A DNA stretch of 42,769 nt from Ruminococcus flavefaciens. GTDB taxonomy: Bacteria > Bacillota > Clostridia > Oscillospirales > Ruminococcaceae. The notes beneath the pieces were generated by a model, which ran no database searches, was not told the origin of the DNA, and saw nothing but the letters and a program-made list of their open reading frames with translations. Both the position numbers and the translations under genes were made by a program. Positions 1-42,769 of this stretch are shown piece by piece; the first letter of the stretch is position 1; each line of letters opens with the position of its first letter. Where the stretch lies: contig CACYSQ010000031.1 of NCBI GenBank assembly GCA_902777125.1, positions 1 to 42,769 on the forward strand, in the 5' to 3' direction.

Positions 1-71
1 GGGGTTCGGGGTGACTCCCCGCAGTGCGGGGAGATGTCAGCGAAGCTGACAGAGGGGACCGCCGCCGTGAG
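1..71. repeat. 71-bp dispersed intergenic repeat, copy 1
   Basis: This stretch is nearly identical to 19409-19479; the only differences I see are in the short run after the first four Gs (TTC against TCT). It contains two perfect hairpins, CTCCCCGCAGTGCGGGGAG (about 15-33) and TGTCAGCGAAGCTGACA (about 35-51). The copy is at the window edge, so its true left end is unknown. It lies beyond the 3' end of a minus-strand gene, as does copy 2, and both copies have the same orientation. Such G+C-rich stem-loop repeats are common between genes in gut Clostridia. It may work in transcript ends or be a non-autonomous mobile sequence. Confidence 0.8.
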
Positions 72-72
72 C

Positions 73-99
73 GGGAACCTTTCCTCAGAAAGGTTTCCC
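73..99. terminator. Hairpin downstream of the GGDEF gene, possible terminator
   Basis: GGGAACCTTTC (73-83) pairs with GAAAGGTTTCCC (88-99), with a CTCA loop and one bulge. It lies about 55 bases beyond the stop of the minus-strand GGDEF gene. There is no clear U-run on the minus strand, so termination is only a possibility. It may be an extension of the adjacent repeat. Confidence 0.35.
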
Positions 100-154
100 C
101 TGATAAGTTCTTGTAACACTTCCGTATGAGCAACGCAGTTAAAAACTGCACCGC

Positions 155-2293
155 TTATCTTACGACGTTTGGCTGGAGCTGTTTGCAGATCTCCTTATCG
201 GCGTACATGAGAGCATCGGCACGTTCAAAAACGTCCTGCACGCGCATATCCTTTTCGGCGTCAAAGTCGGATATACCCGAGGCGAGCAGTGCCACGCCGT
301 TGTATTTCTGCTCTTCGAGAACTCTGCCGAGCTGTTCCATAAGCTCATGGCGCTGTTCGTAGTCGTGCCCCTTGAGTATGACTGCGAACTCGTCGCCGCC
401 GATGCGGAAAACGGGGCTGTGCTTGAAGGTGGTACAGATTATCGTGCAGGCGCTTCGTATGAAATCGTCGCCCGCCTTGTGACCCTTTGTATCGTTGACC
501 TGTTTCAGACCGTTTACATCGCATACGACTATCGCGAAAGGCGACTGGTTAAAGTTCTTGATCTGTTCGTCGAGGTCAGTCTCAGCCTGAACGTAAGCGC
601 GTTTGTTCTTGACGCAGGTGAGAGCGTCCTTGTTCGCCATATCCATTGCGTTCTGATAGGCTATCTCCATACGCTTTGCGGCGTCAACATTTGCAACGGC
701 GATGATGATATGCTCGGAGTCCTCCTTCGGGCGAACGGCGTACAGTGAAACGTACTGCGGTCTGCCGTCGAGCATGAGACGGTAGTTGAGGAAGGTCTTT
801 CCGAACGAGTCGAGGCTGTTGAGGAGGTTTTCCTTTTTCATGGAAAGCGACATCATCGGAAGATCCTCTGGGTAGATATCGCGCTGCATATTGACCTGAG
901 TCTCCTTGAAGAAGTCCTTGCCCTTGGTACCGACCTTGAGCTTGGAGTACTTGTCGCTTGCGCTGTACTCGGAGTATTCGTTGGTGATGATATTTACATG
1001 GTAGATGACCTCGTATCTCTGTGCGAGAGCCATTGAGATATCGCTGAAGGTCTGGCTTTCGGCGCGGATAAGCTGCTCCTTGCGAACCTGTTCATCGGTA
1101 TTGAACACACCGATAACGATGTGGTGGTTGTCATTTTTCGGCTGTACAACGAGCATATTCATATGCTGCTGCCTGTCGCCGAGAAGCTGACGGTAGGTGA
1201 GCGTCACAGAGCCGGTCTTGCTGAGATCTTTCAGGAGCTTATCCTTAGCGAGCTGTTTCAGGGTACGCTTGACATCATCGGGGTGGATATAGGCCTTGAC
1301 ATCGCGGTCGGCATCGGCGAAAAAGTCCTTGCCCTGCTTGGTAGTGCCGAGCTTAGCGTACTCCTCGCTGGCACTGTAGAGGGTATATTCGTTGGTATCG
1401 GTATTGATATAGTAGATGACCTCATAGCGGCTTGCGAGAGAGCCTGCGATATGGGAGTAGGTCTCTCCGGCGGCTTCTTTTTTCTTCTGAGCGTCAATAT
1501 TTCTCACGCCTATGACGATGTGCTCGGTGTCGTTATTCTGTATAAAGGCGAGGAGGTTGACGTATATCGGCTGACCGTCAATGACCTGACGGTAGGTGAT
1601 CGAGACCGTACCGTTAGCGTGGAGGTTGTCTATGAGAGTATCGCGGTCGAGTTCTTTCAGCACATACTCGCAGTCATCGGGGTGCATAACCTGCTGAACA
1701 TCGTGCTTTGCCTGCTCGAAGAAGTTATCTCCCTTCATACCGAAGCCCTGATTGGAATACTTGTCGCCGGCACTGTAGCAGATGTACTGTCCGGTAGCGA
1801 TGTCGATATGGTAGATTATCTCGAAAAGGCTCGCGAGGGACTGTGCTATCTCAGCGTAGGCAAGGTTTTTCTGTTCGTTTGCGAGCTGTCTGCGCTTTTC
1901 GGCGTCGATATCACGGACACCGATTATGATGCTGCTGTCATCGCCGCGAATGGTTTTGAGGAAGAAATACTTCGGCTCACCGTTTATGACGAGCCTGTAT
2001 GTCAGGGAGAAGGAACGTCCTACCTCAAGCGCATTCATGACGTTCTCGCGCTTGAAGGCATTGAGGAAAAACTCCTGATCGTCCTTATAAACGAGCTCGC
2101 GGCAGTTATGCGGAACGTCCTCATAGAAGTTGCTTCCGCTTGAGACCATGACGAGCTCCTTGTCCGAGCCGCTGGGGGCATATTCAACATAGCTGTCATC
2201 ATCTGAGTCTATGACGTAAAGACTGCTGTAGTCATTTGCAAGAGCAAGCGCAAGGCTTGCGAAAGACAGAGATTTGTTTTTATTCTCGCTCAT
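155..2293 (-). CDS. Diguanylate cyclase with four tandem PAS-like sensor domains
   Basis: A 712-residue soluble protein. Residues about 545-705 form a GGDEF domain with an intact active site (RIGGDEFAVIL, GGDEF at about 632-636) and the preceding CDVNGLKQVND segment, so it is predicted to make c-di-GMP from GTP. No RxxD inhibitory site is visible just upstream of GGDEF, so classic product inhibition may be absent. Residues about 8-540 are four tandem repeats of roughly 130 residues that share a YEVIYxxN start, a YSAS..Y segment, GKDFF, a PDD or PED turn, a central YR and an HIVIGVxNxDA end. They resemble PAS folds. No membrane segment or signal peptide is seen, so it should sense a cytoplasmic signal. 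The start is ATG 2293 with AAGGAG upstream. It appears monocistronic. Confidence 0.9.
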   Translation of the reverse strand: MSENKNKSLSFASLALALANDYSSLYVIDSDDDSYVEYAPSGSDKELVMVSSGSNFYEDVPHNCRELVYKDDQEFFLNAFKRENVMNALEVGRSFSLTYRLVINGEPKYFFLKTIRGDDSSIIIGVRDIDAEKRRQLANEQKNLAYAEIAQSLASLFEIIYHIDIATGQYICYSAGDKYSNQGFGMKGDNFFEQAKHDVQQVMHPDDCEYVLKELDRDTLIDNLHANGTVSITYRQVIDGQPIYVNLLAFIQNNDTEHIVIGVRNIDAQKKKEAAGETYSHIAGSLASRYEVIYYINTDTNEYTLYSASEEYAKLGTTKQGKDFFADADRDVKAYIHPDDVKRTLKQLAKDKLLKDLSKTGSVTLTYRQLLGDRQQHMNMLVVQPKNDNHHIVIGVFNTDEQVRKEQLIRAESQTFSDISMALAQRYEVIYHVNIITNEYSEYSASDKYSKLKVGTKGKDFFKETQVNMQRDIYPEDLPMMSLSMKKENLLNSLDSFGKTFLNYRLMLDGRPQYVSLYAVRPKEDSEHIIIAVANVDAAKRMEIAYQNAMDMANKDALTCVKNKRAYVQAETDLDEQIKNFNQSPFAIVVCDVNGLKQVNDTKGHKAGDDFIRSACTIICTTFKHSPVFRIGGDEFAVILKGHDYEQRHELMEQLGRVLEEQKYNGVALLASGISDFDAEKDMRVQDVFERADALMYADKEICKQLQPNVVR

Positions 2294-2367
2294 AGGGACA
2301 ACTCCTTATAAACAGAAGGTTAGTTAGGTCGGTATTGTAATATAAAAAACAAAATTCTATATATAAT

Positions 2368-2396
2368 ATTATAACACATTATCCTTGACTTTTCAA
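2368..2396 (-). promoter_or_regulatory. Promoter of the PAS-GGDEF gene
   Basis: On the minus strand TTGAAA (2391-2396) and TATAAT (2368-2373) are separated by 17 bp, close to the SigA consensus. It lies 75 bp upstream of the ATG. Confidence 0.7.
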
Positions 2397-2522
2397 GTAC
2401 TAATGTATGAAAATTCATAAAAAATGTTCCTGAACCTATGAAAAAAGCTGTAGTAAGGGCGGCTTTGGACATTAATTTAATAAAAGTTCATTATTTATTT
2501 ACAAATAATTAACCGTATTTGC

Positions 2523-2551
2523 TTTAACTAAATTGCAGAATACCTTATAAT
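2523..2551 (+). promoter_or_regulatory. Promoter of the type I membrane protein gene
   Basis: TTTAAC (2523-2528) and TATAAT (2546-2551) have a 17-bp spacer. The start codon is at 2595. The -35 box is weak and the -10 is perfect. The rest of the 2294-2594 gap is A+T-rich and shows nothing else beyond the divergent minus promoter. Confidence 0.6.
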
Positions 2552-2594
2552 GTACTTGTACCCGCATTATTCAACAAAAAGGGGAGGTATTATC

Positions 2595-4058
2595 ATGAAA
2601 AACGTTCTATCTTTACTGGCAGCCTGCACAACGGCGATAGCCTGCATACCATTTACGGCTTCCGCGGACAATGCGGACGGCAAAAAGCTTCCGTTTGAGC
2701 TTACTGCGCCGGAAAACGTGTCGATCATTTACCTTGACGGCGACGATTCGCTCAACACCTTTGAGATACACTATTCTCAGAACAACTCTATGAGCGAATG
2801 GTCAACGAGAAAAGCAGAGCCGGAGACCTACGGGACTGTTGTTGCCGAGCTGAACGAAATGGGCTACGATGACCTGTGGATAGAGACTCAGATCGACTGG
2901 TCCATCGACAGTCAGGACGACTGGAAGTGCAATGAATACTGGATAACTGACGGTTATGACGAGAACTTCGTCCAGCACCTCGGAGAATGGGCTTACACTT
3001 CACAGAGCTATTCCCCTGAGACCTCGATGAGCGAGTGGCTGTTCCGGTATATGGGCAATGCCGACGACCCGGAGGATTCCAGGTGGTACGGCAGACATCA
3101 GGACAGCGACGATTATAACGGCTGGAAGGACGTTCTCAGGGAGGATCAGTACGAGCTCGTTGATACCGGCGATGAAAAGAATGCGAAGATAGATCTTGAA
3201 GGTCATACTATTTATACAAGGGTGCGCTGGCTTGTGACCTGCCGTCCTCTTGAGGGCGAGGACATAAAAGTGACCTCGGACTGGTCAGAGGTCGCATCTG
3301 TCGGCAAGGACGCTGAGACATTCGAGCCGCTGAAAAAAGGCGATATAGCACCGCCTGTGATAAGTGACCTGAGATATATGGAGCAGGATTTCAACGGTTT
3401 CCCGGTAATTTCCATAAAGCTTGACGTAATTCCCGAGCTTGCAAAGCAGATCTCTCAGGTAAAAGGTACAAAAGGCGATGTAAGGCTCTGTGTGGAGGCT
3501 AGAGTTCAGGGCACTGAAAACTGGATCGAGCTCCAGGGCGATTCTTGGATAAAATCCGGCGAACTGACCTACGCCCTTCAGAATATTGCTGAGGCTGAGA
3601 AAAAGGTTGAAAAGGACACTCCTATTGAACTGCGGGCAAGGTACTTGTGTATGCAGGAGGATCAGGAGGACTTCTACTCCGACTATTCCAATGTGCTGAC
3701 CTTCGGTTCACTCGACATGGAGGTCACTACCGCGGAGGTCGTTGATACAGTCAGCGCGATAGATACAACCACCGCTGCTGTGACTACGACCGAAAAGAAA
3801 AAGTGCGGAGTCTGCGGCTTCTGTCCGCGTCCTCTCGGCATCTGCCTGTTCATACTCATAGCGATAATACTCGTCATCATCGGCGGTATAATTGCGGCTG
3901 TCCTTATCATGAAAAGGAAAAACAAGGACGAGGCTGCTCCTGCGGAAAAGCCTTCCGCACCGGATAATGCTCAGCCGGAAGCTGCCGAAAAGCCGGAGGT
4001 CTCCGCTGACGAGCCCGAAAAACCGGAAGCTGCGGACGATGATGAGAAAAATGCTTGA
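2595..4058 (+). CDS. Secreted, membrane-anchored protein of unknown function (type I topology)
   Basis: A 487-residue protein starting at ATG 2595 behind GGGGAGG; the open frame extends upstream, but the TSS and ribosome site exclude earlier starts. Residues 1-24 are a Sec signal peptide ending at TASA. The large outer region (about 25-390) is rich in Trp, Tyr and acidic residues and has SxWS-type strands that suggest fibronectin-III-like beta sandwiches. A Thr/Val stalk (about 395-415) leads to a Cys-rich juxtamembrane segment (CGVCGFCPRPLGIC), one membrane helix (about 425-448), and a Pro/Glu/Ala-rich cytoplasmic tail of about 45 residues. There is no LPXTG sorting signal. I do not recognise a named family; it could be a surface receptor or a carbohydrate-contacting protein. 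Confidence 0.8.
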   Translation: MKNVLSLLAACTTAIACIPFTASADNADGKKLPFELTAPENVSIIYLDGDDSLNTFEIHYSQNNSMSEWSTRKAEPETYGTVVAELNEMGYDDLWIETQIDWSIDSQDDWKCNEYWITDGYDENFVQHLGEWAYTSQSYSPETSMSEWLFRYMGNADDPEDSRWYGRHQDSDDYNGWKDVLREDQYELVDTGDEKNAKIDLEGHTIYTRVRWLVTCRPLEGEDIKVTSDWSEVASVGKDAETFEPLKKGDIAPPVISDLRYMEQDFNGFPVISIKLDVIPELAKQISQVKGTKGDVRLCVEARVQGTENWIELQGDSWIKSGELTYALQNIAEAEKKVEKDTPIELRARYLCMQEDQEDFYSDYSNVLTFGSLDMEVTTAEVVDTVSAIDTTTAAVTTTEKKKCGVCGFCPRPLGICLFILIAIILVIIGGIIAAVLIMKRKNKDEAAPAEKPSAPDNAQPEAAEKPEVSADEPEKPEAADDDEKNA

Positions 4059-4083
4059 CAAACCGGAAAATATCGTGTATAAT
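4055..4083 (+). promoter_or_regulatory. Consensus promoter of the T-box/valS operon
   Basis: A perfect TTGACA (4055-4060), a 17-bp spacer and a perfect TATAAT (4078-4083). The -35 box overlaps the TGA stop (4056-4058) of the upstream gene, so the two transcription units are packed without any gap. Confidence 0.9.
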
Positions 4084-4089
4084 ATTAGC

Positions 4090-4355
4090 ATATATTAAAA
4101 GCTGGGAAGAAAAGGAGTACCCGTGAATGCCGATTTTCAGAGAGCTGCCGTCCGGTGCAAGGCAGTATGAGGTGCGCGGGGAAGTAGTTTCGGAGCTCTA
4201 CGGGCGAAATAGCAGTAGTCCGCGGCGTGACCTCACGTTACAGGGGAAGAGGTTGTCAGACCTCGCAGAGTGCGGATATTTATCCGAATTCAGGTGGTAA
4301 CACGGACTTTAGTTCGCCCTGAGCCTTAAACGGCTCGGGGCGTTTTCTGTTTTTC
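4090..4355 (+). ncRNA. T-box leader, predicted valine-specific
   Basis: This is a tRNA-sensing attenuator for aminoacyl-tRNA synthetase expression. Visible elements are a stem I region with CAGAGAG, a GAA followed by a GTA codon at 4184-4186 that fits a valine specifier, and the T-box proper at about 4291-4305 (CAGGTGGTAACACGG). The TGGT bulge would pair with ACCA, and the A discriminator fits tRNA-Val. A terminator follows at 4315-4354. The first downstream gene is an unknown membrane protein and the second is valS, which supports valine specificity. Confidence 0.9.
4315..4354 (+). terminator. T-box intrinsic terminator
   Basis: CGCCCTGAGCC (4315-4325) pairs with GGCTCGGGGCG (4332-4342), followed by TTTTCTGTTTTT. 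The 5' arm lies just after the T-box sequence, as needed for an alternative antiterminator. Confidence 0.9.
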
Positions 4356-4367
4356 GGAGGTGTTGAT

Positions 4368-5180
4368 GTGGAGAACGAAATACTTGAAGCAGGCAGGAAC
4401 GATTCTATCCAGTCAGAGAGTATAGCATTGAAATGTGCAAGGCTGTTCTTTGGGGTTCTGATACTTCTTATGATCGTTGGCTTGATTATTGCGAATTTGT
4501 TTTCGGACAGGCTTCAGTACAGCAAGGACAGAAAGGCTGCGAAAAAGGCGTATGATACCTATTACGATGAGGTGAACAGCTTTATCGAAAATGAAAGGAA
4601 AAATTTCCGGAACAAAAGCGGCGATGATCCTGATTTAGGAGATAAGCTCGCTGATGCCTTCACATTGGGGCTGTGGTCGTATGCTGACCCGAGAAGCTAC
4701 GACGACGAGAATGAGTATGTGATAAAGCAGATATATCTGAGATATTTTGAGCTGCTTGCCACAAAGCCTGCGGAGGTCATTGGAGTCGGACTTGTCAAGG
4801 AAAAGAGCTATGACGAGATAATTGATGACCTCATCGAAAACGAAAAGGATAATCGGTGGAGCAATGCCAATGACAATATTCTCGAAGACATTTCCGCCAT
4901 TATCACACTTTCCGCCCTTCCGGTGCTTATCACGGCTGTCGTTGTGATAAGGAGGGCTTCAAAGAAACAGAAAAAAGAATATCTTAATGTCGCGGACGGA
5001 AATGTCTTTTTCAGCGATTGGGCTTCGATACGGTTGTCCGATGTTATCCGTGCGGAGACAGGCTTCCCCAAAAAGGTGACGATAGTCACGGCAGCGGGCA
5101 GCTACAAGCGGAGATTTATCCGCAATAACCGCGAAATAGCACAGTTTATCAACGAGCGCTGCAACAATGCCGCTCAATAA
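4368..5180 (+). CDS. Two-TM membrane protein of unknown function, first gene after the T-box
   Basis: A 270-residue protein starting at GTG 4368 behind GGAGG; an overlapping ATG at 4366 is in another frame. One membrane helix lies at about 28-48. A charged region of about 130 residues rich in Lys, Asp and Tyr follows. A second helix lies at about 176-195. The C-terminal 70 residues (LNVADGNVFFSDWASIRLSDV, then FPKKVTIVTAAG and SYKRRF) look like a small beta-rich PH-like domain of the kind seen in bacterial membrane proteins. The gene sits between a valine T-box and valS, with its stop 20 bases before the valS ATG, so it should be induced by uncharged tRNA-Val. No transporter signature is visible. 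Its function is unknown. Confidence 0.75.
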   Translation: MENEILEAGRNDSIQSESIALKCARLFFGVLILLMIVGLIIANLFSDRLQYSKDRKAAKKAYDTYYDEVNSFIENERKNFRNKSGDDPDLGDKLADAFTLGLWSYADPRSYDDENEYVIKQIYLRYFELLATKPAEVIGVGLVKEKSYDEIIDDLIENEKDNRWSNANDNILEDISAIITLSALPVLITAVVVIRRASKKQKKEYLNVADGNVFFSDWASIRLSDVIRAETGFPKKVTIVTAAGSYKRRFIRNNREIAQFINERCNNAAQ

Positions 5181-5200
5181 TACAGTAAGGAGAAATACCA

Positions 5201-7819
5201 ATGGCAAAAGAACTTGCAAAAGCTTATGACCCCAAGGACTTTGAGGACCGTATCTATCAGGCGTGGAACGACAAGGGCTGCTTCCGCGCAGAGGTCGATC
5301 CCAAGAAAACGCCCTATACTATCGTTATTCCCCCTCCGAACATAACAGGACAGCTCCACATGGGTCACGCCCTTGACGAGACACTTCAGGATATCCTTAT
5401 CCGCTGGAAGAGAATGAGCGGCTACAGCGCACTGTGGCTTCCGGGTACCGACCACGCTGCCATCGCAACCGAGGCTAAGATAGTTGAGGCTATGCGTAAG
5501 GAAGGCGTCACCAAGGAGGACCTCGGACGCGAGGGCTTCATGAAGCGTGCATGGGAGTGGAAGAAACAGTACGGCGGACGTATCGTTGAGCAGCTCAAAA
5601 AGCTCGGCTCGTCCTGCGACTGGTCACGCGAGCGCTTCACTATGGACGAGGGCTGCTCAAAGGCAGTCAAGGAGGTTTTCGTAAAGTATTATGAAAAAGG
5701 CCTTATCTACCGCGGTGAGCGTATCATCAACTGGTGTCCGAAATGTAAGACCTCACTCTCTGACGCCGAGGTAACATATGAGGATCAGGCAGGTCATTTC
5801 TGGCATCTCCGCTACAAGATAAAGGACGCTGACGGCTATCTCGAGCTTGCAACTACCCGTCCGGAGACACTTCTCGGTGATACTGCCGTTGCCGTAAACC
5901 CGGCTGACGAGCGCTACAAGGACTTGGTAGGCAAGACAGTTATCCTCCCGCTCGTACACCGCGAGATACCCATTGTTGCCGATGATTACGTTGAAATGGA
6001 CTTCGGAACAGGCGTTGTTAAGATAACACCTGCCCACGACCCGAACGACTTCGAGGTAGGTCTCCGTCATAACCTCCCCGTTATCAACGTTATGAACGAC
6101 GACGCCACTATCGTTGACGACTACCCTGCATACGCCGGAATGGACAGATATGAGGCTCGCAAGAAGATCGTCGAGGACCTCGAGGCTGAGGGCGCACTCG
6201 TCAAGATCGAGGAATACAGCCATAATGTAGGTACCTGCTACCGCTGCGGCACAACCGTTGAGCCGAAGGTATCAACACAGTGGTTCGTTAAGATGAAGCC
6301 CCTTGCCGAGCCTGCTATCAAGGCTGTTAAGGACGGCGACACCAAGTTCGTTCCCGAGCGTTTCGACAAGATATACTTCCACTGGCTCGAAAATATCCGC
6401 GACTGGTGCATTTCCCGCCAGATATGGTGGGGACATCAGATACCGGCGTTCTACTGCGACGAATGCGGCGAAATGGTCGTAACCAAGGAGGAAAGCGCGG
6501 TTTGTCCCAAGTGCGGAAAGCCCATGCGTCAGGACCCCGATACCCTCGATACATGGTTCAGCTCTGCGCTCTGGCCTTTCTCGACCCTCGGCTGGCCTGA
6601 GAAAACTGCCGACCTCGACTACTTCTACCCCACAAATACTCTCGTTACAGGCTACGACATCATCTTCTTCTGGGTAATCAGAATGATGTTCAGCGGTCTG
6701 GAGAATATGGGCAAGGTACCGTTCGACACAGTCCTCATTCACGGACTTGTCCGCGATGCTCAGGGACGCAAAATGTCCAAGTCCCTCGGCAACGGCATCG
6801 ACCCGCTTGAAGTAATCAACGAGTACGGCGCTGATGCTCTCAGATTTATGCTCGCTACCGGTAACTCCCCCGGAAACGATATGCGCTACATCGACGACAA
6901 GGTCAAGGCAGCGCGTAACTTCGCAAACAAGCTCTGGAACGCCTCACGCTTCATCATGATGAACCTCCCCGAGGACTTCGAGTTCAAGGGACTTCCCTCC
7001 GAGCTGGAGCTCGAGGACAAGTGGCTCGTCAACAAGTTCAACCGTCTTGCAAAGGAGGTCGGCGAGAACCTCGACCGCTATGAGCTGGGCGTTGCATCAC
7101 AGAAGATATACGATTTCATATGGGACGTTTACTGCGACTGGTACATCGAGCTCACAAAGCCGAGAATACAGGCAGGCGGCGAGACAAAGGCAAAGGCTCA
7201 GGCAGTGCTCGTATGGGCAATGCAGGGTATGCTGAAGCTCCTCCACCCGTTCATGCCGTTCATCACCGAGGAGATATGGCAGGTTCTCAATAACGAGAAG
7301 TCCATGATAATCCTCGAGACCTATCCCACCTTCGACAGCTCTATCGACTACTCCGCAGAGGAGAAGGACTTCGAGAAGATAATCTCCGCTATCAAGGCAG
7401 TCCGCAACGTCCGCACAGAGATGAACGTTCCGCCCTCGGTAAAGGCGAAGCTCCTCATCGAGACCGCTGACAAGGCGCTATTCGAGAGCTGCGGTCTGTT
7501 CTTCGAGAAGCTTGCTTCCGCATCGTCAGTCGAGGCAGGCGAGAGCCTTTCCCACGACAACTGCGCTAATGCGGTAACTGATGCGGCGCGCATCTTCATT
7601 CCTATGGACGAGCTCGTTGACAAGGAGAAGGAGATAGCACGTCTCGAAAAGGAACGCGCAAAGGTTCAGAAGGACATCGACTTCCTCAGCGGAAAGCTCA
7701 ATAATCAGGGCTTTGTTGCAAAGGCTCCCGCACAGCTCATCGAGGCTGAAAAGGCAAAACTTGCAAAGGCTCAGGAGAAAATGGCTAAGATCGAGCAGTC
7801 AATGGCTGCGTTCAAATAA
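5201..7819 (+). CDS. valS: Valyl-tRNA synthetase
   Basis: A class I synthetase of 872 residues, normal for the family, that attaches valine to tRNA-Val. The HIGH-type motif is HMGH (53-56) within PPPNITGQLHMGH, and the KMSKS motif is GRKMSKSLGNG in the C-terminal part of the catalytic core. The CP1 editing domain is present, with TTRPETLLGDTAVAVNP. Zinc-ribbon-like CxxC pairs occur after NVGTCYRCG and in CDECG / CPKCGKP. The C-terminus is the usual tRNA-binding coiled coil (about 800-872, rich in Lys, Glu and Ala). The start is ATG 5201 behind AAGGAG. It is the second gene of the T-box operon. Confidence 0.97.
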   Translation: MAKELAKAYDPKDFEDRIYQAWNDKGCFRAEVDPKKTPYTIVIPPPNITGQLHMGHALDETLQDILIRWKRMSGYSALWLPGTDHAAIATEAKIVEAMRKEGVTKEDLGREGFMKRAWEWKKQYGGRIVEQLKKLGSSCDWSRERFTMDEGCSKAVKEVFVKYYEKGLIYRGERIINWCPKCKTSLSDAEVTYEDQAGHFWHLRYKIKDADGYLELATTRPETLLGDTAVAVNPADERYKDLVGKTVILPLVHREIPIVADDYVEMDFGTGVVKITPAHDPNDFEVGLRHNLPVINVMNDDATIVDDYPAYAGMDRYEARKKIVEDLEAEGALVKIEEYSHNVGTCYRCGTTVEPKVSTQWFVKMKPLAEPAIKAVKDGDTKFVPERFDKIYFHWLENIRDWCISRQIWWGHQIPAFYCDECGEMVVTKEESAVCPKCGKPMRQDPDTLDTWFSSALWPFSTLGWPEKTADLDYFYPTNTLVTGYDIIFFWVIRMMFSGLENMGKVPFDTVLIHGLVRDAQGRKMSKSLGNGIDPLEVINEYGADALRFMLATGNSPGNDMRYIDDKVKAARNFANKLWNASRFIMMNLPEDFEFKGLPSELELEDKWLVNKFNRLAKEVGENLDRYELGVASQKIYDFIWDVYCDWYIELTKPRIQAGGETKAKAQAVLVWAMQGMLKLLHPFMPFITEEIWQVLNNEKSMIILETYPTFDSSIDYSAEEKDFEKIISAIKAVRNVRTEMNVPPSVKAKLLIETADKALFESCGLFFEKLASASSVEAGESLSHDNCANAVTDAARIFIPMDELVDKEKEIARLEKERAKVQKDIDFLSGKLNNQGFVAKAPAQLIEAEKAKLAKAQEKMAKIEQSMAAFK

Positions 7820-7836
7820 GAATCGAGAAGAAGCAG

Positions 7837-7858
7837 GGGGCGATGCCAACATCGCCCC
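7837..7858. repeat. Perfect 9-bp stem-loop after valS
   Basis: GGGGCGATG (7837-7845) and CATCGCCCC (7850-7858) are perfect inverted arms around CCAA. No U-run follows, so it is not a standard terminator. It may slow RNA decay or may be a short intergenic repeat. Confidence 0.6.
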
Positions 7859-7880
7859 ACGCCGTTTGTATCAATCCGGA

Positions 7881-8258
7881 ATGCGCCGCATTGAACATAT
7901 ACAGAAAATGAGAAATACGATATTTTCCTATGTCTCGGAGCAGTACGGCACTGAGCCGGAATACCTCTGGGCAAAAACTCCCGATGCCGCTGTCATACGG
8001 CATAAAGGCAATAACAGGTGGTATGGCATCATTATGAACATACCGCGGAAAACGCTGGGACTTCCCGGTGACGGACGCATCGACATACTGAATGTGAAGT
8101 GTACTCCGGCTGTCCGGGAGGTGCTTCTCGGCGAGGGGAGAGCTTTTCCGGCTTATCACATGAACAAGCAGCACTGGATAAGCCTGCCGCTGGACGGTTC
8201 GCTTGAAGAAAGCGTGATATTCAGCCTCATAGACGAGAGCTATGAGCTGACTAAATGA
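7881..8258 (+). CDS. MmcQ/YjbR family protein
   Basis: About 125 residues from ATG 7881 (a second in-frame ATG at 7908 is possible; neither has a strong ribosome site). The frame is open further upstream into valS, but that part is antisense-free overlap with no family similarity. The sequence matches the MmcQ/YjbR (DUF419) fold: an N-terminal helix with YGTEPEYLW, a strand pair AVIRH / RWYGIIMNI, a central NVKC segment, then HWISLPLDG and a closing helix with SLIDESYELTK. The fold resembles a double-wing DNA-binding domain, but the biochemical role of most members is not known. It is probably co-transcribed with valS, 61 bases downstream, and is followed by a terminator. Confidence 0.8.
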   Translation: MRRIEHIQKMRNTIFSYVSEQYGTEPEYLWAKTPDAAVIRHKGNNRWYGIIMNIPRKTLGLPGDGRIDILNVKCTPAVREVLLGEGRAFPAYHMNKQHWISLPLDGSLEESVIFSLIDESYELTK

Positions 8259-8290
8259 TGTCCGGGACAATAACATAATAAATAAAGAAA

Positions 8291-8316
8291 AGGACTGCTC
8301 GGGCAGTCCTTTTTTC
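8291..8316. terminator. Bidirectional terminator between the YjbR gene and folC
   Basis: AAGGACTGC (8291-8299) and GCAGTCCTT (8304-8312) form a tight hairpin with T-run TTTTTT on the plus side and an A-rich flank (AAAGAA) on the other. It can end both convergent transcripts. Confidence 0.85.
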
Positions 8317-8415
8317 AAGACCATATTTCATTCATTTTACAGGGACTATTTTTGATATGTCCGCGACAGCGTACACCACAACTATCAACTCTCAACTATG
8401 CACTTTCAACTTTAA

Positions 8416-9675
8416 TTACGCATTAAAGGGGCTGTTCAGGTATTCGCTGGCAAGGTAGAGCGAGCCGCATATCACGGCAACACCGCCGTTTTCAGCCGCG
8501 AGAGCCTTCGCCTTATCAGCACATTCCGCAAGCGTACCGGTCTCCGCGGAGGTGTAGAACGAGGCGATGTCTGCTAAGGTCTCAGCCGGAACGCTGTTCG
8601 GTGCAAAGCCCTCGACCGCGAAAAATCCGTCCGAATGCGCCGCGATAGTCTTCACGCATTCGCGGTAGTCCTTTGAATCGACCATGCCCATGACCGTGTA
8701 TATCTTTTTCCCGCGGGTACTGAGGTACATGAGCATCAGTGCGAGCATACTTACCCCGGCAGGATTATGTCCGCCGTCCACGATAACGGGCGGTTCACCC
8801 TCGATGTACTGCTGACGAGCCCTGACCTGAGTGGTCTCGATCGCTTCCATTATAGCTCTGTCGCTGACGTAGAAGCCCTTTTCCCGGAGGTACAGACAGG
8901 CTGTTATCGCGGTCTGGGCGTTCGGACGCTGGTGAATGCCTATCATGGCAGGGGAGAGCTTCACGCCCCGGTAATAGAATGCCGCGTACAGTCCTCCGTC
9001 GCCGTAGGGACGGCAGGGTTCAAGCGGAACGAGTTCAGCGCCGGCTTTCTCCGCAGTCTCTTTGATGATAGCTTTCACGCTTTCGGGATTGTCGTCCGAA
9101 ACTATGCAGGCTGAACCGGGCTTGATTATGCCTGCCTTCTGTGAGGCTATCTCCTCGACCGTTTCACCGAGTATAGCGGTATGGTCGAGGGAAACCGAGG
9201 TTATGACCGAAACGAGCGGCGGAGGTATCACGTTGGTGGAGTCGAGCAGTCCGCCGATGCCGGTCTCTAGGACGACGATGTCGCAGGCTTCCTTCTCGAA
9301 CCACAGCATAGCTATCGCCATAGTTATCTCGAACTGCGAGTAAGGACGGTCACCGACTGCCGCCCTGACTCTTTCAGCCATTCCGCAGAGCTCGTCATCG
9401 CTTATCTCCTGACCGTTTATGCGTATGCGGTCGTTGTAGTGGAGGACATAGGGCGAGGTGAACTGTCCGGTACTGAATCCGGAGAGTATCAGTGCATTGG
9501 AGATGTATTCGAGGGTCGAGCCCTTGCCGTTCGTACCGGCGATATGCACGAATTTCAGCCTTTTATGGGGCGAACCGATACGCTCCATGAGCTCCTCTGC
9601 ACGGGAGAGATCGGTTATCTTTCCGCCGGATTTGGTGTAGCTGTTTATGAATGACATTGCCTCTGAAATGTTCAT
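8416..9675 (-). CDS. folC: Bifunctional folylpolyglutamate synthase / dihydrofolate synthase
   Basis: 419 residues, normal for FolC. It is predicted to add glutamate to dihydropteroate and to folates with ATP. The Mur-ligase-type P-loop is visible as HIAGTNGKGST (about residues 44-54). Further family signatures include QFTSPYVLHYNDRIRING, ETGIGGLLDSTNVI, SVSLDHTAILG, and the C-terminal domain with VDGGHNPAG. Start ATG 9675 has GAGG upstream. It is the last of three minus-strand genes (Dabb, SDR, folC), 48 bases after the SDR stop. Confidence 0.95.
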   Translation of the reverse strand: MNISEAMSFINSYTKSGGKITDLSRAEELMERIGSPHKRLKFVHIAGTNGKGSTLEYISNALILSGFSTGQFTSPYVLHYNDRIRINGQEISDDELCGMAERVRAAVGDRPYSQFEITMAIAMLWFEKEACDIVVLETGIGGLLDSTNVIPPPLVSVITSVSLDHTAILGETVEEIASQKAGIIKPGSACIVSDDNPESVKAIIKETAEKAGAELVPLEPCRPYGDGGLYAAFYYRGVKLSPAMIGIHQRPNAQTAITACLYLREKGFYVSDRAIMEAIETTQVRARQQYIEGEPPVIVDGGHNPAGVSMLALMLMYLSTRGKKIYTVMGMVDSKDYRECVKTIAAHSDGFFAVEGFAPNSVPAETLADIASFYTSAETGTLAECADKAKALAAENGGVAVICGSLYLASEYLNSPFNA

Positions 9676-9697
9676 ATCAAAACCTCACAAAATACAC

Positions 9698-9716
9698 GGG
9701 CGGATATTCTCCGCCC
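9698..9716 (-). terminator. Hairpin between the SDR gene and folC
   Basis: GGGCGGA (9698-9704) pairs with TCCGCCC (9710-9716). On the minus strand it is followed by GTGTATTTTG, a weak U-tract, so it may attenuate rather than stop read-through into folC. Confidence 0.5.
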
Positions 9717-9723
9717 TGTAGTT

Positions 9724-10467
9724 TTAGTATACTCCAGCCTGAGATTCAGCCTTTGCGACTGCGTCTTCGAGGCTCATGCCGGTGAACTCCTGCGCTGAGA
9801 AGATGCGTCCGGATTTCTTATCGCTTATGAAAGCGCCGACGAGGACTCCCGGGAGAGCGCTCTCAGGCGAATTCGGAGCCTTCGGACCGCCAAGCTCAGT
9901 CCTGCACCAGCCGGGATCGGTAAGGCTGAGTGTAACGTCGGTACCTTCGTATTTCAGACCGAGATCCCTTGTGACCTTGTTGAGGGCAGCCTTTGCGCCG
10001 GAATAGCCAGCCTGTTCGGGTTCGAGGTCGATGCCGCTCGTTGTATTGACGATGCGTCCGAAGCCGCGTTCCTTCATGCCGGGGAGGAAGTGATAGCATA
10101 TCATCATAGGTGCGGTAGTGTTGACCTTGAAGCTGATATCGTAGTCCGAAGCCGGAGTTGTGAGGAAGTCGGTGCGGTAGGCTATCTGCAAGCCTGCATT
10201 GTTGAGGATAATGTCTATCTGAGTACCTCTGCTGTCTATCTCGCTGCACATTTTCTCAACCTGTGCGATGTCTGAAAGCTCGGCTTCAACTGTGTAGGCG
10301 TCAACGCCGAGAGCCTTGACCTCAGCCTCGACCTTGCGGCAGTGTTCCGCGTTCCTGCTGTGGAGAACGAGGTTCACGCCCTGTTTTGCCATAAAAATCG
10401 CCGCTAAGTAGCCGATACCGCGGCTTGCGCCCGTAATAAGCGCCCATCTGCCCTTTAAATCTGTCAT
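9724..10467 (-). CDS. Short-chain dehydrogenase/reductase (SDR) family oxidoreductase
   Basis: A 247-residue Rossmann-fold enzyme starting at ATG 10467 behind AAGGAG; the frame extends upstream but there is no ribosome site there. The cofactor motif TGASRGIG is near residue 12-19, NNAG follows at about 90, the catalytic Ser is in TTSGID, and the YxxxK pair is YSGAKAALNK. This is a classical SDR with NAD(P) binding; HSRNAEH after the second strand suggests NADP preference. The substrate cannot be told from sequence. It follows a Dabb gene by 67 bases and precedes folC by 48. Confidence 0.9.
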   Translation of the reverse strand: MTDLKGRWALITGASRGIGYLAAIFMAKQGVNLVLHSRNAEHCRKVEAEVKALGVDAYTVEAELSDIAQVEKMCSEIDSRGTQIDIILNNAGLQIAYRTDFLTTPASDYDISFKVNTTAPMMICYHFLPGMKERGFGRIVNTTSGIDLEPEQAGYSGAKAALNKVTRDLGLKYEGTDVTLSLTDPGWCRTELGGPKAPNSPESALPGVLVGAFISDKKSGRIFSAQEFTGMSLEDAVAKAESQAGVY

Positions 10468-10534
10468 GTTTTCACGCTCCTTTTTAGAAATATAGTATAG
10501 CTGATCCCGCACAATGCTTTGCCGGAAAGTCAGC

Positions 10535-10837
10535 TCAATACTCGTAGTCGATGCAGGCACGGCCGGTCTTGACGGTGCCGATAAATCTGCCGAATTCGAG
10601 GTGTGCAGGGTGGACCTGATAAGCGTTGAGGTCAGCAATGGTCTCGAAATCGCAGAGCAGGGAAATGGTGTAGTTGCTCTCGGGAGCTTCCTTTGAGTTG
10701 ATGACTACCTCGCCCTTTTTGAGCTCGCTGACGTTGTCGATGACGTTGTCGAAGCGCTTTTTAGCCTCGAGAGCGTTTTCGTATTCGGTCCTGCCGTCAG
10801 CCTCTTTGAGCTTGAACATTACGATGTGTTTTATCAT
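10535..10837 (-). CDS. Dabb (stress-responsive A/B barrel) family protein
   Basis: 100 residues from ATG 10837 behind AAGGAG. The opening MIKHIVMFKLK, the central EVVINSKEAPESNYTISLLCDFETI and the ending with HPAHLEFGRFI are typical of the dimeric Dabb ferredoxin-like barrel. Members act in varied small-molecule chemistry or stress response, and no specific role is proven for this type. It is the first gene of the Dabb-SDR-folC run and has its own promoter. Confidence 0.9.
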   Translation of the reverse strand: MIKHIVMFKLKEADGRTEYENALEAKKRFDNVIDNVSELKKGEVVINSKEAPESNYTISLLCDFETIADLNAYQVHPAHLEFGRFIGTVKTGRACIDYEY

Positions 10838-10874
10838 GTGTATTCTCCTTTGCAACGGTATTTCATGTGAGTAC

Positions 10875-10903
10875 ATTATAGCACGGCAGAAGCCTTTTGT
10901 CAA
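10875..10903 (-). promoter_or_regulatory. Promoter of the Dabb-SDR-folC genes
   Basis: On the minus strand, perfect TTGACA (10898-10903) and perfect TATAAT (10875-10880) with a 17-bp spacer, 38 bp before the ATG. Confidence 0.9.
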
Positions 10904-10978
10904 ATGCTTTTATTCTTTAAGAGCCGGACCTATCAGAAAAAAACAAGCTCTTGTTTATAAAAACTGAGCACAAGCCTA

Positions 10979-11007
10979 TTGACAAATTGTGAATTATGTG
11001 CAATAAT
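10979..11007 (+). promoter_or_regulatory. Promoter of the GH9 cellulase gene
   Basis: TTGACA (10979-10984) and AATAAT (11002-11007) with a 17-bp spacer. The transcript leader is about 55 bases and holds a small hairpin, GCTTG/CAAGC, around TGGTGAA (11028-11044). Confidence 0.7.
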
Positions 11008-11069
11008 AGTATCAGTTATATGAGAGGGCTTGTGGTGAACAAGCAATTATCAACAGGAGGGTAATAACA

Positions 11070-13436
11070 ATGCTAAAAAGGCTTATAAGCGGCGCAGTTG
11101 CGGCTGTTGTCGGAATCTCCGGCATGGTCTTCACTGCACCTGATGCGAACGTCAGCGTTACCGCAGCGAGCGAGCTCAATTATGCGGAAGCGCTCGACAA
11201 ATCGCTGTATTTCTACGAGGTCCAGCAGGCTGGTCCTCTGCCGGAATGGAACAGAGTTGAGTGGAAGACCGATTCCACCATGCAGGACGAGGTGCTCGGC
11301 GGCTGGTACGATGCCGGCGACCATGTAAAATTCAACCTGCCTATGGCTTACTCGGCTTCCATGCTCGCATGGGGACTCTATCAGTACCCCGGCGGACTTG
11401 AAAAGTCCGGTCTTATGAATACCTACGTCAACAACCTCGAATTCGTCCTTGACTACTTCGCTGCCTGCGATAAGGGCACGAGCGTTGTATATCAGGTCGG
11501 AAACGGTACTGCTGACCACACATGGTGGGGACCCGTAAGTCTCCTCGAATACGCTATGGAGGAGAGCGGTACCTCCGTTTCAAAGGCGAGAGAGGCACTC
11601 AGCGCCTCCAAGGGCTGTTCCGCAGTATTCGGCGAAATGGCAGCGGCTCTCGCATCGGGTTACGCCGCACTCGACGGACGCATCGACGAGACAAAGCGTG
11701 CGGATTACCTCAAACACGCAAAGAATATCTACGAACTCGCAAAGGCTGACCCTAACGACGACGTATACAACGACAGCGATGCTTCCAATTTCTACCGTTC
11801 GCGCCATTACTACGACCAGCTTTTCTATGCGGCAAACTGGCTGTATATAGCCAGCGGCGACAGCGATTACCTCGCGGACGCAAAGTCGTTCATACCTCAC
11901 CTCGACAAGCAGCTCGGCGATGCTGAATCCATTGCCTACGGCTGGTGCCACTGCTGGGACGACAATGTTCAGGGCGCTATGCTCCTCTACGCGATAAATA
12001 CCGGCGAGAAGCAGTACATCGACCATGTAAGAAAGCACCTCAAGCGCTGGCTTGACGGCACGGAGGAACCGTGGATCATCGAAGGCGGTCTCCGCTGGCT
12101 CACCGACTGGGGCAGCCTCAGATACGCCAATACAGCCGCTTTCCTCGCGGAGGTCGCAAGCGATACTATCTTCAAGGGCGAGGACAACTCGGCTTACAGC
12201 GAATTTGCCGAGCAGCAGTTAAACTACGCCCTCGGAGACAATCCCGATAATTTCAGCTACCTCATCGGCTACGGCGACAATTATCCGCAGCAGCCTCACC
12301 ACAGAACTGCTCACGGTTCATGGAAGAACGACGAGAGAACTCCTGTCAATACAAGACATATCCTCTACGGCGGACTCGTCGGAGGTCCTGACAGAAAAGG
12401 CGGATATGTTGATGAAAGAGGCAAGTACGTTTACGTTGAGGTCGCAACCGACTACAACGCCGGATTTACCGCAATGCTCTGCAAGATGGTGGACAAGTAC
12501 GGCGGAACTCCCGATCCGAACTTCCCGCCCAAGGAGAAGCACGATTCACCTGAGTTCTATGTTGAGACACTCGCAAAGGAATCCTCTGGTTCAGGCATAA
12601 CCCTGAGCTTCAAGATAACCAACCACTCCGCATGGCCGGCAAGGGTAGAGGACAACATCTCCTTCCGCTACTATATGGACCTCAGCGAGGTCAAGGCTGC
12701 CGGAAAGAACCCGGAGGACGTTGTTATCCGCTGTGACCGCGATCAGTCAGCAATGTACACAGGCGTATCGCCTGCTGTTATCTCCAAGCCCAAGCAGTAC
12801 GACGGCGATATCTACTACATCGAGGTAACTCTCCCGGACGGCAGAGCAGTTATGCCTATATCGGAGGGCAGACAGCAGTGCGAGATACTTCTTGCAATCG
12901 GTATGCCGGATTACGGCTCAGGCTGGGACGCTTCCAACGACTTCTCGAACAAGGAGGTCCTCGGTGCAAAGGCAGAGACAGGTGCTGACGGCACTATCAA
13001 GGGCGTTATGTCACCCTATGTTCCGGTTTACCTCAACGGCAAGCTCTACTACGGCTATGAGCCGGACGGCACATATGAGGACGGTCTCGGCGGAGGCGGC
13101 GGAGATATCGTTTCCAAGACCACTACAACAACTACTACGACCTCCACTACAACAACTACCACTGTCACAACATCGACCACTCCGCCCACTTTAGAGGACG
13201 ATATCCTGTGGGGCGATGCCAACTGCGATGACGAGATGAATATGGCGGACGCTGTATTCATAATGCAGTGCATATCCAATCCGGATAAGTATAAGCTTGA
13301 CGATAAGGGCGAAAAGAAAGCTGACGTTGACGGCAGCCATGACATCACAAATATGGACGCGCTTTGCATACAGAAACGCAAGCTCGGACTTATCCAGCAG
13401 TTCCCGGTCGAGGCTAAGCTCAATCCACCCGCATAA
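11070..13436 (+). CDS. GH9 endoglucanase with CBM3c-like module and type I dockerin (cellulosomal)
   Basis: A 788-residue secreted cellulase. A Sec signal peptide ends near TAASE (about 33). The GH9 catalytic domain (about 35-480) shows DAGDHVKF (81-88; D81/D84 as base), HRTAHGSW (411-418), and EVATDYNAGF with the acid Glu at about 457. A CBM3c-like module (about 490-655) suggests a processive endoglucanase of the theme B1 type. A Gly-rich hinge and Thr-rich linker (about 670-695) lead to the dockerin (about 698-775), with two duplicated calcium loops, GDANCDDEMNMADAVF and ADVDGSHDITNMDAL. This domain order predicts binding to a cohesin on a scaffoldin outside the cell. Start ATG 11070 has AGGAGG. 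It has its own promoter and terminator. Confidence 0.95.
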   Translation: MLKRLISGAVAAVVGISGMVFTAPDANVSVTAASELNYAEALDKSLYFYEVQQAGPLPEWNRVEWKTDSTMQDEVLGGWYDAGDHVKFNLPMAYSASMLAWGLYQYPGGLEKSGLMNTYVNNLEFVLDYFAACDKGTSVVYQVGNGTADHTWWGPVSLLEYAMEESGTSVSKAREALSASKGCSAVFGEMAAALASGYAALDGRIDETKRADYLKHAKNIYELAKADPNDDVYNDSDASNFYRSRHYYDQLFYAANWLYIASGDSDYLADAKSFIPHLDKQLGDAESIAYGWCHCWDDNVQGAMLLYAINTGEKQYIDHVRKHLKRWLDGTEEPWIIEGGLRWLTDWGSLRYANTAAFLAEVASDTIFKGEDNSAYSEFAEQQLNYALGDNPDNFSYLIGYGDNYPQQPHHRTAHGSWKNDERTPVNTRHILYGGLVGGPDRKGGYVDERGKYVYVEVATDYNAGFTAMLCKMVDKYGGTPDPNFPPKEKHDSPEFYVETLAKESSGSGITLSFKITNHSAWPARVEDNISFRYYMDLSEVKAAGKNPEDVVIRCDRDQSAMYTGVSPAVISKPKQYDGDIYYIEVTLPDGRAVMPISEGRQQCEILLAIGMPDYGSGWDASNDFSNKEVLGAKAETGADGTIKGVMSPYVPVYLNGKLYYGYEPDGTYEDGLGGGGGDIVSKTTTTTTTTSTTTTTTVTTSTTPPTLEDDILWGDANCDDEMNMADAVFIMQCISNPDKYKLDDKGEKKADVDGSHDITNMDALCIQKRKLGLIQQFPVEAKLNPPA

Positions 13437-13440
13437 ATAC

Positions 13441-13470
13441 AAAGGACGGCTTTATGAGCCGTCCTTTTTT
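13441..13470 (+). terminator. Terminator of the GH9 gene
   Basis: AAAGGACGGCT and AGCCGTCCTTT form an 11-bp stem around TTATG, followed by TTT, 4 bases after the stop codon. Confidence 0.95.
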
Positions 13471-13541
13471 ATCCGGGAAACCTGTTTTTTGCGGGCACCG
13501 GAATGCCGCCCTCGGCGTTCCTCGGTGTTTGGGAAATAAAT

Positions 13542-13570
13542 GACCGGGACGCATTAGGTCCCGGTCTGTT
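13542..13570. terminator. Terminator hairpin after ychF
   Basis: GACCGGGAC (13542-13550) and GTCCCGGTC (13558-13566) pair perfectly. It abuts the TAA of ychF (13571-13573). On the minus strand the following sequence is ATTTATTT, a weak U-tract; on the plus strand TGTTTT follows. A further imperfect stem (13494-13528) lies between this and the GH9 terminator. Confidence 0.65.
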
Positions 13571-14665
13571 TTATATGTTGAACCTGAACAGAACGATATC
13601 GCCGTCCTGCATAACGTACTCCTTGCCCTCGAGACGGACGAGTCCCTTTTCCTTAGCGGCAGCCATAGTACCGCACTCCATGAGGTCGCTGAACGAAATG
13701 ACCTCGGCACGGATAAAGCCTTTCTCGAAGTCGGTATGTATCTTGCCGGCAGCCTGCGGCGCCTTTGTACCCTTTGTGATAGTCCACGCACGGACCTCCT
13801 GCTTGCCTGCGGTGAGGAAGGAGATAAGTCCGAGGAGAGCATAGCCCTCCTTGATGATGCGGTTGAGACCTGATATCTCAAGACCGAGCTCTGCGAGGAA
13901 CATCTTCTTGTCCTCCTCGTCCATTTCGGCAATCTCAGCTTCAGTCTGAGCGCAGATCGGGAGAACTGCTGAGTGCTCCTCAGCGGCGAAATCGCTTACC
14001 TTGCGGAAGTTCTCGTTGTTCTCAACGCCGCCGGAGAAATCAGCCTCGCTGAGGTTGGCAGCGTAGATGACCGGTTTTGCGGAGAGCAGGGGAGTGGACT
14101 TGATGAGTTCGCGTTCCTCATCGGTGTAGTCGAAGCCTCTTGCGGACTTGCCCTCCTCGAGGTGAGCCTTGAGCCTTTCGAGGAAGTCTATCTCAGCGAG
14201 GTACTTCTTGTCGCCCTTTGCGGCTTTTTTGGCACGGTCGATGCGTCTGTCGATCATTTCGATATCGGAGAAAATGAGTTCGAGGTTTATGGTCTCGATA
14301 TCGCGGAGAGGATTGATGCTGCCGTCAACGTGGACGATATTGTCGTCCTCGAAGCAGCGGACAACGTGAACGATAGCGTCCACCTCGCGGATATCCGCAA
14401 GGAACTTGTTGCCAAGACCTTCGCCCTTAGAAGCGCCCTTTACGAGACCGGCGATGTCCACGAATTCGAGGGTAGCGGGAGTGAACTTGTCCGGCTCGTA
14501 CATTTCGGCGAGCTTATCGAGCCTTTCATCGGGAACTGAAACGATACCGACATTTTTTTCGATAGTGCAGAACGGATAATTCGCGGATTCTGCACCGGCG
14601 TTCGTGAGTGCGTTAAAGAGAGTGCTTTTGCCGACATTCGGCAGACCTACCATACCAAGCTTCAT
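13571..14665 (-). CDS. ychF: Redox-regulated/ribosome-associated GTPase YchF (OLA1 family)
   Basis: 364 residues, the standard length. The G domain has G1 GLPNVGKST (7-15), G3 DIAGLVKGAS (about 67-76), and the characteristic long coiled insertion between about 130 and 200. NLSEADFSGG lies where the atypical nucleotide-specificity motif of this family is expected (YchF proteins prefer ATP). The C-terminal TGS domain ends at IVLFRFNI, as is typical. The protein binds ribosomes and affects stress responses in known bacteria. Start ATG 14665 follows GGAAAGG. It lies downstream of the EAL gene on the same strand with no strong promoter visible between. Confidence 0.97.
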   Translation of the reverse strand: MKLGMVGLPNVGKSTLFNALTNAGAESANYPFCTIEKNVGIVSVPDERLDKLAEMYEPDKFTPATLEFVDIAGLVKGASKGEGLGNKFLADIREVDAIVHVVRCFEDDNIVHVDGSINPLRDIETINLELIFSDIEMIDRRIDRAKKAAKGDKKYLAEIDFLERLKAHLEEGKSARGFDYTDEERELIKSTPLLSAKPVIYAANLSEADFSGGVENNENFRKVSDFAAEEHSAVLPICAQTEAEIAEMDEEDKKMFLAELGLEISGLNRIIKEGYALLGLISFLTAGKQEVRAWTITKGTKAPQAAGKIHTDFEKGFIRAEVISFSDLMECGTMAAAKEKGLVRLEGKEYVMQDGDIVLFRFNI

Positions 14666-14708
14666 TGATATTTACCTTTCCTTCTTATGATTTACTGTAT
14701 TGATGTAG

Positions 14709-14730
14709 GGGACAGCGTCCTCGACGTCCC
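14709..14730. repeat. Short inverted repeat upstream of ychF
   Basis: GGGAC (14709-14713) and GTCCC (14726-14730) flank AGCGTCCTCGAC. The TGTAGGGG...GACGTCCC context looks like a short intergenic repeat. No copy of similar length was seen elsewhere in this window. It may also shape the end of the upstream EAL transcript. Confidence 0.4.
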
Positions 14731-14782
14731 GGATAATTTTTGACCATGCCTTGCAGCACTGTCAGCCGTGCAAGCCAATAGA

Positions 14783-17512
14783 TCAGTGATTGATCTTCTG
14801 ATTGTTCACAAGGGAAGTGACCGTCGAATTCTGTATCTGGAGGTCACCGCTGCCTGTACCGATATCCTTTGGATTACCGGCAAGCACCTTTATGGTGACG
14901 GCGGAGTCTATGACCGCAACGTTACCGGTTCCGGCAGCGTCACCGATACCGGTCACCTCATTGCCCTCGGAGTCGATGCTTATCTCGGCATTGCGTATTT
15001 TTGTATTCACGCTGCCCTTGATAGCGCCGATGCAGGTGTGATTTGCAGAGCGCATCTTCATCTTTATCTTGCCCTTTTTGATGAGGATACTGCCCTCGCC
15101 GTCCTCCATGACGCCGATGCCGACAGCCTGTGCGCCTGTACATGACATCTCGATGTCAGCGGCAGAGGTAATAGTGGAGATGCCTTTGCAGCTTCCGATG
15201 CCTGTAACCTTGATACCGGAGATAGCGACATCCAGAACAGCCTTATCGGAGATATCTATGAGGGAATCGCCGTTGAAGCTTCCGACAGCGAGACCGTTGT
15301 GAGCATAGAGGAAGAGCTTGATCTTTCCTGAGCGGAGGTTTATCTCGGACTCGCCCTCGTTGAAGCCGCCGCCGATGCAGAGGGAGTCAACGCTGTTGGA
15401 GATGATCTCGAGAGTACCCTCCATATCGACCGTGATATCACCGTAGCTGTGGTCGTAATCGTTGCCGATGCCGATGCCCTCGGTAGCGTAGCAGTCGATA
15501 GTGAGACTGCCCTTGCCGCAGAGCTCGAACTGTGAGCCGATAGGCACATAGATACCGGAATAGCCGAGCTTGTTGTTCTTGGAAACATTGAGCCTGAGCC
15601 TTGCGTACTCACCGACAGAGATAGTCGGCTTGCTGTTGCCGCTTATCATGTTGACGTTTTTGAGCGTGAGGTCACAGCTGTGGTTATCCATAATGGAAAT
15701 ATTCATCTTGACCGGCTTGTCCGGGTCGCCGACGATAGTGAGCTTGCTCTGATAAACGTGGATATCGGTGTATTTTTCGAGCGCGAGCTTTAGGAGGTCG
15801 AGCTCGGCGTCGTTCTGGGCAGCGTATATCTTCTTCATGCCGTTCGGACGGGTCTCGAGGTTGGTCTTGATGATCTCGTCCTTGACGTCGGAAGCGATGC
15901 TGTTGAGGAAGAGCGGCTTCGGCTTGGAGGTGTAATAGCCCTGTATCAGGTCAACTCCGAGACGGATAACGGTCTTCATCTCCTGTAACGTCTCAACGCC
16001 CTCGGCGAGAGCCTGCAACTGATTTTCGTGGCAGAACTCGATAACAGAGGCAACGAGCTGCTGTTTTTTGAGGTCGTTGTGGATATCGCTGATGAGCGAG
16101 CGGTCAATCTTGATGTAGTCCGGCGCATAATTGAGGAGGTTCGAGCTGTTGGAGTAGCCGGTACCGTAATCGTCGATAGCGAGGTGAGAATGTGCAAAAC
16201 CGCAGCGCCTCTGGAGGAGCTCGATGCCTTCGGGGGTAGCGTCGCTTTCCTCGACTATCTCTATGACAGCCTTTTCGAGGAGCTCACCGTAGTTGAGGTA
16301 GAGCTCGTTGAAGTCCTCATCGGTCAGGAGGGAGTTGGGCAGGCAGTTTATAAAGAGCTTGCGGTTCTCGAGAACCTGCTGATTGTCGCTGAGAAGCTTC
16401 AATGTATTGAAGAATGTGAGCTTTTCTATTGAGTAGAGGTCGTTCTGACTGTCAGCAATCTTCAGGATCTGCGAGGGCGACATCTTGATATCGCCGGTGG
16501 TACGCATCAAAGCCTCGTAGCCGACGATCTCGCCTGTGTGGGTCTCGACGATAGGCTGGAGGTGATAGGTCAGGAGGTTTTCTTGAATGATACGCGAGAA
16601 GAGCTGAGCATTGCGGTAAGCGTCCTTGTCGCGGTTATAGTTTTCCTCCGAGAACCAGTTTATGACGCCGCGGCGGCCGTTTTTGGCTTCATACAGGGCA
16701 AATTCGGAGTAATTCACAAGCATATTGAAGTCCGCAGCCTCGTCCGGATATGAGGAGCAGCCGATAGAAAGACTGAGACGGCTCTTATCGGAGATGTCGA
16801 TGATCTCGCCGAAGTCGTCGGTGAGGGTACAGCCCTGAACAGCCTCGTCCATGCTGTTGAGGATATTGTAGACGCTCATTTTGTCGATATCGCGGAAGAA
16901 AGCGCATATCTCATAGTTGGACTTCGAGCCGATGATAAGGGTATCGTTCGCAAAGCTCTTGAGGACCTCGGAAACGGAGGTTATGCAGTTATTGGTGTTA
17001 TCGACGGTCAGGTACGAACCGAGCTTGTCGATGCCATTGATGTATATAGTGGCAAGACAGCCGTGCTGAGTATCCGGGATAAGTTTTTTTATGGTCTGAG
17101 AGAACGAGGGAAAGGAGGGCAGGCGTGTTACGGGATCATATTCCACGAAACTCTTCTGCTCACCTGATGAAGCGATCTGGCGCGTGAAATCCTGTACGAA
17201 ACCGAGCCATTCGTCGCTGCTCTCATAGATGTTCATTTTTATGTATTTAGTGATATTACCGTCTGTGAAGCGGTAGATGTGCTTCTGACCCTCGATAGGG
17301 TTCTTGGAGATCTTTTCGAGGAGGTTGAAGAATTCAAATTCGTTGAGTTTTTCGCTTGCACAGCCGAGCATACGGCAGGCAGCTGCATCGAGGTAGGCTG
17401 ATTTGTCCTTGGCGATATAGGTGAATGCGCCTATATTTCCGACGAATTGCTGGAATACCTGCCAGTCGTGGCTCAGCTCAGGCGGTTTTTTGGAGAAATT
17501 AAAAATGCTCAT
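14783..17512 (-). CDS. c-di-GMP phosphodiesterase (PAS-like, degenerate GGDEF, EAL) with C-terminal beta-solenoid-like domain
   Basis: 909 residues without a signal peptide or membrane helix. Residues about 15-115 resemble a PAS domain. Residues about 122-290 are a degenerate GGDEF domain: the signature position reads SKSNYE (196-201), so cyclase activity is unlikely. The EAL domain (about 300-545) keeps its key motifs: EALMR (333-337), FIN (387-389), EIVEES, DDYGTGYSN (447-455), YIKIDRS, EGVE (504-507) and QGYY (524-527). It is therefore predicted to hydrolyse c-di-GMP to pGpG. The last 320 residues hold about eight repeats of 35-40 residues, each with a GIG or GxG turn (for example GIGIGND, LCIGGGF, LAVGSF, TGIGSCKG, VGIGVMED), read as a right-handed beta-solenoid. 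Such domains are usually secreted. Start ATG 17512 follows AGGGGG. Confidence 0.9.
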   Translation of the reverse strand: MSIFNFSKKPPELSHDWQVFQQFVGNIGAFTYIAKDKSAYLDAAACRMLGCASEKLNEFEFFNLLEKISKNPIEGQKHIYRFTDGNITKYIKMNIYESSDEWLGFVQDFTRQIASSGEQKSFVEYDPVTRLPSFPSFSQTIKKLIPDTQHGCLATIYINGIDKLGSYLTVDNTNNCITSVSEVLKSFANDTLIIGSKSNYEICAFFRDIDKMSVYNILNSMDEAVQGCTLTDDFGEIIDISDKSRLSLSIGCSSYPDEAADFNMLVNYSEFALYEAKNGRRGVINWFSEENYNRDKDAYRNAQLFSRIIQENLLTYHLQPIVETHTGEIVGYEALMRTTGDIKMSPSQILKIADSQNDLYSIEKLTFFNTLKLLSDNQQVLENRKLFINCLPNSLLTDEDFNELYLNYGELLEKAVIEIVEESDATPEGIELLQRRCGFAHSHLAIDDYGTGYSNSSNLLNYAPDYIKIDRSLISDIHNDLKKQQLVASVIEFCHENQLQALAEGVETLQEMKTVIRLGVDLIQGYYTSKPKPLFLNSIASDVKDEIIKTNLETRPNGMKKIYAAQNDAELDLLKLALEKYTDIHVYQSKLTIVGDPDKPVKMNISIMDNHSCDLTLKNVNMISGNSKPTISVGEYARLRLNVSKNNKLGYSGIYVPIGSQFELCGKGSLTIDCYATEGIGIGNDYDHSYGDITVDMEGTLEIISNSVDSLCIGGGFNEGESEINLRSGKIKLFLYAHNGLAVGSFNGDSLIDISDKAVLDVAISGIKVTGIGSCKGISTITSAADIEMSCTGAQAVGIGVMEDGEGSILIKKGKIKMKMRSANHTCIGAIKGSVNTKIRNAEISIDSEGNEVTGIGDAAGTGNVAVIDSAVTIKVLAGNPKDIGTGSGDLQIQNSTVTSLVNNQKINH

Positions 17513-17640
17513 AGCGCCCCCTTTGTTACAGCGCGGTGGAGATCACCGGCAGCGTTTCTGCATATCATGGCTTGCAGAGAGCCATTCTAAACGGTCCCGT
17601 ACCAATGGAATGTGCTGCATTGGCAAGGGCAATTTGTCAC
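17513..17640 (-). ncRNA. Structured 5' leader of the EAL gene
   Basis: The transcript from the promoter at 17646-17674 would carry a leader of about 125 bases. On the minus strand I see nested pairing, TGCAG/CTGCA enclosing CATTC/GAATG enclosing ACGG/CCGT, and a separate hairpin CGGTG/CACCG just before the ribosome site. It does not match the GEMM c-di-GMP riboswitch consensus that I know. Structure was judged by eye, so it may be chance. Confidence 0.3.
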
Positions 17641-17645
17641 TTTAT

Positions 17646-17674
17646 ATTATACTCCATTTTGCTTCAAATGTCAA
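17646..17674 (-). promoter_or_regulatory. Promoter of the EAL gene
   Basis: On the minus strand, perfect TTGACA (17669-17674) and perfect TATAAT (17646-17651) with a 17-bp spacer. Confidence 0.9.
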
Positions 17675-17693
17675 TCCTTAACTTGGAACTAAG

Positions 17694-17717
17694 AAAGGCG
17701 GACTTTAGTCCGCCTTT
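17694..17717 (-). terminator. Terminator of htrA
   Basis: AAAGGCGGAC (17694-17703) and GTCCGCCTTT (17708-17717) form a perfect 10-bp stem. It lies 5 bases after the stop of the protease gene, with CTT on the minus side. Confidence 0.85.
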
Positions 17718-17721
17718 ACTG

Positions 17722-18999
17722 TTATTCTGCCTCGCCGAGGGTCAGCTCTGTGGTCTTGGTCTCGCCGCTTCGTGAGAATTTTACCTCAACGGTATCGCCG
17801 GCGCTGTACTGGTTCTTTTCCGAGATGAGCTCAGCCGTGGTAGTGACCTCCTTTCCGCCGAATTCAACGATGATATCGCCCGAGAGCAGTCCCGCTTTTT
17901 CAGCGGCGCTGTTCTCATTGACCGAGGTAACATACACACCTACAGGTATGCGGTACATCTCAGCTGTCTGCTGGTCAACGTCCTGACAGCTTATACCGAG
18001 CTGCGGCTTGCCGGTAACATGACCGCAGTCGATGAGGTCGCGGACTATCTTTGCGGCTTCGTTGGAGGGGATAGCGAAGCCGATGTTGTCGATGGAAGCG
18101 CCCGAATAAGACGAGGACATCTTCGAGGAATTGATGCCGATGACCTGACCGTACTTATTGATGAGCGGACCGCCGGAATTGCCGGCATTGATAGCGGCAT
18201 CGGTCTGGAGAAGGGTCATGCTCTGACTGCTTATCTTGACCTCTCTGTCCTTGCCGGAAACGACGCCGGTCGTAACGGAATTTTTCAGCTCGAAGCCGAG
18301 AGGGTTTCCGATAGCAACGACCGATTCACCGAGGCGGAGGTCATCACTGTCACCGAATTCGGCAGCGGTAAGACCGTCAGCCTTTATTTTCAGAACGGCG
18401 AGGTCAAAATCGGTATCATAGCCTATCACCTCAGCGTCATATTCCGTATCATCGCTGAGGATAACGGTTATTTTATCGGAAAGACCGCTGTTATACTCGC
18501 TGTCGTAGATAACGTGGGCGTTAGTAACGATGTAGCCTTCCTCTGAGATGATAACGCCGGTGCCCGTACCGGTAGCGGTCCGTGAGGAAGACCTGCCGCT
18601 GTTCATTCCGAAGTCGAACATACCGGAGTAGCCCTGTGAAGTCACCGTGAACTCGGACTTGATACCGACAACGGAGGGGAGGACCTTATCGACGATATCC
18701 TCAGTGGAGAGGGCAGTTCCGGTTGAATTTTCGGTTTTGCTTCCGAGGAGGCTCATGCTGTCGGCGGTGACGCCTGATGTGCGGTCAACGTACTCGGTGA
18801 TTATCTTGGTGGTATGGGTATTGCTCTCTGCCGCCCTGTAGATCGCAACTGAACCGAAGGAGACCATTGACATTGCCATGATACCTGCCGCTATTTTTGC
18901 AGCAGCACGCTTTTTGGAGGGCTTTTTAACGCAGGGATCTGCACTGAAAACATTATTCTCGCTGTAGCTTCCGTTATTGTATTCGTTATAATTCATCAT
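17722..18999 (-). CDS. HtrA/DegP-family membrane-anchored serine protease with PDZ domain
   Basis: About 425 residues from ATG 18999; a GTG at 19008 is also in frame, but AAAGGA lies only 2 bases before it, whereas ATG 18999 has 11. A short Asn-rich cytoplasmic head precedes one membrane helix (about 37-55). A trypsin-like S1C domain follows, with the catalytic triad His in TNAHVI (about 162), Asp in FDLAVLK (about 199) and Ser in GNSGGPL (about 275). A C-terminal PDZ domain (about 330-420) has PQLGISCQDV and AAEKAGLLSGDII. It should degrade or refold damaged proteins outside the membrane. A Gly/Ser/Arg-rich stretch lies just before the protease core. It is monocistronic. Confidence 0.95.
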   Translation of the reverse strand: MMNYNEYNNGSYSENNVFSADPCVKKPSKKRAAAKIAAGIMAMSMVSFGSVAIYRAAESNTHTTKIITEYVDRTSGVTADSMSLLGSKTENSTGTALSTEDIVDKVLPSVVGIKSEFTVTSQGYSGMFDFGMNSGRSSSRTATGTGTGVIISEEGYIVTNAHVIYDSEYNSGLSDKITVILSDDTEYDAEVIGYDTDFDLAVLKIKADGLTAAEFGDSDDLRLGESVVAIGNPLGFELKNSVTTGVVSGKDREVKISSQSMTLLQTDAAINAGNSGGPLINKYGQVIGINSSKMSSSYSGASIDNIGFAIPSNEAAKIVRDLIDCGHVTGKPQLGISCQDVDQQTAEMYRIPVGVYVTSVNENSAAEKAGLLSGDIIVEFGGKEVTTTAELISEKNQYSAGDTVEVKFSRSGETKTTELTLGEAE

Positions 19000-19061
19000 A
19001 AAATTCACGTTCCTTTCAGATCGCTGAGGTGTTCCTCAGGCTATGGTCTTATTATATACGG

Positions 19062-19131
19062 TGAATGTGAAATGAATTTGCAGTGTGTGTAGAATTTTCG
19101 GTAATATTCTGTGTCAGATATTTCACATTCA
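19062..19131. promoter_or_regulatory. Inverted repeat upstream of htrA, possible operator
   Basis: TGAATGTGAAAT (19062-19073) and ATTTCACATTCA (19120-19131) are perfect 12-bp inverted arms separated by 46 bp. The first arm lies in the spacer region of the likely htrA promoter (TATAAT at 19051-19056, minus strand). The weak -35 and paired sites would fit control by a regulator that binds both sites. Confidence 0.45.
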
Positions 19132-19300
19132 TGACAGCCTTGTGAAACGGGCTTTTACTTTTCTGACATAAACCGGCATAGCATAAAAAATCCCGGAAGC
19201 TTATAACGGTGGTACTTGTATAGCAGTATTTATCAGAACTATTGAGGCAAACCCATTTGATGAAAGTGCTTTCAAACTCTATCCGGAGCCTTATCTTTAG

Positions 19301-19387
19301 TTTTTTCCTGACGGTACAAAATTAGCGCTACCCGAAAAAGGTAGCGCTTTGCTTTTCTTTCAAGAACCGTGTACCGTCACGAAAAAA
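19301..19387. repeat. 87-bp inverted-repeat element with an internal hairpin
   Basis: The 18-bp ends (19301-19318, TTTTTTCCTGACGGTACA; 19370-19387, TGTACCGTCACGAAAAAA) are inverted with one mismatch. Inside lies a second perfect hairpin, AGCGCTACC/GGTAGCGCT (19324-19348), followed by TTGCTTTT. The whole would fold into a two-step cruciform. No transposase is present. It could be a miniature element, a bidirectional terminator or a small structured RNA. Confidence 0.65.
19324..19356 (+). terminator. Terminator-like hairpin inside the 87-bp element
   Basis: AGCGCTACC (19324-19332), loop CGAAAAA, GGTAGCGCT (19340-19348), then TTGCTTTT. No plus-strand gene precedes it apart from the 37-codon frame ending at 19300. 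Confidence 0.6.
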
Positions 19388-19408
19388 CCATAATAAAGTC
19401 TTTGGAAA

Positions 19409-19479
19409 GGGGTCTGGGGTGACTCCCCGCAGTGCGGGGAGATGTCAGCGAAGCTGACAGAGGGGACCGCCGCCGTGAG
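19409..19479. repeat. 71-bp dispersed intergenic repeat, copy 2
   Basis: Nearly identical to 1-71 and in the same orientation, with the same two perfect hairpins. It lies 43 bases beyond the stop of the last gene of the minus operon, just as copy 1 lies beyond the minus-strand GGDEF gene. Confidence 0.85.
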
Positions 19480-19521
19480 TACTGCCATATAAGCATCACA
19501 GTTATGCTCCGCGGCTTTTCT

Positions 19522-19758
19522 TTATCCAAGCGATTTCAGCTTCTTCTGGAGCTCGATCATATGGTTACGGCAGGCAGTTATCTCGCCGGTATACTTATTG
19601 AACCACTCAACGTCGCTTTCCTCCGGGGTCTCCTGCAAAAGAACCGCCTGAACGAGGGCAGACTGCGATCTTGAACGCTTACGCTCGATCTCCTCGATCG
19701 TCTGCATACAAACCTTTATCTCTTTTTTGAGCTTCCTCTTTTCACTCCATGCACTCAT
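19522..19758 (-). CDS. Small coiled-coil protein, last gene of the SipW/AAA operon
   Basis: 78 residues, highly charged and almost fully helical (RKLKKEIKVCMQTIEEIERKR, then IELQKKLKSLG), with no membrane segment. It starts at ATG 19758 behind GAGGTGG, 12 bases after the stop of the small membrane protein. No family is recognised. Its place as the last of eight closely packed genes suggests a small adaptor for the system. The ribosome site and tight spacing support a real gene. Confidence 0.65.
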   Translation of the reverse strand: MSAWSEKRKLKKEIKVCMQTIEEIERKRSRSQSALVQAVLLQETPEESDVEWFNKYTGEITACRNHMIELQKKLKSLG

Positions 19759-19770
19759 TTCTATTCCACC

Positions 19771-20223
19771 TCAATTACCTTTCTTGTTTATTTCACTGAC
19801 GATAGCCGCTGCCTCATCGTAACCCTTATCGAGGTCATCGAGGATATCGTCGATAGCATTTTTCACATCGGGAAGTCTCTCCGACATCTGTTCCGGATAC
19901 TTGATAAGGCAGGTATTCAGCTCATTTATGGTCTTCTGCTTATCCTCAAAGCCGTCGATAAGGAAGGCATAGGAGGAGGCACTGCTCATATAGCCGATTA
20001 TCATGGAATACCGCGTATCATAGCCGCCCTCAGTATTAAGGTAGCCCTCTATCTCGCCGGAAACGTGCCTGAGCTCAGTCCGGTACTGTGACCGGTAGGT
20101 CTTCTGCACACGCTCTTTTTCGTCGATGTAGAGACCGATGAACACAAGCAGAGCTATGAGAGTGATGATGAACATGATTATAGCAGTCCACATTCTCTTT
20201 TTCATTAGCTTTTCCTGATTCAA
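19771..20223 (-). CDS. Small single-TM protein with extracytoplasmic helical domain
   Basis: 150 residues from TTG 20223 behind GAGGTG; the TTGA overlaps the TGA stop of the upstream peptidase by 4 bases, indicating translational coupling. An ATG seven codons in has its own AGGA and is an alternative start. A membrane helix spans about 12-32 after a basic N-terminus (KKRMW), so residues about 33-150 should face outside. That part is mainly helical and acidic. No family is recognised. It could be a chaperone or guide in the export of the surface proteins. Confidence 0.7.
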   Translation of the reverse strand: MNQEKLMKKRMWTAIIMFIITLIALLVFIGLYIDEKERVQKTYRSQYRTELRHVSGEIEGYLNTEGGYDTRYSMIIGYMSSASSYAFLIDGFEDKQKTINELNTCLIKYPEQMSERLPDVKNAIDDILDDLDKGYDEAAAIVSEINKKGN

Positions 20224-21152
20224 GCATCATCACCTCTTTCCGCGTCCGATGCGGTACGATTATCTCTGTCGTCATCACCGGGAGCTTCCTCTTCCGGGAG
20301 CTCATCTTCTGTCCCGGGAACGTTTTCCTCCTCCGGGAGCTCATCTTCCGTCCCGGGAACGCTTTCTTCCTCCGGGAACTCATCTTCTGTCTCGGGAACG
20401 TTTTCCTCCTCCGGAGCATCGGGAGCTTCCGGTCCATCGTCATGGGGAGCTTCTGCCGCTTCCTTCATACGGAGCAGCTCCTCCTCCGAGAGATTTTCCT
20501 GAGCGAGACGTTCCTTTTCCTTCTCTATAGCCTCACGGAGAAGCGCCTCGTGCTCCTCCTCTGCGGCTTCCTTCTTTTTTCTGACAGCGTCACGGGTTAT
20601 CCGCGAGATCGTCCTGACCTCATAGAGTGCCGCTGCGAGCATGGGTATCATCACGAGTATGAGCAGGAGTTTTTTCCTGTCGGCAAACGAGCCTATCCAG
20701 CGGTAAAATCTCGCTTTTCCGGTATATCTGCCGTAAATCTGGTCTGACCGGACAGCCTTTCTGTCAGCGGTGCTGTTTGCATCGCCCTTTGTGACGAACG
20801 TGCCGTCGGGTCTGACCTCGATTATCCTGTGCGTGACGAGCTTTCCGTAAACGTCCGGTTCCTCCGAGCGGAAGGTTATCACGTCGCCGACTTCAAGCTC
20901 GTCCGCGGGGGTATCCTTAATGTAGATATAGTCGCCGACCTGGAGGGAGGGCTCCATGCTGCCGGTGACGACCTTCAGCATACTTCTGCCGAAAACGCTG
21001 ACCGGTCTGCCCTTTGAGGAGCAGATCATGATGTATACCACAAATCCGACAAGCACCGCAGTAACTATGGCTATCGCGGCATTTCCCGCAAAGCGCAGCC
21101 TTTTCCGCAGGGTGCTGACGTTATCCTCCTGAATATTTTCTTCGCTGTTCAA
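20220..21152 (-). CDS. SipW-like type I signal peptidase (S26B), with acidic repeat tail (peptidase 2)
   Basis: About 310 residues from TTG 21152 (a TTG at 21158 is directly adjacent to GGTGG and less likely). A first membrane helix lies at about 24-46. The catalytic Ser is in VTGSMEPSL (Ser about 67 from the outer start); THRI supplies His about 110 in place of the bacterial Lys, and KGDANS carries Asp about 126. This Ser/His pattern is that of the SipW/ER-type enzymes, which release TasA-like proteins. A second membrane helix follows (about 162-182), which places the 130-residue tail in the cytoplasm. The tail is helical and charged and then holds three 14-residue repeats of the NVPGTEDELPEEE type. 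The gene follows the DUF2357-like gene by fewer than 20 bases. Confidence 0.85.
   Translation of the reverse strand: MNSEENIQEDNVSTLRKRLRFAGNAAIAIVTAVLVGFVVYIMICSSKGRPVSVFGRSMLKVVTGSMEPSLQVGDYIYIKDTPADELEVGDVITFRSEEPDVYGKLVTHRIIEVRPDGTFVTKGDANSTADRKAVRSDQIYGRYTGKARFYRWIGSFADRKKLLLILVMIPMLAAALYEVRTISRITRDAVRKKKEAAEEEHEALLREAIEKEKERLAQENLSEEELLRMKEAAEAPHDDGPEAPDAPEEENVPETEDEFPEEESVPGTEDELPEEENVPGTEDELPEEEAPGDDDRDNRTASDAERGDDA
20284..20412. repeat. Three tandem 42-bp repeats in the peptidase 2 tail
   Basis: The segment encodes the 14-residue acidic repeats (VPGTEDELPEEE with variants PETEDEFPEE and ESVPGTED). Copies differ by a few substitutions, several of them silent. In-frame repeat number change is likely between strains. 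Confidence 0.75.
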
Positions 21153-21166
21153 AAGCAACCACCGAT

Positions 21167-23386
21167 CTATTCGTTATACTTTCGCTTTTTCTGTGCCCAC
21201 CAGCGGCGTATGAGCTCTGCACGGGTAACGTGATATGCCTTGTAGAGCTGTGCCATCTGCTGTGCTATAGCCTTCTGCTCTTCCGGAGTCCTTACCGGAG
21301 GCTTATATACAGGCTTCGGACGGTTCTTGTCCTCGCGCTTTCTCTTGCGTTTGAACTTTATATCATCACGCCACCGTCTGAAACGGTAATGGAAGGTCTG
21401 TCCGTACTTCCTGTAGTAGAATTCCATTTCGTTGTGCTTTTTCTTTTCCTCTGCTTTCAGGCGTTTCTTCTCGGCGATCTCGGCGCGTCTCTGCTTGAAA
21501 TCAGGACGGTCGGTATTCTCGGGAATGAAGCCGAAAACCATAGCGAGGATATAGCGTACCAGCCGGACGAAGGCGTAAACAGGGTTTCTGGAGTATTCGC
21601 GGCGGATCGTCTCGAAGGGCTTGTTCTCGAAGTACTGGCGTTCGGCCTTGAGACGGTCGGCGCGTTCCTTTTCGGCACGTTCCTTCTCGCGCTTCTGCTG
21701 CTCGATCTTCATGCGGGCAGCGACCTCGCGCGGATCTTCGAATTCGTTCTTGTTCTCCTCGCTGTTTTCTTCGAGCTCAGCCTTGACCTGCTCGACCTCG
21801 TCATCGGTCATATGGTCGTAAACGCTCTGCTTCTCGCGTTCTTCACGAACGGCAGCCTTATTTTCGAGCCTTTCGACATCGACGCCCTCGGCATCACCGA
21901 GCTCTGTACGGACGAGCTTTTTCTCCTCATCGAGACGGGCTCTCTCGGCAGCCTCACGCTCTTCCTGCTCACGTTTCAGGCGGGCAGCCTCCTCACGCTT
22001 GCGGAGATCCTCAAGCCGCGCAAGGCGTTCTGCCTCCTGACGTTCGCGTTCGCGCTCGGCAGCCTCCTGCTCGGCTTTTTTCCTTGCGAGCATTTCCTGG
22101 AGCTGACGCTCCTCCTCCTCGCGCTGTAATCTGATACGTTCGAGCTCCTCCTGCCGGGCAGCCTCGATGCGTTCCTGTTCGAGGCGGCGCTGTTCCTCCT
22201 CCTCTTTGGCTCTGAGCTGTTCCTGACGTTCGAGTTCGAGCTTTCTGACGTACTCGCGTTCGCGGTCGATGATGTTGTTGAGCTCCTCGTAGATACCGGT
22301 GAGGTCGTCCGGGAGCTTTCTTACGAATTGCAGCTCACCGCCGCCTGTGACGTAGCCGGCAGTGGCCTCAGCCTCGATATTGTAATCGGCTGCGAGCTCC
22401 CTGTCGAAGCGCTTGACGATCTTTGGCGCGACGGTTTTACGCTTCTGAGTTTTCAGCTCCTTGAGCTTATCCTCGTTTGAGCTGTTATACGACCGGAACA
22501 GGAGGAAATTGAGTATCATGACCTTGTAGAAGTCGTCGATATATTCCTCTCCGGGCTTAACAGCGGTATTTTCAACATTTATCTCATAGCCCGCCTTGTC
22601 GTAGCTCTCGATGTACTGCCAGAGAGTGAGACAGGCTTTGAGGTCAACATTTTTCATGATCGCGTTGGTACGCATTACAGGAGGTCTGATATAGGAGGTC
22701 CCGAGAGCCTGACAGAGCTCCGAGCCCTTATAGCCCTCGATGATCTTTTTGAGCTTTTCCACACGCTGCCATATCGTAAAGCCGCCGGCATCGTAGGTAT
22801 CGAGGCTGTCGGTAGTCTCGACTTTGAGCTGAATCCTGTACTTTCCGCCGTTTCCGTCGTCAATGGAGGTATCGTAGCCGAGAGCCATTACCTTCTCGTC
22901 CTTTGTGACCTCCGCGAGCTTTTCATAGCGGCGGTTTATGAATATGTAAAGACGGTCGATGAGCGTGTTGATGAACTTGTTCTCATAGGTCATCAGGCTC
23001 TCTTCCTTGTAGACGTTGAGTATCTTGGAGGGCGTGATCTTGCCGGTCCTCTTGTCGATGCTCTGAATGAGGTCGGTGTGCTGTGCGAGGTGCTTGACCG
23101 ATTCGACGGTTATCTTCCTCGACAGCGCTATGGGGACTACCTCCTCGACGTCCTCGATGGTCTTTCTCGGGGCGCGGAGGAAGTTATCGAGGTGGACAAG
23201 ACCGTTCTCGATAGCCTCTACCCACGAAACATCTATGACCTTCTGCATGATCTTGCGGTTCATGGCGAAGGTATTGCGGCTTGAGCGAATGAGCTGATCG
23301 AGCTCGATGAAAAGTTTGTCATCGCTGAAAACTTCGACGAAATCCTTGAATTCGCCGTACCATTTATCATATAAGTTTTCGCTCAT
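21167..23386 (-). CDS. DUF2357-like protein with long coiled coil, partner of the AAA+ ATPase
   Basis: About 739 residues from ATG 23386 (AGG 9 bases upstream); ATG 23392 is also in frame. The N-terminal 380 residues resemble the DUF2357 domain of McrC-like proteins: LRAPRKTIEDVEEVVPIALSR, then SKILNVYKEE and TYENKFINTLIDRL. No PD-(D/E)xK nuclease motif was found. Residues about 385-530 are a nearly unbroken Glu/Arg/Gln helix. Then comes a second charged region, a hydrophobic stretch (VRLVRYILAMVFGFI, about 625-645) that could touch the membrane, and a very basic C-terminus (KFKRKRKRED). It lies directly after the AAA+ gene, the usual order for McrB/McrC-type pairs, but the neighbours are export genes. 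Confidence 0.7.
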   Translation of the reverse strand: MSENLYDKWYGEFKDFVEVFSDDKLFIELDQLIRSSRNTFAMNRKIMQKVIDVSWVEAIENGLVHLDNFLRAPRKTIEDVEEVVPIALSRKITVESVKHLAQHTDLIQSIDKRTGKITPSKILNVYKEESLMTYENKFINTLIDRLYIFINRRYEKLAEVTKDEKVMALGYDTSIDDGNGGKYRIQLKVETTDSLDTYDAGGFTIWQRVEKLKKIIEGYKGSELCQALGTSYIRPPVMRTNAIMKNVDLKACLTLWQYIESYDKAGYEINVENTAVKPGEEYIDDFYKVMILNFLLFRSYNSSNEDKLKELKTQKRKTVAPKIVKRFDRELAADYNIEAEATAGYVTGGGELQFVRKLPDDLTGIYEELNNIIDREREYVRKLELERQEQLRAKEEEEQRRLEQERIEAARQEELERIRLQREEEERQLQEMLARKKAEQEAAERERERQEAERLARLEDLRKREEAARLKREQEEREAAERARLDEEKKLVRTELGDAEGVDVERLENKAAVREEREKQSVYDHMTDDEVEQVKAELEENSEENKNEFEDPREVAARMKIEQQKREKERAEKERADRLKAERQYFENKPFETIRREYSRNPVYAFVRLVRYILAMVFGFIPENTDRPDFKQRRAEIAEKKRLKAEEKKKHNEMEFYYRKYGQTFHYRFRRWRDDIKFKRKRKREDKNRPKPVYKPPVRTPEEQKAIAQQMAQLYKAYHVTRAELIRRWWAQKKRKYNE

Positions 23387-23414
23387 TCGCATTCACCTGC
23401 CGTTCCTGAACGGA

Positions 23415-24992
23415 TCAGAAGAGCTTCTGGAGTCTTTCGAGGTAAGCTATTGATTCGTTCATCTTATTTTTGCCGAAGGATTTGTTCATATATACGCAAA
23501 GCTCACGGAGCTCTTCACGGAGCATTGCAAGGTTAAGTGATTCAAACTTTCTGAATATCTTGGTAGCAAGAACGTAGTCGATACCGTCGAGCTCCTCGCC
23601 GCCGCAGGCAACGTATACCGGCACGAACAGGTTCATCTGCTTGAGGATACGGTTACCGAAGGCAACACGCAGCTTCTCGATGACCCAGAGGTCAAGCTGC
23701 TGGATCTTCTTGAGGTTTTCCTGCGATATCGGGTACTTGTCGAAGGCATCGCGGAAGAGCTGATCGAGGTGATCGAAGCCGAGGTTGATAGGCGGAGTAT
23801 CCGGAGCCTCGAAAGCAACGCCCTTTGTATCGAGGTTGATAGGCTGAGCACGGTCGTACACCTTATCGGAGATAGCGTAGGTGGAATCGTCGTTGTTCGC
23901 AGTACCGATGTACCAGATATTCTGCGGAATGAAGATCTTGCCCTTGTCGAGCTTGACAGGGTCAGTGCTCCATGCGTTCGGCACGATATCGAGAGCCCAT
24001 TCGTCCGCATTGGGCATTTCGAGAATGGAGAGCATCTCAGCGAAGTAATATTCGACACGGGCGATATTCATCTCATCGAGAAGGATAAAGTTGATATCGT
24101 TGTTGTAGCTCGAGGAGTAGATACGCTTGAGTACCTCGGTCTCGTTGAAGTTCTTCGTAAATTCGTTGAAGTAACCGAAAAGCTCGGTACGGTCACGCCA
24201 TGAAGGCTGTACCGAAGCGATAGTGGTATCTACCTGTAAGAACTTGCCGAAGGAGTAGGGGAGTGAGGTCTTACCGGTACCGGAGATACCCTGTAGGATA
24301 ATGAGCTTGGTGGAAGCCATACCTGCTATGAACAGGCGGACCGTCTTGGGCTCATAGTAGAGGTGCATACGCGAGCAGGCGAAATTGCGGTATCTGTCGC
24401 AGAGCTCCTCAAGAGTGATCGTATTGTCGTACTCAGGCGGAGTGTAGGTCTTGTAGAAGGTATCGACCTCGATGAGCTTGGAGAAGCGGTAGTCCGTGGT
24501 CTGAACGACGCCGTCCTCGACAGTGCCGGCAGCCGGGAGCTCTCCGCCTCCGGGAGCCTCGCCGCCGGGAAGGAGATTTCCGCCCTGATAAGCGAGAGAG
24601 GTGCCTCCGGGAAGACCCATCTGCGAGACCTTCATAGCCATGATCTCGTCCTTTTCCTTAGCCATTTTCATGACCTGACGCTGCAATGCGGCGATCTCCT
24701 CAAGGAGGTCCTCATTGCTGACTATCGAATGCCTGAAACGGATATATTTTCTTATCGCAAGGAATATTATCACTGCTATCAGGACATAGATCAGCACAAC
24801 TATTACAATAGACAGCACAGTCAGCACCCAGCCGAGCGCCCCCATGCTTCTGGTATGAGTCTTGATTATATCTATGTAGTTTGGAATGTTGAATATCTGC
24901 GCGAAGCCGTCCCGCAGCCCGCGCCATATCTCGGTGTAGCCCTTGAGCATTTCCGAGATAAATTCAAAAAAGAATTTTAAAAATGCGTTCAT
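23415..24992 (-). CDS. Membrane-anchored McrB/dynein-type AAA+ ATPase
   Basis: 525 residues from ATG 24992 behind CGGAG. An amphipathic N-terminus and one membrane helix (about 52-80) are followed by a short coiled coil (about 92-122) and a Gly/Pro-rich linker. The AAA_5-type ATPase domain has Walker A GISGTGKTS (235-243), Walker B FILLDEMN (302-309) and a sensor-like YIGTANNDD (361-369). It is a MoxR/McrB-class motor, here fixed to the membrane, which is unusual for a McrB restriction subunit. It is followed 22 bases later by the DUF2357-like gene. I infer that it remodels a membrane or exported complex. Nucleotide preference (ATP or GTP) cannot be told. Confidence 0.85.
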   Translation of the reverse strand: MNAFLKFFFEFISEMLKGYTEIWRGLRDGFAQIFNIPNYIDIIKTHTRSMGALGWVLTVLSIVIVVLIYVLIAVIIFLAIRKYIRFRHSIVSNEDLLEEIAALQRQVMKMAKEKDEIMAMKVSQMGLPGGTSLAYQGGNLLPGGEAPGGGELPAAGTVEDGVVQTTDYRFSKLIEVDTFYKTYTPPEYDNTITLEELCDRYRNFACSRMHLYYEPKTVRLFIAGMASTKLIILQGISGTGKTSLPYSFGKFLQVDTTIASVQPSWRDRTELFGYFNEFTKNFNETEVLKRIYSSSYNNDINFILLDEMNIARVEYYFAEMLSILEMPNADEWALDIVPNAWSTDPVKLDKGKIFIPQNIWYIGTANNDDSTYAISDKVYDRAQPINLDTKGVAFEAPDTPPINLGFDHLDQLFRDAFDKYPISQENLKKIQQLDLWVIEKLRVAFGNRILKQMNLFVPVYVACGGEELDGIDYVLATKIFRKFESLNLAMLREELRELCVYMNKSFGKNKMNESIAYLERLQKLF

Positions 24993-25021
24993 GATAAGCT
25001 CCGATCATTTAGTCGCTATCC

Positions 25022-25930
25022 TTATTTTTCCTCGTTATTCTGTTCAGCGGCGATCTCAGTTACAGCTTCTTTGAGCTCATCGCCGGCGGTCTCAGCCTTT
25101 TCTTCGACTGCTTCCCTGGCCATATCTGCGGCAGCCTTGGCTCTTTCCTCAGCCTCAGCAACGGCAGCATCGGTTCTTTCCCCGGCTGATGCGCTGACTT
25201 CTTCGGCAGCTTCCTCAGCCTTTTCTGTAACGGTCTCCTTTGCCTCAGCAGCCTTTTCGGTCACGGTTTCCTTTGCCTCAGCGGCAGCCTCAGCTTCCTT
25301 TTTCTTCTGCTCAGCGAGGTATTCCTCGATAGCACGGCGCTTGATCTCCTCCTCATCAAGCTGCTCGGGAGCATCGTCCTTCTTTATCTCAACGAGGGTA
25401 GCGATGAACTTGTAGAGCTCGAACAGGAAGAATATCGCCATAGGTATGATTATGCACATGAAGAAGCCCTTTTTCGTTCTGAGGAAGTCAAGAGCCTTTC
25501 CGCAGCCTGCGAGCTTCTTTCCCGACCATTTACCGATAATATCGTTCGGTGAAGCGGGAGTATCGTCGTCGATGCCGTTGTTATTGTCGCCTCGGGTGGT
25601 GAAGCTTTCGAGCTGACACTGATCGTTGAGGTTGACCTTGACGATCCTATGGGTATTCTTGACTCTTTTGCCGTCGATGTGCGTCCAGTAGGTGATAACG
25701 TCGCCCTCCTTGAGGTCATTGACATCGTCTATTTCCTTGACTATGATAAGGTCGCCCTTTTTGAAGGTAGGACTCATTGAATTGGATTCAACGGTCATCG
25801 GCATAAAGCCCATGATGTTGGAAACACCGTTGTTTCTTTCTGCTGAGAATACTATCACTGTTACGAGAAGTGCCAACAGGAGGAACACCCATGCCAGAAT
25901 GTTTACTATGATCTTTACCGCTTTTTTCAT
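25022..25930 (-). CDS. SipW-like type I signal peptidase (S26B), with Ala/Glu coiled-coil tail (peptidase 1)
   Basis: 302 residues from ATG 25930 behind AAGGAG. Membrane helices lie at about 9-29 and 155-181. The catalytic Ser is 51 (ESNSMSP), His 94 (NTHRI) and Asp 115 (TRGDNN), the S26B/SipW pattern, so its likely clients are the TasA-like proteins of the divergent operon. After the second helix comes a cytoplasmic tail of 115 residues, first charged (PEQLDEEEIKRRAIEEYLAEQ), then almost only Ala, Glu, Lys and Thr with direct repeats of KETVTEKA. The tail resembles LEA-type helices. Its length is far beyond usual SipW. It may bind the AAA+ or the DUF2357-like protein. Confidence 0.88.
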   Translation of the reverse strand: MKKAVKIIVNILAWVFLLLALLVTVIVFSAERNNGVSNIMGFMPMTVESNSMSPTFKKGDLIIVKEIDDVNDLKEGDVITYWTHIDGKRVKNTHRIVKVNLNDQCQLESFTTRGDNNNGIDDDTPASPNDIIGKWSGKKLAGCGKALDFLRTKKGFFMCIIIPMAIFFLFELYKFIATLVEIKKDDAPEQLDEEEIKRRAIEEYLAEQKKKEAEAAAEAKETVTEKAAEAKETVTEKAEEAAEEVSASAGERTDAAVAEAEERAKAAADMAREAVEEKAETAGDELKEAVTEIAAEQNNEEK

Positions 25931-25949
25931 TTCCTTATTACTCCTTATA

Positions 25950-26747
25950 TCATGTTGATTCTGTTATCTTGAAATCCATACCGAGCTTGATAGTTCCGCC
26001 TATAATGTCGTCGATGCAGTCAGGGTCGTTGCCCTCAAGCCATATTACAATAGTATACTTGTCCTTGTCGTTGGGCTTGAAGCCTTCCTTGAAGGTCTGC
26101 ATGACCTTCGTAGATGAAGCGAACTCCTCATCGCAGTCGCTTTCCTTGCCTCCGCCGCTGGATTTCGTCTTTCCGTAGACCTTCTTTTCACCGTTGGTGT
26201 AAACTGCCACGCGCACCGCCTCGTCAACGTGCTTGGAAACGCTCTCGATAACGAGCTCACCCTCATACGAAATGGTATCGTCACCTGAATTGATAAGGTA
26301 GAAGGTGTAGGCGATGTAGTTCTCACCGTTGTGGCTGCCGTTTATCTTGTCGATATTCGGCGGAAGGTCCTCGCCGCTGATATTGGTCATATCATAGACA
26401 ATATCCGCATTGAGAACGGCATTGGTCTTGCTGTATTCAGGGGTCTCCGAAAGGGTGAGGCCCTGATTTATCATGTCGTATTTGTTTACCCTTACCGTAA
26501 AGCTTCCGAACTGGTCGTAGAAGTAGGATATCGCGTAAGCTACGGCAACGATAGCTATGAGCAGCACCACAAGGAGGCTCAGCACTCTCATTAAAACAAC
26601 ATACCGTTTGACCTCCTTGGCGGTTCGTCTTAATTCAAGAACGTCTCTCAGCCGGGCTTCGCCGTCGCGGGTGTCGGGGAGGGCGTTTTCGGGAGTCTGA
26701 TTTTCAGCAGCTTCCGGAGCGTTCTTCTTTTTCTTTTTACCGATCAA
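25950..26747 (-). CDS. Single-TM protein related to the TasA-like major subunit
   Basis: About 265 residues from TTG 26747, which has GGAG 8 bases upstream; the frame goes on to 26786 but with no ribosome site. A charged cytoplasmic head (KKKKKNAPEAA, then LRDVLELRRTAKEVKR) precedes one helix with VLSLLVVLLIAIVAVAYAIS. The outer domain of about 180 residues is beta-rich (IAYTFYLINSGDD, ELVIESVS). Near the C-terminus it has WLEGNDPDC, matching WYEGEDPNC in the protein at 27994-29004, and both end in a similar hydrophobic strand. It lies between the dead EAL gene and peptidase 1. It may be an uncleaved assembly base or minor subunit. Confidence 0.75.
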   Translation of the reverse strand: MIGKKKKKNAPEAAENQTPENALPDTRDGEARLRDVLELRRTAKEVKRYVVLMRVLSLLVVLLIAIVAVAYAISYFYDQFGSFTVRVNKYDMINQGLTLSETPEYSKTNAVLNADIVYDMTNISGEDLPPNIDKINGSHNGENYIAYTFYLINSGDDTISYEGELVIESVSKHVDEAVRVAVYTNGEKKVYGKTKSSGGGKESDCDEEFASSTKVMQTFKEGFKPNDKDKYTIVIWLEGNDPDCIDDIIGGTIKLGMDFKITEST

Positions 26748-26797
26748 ATCGCATTCTCCGTTCTGAAAATATCGTAATGCAGACAAATCGTCCGCGT

Positions 26798-27556
26798 TCA
26801 GTCGTTATCATTTCTGCGGCATATCCGCTTTTCCGTATCGTAATTTCCGGCGAGAGAGCCTGCACAGTAAGCGCATTCAAACGCATAGAACATTTCCGCC
26901 TGTTTGCTGTTGACGACACCGTCCGCGACAGGCTCACAGCCGAGGTCGCTTACGAAGCCGATGATCGACTTTACGGCATTGTCTGCGCGTTCATCCTTGC
27001 CTATGTGGTTGGCGACTTCGGGGCTCAGCATAACGTAATCGACCGGGAAATCGGCAAGCCTCATCATCGGGCAGACCTCACCGCCGAAGTCCTCGAGCAG
27101 GAAATGAAAGCCTCTGTTTCGCAGTTTTTCGATAGCCGAGGCAGCAGCCCCGTCCTTTTCGGCGAGGAGCTTCTCCGAGAGCTGGAAGCATATCCTGTGC
27201 GTAGGGACATCAAATTTCTCGCATTGCTCAATGAGCTTCATTTCGGCACGTTTTTCCTTCAGGAACCATACAGGCATATAGACCGACAGCCACCCGAAAG
27301 ACATCTCCTTTTCGATGAAACGTGCGCACGCTTCAAGAGCCTGCGTGAATTCGAGGGAGAAAAGGCTCAGGCATTGGGGCGACATCTCCGCTACCTCACG
27401 GTAGGTATCCGGCAGAAGAACGCCGAATTTCTCGGAATTGAGCCTTGTCTGGGTCTGGTAGAAAGCAGCTGTGCCGCTTGAAATTTCCTTGACAGCGCGG
27501 TAATAGAGCTCAACAGCGCGAACTCCTCCGGAATTATCGCTTATTTCCGCCTTCAA
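26798..27556 (-). CDS. Catalytically dead EAL-domain protein, first gene of the operon
   Basis: About 252 residues from TTG 27556, 8 bases after GGGGAGG; a GTG at 27565 overlaps that ribosome site. It is a stand-alone EAL-like fold with FYQTQT at the start, then FGVLLPDTYREVAEM with the whole EALLRW signature deleted. EDFGG replaces DDFGTG, DYVMLSPEV replaces the YxKID Lys segment, and VADGVV replaces AEGVE. The metal and catalytic residues are missing, so it cannot be a working phosphodiesterase; it may bind c-di-GMP or a protein partner. No membrane segment is seen. It is the promoter-proximal gene of the eight-gene minus operon. Confidence 0.85.
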   Translation of the reverse strand: MKAEISDNSGGVRAVELYYRAVKEISSGTAAFYQTQTRLNSEKFGVLLPDTYREVAEMSPQCLSLFSLEFTQALEACARFIEKEMSFGWLSVYMPVWFLKEKRAEMKLIEQCEKFDVPTHRICFQLSEKLLAEKDGAAASAIEKLRNRGFHFLLEDFGGEVCPMMRLADFPVDYVMLSPEVANHIGKDERADNAVKSIIGFVSDLGCEPVADGVVNSKQAEMFYAFECAYCAGSLAGNYDTEKRICRRNDND

Positions 27557-27594
27557 TGCAGCCACCTCCCCAAAGGTTATAATTTATCAATATA

Positions 27595-27623
27595 ATTATA
27601 TCACACCATTCCGGAAATGTCAA
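27595..27623 (-). promoter_or_regulatory. Promoter of the minus SipW/AAA operon
   Basis: On the minus strand, perfect TTGACA (27618-27623) and perfect TATAAT (27595-27600) with a 17-bp spacer. Transcription would start about 30 bases before TTG 27556. Confidence 0.92.
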
Positions 27624-27632
27624 CGGAAAAAG

Positions 27633-27650
27633 ACTTTATCCTGATAAAGT
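27633..27650. promoter_or_regulatory. Palindrome upstream of the minus promoter, possible operator
   Basis: ACTTTATC-CT-GATAAAGT is a perfect 8-bp inverted repeat, centred about 18 bp upstream of the minus -35 box. It has no terminator-like tail. It may bind a regulator. Confidence 0.45.
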
Positions 27651-27672
27651 GTGTCAAAAACAGACGCTTTTG

Positions 27673-27689
27673 TATACTATAATAGTATA
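27673..27689. promoter_or_regulatory. Palindrome TATACTAT-A-ATAGTATA in the divergent region
   Basis: A perfect 17-bp palindrome. It also contains a TATAAT on the plus strand (27678-27683), but with no matching -35 box at a good distance. It may be an operator or a weak promoter. Confidence 0.4.
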
Positions 27690-27868
27690 AAGGGAAGATT
27701 ATGAACGAGATATGAATAAGATTTGTACAAACCCAGACAAATATATACGCCGTGTATAACGCAAAAAATAATCTACAGGTTCAATAAGCAATTTTAGCAA
27801 AACGAAATGTCGCGTTTTGGTGGTTTCCACGATTTTTTGTAAAAATGGAAGTATTTTCTGAAAGTATA

Positions 27869-27897
27869 TTGACAAACCTGTCGAAACAGTGTATAAT
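27869..27897 (+). promoter_or_regulatory. Promoter of the plus structural operon
   Basis: Perfect TTGACA (27869-27874), a 17-bp spacer and perfect TATAAT (27892-27897). The leader before ATG 27994 is about 90 bases. Confidence 0.93.
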
Positions 27898-27938
27898 CTA
27901 AATATAAACAGAACGTAATATTTCAGACAACAAAATCC

Positions 27939-27966
27939 GAGCCACGGCGGCTCAGAAAACAAGCCG
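27939..27966 (+). ncRNA. Possible H-type pseudoknot in the leader of the major subunit gene
   Basis: GAGCC (27939-27943) pairs with GGCTC (27949-27953) around the loop ACGGC. The loop CGGC (27945-27948) can also pair with GCCG (27963-27966) after an A-rich linker. This topology resembles small pseudoknot riboswitches such as preQ1-I in shape only. No known ligand class is recognised. Confidence 0.35.
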
Positions 27967-27993
27967 AAATCTTTAATGAAGGGGTAATGATTT

Positions 27994-29004
27994 ATGAAAA
28001 CTAACAAGAAAAAGAGCTCAACCGCGAGAAAGTTATTGCCTGCTGTCGCTATGCTGGCTGTTTCGGCTGTTTCTCTCTCCTCCGCTACATATGCTTGGTT
28101 TACCATGAATAGAGAGGTAAGCGTAACCAATATGACTGTGAAGGCACAGTCTGAAGGAGGCTTGCTCATTTCCGAGACCGCAGGTCACACAGCAGATGAT
28201 CAGTGGGATGATGTAGCTACTGCAAATAGTCTTCCGACCGGTGTTGTATTACTTCCTACCTCATCGTCCGATACGAAAGCATGGTATCACGCTAACAGCA
28301 AATCTGCTAATGATGAGGCCGGTGCAGCTGCAGATAAAATTGATTCGAATAACAGTGGCTATACATCTCTTTCCTTGATTACAACAGGAGCGACAACTGC
28401 CGCTAGCGCAGGCACAAGTGCAGCAAATGCAATCTATTATGTCGATGGCGATAGTACATCTGGTTATTCTGCTTCTGGCGATTCAGCGTACTATGTAAAG
28501 TATACTTACTATCTTAAGACATCTAACGAAAACGGTGTTACAGGTATGGGATTAGATGCTAACAAACAATGCTTGTCTATAAAGAATGTAACGGTTAGTG
28601 GTAATACGAACTCTGCTGTTCTTGACAAGTCACTCAGAGTAGGTGTGGCTATCGGAGGAAAGTTCTATATCTTTGCTCCTCTTTATACAGGTGCTGATGC
28701 TGCTAATACACCTGCTGACTACTATGTATTTGACGGTAGCGAGGGAGATAGTAACATTCAGATTACTCCTATCCCTGCAAATGGCGTTGCCTACACAGAT
28801 GTAGCATCTTTGAATGGTGTAACAACAGATGATCCTCTTCAGGCAGATGTTTATCTGTGGTATGAAGGTGAAGATCCCAACTGCAAGTCTGAGAATATTA
28901 CTGCTAACCTTGATCAGCTTGTTGTAGGTCTTAAGTTTGAACTTGCAACAAATTCTGGTGCTAAGTCTCTTCCGGCAAATAATGCAAAGGTGACAACATC
29001 TTAA
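27994..29004 (+). CDS. TasA/CalY-like SipW-dependent surface protein, predicted major subunit
   Basis: 336 residues from ATG 27994 behind AAGGGG. The basic N-terminus (KTNKKKSSTARK), a hydrophobic segment and SSATYAWFTMNREVS are typical of SipW-processed signals, with cleavage expected near ATYA or just before. The mature part is rich in Ser, Thr, Ala and Gly, with few charges and many beta strands. WYEGEDPNC (about 289-297) is shared with the minus-operon membrane protein at 25950, and MTVKAQSEGG resembles MGVKAKGLP in the next gene. It has no membrane helix besides the signal. A hairpin after the gene could raise its level over the later genes, as for a major fibre subunit. Confidence 0.8.
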   Translation: MKTNKKKSSTARKLLPAVAMLAVSAVSLSSATYAWFTMNREVSVTNMTVKAQSEGGLLISETAGHTADDQWDDVATANSLPTGVVLLPTSSSDTKAWYHANSKSANDEAGAAADKIDSNNSGYTSLSLITTGATTAASAGTSAANAIYYVDGDSTSGYSASGDSAYYVKYTYYLKTSNENGVTGMGLDANKQCLSIKNVTVSGNTNSAVLDKSLRVGVAIGGKFYIFAPLYTGADAANTPADYYVFDGSEGDSNIQITPIPANGVAYTDVASLNGVTTDDPLQADVYLWYEGEDPNCKSENITANLDQLVVGLKFELATNSGAKSLPANNAKVTTS

Positions 29005-29055
29005 ATAAAGCGTTTATTTATCAACAAAAATTAACTTTTTCATTCATTCCTCCCC

Positions 29056-29079
29056 GCCGGGCTCTTATGCCCGGCAGTT
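29056..29079 (+). terminator. Attenuator or terminator after the major subunit gene
   Basis: GCCGGGC (29056-29062), loop TCTTAT, GCCCGGC (29069-29075), then AGTTTT. The short U-tract suggests partial read-through. Confidence 0.75.
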
Positions 29080-29166
29080 TTCATTCTCCGGAAAAATCGG
29101 TTATAAAATTGCCGTTTTCTACTCTCCGTCAATTTGTTACAAACTGTGAAAATTCTGCGAAAACTC

Positions 29167-29195
29167 TTGATTTTATAGCTTTTTTATGATATAAT
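29167..29195 (+). promoter_or_regulatory. Internal promoter before the minor subunit genes
   Basis: TTGATT (29167-29172) and perfect TATAAT (29190-29195) with a 17-bp spacer. Its start site would lie near 29201, which rules out a GTG at 29201 as the start of the next gene. Confidence 0.8.
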
Positions 29196-29254
29196 ATACT
29201 GTGAATAGATATACACTTTTTCTCCGCTCTGTAAACTCCCCGGAGGTGAGGCTA

Positions 29255-30202
29255 ATGAAAAATCTGATACGCAGGCGCAGGCGAGCCTCCGGTGATACCG
29301 AGAACCGCGATAAGCGCCGCGCCGCCCTTCTGAAACTCGGCGCACTGCTCGTTTTCTGCGTCATAGTCATCGTTATCGGTTCAATAGCGTGGTTTGCCAT
29401 GAATAAGGAAAATAGTGCGGGTGGTATGGGAGTGAAAGCAAAAGGCTTACCATATATAATTGAAACAAGGAGTGGATCAGGCTATTATTCAAATATTTAT
29501 AACAGCTTGAATTCTGATGCTGCTGAATGGAAAATCAGTTCAGCTCACAACTTCGATAATCATAGCAGTGCGATAGAGGAAAATGAGGAAGAACCCGCAC
29601 TTGAGCCCGGAGATCATGGAAGCCTTGAATTCCGCATTAACCCAATTAATTCAGACTCTTTGACTGTTGACTGCCTGTTTGATATCAAAGCATATTCAGC
29701 AACGGAGACTGAAGATGAACATGGCGTTACAACAACAACCTTGACGGAGATTAATGACAGTTCTTTAGTTGGCTATATTTCTGCTCACGTTATGCTTTTT
29801 ACGAACTATGATCCTCAAACCGGAAAATACTCCGGACTCATAGATAATGATAACGTATCACTTGAAAGATTGCTGGAAGATCAGGTGTACAGAAAAGGTG
29901 AAAGTACATATACTACAATCTATTGGTACTGGCCAGAGCATCTGAGCGATCTGACAGATAGAGATAATACGATATACGCTCCGAGTGAGCACGAAAATGT
30001 AATTGATTATATTGCAAGAAACAGAAATGGCTTCTTTAAGGATTGCAATGATAGTGAATCGAAGGTCCGGACTGACCTTACAAACTTATATACAACATAT
30101 TCAAATCAGATATATAATCACTATAATTTACGGTTTGATAATGCTGATCTTGACATAGGAAATAATATTTCTTATATTGTTTTGTCTATGCAGATAAAGT
30201 GA
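29255..30202 (+). CDS. TasA-like minor surface protein with N-terminal membrane segment
   Basis: 315 residues from ATG 29255 behind GGAGGTGAG. A very basic head (IRRRRRASGD, RDKRR) precedes a strong hydrophobic helix (about 24-44) and GSIAWFAMNKENS, which matches AWFTMNREVS in the preceding gene. MGVKAKGLPYIIET then parallels MTVKAQSEGGLLISE. The outer part is acidic and Tyr-rich, with SLEFRINPINSDSLTVD and YTTIYWYWPEH, and ends IVLSMQIK. It is likely a SipW client, or stays membrane-tethered if uncut. The gene is the first after the internal promoter and is 31 bases before the next start. Confidence 0.75.
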   Translation: MKNLIRRRRRASGDTENRDKRRAALLKLGALLVFCVIVIVIGSIAWFAMNKENSAGGMGVKAKGLPYIIETRSGSGYYSNIYNSLNSDAAEWKISSAHNFDNHSSAIEENEEEPALEPGDHGSLEFRINPINSDSLTVDCLFDIKAYSATETEDEHGVTTTTLTEINDSSLVGYISAHVMLFTNYDPQTGKYSGLIDNDNVSLERLLEDQVYRKGESTYTTIYWYWPEHLSDLTDRDNTIYAPSEHENVIDYIARNRNGFFKDCNDSESKVRTDLTNLYTTYSNQIYNHYNLRFDNADLDIGNNISYIVLSMQIK

Positions 30203-30233
30203 GAATTATACGGAATTTATGGAGGTGATGGCT

Positions 30234-31058
30234 ATGAAAAGAATAATGGAATACTTTAAGAAGCTGTCACTTGCTGTAAAAATACAGATCGCGCTCGCAT
30301 TGCTCTGTACCATGATCATTCCGGTTTATGCGTGGCTTTCTTATCAGGATAAGATTGAGGCGATGAGTAAAATTAAGGAACCGCCTTCTATTAATCTTGC
30401 TTCTGGCGGTGATGATCCTGCGCTTTTTATTAATCTTGAAAATATAGACGTTTCAAAATCAACTGAGAAATATTTTGTTTTCTCGGTTGAGCCCGGCAAA
30501 TATTCAGCATATGACATTCAGCTTTCGCATACGACAAATATTCCTTTTACCTATGAACTTTATCGTATAGTAGAGGTCGAGAATGAAGGAGAAGACACGA
30601 TAGAGTATACCGATCATACAAGGAATGTTGATGCAGAAACGGGACTTGAAGTTGAAACGAAGCTTTATTACAGGATTATGACGAATAAAAATGACAATGT
30701 TACTGTAAACGGAAAGCTAAACCTTGTGGATATCAATCCTGATACATCTGATACCAGAATACTTGGAAATGAGGCTGCGCTTGCTGCTAATCGCAAAAAC
30801 TACAGTGCATCAGATGATGTAAACAAATATGTTAAGCCCCTTTACAGTATTGTACGAAAGATCCCTCAGCTTAATCAGAACGAAGACGGAAGCAAGGACA
30901 GAGACTATTTTGCAATCAAGCTTACCTGGCAGATAAATTCTAATCTTTCTGAGGGGGATACCGGATATTGGGATTATGCTGCCAATAACAAGGAAACAGA
31001 TATAATCTATATCTCGGCAAAGCAGAATACATATACTGAGGATACTCCTTCTCCATAA
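30234..31058 (+). CDS. TasA-like minor surface protein with SipW-type signal
   Basis: 274 residues from ATG 30234, 8 bases after GGAGG; an upstream ATG at 30219 overlaps that site. The signal has KLSLAVKIQIALALLCTMIIPVYAWLSY; VYAW matches the cut region of the other members. The mature part contains AYDIQLSHTTNIPFTYELYRI and SEGDTGYWDY, and closes with ETDIIYISAKQNT, an ending known from TasA/CalY-type proteins. It has no further membrane helix. It may cap, anchor or link the major fibre. It is followed 26 bases later by the next gene. Confidence 0.75.
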   Translation: MKRIMEYFKKLSLAVKIQIALALLCTMIIPVYAWLSYQDKIEAMSKIKEPPSINLASGGDDPALFINLENIDVSKSTEKYFVFSVEPGKYSAYDIQLSHTTNIPFTYELYRIVEVENEGEDTIEYTDHTRNVDAETGLEVETKLYYRIMTNKNDNVTVNGKLNLVDINPDTSDTRILGNEAALAANRKNYSASDDVNKYVKPLYSIVRKIPQLNQNEDGSKDRDYFAIKLTWQINSNLSEGDTGYWDYAANNKETDIIYISAKQNTYTEDTPSP

Positions 31059-31084
31059 ATAGGATAGAAAACGAGGTGAGACTG

Positions 31085-32125
31085 ATGAAAGCACAATTAA
31101 AGAAAATGAGTAAATATCCTGTTACGATCTGGATGCTTGTATCGGTCTTCACACTTTGTGCTGTGATGATGGGTTATTCAGCATATAATGGTACGGTTGA
31201 TGTTAAGCGAGTTATTTCAACTCAGGCTTCAAGCACCTTTTCTTTTTCATCGAACTATATGGAAAGCGGAAGTCTTACATTAAAAAATCTCCGTACTACA
31301 GCAGAAGGCAATTTTATCTGTAATGTTACAGTTTGTAATTATGATCAGCTTGACCCCTCCAGCCCTGCACACGCTTTGATTACATACGATTTTAAGGCGG
31401 AATTGGTTAAATACGATTTGGAAAATAAACAATATGTATTAGTGCCGAATATTCAAATGAATGATGAGAACAACGCCAAAACTTTCTATGTTAAAAAAGT
31501 GATGGATAACAACGAAGCGATAACCACAGATACGGAACACAGCATCAATACTTCGGGTTTTACTTATACTTACCTAAGTGAAACACTGACCGGCGGAACG
31601 TCTTATAAAGACTCTTTTGATATATGCTTTGACAGTACCGAAGTTGAAAAAGCTATTCCTGAACTATTTATCAGGGTTACTGCTACGCCGACCGAGGAAA
31701 GCATTCGTATGAACAGCGGAGTTCCCCCGATGCTTTCAAGTGTTATCAGTATTTCAAAGGGCCGAACAGTTGAAACAGGCTGGCATGGTGCTCTTGATGA
31801 ATCCAGCACCAGTGACTATGACGGGTATAATCTGATTGTCGAAGGTTCGGGTTCCGGAACTATCGACATTCGCTGGGATAGCAGAGAGTTCACTATTAAT
31901 CCTGCATTTCTGACGAATAACAGCAGCAAACTGACTTCTGTAGCTGACGCTCCTCTTGAAGGCTGGAAGAAAGTTACTCTTACAGTGAATTCAACAGAAG
32001 AAAACAGATATGTAATCCAGTTCTATAAGCAAAAGACGAACGTTAGTTACACGGGCAACAATTTCCCGAGCAAATATATAGTTTGTGAGAATTATATTGC
32101 CACTGTGAACACGGCGACACCTTAA
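31085..32125 (+). CDS. Secreted or membrane-tethered beta-rich protein of the structural operon
   Basis: 346 residues from ATG 31085, 6 bases after GAGGTG. A Lys-rich head and one hydrophobic segment (TIWMLVSVFTLCAVMMGYSAY, residues about 14-34) are followed by an extended beta-rich part: FSSNYMESGSLTLKNL, a segment with CNVTVCNYD that may hold a disulfide, and SGSGTIDIRWDSREF. It ends YIVCENYIATVNTATP. Sequence similarity to the previous three genes is weaker and rests mostly on position, size and signal type. It is 52 bases before the giant gene. Confidence 0.7.
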   Translation: MKAQLKKMSKYPVTIWMLVSVFTLCAVMMGYSAYNGTVDVKRVISTQASSTFSFSSNYMESGSLTLKNLRTTAEGNFICNVTVCNYDQLDPSSPAHALITYDFKAELVKYDLENKQYVLVPNIQMNDENNAKTFYVKKVMDNNEAITTDTEHSINTSGFTYTYLSETLTGGTSYKDSFDICFDSTEVEKAIPELFIRVTATPTEESIRMNSGVPPMLSSVISISKGRTVETGWHGALDESSTSDYDGYNLIVEGSGSGTIDIRWDSREFTINPAFLTNNSSKLTSVADAPLEGWKKVTLTVNSTEENRYVIQFYKQKTNVSYTGNNFPSKYIVCENYIATVNTATP

Positions 32126-32177
32126 AGACTATCTTCTTTGGGCGCTTTGTTTGTTTTATTGAATGAAGGTGATATGA

Positions 32178-35100
32178 ATGAATAAGAAATTTGATTATAA
32201 AAATAAAATAGTTAAGAGACTTATCAGCTTTGCATTGGCATCTGTTTTCGTTTTCAATTCATTTCCAGTTACAATTAATAACGATAAAGCAGAAAAGTCT
32301 TCTATTGTGAGTGTTTTTAATGCTCATGCCGAAACTAATCCCGATGAGCTTGCTCGATTAGTGGCTATCTATGACTCCCAGCATAATCTGAGCTTTACTT
32401 CAGACGGAACTGAGCTTTCTGAATATTCTAAGTGTTTTGAAGATCCAACATTTGCAGCAGATCACGCAAATGATGTAATAACTCTTGCGCCAACAGGCGG
32501 TGCATTCAGATTTAATGAAGATTATAACCCCATTGGTTCAGAGAATAGTCCGTTTAGAGGCACTATAAAGTTTACAACAAACAATAACGAATTTAGCATT
32601 GAAAACTACAGGCCGATTTTTAATTATGTAAGCGATTCCGTTGGCTTGATGAGACTTTCTGATTCGGAAAATATCCCCATAAATATCAATCGTTTAGGAA
32701 GTACCTCCATCGGGCCTTCGCCTCTTTTTGCAAGACATGTGAAAGGGTCCGGTGCGAACGCTCTAAATAACTGGATGATTAGATTAAATGCCAACAATGC
32801 GACCAGCTATTCCGGAGTTATATATGAGATGTCTGACGGCGCAAAGATCAACCTTACATTTACGGATGACAGTACGCACACAGAGGTACTTGACCCCAAT
32901 GGCAATATTGTTGCTGGTTCAATTATAAACAGCGTCGAAAGCGGCACGAATTATGGAATCCTTTGCGGCAAAATATCTGGCAATAGTCAGCTTAAGGCGA
33001 CATATACAGTAACAGATACTGAAAAAGTCACATTTATCGGAACAAGCTCTGCTTACTGCGGTGGCTTTGTAGGTGAACTCAAAAGTTCAACTTTTGAGCT
33101 TGTTTCCGGCAGCAGCAATCTGAATGTTGATTTTAAAACCGCTAAGAATGATGTTGGCTTTATCTGCGGTCATGCGGAGAGCAGCACGATCACTCTGCCC
33201 ACTGGCTATTCTTTTCAGGGGACGATAGACGGAAACAATTGTGCAGGCGGTATTGCAGGATATTGCAAGAATACGGTTGTGAACTATGTATCCTCAACAG
33301 GCACAATTACACTTGATAGCTGCAATGTGAAAAACGGAACGAAAACAGGCGGCGTGTTTGGATACTATGAGTGTGACACATACGCAAATGATATTCTGCT
33401 TGACCGCACCTACAGCCTTACAAGCTGCACGATTACAGGTACAGGTTTGAGCGGCGGTATTGCCGGTGAGTATAAGCCTACATATGATCATGCTGTTACG
33501 ATTGATCTGAACAAATACACGCTCGGAAGTTCAATTCAGCTTAAAACCGGAACATATGCCGGAGGACTCTTCGGAAAGTATACAGCACCCGGCAATGTTA
33601 CAATCACAGACACTGATACAACAAACGCACATTTTGTACCTCCGTCAAGCTCGGTTGCTTATGGCGGCGTTATCGGAGAATATGTTAATTCCTCTTATAG
33701 CAAAACGCTTTCATTGAGCAATTTTACGGTTAATAATCTGAATTGCAGTTCATCAGACAATGTCGGCGGAATCATCAGACAGCTTACAAATTCAACTTAT
33801 GTCAATGTAAGCAGTGTATCGGTGACAAATGCAACTGCCAGCAGTACAACGTGCTTCGGCGGAATCATATCCACTCTTGACAGCAGCAATGCAGGCTCAT
33901 TTATTGATGTTACCGGCAATTTTACGCTTTCTCTTGATTCCGGAAAAACCTACAAGGGCGGAGCAATTGCAGGCAGCTTTAAAAAGGGCGTTGTTCGTCT
34001 TGCAGGTACGACCGATATCAGCGGTGCAAAGGCTGCTAACGGCTATGCACAGCTTGTCAATGTAAATGATGAGACCCTTGTTTATGCGAAGGGCAGTGGT
34101 TCTGATTCAAACTGGACACTGAAAAGAAATGCTGATACCACAGCATCTGATCTCGGTCAGTGGGGCGAGGTTGTCAGAATGTTTGATGTGAACGGAACAC
34201 CTAAAAATGCTGAGGAGGCTGGAATTGTATCAGTAGCCAATAATAAAGTTACAGTTGCTCAAGGTGTAACGAGCATTACTGACACCGTGAGCTTTGCAAA
34301 GTGCGCCCTGAATATGCAGCTTAATGACGGAAACGATCACGGCGCTTTATGCTTTACTGATAAAACGACCTATCCCAAGAGCGTTCTCCTCGGGGCTGAT
34401 CTTACTGTCAATGGTACGATCAATCTTTCCCATACTGGTCTACTGGGCTTTATGCGTGACGGAGGAAGTGATTTTTCTTCTACTGCTGAATGCTTCACAG
34501 GTTCGATCGCAAAGGCAGCCGGAGCTTCGACAGCAGAGATCAAGCTTGCCACCGGAGAATCATACGGAACTTATCCGGCGGGCAGCACCGGAACAGGCGG
34601 AAAAATATACCTTGCAAATACTAATGGACATAACGCACAGGGCTTGTTCGCATTTGCAAAGGATGCATCTGCTACAAATCTGACCGTCAGCGGCGATATC
34701 AAGGTGGAGAGAAAAGCAGGCGCAAATAATCTGTATGCAGGTGCGTTGTTCGGCGCAATGACAAACGGCGCAACTGTTTCAGGTGTAACGGTCACAACAA
34801 CTCTCGATGTTACAAAAGTTGATAATGCTTTCTTCTTCATCGGCGGAGTTGCAGGTGTGTTTGACGGAAGTGAATCCTCTAGCACTCCCTATGTTCTTTC
34901 TGTCACATCAAGCTGTTCGATCACTCCAACGATCAAACTTTATGGAGCCATCGGATGCACATCCTCAACTACCACCAATGTCGGCGGTATCCTTGGTTCT
35001 CTGAAAGGCGATACTGCAACAAAGTATGGCGTTTCTGTTGCCAATTCAGATATCTCACCGATAATTCAAATTGACAGTACCGTTGCAGATGTGGATAATT

Positions 35101-38100
35101 CCTATCTCGGCGGTATGATTGGGCGTGTGGTTGAAAACACCACCAACGAAAGAAAAATTGATATCGACACGGTAACAATGGCAAGTGCTTCTATTGATAC
35201 AAAAGCAAAATACCCCGGCGGACTGCTCGGCGCAATGTGGGACAGAACACTTGTTACGATAGACGGATTGACTATCACCGGCTCAACTGTGAATCATAAA
35301 TATTCTGCCAGCGGCAGCAAGCAGAGCGGCCTTGTATTCAGAGGTTCGGGCAAGTGGGATATCAATTCGCTCAGCATAGGTTCCACTACGTTTAATTCTG
35401 CAAATAATGCTCCGGCATCATTCGGCATGATTGTCAATGAAGCATACAGCGGCAGCGATGGACTGTACATCAATTTGAAAAACAGCGGCTATTCTCTTAC
35501 AAGTGTAGTTATAACAGTGATGGAAACACTGTCGAATCCTAATGATTGTTATGTTGATGAGATCGCCGCTGATACTCAAAACGATGAGAAGGCGGATATT
35601 CTTGTTGGCGGCGATGGTACAGGCATCATAAACATCAATATGAATTCCTCCGCAAGCGGTACACTCACAAAAATCGTGGATGAAGACACGCCTGCAAACG
35701 GTACTGGCACCTATCAGAACAGACTGTACGGACAGCTTGTTAATCTTGTTGCCAATCAGAACAGCAGGTATTATTATAATCTTGATGTGATGCTTGCAAA
35801 GGGAACAAAGGGCAGTACTGCACCGGGCGGCGAGAAATTCCTGCTTTGGTCTGTCACAAAGTATGCTGCAAAAAATATCAAAGGTTACTTCAAAGATAAT
35901 GATAATATGATAACTGAAACTGCCATTGATCTTTCAGGCTTATCATATTATCCTATCAGCGGCGGTGCTGTCACGTTACCGACAGGCGCAATTGTTACCT
36001 TTGGCTTCAATGCGGTCAATTCTCTGGAGAATGTTTCATCAACGCCCGATAACTGGAGCAGAAACCCCGATGATGCAGATGATCCCAATACTGTAAATGC
36101 ACGAAATCAGCACTATATGATGCAGACCGGATTGTTTACAACTGTATCATCCTTGTCTGCAACAAATCTTACACTGAAAGGCAGCTTCGGCTATATTGAT
36201 GGTGCAGCTTCCGGTGCGCTTATAAACGGTTCTACCTCCGGCAGCGTTTCTTTAACAAACTTAAAACTGGATCAGCTCGTGCCTTCCAATTCAAACTCCT
36301 ATTTGCTTATTAACTATATTGACGGTACAGGAACAGCTACACCGACACTTACTGTCAACAAGCTTCGTGCAGAAAATTATAACGCTGCAGGGGTAACTTT
36401 GCCTGTGGCTAAGTCACTGTTTGGCAAGGCGCAAGGTCAGAATATGACCATGACTTTCAGTGATATCAAGCTTGATGCAAGAGATGGGTCTACTCCCACT
36501 GACACCCATTGGAGCAATGCAGCCGCTTCCGATATGGATACAGCATATGGCACAAGCCGCTCTATTTTCAGCACTGCCATTTTCTTCACTGAATTGTTGG
36601 CTGCGAAGACCTGCAACATGGAGTACAACTATGCTGTAGAGGCTGACTGGGGTACCGGAAATCCAAGAAATGTCACTTACGGTAAGGAAGTAACTGATTC
36701 TCGGGAATATCCAAACGGTGAAAAGCGATACAATACCGTCGGCGATACTACCGGACATTTCACTAACCCCATAAGTGACAGCAATAACGAATTCGATTTT
36801 TCAAGCGGATTTCTCCCCTATGTTGCAAACTATACAGCAAAGGGTACCAACACAACATACCCGGTAGTTGAGATCAAGGTAAACTATAAGGTTTCTGGAC
36901 TTAGTGAAGGCTGCGGAACTTATAATGATCCGTATATCATTTCAACACCTGCACAGTTTGAATTGATCGCCAACGTTGTAAACGGTGAGGATTCTCCTGC
37001 TTCAATCAGACTTCCCAATGTGTATAATGCTGATCATGTTTCTGTTTCATGGCATGATTCAACCAACGGAGACGGGCTTTATAATCTAAGTGGAAATAAT
37101 TATAATAAAGATAGCAGCAATACAAATGGAATTAATAATAAGTGGACTAAAACTACACTCAGATATTACCTTGCGTCTGCTTATTATCTGATCAAACAGG
37201 ATATCGTTTTATCTGATAGCTTCAAAGGAATAGGCATACAAGGAAATGAAGTCAACGGTAATGTTGTTTTTCATGGTGTTATTATAGGAAAGAAGAGCGA
37301 TACTACTGCTCCTACGATAACTAATCCAACAGATAAACCGTTGATTTATATCAGCAACGGCTCTGTTGTTAAAAACATTGAAATCAATGTTACAGCAAAT
37401 ATTTCAAAATCGCAAAATGATGTAGGCGACAATGCTATATACGGTTATGGACGGAGATTAACAAATCCAACTCGCTACGAGAATGCAGTTTACTACGGTG
37501 GCGTTATCGGTGAGATAATGGGCGGCGACAATATTATTGATGATGTAACCGTTACCTACTCCGGCTCCACAACTCTCAGCGGAGTTGGCAACAATGATTA
37601 TAAACACCTGATAGCCGAGGGCGGAATGGTCGGTGCGGTTGTGAACGGTGCGCTCATTTTCAGAGGCTCAAACACTGTCAGCGGAAGAACTGTTTCAGGC
37701 GGCGGTATTTATTCCAATCAATTTGTCGGCAGAGTTATCAACGGTTATGCGGTCTATGAGTCGATCTCAGGCAGAACAGGCTCGGCTCCGGATAACTATA
37801 ATACGTATGTAGTTGACGAAGAAGATGAAACTAATGTAACCAAAACCTACACTTATCCTATTGACACAATTGACAGAAGCAACACAAATAAGCTTGATGT
37901 CAATTGGTCTGATTCTACAATAACCGTTCCCGATGCACAGTCTCTTTACATTCTGTCGCTGATCACACAGTCGATTGCAAGTACGGCGAATACTACTGGC
38001 GATGAGAATTATGATGCATATTCGCCTTCGTATGGATATAACAGTTATCTGACAGGTGTTGCAAGACTGGGCGATTACAGCGATGTAGGCTGTGGCGTTT

Positions 38101-41100
38101 CTGCTGAAAAGCCTACGGATTACAGCAGTTATGCTTACAGAGACAGCGTGAATAATTTTTACTCAGCATCATCAATAACGGATTTGCTGAATGCTCCTAT
38201 TCCGTATATTATTTACAGATATACGGAAGCACACGGAACAGAAACTATTGCATCTAAAAACTACCCTGCAAGAAAGATGACTTCGGATAATACCAAATTC
38301 TGGGATATTACGCTGTCTTCTAACGGTGATTTTTCAAGCTTTGACAGTTTTCAGGCTTTCAGGGGAATAGGTTCAGTTGGACTAAACTCCAGCTTTAAAC
38401 AATCAAATAATGGAGACGGAAATTATGGTGATTCAACTGTTAAAACTGCTTTTAAGGTGAGTACATTTAATGGCAATAACAATACCATTAACCTGCATAT
38501 ATGCCTGCCCCGTTATGAGAGAAACCAAGAAAACTATTATCACAAACAAAATATGTCATTTACACAGGTTTATTCAGGACAGCCATTAGATAATACTGTT
38601 TACGGTCACGATGGAAACCTTGAAAAAGTAATGGGGCTTGGTCTGTTTGATTGTGTACTGGTAAAAAATGTTTCTATTGACGAGTATCAATTCCAGAGTT
38701 TTACTTTACAGGGCACTATTGAGGATAAGGTATATGATACAAGTGGTTCTGTTATAACGGGTACAACTGATCAAACACAGCTTTTCTGTGTGGGCGGTGT
38801 TGTAGGAAAACGCGTATATGGAAATAATACTGATTTGTGCTTTGAAGATATTACGTTTGATGGTTTGAGTATTACTGGAGCATTCAGTTGCGGTGGTTTA
38901 ATAGGTATTGATGCAATTAAAAACGCAAAAAAATTGAGAATAACAGGATGTAATTCGACTGCAAACGGTATTAGTGTTACTGGTGGCTATTATGGTAAAG
39001 AGTCAGCTAAAATACGTCATGGAATAGGAAGCTTTGTGGGAATGACATTTTGGTGCAGACCATATATAGATGGCAAGACAGCTACTTTGGATACTTCTGA
39101 TATCTCTGTTTTAAATGTTTCTTCTTTCTATACAGGCGATTATATGAGTAGTGTTGGAGGATTAATAGGTTATTCAGGTTCAGGTGCTGAAATCAAAAAT
39201 ATTAATCTGGTTGCGGCAAACTCAAATGCAGTTATAGGCGGAGAAAAAGCATCAAATGCTGCGGGCTTTATTGGCTTTACACAAGCAATGACTTCAAGTG
39301 CAAGCGCTGCAAACAAAGCCGAACCAGAGGAGGCTGACTTAAATGATTGCGTATATATAGAAAACTGTACGATACAGAATTTGTCAATCAAGGCTAAAAA
39401 TGGTGCTGCTGGATTTGTTGCAAAAAACGGAAACGATGACGTATGGCATACAAAGTATATTTATATTTCCGATTGTGCAGCTATAGGTGATGCAAATAAC
39501 AAACCTGAAATAAAAGCATACGGAACAGGAACAACAACGAAAACCAACTTTGTTGGAGGTTTTGTCGGTGACCTTAGATCTTCTGCTGTAACCTGTTTGA
39601 TACAGAACAGCTATATTGAAAACTACAAAATTGAGGGTTGGCATGTTGGCGGTATCATCGGAGAAACAACATACAGGTCTGCGAATTTAAGAAATCTATA
39701 TGTCAAGAATTGTGAGGTGATTAGGAATAACAAGGGTAGCGGCGCAATAGGCGGTATTGTCGGTTATTCAGATCAAAACCTCAACGGCTATAATCTGAAA
39801 ATTGACGGTGTTGTTTTTAAGAAAAAAACTAGTTCTGGTTATACCGAATCTCCTTCTGATGCAGGTATTATTCTTGGTGAGAGTAATGGTACAAAACAGA
39901 ATAGATTCATCGGCATCGGCGCATACAACTCAGATGCTTCAAAAGTTCCTACAGCTGTTGTTAAAACAAATGGAACAAACAACGGCAACTTCTTCGTCTT
40001 CGCCGATTATCTGAATGCTTCTGCATCCGACACAGCATCAACCTCTCACGCTTCCACCTTCAATATTCTGGCAACTGCAACTGAAGATCAGCTTGTCACC
40101 GTTGACCAGCCTGTAGCACCGTTCCTCACCGTGAACCCTCGCATGACTATGGGCACGGGTGAATACTTGACAGGTGACGGTGCAAGCAATGGCAAGGCAG
40201 GAGAGATCTACAAGGATGCCAAGGCAGGAACTTCTAACCGTAAATACACTATTGGCAGTACAACTGATCCTTCGTTTAGTTCAACCGATCAAACAATATT
40301 GGCGAAATACATCAATGACAACGGCACATACAAGGATGGCGTATTTAAGATTTCGACGGCAGCTGCTGAATTTGGCCAATTGCCTTCCGGTGTACAGGAT
40401 TTTACCATGCTTGTCATCAATGACGATTCAGCAAAGGCAAATGATATCACACCGTTCATCAAGTCCTATATCCGTCTGGTGACGAATGCGGCTGCAGGCA
40501 CACCAAATCAGTATACATACAACCAGTATGCATACAGCTGTGGTAATAATGTTATTGACGCTTTGTACAAAGTCGTAATAAGCCCATGCTACTATAATGA
40601 GAGCACAGGAAAATTCGTTCTCGGAACAGCAGGTGCTCAGGGACTCCAGCTTGACGGCAGCACGGGAAAATACAAGATCGTTTCTAATAATGCTGATTCA
40701 GCATCAGAAAACAAGTATCAGTTCTCGCTCATTGATGTGCAGTTCAAAGATCCGACAGATGAAAGTAAAATTGCATATCATCTTTATGTACCTGTTTACA
40801 CAAAGAAGATACTCAGCGCTGATTTTTATGCAGTGTCCATGAACGCAACACCATACTACCGCAGTGTCTATGCAACTAAAATCGCATCAGAGATCGCAGC
40901 AGGAAAAAATGCAACTAAACGTTCAATTCTGGTCGATAGTACAAATGAATGGACAACAACATTTATCAGATATACTTATCCCCAAAACCAGATATCATCT
41001 TCTTATAATTGGAATTTTGCTAAAAGTATAAGTATTACATTGGAGGAAGCTTTTGACGCCCTTCCAAGTGGAACAAAACTAATACTTCTTGATCCAAACG

Positions 41101-42584
41101 CAAATGTGGATAAATTCTATACTATGACACTTGACGGAACTTGGCAAACTGGTGAAAACAACATGATAACATTAAATCTTTCAGATTTTATTGTTGACGG
41201 TAGTGACGCCGGTGGTGCTGAACCAACGCACTTTGCTCCTCAGAATTTGTCTGATATACTGGCAGACACATCTGCATCAAATGCAAGCGGAACAGAACTA
41301 TATGAGGATTACTATATTAGTTTGTATGTTCCTAAACAGGAGGGAAAAACACACGCTGTACTATTTAGTAGTGGTTCGGAGATGACACATTCAGGTGGTG
41401 AAGAAAAAGCAAATATCGAATCCAAGCTGTGGTCATATGTATTTTTAGGTGATCTTTTTGAGCATGAAATTACAAGCTTTACTCTGGACTCGATCCCAAG
41501 AGAAATAACAGCGGAGAACAACAAGCTGACAACGCGAGTTACCGCAACTGTAAAGTTGAAAGACCCCAATGCAGGTCCTTATCTTAATAATTCTGATATC
41601 ATGCAGGCATTCTATATTTCGCTTACATCACATGATGCCGAGCAGAAGGTTTCAGATTCGATCTACGGTATTAATCAAAGCTATATTTCAAATGAGATCA
41701 CTATAACCTATAACGATGGCACAGATCATTCAAGCACCGTTACTTCTTCTTATCTTGGACCAAACTATGTTGAATTGAAAACCGGAAGCATAAAGGATGC
41801 ACTATTATCTGATGGACAGCCTGTCGTGACAATATCAGCAGTGACAGAAATGACCTTTGTGGATATTAACGCTTTCCCCTATAATCCAGAGGAAAAAGTA
41901 GATATCGGTACGCAGGTATCAATCAAATCCAACATTGCATACAGAGAAGCTGATTTGAGATACAGTACAATGAAGAAGGTTGAAGAAGACCCTGCTGGAA
42001 CATTCTACTATGTTACAACGCAAAACCATGCTAACCTGAGTTTCAGTGCAGTTCCTTCTGATGATTCCGCAGACGAAATAGGTCTTAAAACTAACAACAG
42101 AAGCTTGCTTGGTATCAACGGTAAGTACAGTAAACTTCCCCCGATTATAGGAAAGTCGATCTATGACGCAAATGATATTGTTAATTATGAGAGTTCAACT
42201 GCCATTACGTACAAAATCTCTCTGTATAAGAAAGTCACTGATAATAATGGTACGAGATATCAACAAGTTAATGATATCAGCGATTACCTCGAGAACGTTT
42301 CACTGACTGATTCTGAGGTTACGCTTACAGCAGATACGACTGATCCAAAAGAGTATGTATTCACAGGACCGATCATTCATGAAGATTCTAAAGATCAGGA
42401 CAAAATGTTTGAGGCGAACTTCAGCTGTAATGTAATCACAGGTGATACCGGAAATAGAGAGTATGCAAACTACAAGATCTACATGACAGCAGAATTGACT
42501 GGTTCTACGAACACATGGAAAGATTCCTATATCATTTATACTAACGCAAAGTTTGATCCTTCGGTTATTGATATAGCAAGCTAA
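32178..42584 (+). CDS. Giant secreted protein (3468 aa) with GGxxG (GLUG-like) repeats
   Basis: The start is ATG 32178 behind AAGGTG. The N-terminus is basic with a hydrophobic stretch and a likely cut after NAHA (about 50). About 24 GGxxG turns occur in two blocks (about 290-1020 and 1770-2530), mostly 30-60 residues apart, such as GGFVGEL, GGIAGYC, GGVFGYY, GGLFGKY, GGVIGEI and GGIIGET. They are read as GLUG-type beta-solenoid rungs. An entry motif, GCGTYNDPYIIST (about 1577), opens the second half. The last 700 residues are beta-sandwich-like without GGxxG. There is no LPXTG, dockerin, or C-terminal helix, so attachment must be non-covalent or through the TasA-like proteins. It is probably an adhesin or fibre tip. 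The operon ends after this gene. Confidence 0.85.
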   Translation: MNKKFDYKNKIVKRLISFALASVFVFNSFPVTINNDKAEKSSIVSVFNAHAETNPDELARLVAIYDSQHNLSFTSDGTELSEYSKCFEDPTFAADHANDVITLAPTGGAFRFNEDYNPIGSENSPFRGTIKFTTNNNEFSIENYRPIFNYVSDSVGLMRLSDSENIPININRLGSTSIGPSPLFARHVKGSGANALNNWMIRLNANNATSYSGVIYEMSDGAKINLTFTDDSTHTEVLDPNGNIVAGSIINSVESGTNYGILCGKISGNSQLKATYTVTDTEKVTFIGTSSAYCGGFVGELKSSTFELVSGSSNLNVDFKTAKNDVGFICGHAESSTITLPTGYSFQGTIDGNNCAGGIAGYCKNTVVNYVSSTGTITLDSCNVKNGTKTGGVFGYYECDTYANDILLDRTYSLTSCTITGTGLSGGIAGEYKPTYDHAVTIDLNKYTLGSSIQLKTGTYAGGLFGKYTAPGNVTITDTDTTNAHFVPPSSSVAYGGVIGEYVNSSYSKTLSLSNFTVNNLNCSSSDNVGGIIRQLTNSTYVNVSSVSVTNATASSTTCFGGIISTLDSSNAGSFIDVTGNFTLSLDSGKTYKGGAIAGSFKKGVVRLAGTTDISGAKAANGYAQLVNVNDETLVYAKGSGSDSNWTLKRNADTTASDLGQWGEVVRMFDVNGTPKNAEEAGIVSVANNKVTVAQGVTSITDTVSFAKCALNMQLNDGNDHGALCFTDKTTYPKSVLLGADLTVNGTINLSHTGLLGFMRDGGSDFSSTAECFTGSIAKAAGASTAEIKLATGESYGTYPAGSTGTGGKIYLANTNGHNAQGLFAFAKDASATNLTVSGDIKVERKAGANNLYAGALFGAMTNGATVSGVTVTTTLDVTKVDNAFFFIGGVAGVFDGSESSSTPYVLSVTSSCSITPTIKLYGAIGCTSSTTTNVGGILGSLKGDTATKYGVSVANSDISPIIQIDSTVADVDNSYLGGMIGRVVENTTNERKIDIDTVTMASASIDTKAKYPGGLLGAMWDRTLVTIDGLTITGSTVNHKYSASGSKQSGLVFRGSGKWDINSLSIGSTTFNSANNAPASFGMIVNEAYSGSDGLYINLKNSGYSLTSVVITVMETLSNPNDCYVDEIAADTQNDEKADILVGGDGTGIININMNSSASGTLTKIVDEDTPANGTGTYQNRLYGQLVNLVANQNSRYYYNLDVMLAKGTKGSTAPGGEKFLLWSVTKYAAKNIKGYFKDNDNMITETAIDLSGLSYYPISGGAVTLPTGAIVTFGFNAVNSLENVSSTPDNWSRNPDDADDPNTVNARNQHYMMQTGLFTTVSSLSATNLTLKGSFGYIDGAASGALINGSTSGSVSLTNLKLDQLVPSNSNSYLLINYIDGTGTATPTLTVNKLRAENYNAAGVTLPVAKSLFGKAQGQNMTMTFSDIKLDARDGSTPTDTHWSNAAASDMDTAYGTSRSIFSTAIFFTELLAAKTCNMEYNYAVEADWGTGNPRNVTYGKEVTDSREYPNGEKRYNTVGDTTGHFTNPISDSNNEFDFSSGFLPYVANYTAKGTNTTYPVVEIKVNYKVSGLSEGCGTYNDPYIISTPAQFELIANVVNGEDSPASIRLPNVYNADHVSVSWHDSTNGDGLYNLSGNNYNKDSSNTNGINNKWTKTTLRYYLASAYYLIKQDIVLSDSFKGIGIQGNEVNGNVVFHGVIIGKKSDTTAPTITNPTDKPLIYISNGSVVKNIEINVTANISKSQNDVGDNAIYGYGRRLTNPTRYENAVYYGGVIGEIMGGDNIIDDVTVTYSGSTTLSGVGNNDYKHLIAEGGMVGAVVNGALIFRGSNTVSGRTVSGGGIYSNQFVGRVINGYAVYESISGRTGSAPDNYNTYVVDEEDETNVTKTYTYPIDTIDRSNTNKLDVNWSDSTITVPDAQSLYILSLITQSIASTANTTGDENYDAYSPSYGYNSYLTGVARLGDYSDVGCGVSAEKPTDYSSYAYRDSVNNFYSASSITDLLNAPIPYIIYRYTEAHGTETIASKNYPARKMTSDNTKFWDITLSSNGDFSSFDSFQAFRGIGSVGLNSSFKQSNNGDGNYGDSTVKTAFKVSTFNGNNNTINLHICLPRYERNQENYYHKQNMSFTQVYSGQPLDNTVYGHDGNLEKVMGLGLFDCVLVKNVSIDEYQFQSFTLQGTIEDKVYDTSGSVITGTTDQTQLFCVGGVVGKRVYGNNTDLCFEDITFDGLSITGAFSCGGLIGIDAIKNAKKLRITGCNSTANGISVTGGYYGKESAKIRHGIGSFVGMTFWCRPYIDGKTATLDTSDISVLNVSSFYTGDYMSSVGGLIGYSGSGAEIKNINLVAANSNAVIGGEKASNAAGFIGFTQAMTSSASAANKAEPEEADLNDCVYIENCTIQNLSIKAKNGAAGFVAKNGNDDVWHTKYIYISDCAAIGDANNKPEIKAYGTGTTTKTNFVGGFVGDLRSSAVTCLIQNSYIENYKIEGWHVGGIIGETTYRSANLRNLYVKNCEVIRNNKGSGAIGGIVGYSDQNLNGYNLKIDGVVFKKKTSSGYTESPSDAGIILGESNGTKQNRFIGIGAYNSDASKVPTAVVKTNGTNNGNFFVFADYLNASASDTASTSHASTFNILATATEDQLVTVDQPVAPFLTVNPRMTMGTGEYLTGDGASNGKAGEIYKDAKAGTSNRKYTIGSTTDPSFSSTDQTILAKYINDNGTYKDGVFKISTAAAEFGQLPSGVQDFTMLVINDDSAKANDITPFIKSYIRLVTNAAAGTPNQYTYNQYAYSCGNNVIDALYKVVISPCYYNESTGKFVLGTAGAQGLQLDGSTGKYKIVSNNADSASENKYQFSLIDVQFKDPTDESKIAYHLYVPVYTKKILSADFYAVSMNATPYYRSVYATKIASEIAAGKNATKRSILVDSTNEWTTTFIRYTYPQNQISSSYNWNFAKSISITLEEAFDALPSGTKLILLDPNANVDKFYTMTLDGTWQTGENNMITLNLSDFIVDGSDAGGAEPTHFAPQNLSDILADTSASNASGTELYEDYYISLYVPKQEGKTHAVLFSSGSEMTHSGGEEKANIESKLWSYVFLGDLFEHEITSFTLDSIPREITAENNKLTTRVTATVKLKDPNAGPYLNNSDIMQAFYISLTSHDAEQKVSDSIYGINQSYISNEITITYNDGTDHSSTVTSSYLGPNYVELKTGSIKDALLSDGQPVVTISAVTEMTFVDINAFPYNPEEKVDIGTQVSIKSNIAYREADLRYSTMKKVEEDPAGTFYYVTTQNHANLSFSAVPSDDSADEIGLKTNNRSLLGINGKYSKLPPIIGKSIYDANDIVNYESSTAITYKISLYKKVTDNNGTRYQQVNDISDYLENVSLTDSEVTLTADTTDPKEYVFTGPIIHEDSKDQDKMFEANFSCNVITGDTGNREYANYKIYMTAELTGSTNTWKDSYIIYTNAKFDPSVIDIAS

Positions 42585-42595
42585 AATCTCAAAAA

Positions 42596-42642
42596 AGCGG
42601 CTCTAGGAAGCTAAAAAGCCTCCGTGGAGCCGCTGCTTTTTT
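42596..42642 (+). terminator. Terminator of the structural operon
   Basis: AGCGGCTC (42596-42603) and GAGCCGCT (42627-42634) with an A-run before and GCTTTTTT after, 11 bases beyond the stop. An inner pairing of AGGAAGC and GCCTCC extends it. Confidence 0.85.
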
Positions 42643-42695
42643 CGCTTTCCGGAGGTAAGCGTAAAATAAAGGTAAGCGCCAACCACCCTCAGCCC

Positions 42696-42724
42696 TTTAC
42701 AGCATAATGAAAAAGCAGTAAAAT
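42696..42724 (+). promoter_or_regulatory. Promoter of the gene entering at the window end
   Basis: TTTACA (42696-42701) and TAAAAT (42719-42724) with a 17-bp spacer, 37 bases before the ATG at 42762. Confidence 0.55.
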
Positions 42725-42761
42725 AGTTCCGAAGCGGAAAACGCTGAAAGGAGCTGAGCAC

Positions 42762-42769
42762 ATGGCAAC
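42762..42769 (+). CDS. Start of a gene cut by the window edge
   Basis: ATGGCAAC follows AAAGGAG by about 9 bases, so translation probably starts here (Met-Ala-...). Nothing more can be said. Confidence 0.55.

Follow-up and report, generated by a model that had tools for sequence, protein, structure and literature searches.

What would bring a relative of a DNA-restriction NTPase together with two signal peptidases and a series of candidate surface proteins in Ruminococcus flavefaciens? The question is raised by the window, the whole 42,769-nt stretch of DNA that was analysed (contig CACYSQ010000031.1), from which an earlier note had inferred a c-di-GMP-tuned machine that exports and assembles a surface fibre. 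We consider the best explanation, and a reasonably probable one, to be a machine dedicated to the processing and assembly of a surface fibre; in the broader form of dedicated surface-protein processing and assembly, the reading is well supported by the genes and their neighbourhoods.

The ORF listing contains both divergent gene sets described in the earlier note, eight ORFs on the minus strand, tightly spaced as described and with one 4-base overlap, between P0002 and P0003 (20220–20223), and five on the plus strand. Each set has the perfect outward-facing TTGACA-17-TATAAT promoter reported for it: one at 27595–27623 on the minus strand, with the start codon 30 bases on, and one at 27869–27897 on the plus strand, before P0009. 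These back-to-back sigma-70 sites (12/12 match, 17-base spacers) are the only perfect ones in the region 19000–32000, where promoter-like sites number 37 in total versus 16.9 (sd 4.7) in shuffles. A terminator-like hairpin stands behind the minus operon (19324–19348, minus strand). On the plus side, another such hairpin (29056–29075, plus strand; 7 pairs, all G-C) separates P0009 from P0010 and is followed by a promoter-like site, TTGATT-17-TATAAT (29167–29195, plus strand; 10/12, with TG before the second hexamer). The five plus-strand genes had been taken as one operon; they do share a strand, but hairpin and promoter-like site speak against a single unit, and the plus side probably forms at least two transcription units. 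Because of these two elements and the RBS-like GGAGG that precedes ATG 29255, P0010 likely starts there rather than at 29201. The G+C content of the plus genes (0.38–0.46) is below that of the minus operon (about 0.50–0.54).

P0006 (SipW1; 25022–25930, minus strand) and P0003 (SipW2; 20220–21158, minus strand) are S26B signal peptidases, as had been read from the letters: with 90.0 and 95.1 bits, respectively, both exceed the TIGR02228 cut-off of 51.85, and both carry the Ser, His and Asp motifs. The Bacillus SipW model yields only 104.8 and 104.7 bits for the two, under its 190-bit cut-off. SipW1 is present in 74 of 76 close loci and SipW2 in 66 of 68. In 34 of 68 loci the DUF2357 gene and SipW2 make one fused gene; they are separate in 31 and uncalled in three.

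The likely clients of these peptidases are among the plus-strand proteins. P0009 (27994–29004, plus strand), the probable main fibre subunit, has a SipW-type signal (SSATYAWFT) and a predicted beta-rich mature domain (alignment A3), although the AF2 model is of low confidence (pLDDT 65.7). Foldseek with this model produced no match at E ≤ 0.001 (the archaeal bundling pilin 7ueg came second, E 0.049), and profiles of P0009 relatives matched no PDB sequence. Two putative minor subunits follow, P0010 (29255–30202, plus strand; signal GSIAWFAMN) and P0011 (30219–31058, plus strand; signal VYAWLSYQ); the N-terminus of P0011 can be linked to the P0009 profile (87.1%, E 4e-6). P0012 (31076–32125, plus strand; alignment A1), a putative minor surface subunit, has no significant link to that profile. 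The order P0010-P0011-P0012 is retained where found. The last gene encodes P0013 (32178–42584, plus strand), a predicted secreted protein of 3468 residues and a probable adhesin or tip. It has no Pfam match at E ≤ 0.1 and contains 23 repeated glycine motifs where shuffles average 1.05 and reach 6 at most, for a pattern picked after reading the protein; we take these motifs to be GLUG-like. Thus the SipW-type signals ascribed to the plus set hold, by eye, for P0009, P0010 and P0011 (AWF or AWL behind a hydrophobic stretch), but not for P0012, whose signal is atypical, or P0013, whose signal peptide looks ordinary (ending in FNAHA, followed by ET).

The earlier note had also called these proteins TasA-like. 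What they share with TasA-type proteins is a SipW-type signal, a beta-rich fold predicted with low confidence and partnership with SipW; family membership did not hold up, since no curated TasA, CalY or BsaA model matched P0009–P0012. For P0007 and P0009–P0012 there is no match to Peptidase_M73 (PF12389) at E ≤ 0.1, nor to TIGR04090 (BsaA) or TIGR04088 (cognate SipW signal) at E ≤ 5. A genome-wide Peptidase_M73 search, with Bacillus subtilis in the control, gave just two weak matches, both at the other SipW locus of this genome. That locus, L215, is an ordinary SipW-BsaA locus (TIGR04090 E 5.8e-26), and one of its proteins matches both TIGR04090 and TIGR04088 (91.7 and 22.0 bits).

A relative of the candidate main subunit is encoded within the minus operon. 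P0007 (25950–26786, minus strand) is predicted to span the membrane once and has a beta-rich ectodomain and a WxEGxDPxC motif; the ectodomain is homologous to P0009 (HHalign against the P0009-type profile, 98.4%, E 4.1e-15), and the gene is kept in 73 of 74 close loci. P0007 is likely an anchor or base. At the far end of the operon lie P0002 (19771–20223, minus strand), a small protein with a single hydrophobic helix at its N-terminus, and P0001 (19522–19758, minus strand), a charged protein of 78 aa found in 56 of 58 loci. P0002 was called in 46 of 60 loci by a gene picker that drops overlapping ORFs otherwise listed (e.g. in L020, L021 and L025).

P0005 (23415–24992, minus strand) is the membrane McrB-type AAA+ NTPase that had been proposed. 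It carries GISGTGKTS, ILLDEMN or similar, and GTANNDD; at E ≤ 0.01 the AAA profile matched only three PDB sequences, all McrB (best E 0.0024). An N-terminal TM segment (Kyte-Doolittle 19-residue window >1.6 within the first 150 residues) is predicted in all 112 AAA ORFs from 107 loci. The signature in these ORFs is N-N-D-D in 111 and N-T-D-D in one; N-N-D-D fits NxD followed by D, yet it aligns without gaps to McrB NTAD and so is readable as NxxD. Pfam detects no FtsB/DivIC family in P0005 at E ≤ 0.1; by eye, the TM segment is followed by a short stretch resembling a coiled coil. The window's genome has no second relative of this AAA. Its partner P0004 (21167–23392, minus strand) is confirmed as a DUF2357 (McrC N-terminal-like) protein by PF09823 (E 1e-7), the sole Pfam family at E ≤ 0.1, and has a long, charged tail that looks coiled-coil-like by eye. 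A DUF2357 gene is found in 70 of 70 close loci. McrC is absent from the 50 best fold-search matches of the DUF2357 model, and the DUF2357-type relative from L162 matched no Pfam family.

The claim that no such system had been described does not stand. The AAA-DUF2357-signal-peptidase core corresponds to CoCoPALM, to which PMC11090510 (2024) gives a name and one paragraph, with details deferred to a later publication, so that the AAA/signal-peptidase pairing is already named in print, though hardly described. The traits given there are a McrB-like AAA+ with a shortened NxD signature, a TM segment fused N-terminally to the AAA, an N-terminal part homologous to FtsB, a DUF2357 McrC homologue with a coiled coil, and association with a signal peptidase; the present locus shares the McrB-like NTPase with its N-terminal TM, the DUF2357 partner and neighbours of the signal peptidase family. 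SipW and TasA have 0 occurrences in the main text of that paper, and beyond this main text go the dead EAL protein, the pair of peptidases, the DUF2357-SipW2 fusion, the P0007/P0009 family and the P0010–P0013 module.

Could the NTPase instead clear the surface of faulty precursors? Quality control is a common role for membrane AAA+ unfoldases, and the McrB-like NTPase with DUF2357 might be a SipW-tied unfoldase whose task is to clear or retract surface precursors that are misfolded or have escaped processing, with no part in driving assembly; the DUF2357-SipW2 fusion and the membrane anchor would fit this equally well. Still, Pfam found no protease family besides the signal peptidases among the eight conserved genes, and the retention of P0007 and subunit-like genes alongside suggests a dedicated product over general upkeep. 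We regard this alternative as unlikely, but the strongest of those considered.

Much less probable is an anti-phage role, in which a relative of McrBC-type restriction would use the surface proteins as sensors or receptors. The McrBC ancestry of the AAA is compatible with it, as is the match of P0005 to the PADLOC model PDC-M26A (E 3e-39); however, a Pfam search of the eight minus genes picked up no nuclease family (E ≤ 0.1 for P0004), and what recurs around the AAA are signal peptidases and proteins of surface type. A McrBC restriction system proper finds no support, as the PD-(D/E)xK nuclease of McrC was not detected in the homologue P0004. E. coli McrBC resembles the locus in joining a McrB-family AAA+ to a DUF2357 partner; the locus differs in its membrane anchor, its secretion-gene neighbours and a partner in which no nuclease domain was detected.

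Conservation argues for a co-inherited set. Among 80 loci of close relatives (56 titled Ruminococcus), the order EAL-P0007-SipW1-AAA-DUF2357-SipW2-P0002-P0001 is kept almost wherever contigs reach. In more distant Clostridia, SipW accompanies close TM-AAA relatives in all 20 loci (18 genomes), versus none of 15 remoter loci (seven with remoter TM-AAA, eight with McrB-like AAA lacking the TM). The export and assembly system of the earlier note thus gains support from co-inheritance and synteny, its fibre being conjectural. The proposed bond between the two operons also survived: relatives of P0011 occur in eight of 247 family genomes, all eight among the 14 with a full-length AAA (hypergeometric 9.8e-12, if genomes were independent). 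The module is patchy, with a full AAA in one of four sampled genomes of the window's own genus.

The same survey bears on whether the plus genes form a surface module of their own that happens to adjoin the minus operon. Their lower G+C would agree with this, and in three of the eight genomes P0011 and the AAA are on different contigs; a strong P0011 relative (E < 1e-30) is found in 34 of 50 tested AAA genomes and missing in 16 (13 with none, three with a weak one). Six of 33 full-flank loci have no nearby P0009–P0013 relative, and four of those six genomes also have no P0011 relative. Against independence, none of the 247 genomes yielded P0011 without the AAA, and six loci (L159, L162, L163, L164, L169 and L170) have a P0009-like gene within the operon, placed between P0007 and SipW1. 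Co-occurrence of P0011 and AAA kept despite distance argues for functional coupling, and we give an independent module as little credence as anti-phage defence.

The first minus-operon gene encodes P0008 (26798–27565, minus strand), a 255-aa EAL-domain protein (Pfam EAL E 3.9e-31) that is degenerate, as the earlier note had it: one of nine catalytic and c-di-GMP site residues is retained, which speaks against an EAL c-di-GMP phosphodiesterase. In all 75 close EAL sequences, P0008 included, 0–3 of the nine remain. Wherever the contig of a close locus extends far enough (67 of 67), an EAL gene precedes the AAA on its upstream side; among the 20 more distant loci, several of which are truncated, an EAL-like gene was called in just 11. 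Rfam at gathering thresholds detects no c-di-GMP riboswitch in the window. Direct tuning by c-di-GMP through the dead EAL protein, as proposed earlier, was not borne out and is unlikely with the binding site gone; an indirect link is possible, because in the more distant L162, L163 and L170 (by Pfam; L161 by reading) a canonical-motif EAL protein adjoins the operon, with 8/9 site residues in L170. Despite the constant presence of the EAL-derived gene in the close loci, an export machine with the dead EAL as c-di-GMP receptor is the least probable of the readings weighed here, and very improbable.

Returning to the proposed fibre machine, we infer the following on fibre formation, membrane topology, single-subunit roles and the coupling of NTP hydrolysis to processing. 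The precursors of P0009 (main subunit) and of P0010, P0011 and perhaps P0012 (minor subunits) would exit by the general Sec route, and the two S26B peptidases would cleave those with SipW-type signals. P0007, the membrane-tethered subunit relative, would be base or anchor, and the giant P0013 the probable tip or adhesin. The membrane-anchored McrB-like NTPase ring and its DUF2357 partner would act from the cytoplasmic face. Half of the examined relatives have DUF2357 and SipW2 as one fusion, so the NTP cycle is probably coupled to the second peptidase, a suggestion drawn from fusion and neighbourhood; it may gate or order cleavage and release, so that subunits are passed on in the correct sequence. 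P0008, the dead EAL protein, would be a protein-binding scaffold or switch. A bolder version, to which we would give slightly less than an even chance, is that a McrBC-derived NTPase serves as a surface-fibre motor in one-membrane bacteria, with DUF2357 physically coupling the ring to signal peptidase and hydrolysis setting when precursors are cleaved and when the subunits, donor-strand members of a new beta-rich family, are handed over.

Two known systems offer a comparison. In Bacillus subtilis, both TasA and TapA are cut by SipW, and TasA forms polymers through donor strands (PMC9674648). The tapA-sipW-tasA operon as set out there resembles our locus in its SipW peptidase and in the SipW-type signals of its secreted subunits, and P0007 may by analogy take a TapA-like first-subunit role; that operon has one SipW and no AAA+, DUF2357 or EAL gene, and the subunits here differ in matching no Peptidase_M73 model. 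In sipW-bsaABCRSD of Clostridium perfringens, polymer-forming BsaA needs SipW for secretion, and recombinant BsaA polymerises by itself (PMC7395162). A SipW-dependent polymer-forming surface protein, proposed here, is the likeness, together with a terminator that follows the first subunit gene and allows read-through; 'ATPase' and 'AAA' are absent from the main text of that paper.

For known SipW-dependent polymers no energy source for assembly is shown, as in the published account of BsaA (PMC7395162). If the bolder version is true, the locus would represent an energised fibre-assembly pathway, unlike known SipW systems. A conserved McrB-like NTPase that gene fusion ties, via DUF2357, to the signal peptidase would power or time the assembly of surface proteins in a new manner, and a DNA-restriction engine would have been reused at the cell envelope. 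For CoCoPALM, the locus provides a concrete set of candidate substrates, a partner in the dead EAL protein and a model that can be tested. The gene set, conserved in rumen Ruminococcus and other Clostridia, combines a putative membrane motor related to a restriction enzyme, two special signal peptidases and likely surface-fibre proteins. It occurs in R. flavefaciens and R. albus, which are among the main fibre-degrading rumen bacteria and for which adhesion matters.

The ORF listing of the window contains the eight minus-strand and five plus-strand genes described in the earlier note, and its perfect divergent promoters were also found: there are two, the sole 12-of-12 sites within 19000-32000. 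In order of transcription the minus operon encodes P0008 (EAL-derived), P0007 (a single-pass membrane protein), P0006 (SipW1, an S26B or SipW-type signal peptidase), P0005 (a membrane AAA+ protein), P0004 (DUF2357), P0003 (SipW2, the second such peptidase), P0002 and P0001. On the plus side P0009, the probable main subunit, is followed by a terminator hairpin and another site resembling a promoter, and then by P0010-P0013 (the putative minor subunits P0010-P0012 and the 3468-residue protein P0013). The G+C content of the plus genes (window 28000-42000) is 0.38-0.46, clearly below that of the window remainder (about 0.47-0.54).

The source genome is Ruminococcus-like (2.62 Mb, 46 contigs), and the three closest named relatives of P0005, from Ruminococcus sp. 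and R. flavefaciens, are 87-92% identical to it. Elsewhere in the window, a T-box leader (Rfam RF00230, 124 bits) at 4095-4324 on the plus strand is followed by an ORF at 4368-5180 with sub-threshold similarity to SieB and by a valyl-type tRNA synthetase gene at 5201-7819. The plus-strand gene at 11070-13436 encodes a GH9-CBM3 cellulase with a dockerin-like stretch scoring just under the Pfam cut-off; thus, the host looks cellulosomal.

A contig scan with P0005 yielded 135 loci encoding a relative, 80 of which were kept; Ruminococcus is named in 56 of these 80 records. Counted only in loci whose contig extends far enough, the minus genes are strongly conserved: P0004 in 70/70, P0008 in 67/67, P0006 in 74/76, P0007 in 73/74, SipW2 in 66/68, P0001 in 56/58 and P0002 in 46/60 (an underestimate). 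The counts come from a greedy gene picker with fixed distances and some misses are artefacts, namely those of P0002 in 14 loci, of P0007 in L079 and of P0006 in L067 and L083 (present in ORF listings). The end of the DUF2357 gene is fused to SipW2 in 34 of 68 loci (separate in 31, not called in three); the fused ORFs have ∼985-1000 residues, with the SipW2 profile match at about residues 750-1000. Fused genes usually encode proteins that act together. A strict SipW motif pattern missed many SipW2 proteins; inspected by eye, these sequences carry variants of the motif, e.g. HR without the preceding T, and have not lost it.

Beyond the close loci, an AAA match at E ≤ 1e-30 was seen in 24 of 391 class-level genomes and in 10 of 299 phylum-level genomes, the latter being the window's own and nine with distant McrB-like proteins (2e-36 to 1e-30). 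Only one of four sampled genomes of the window's genus, the own genome, has the full-length AAA; the module is therefore patchy. We compared 35 stretches of other genomes, which make up a part of the distant AAA matches: four loci belong to the same family but are more distant, 23 are class-level loci and eight encode McrB-like proteins. Among close relatives of the TM-anchored AAA (L099-L102 and L156-L171; 20 loci, 18 genomes, L161 and L169 being two contigs of one genome) SipW is present in 20/20, P0007-like genes in 17, P0009/P0010-like genes in 16 (one L160 ORF was counted as both P0007-like and P0009-like) and EAL-like genes in 11; several contigs end early, those of L160, L161, L169 and L171 within the locus. 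In contrast, SipW is found in none of the seven remoter TM-AAA loci (L172-L178), five of which have DUF2357, and in none of the eight loci of McrB-like AAA without TM (L179-L184, L103 and L104). The SipW link is thus a mark of one branch and not of McrB relatives generally. In six loci of the close set (L159, L162, L163, L164, L169 and L170) a P0009-like gene is situated between P0007 and SipW1, within the operon; no other observation indicates as strongly that the subunit is part of the machine.

Another membrane McrBC-like system is present in L173-L176 (Clostridia). There a DUF2357 gene adjoins McrB-like AAA genes with a TM anchor, of which two copies were found in L173-L175, and SipW is missing; these loci also encode large proteins with a hydrophobic N-terminus, among them the 903-aa transglutaminase-core protein of L173.

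The earlier note knew of no described system with this exact gene set, a claim that was not supported, as the core fits CoCoPALM (PMC11090510). The McrB-like AAA of that system corresponds to P0005, a TM is present in 112/112 AAA ORFs, DUF2357 is found in P0004, and the link to a signal peptidase is also present. Other CoCoPALM features give a less clear picture: the residues at the NxD signature are N-N-D-D in 111 of the 112 ORFs and N-T-D-D in one, which can be taken as NxD plus D or as NxxD; P0005 matched no FtsB/DivIC family in Pfam at E ≤ 0.1; and the tail of P0004 looks like a coiled coil by eye. We regard the system as a CoCoPALM variant rather than a new class. The main text of PMC11090510 does not describe that both peptidases are of the SipW type or that DUF2357 and SipW2 can be fused in one gene; it also lacks the dead EAL, the P0007/P0009 family and the P0010-P0013 module, and does not report how the system is distributed in Ruminococcus and other Clostridia. 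By title, only PMC11090510 (eLife) and its preprint version were relevant among the papers listed for CoCoPALM; a search of PMC papers found none on SipW together with DUF2357 or on Ruminococcus together with camelysin, and by title none on this system for TasA/SipW/Ruminococcus or for R. flavefaciens/signal peptidase/pili. A model of the N-terminal part of P0004 (pLDDT 75.5, pTM 0.55) had no Foldseek match at E ≤ 0.001 and no McrC among the best 50 matches listed. A role in restriction or defence was rated low, since no nuclease family was found in the minus genes and the neighbours are those of secretion.

The expectation that minus and plus operons occur together held up for P0011. Its relatives were found in eight of 247 family genomes. 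All eight belong to the group of 14 genomes with a full-length AAA (close in 10, the own included, and at 44-46% identity in four), and none of the 233 other genomes has one; the hypergeometric value of 9.8e-12 overstates the case, as the genomes are related. P0011 and AAA share one contig in five of the eight genomes and are on different contigs in three. For 50 of the 80 loci, mostly ones with longer contigs, the AAA-bearing genome was searched for P0011, which was matched at E < 1e-30 in 34 genomes, weakly (3e-4 to 9e-4) in three and not at all in 13; P0009, P0010, P0012 and P0013 were searched genome-wide in the own genome. Cultured isolates are among the genomes that have both the locus and a P0011 relative, namely R. 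albus 8 (L061) and the R. flavefaciens strains of L027, L040 and L056. Some P0009-P0013 relative is nearby in 47/80 loci; where both 10-kb flanks are complete, 27 of 33 loci have one. The six full-flank exceptions are L035, L051, L059, L064, L066 and L070; P0011 is elsewhere in the genome for L064 and L066 and absent from it for the other four. Adjoining operons are not the rule, the two being divergent, collinear or on separate contigs, and such varied placement argues for a link by inheritance, not by position only. In L058 (3520-5624) two neighbouring P0010-like genes represent a duplicated minor subunit.

In the alignment of P0009 relatives the sequence ATYAWFT marks a common signal of the SipW type, and most of the aligned proteins also carry a WxEGxDxxC-like motif in the C-terminal part. 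In P0007 this motif follows a TM that appears not to be cleaved, and HHalign joins the two families (98.4%, E 4.1e-15). The signal region is also common to P0011 and P0009; P0012 as a P0009 relative was not supported (HHalign 1.6%, signal region not shared). The plus proteins had been called TasA-like, which was not supported: P0009-P0012 match none of Peptidase_M73, TIGR04090 and TIGR04088, nor do P0007 and seven P0009-like proteins of other loci. PDB profile searches gave no credible relative with P0009-, P0007- or P0004-type alignments, the P0009 type having no match. The AF2 model of P0009, mostly beta and weak (pLDDT 65.7, pTM 0.71), had no Foldseek match at E ≤ 0.001; the archaeal bundling pilin 7ueg, second-best of 371 matches (E 0.049), may be taken as a hint only. 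A repeated glycine motif, which is GLUG-like, occurs 23 times in P0013, against a mean of 1.05 and a maximum of 6 in shuffled sequences.

Tuning by c-di-GMP through the dead EAL had also been proposed. As a reference for nine site residues we used the window's own GGDEF-EAL protein with canonical EAL motifs (14783-17512, minus strand), which, like a PAS-GGDEF protein (155-2293, minus strand), is encoded near the system. P0008 keeps one of the nine, and in all 75 close sequences, that of the window among them, just 0-3 are retained, so that the proposal was not upheld and direct c-di-GMP binding by P0008-type proteins appears unlikely. More distant loci supplied 12 further relatives; 11 of these retain 0-3 residues, counts that are rough in L099-L102, L157 and L158, where EAL-like labels are weak (about 1e-4 to 1e-7) and the unlabelled L099 gene was added by position. 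The twelfth, the L170 gene at 13632 (minus strand), has the dead-EAL position in the operon and keeps eight, which suggests that activity was lost in the course of this system's evolution. Given its presence in all 67 close loci, the EAL-derived gene has a role. In L162, L163 and L170 a canonical-motif EAL protein with an N-terminal hydrophobic segment adjoins the operon, and thus c-di-GMP may be linked to the system indirectly. At Rfam gathering thresholds the window has no c-di-GMP riboswitch, the T-box being the only match.

The gene set, the fusion, the co-occurrence and the homologies were observed here. In the best supported mechanism precursors would be exported and then cut by SipW1/SipW2, the cut subunits would be assembled on P0007, and the NTPase-DUF2357 pair would time or power this step via SipW2. 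In this model it is inferred that a fibre forms, how its parts lie in the membrane, how energy is coupled to the process and what each protein does.

The same genome has another SipW locus on a different contig (L215, contig C30:20000-32000), with SipW, a BsaA-family protein, a class B sortase-like protein and a second signal peptidase; a protein of this locus matches TIGR04090 (E 5.8e-26) and TIGR04088, above cut-off. With an ordinary SipW-BsaA locus there and just one relative of the P0005-type AAA in the genome, the window thus carries a second, different SipW-type system of this organism.
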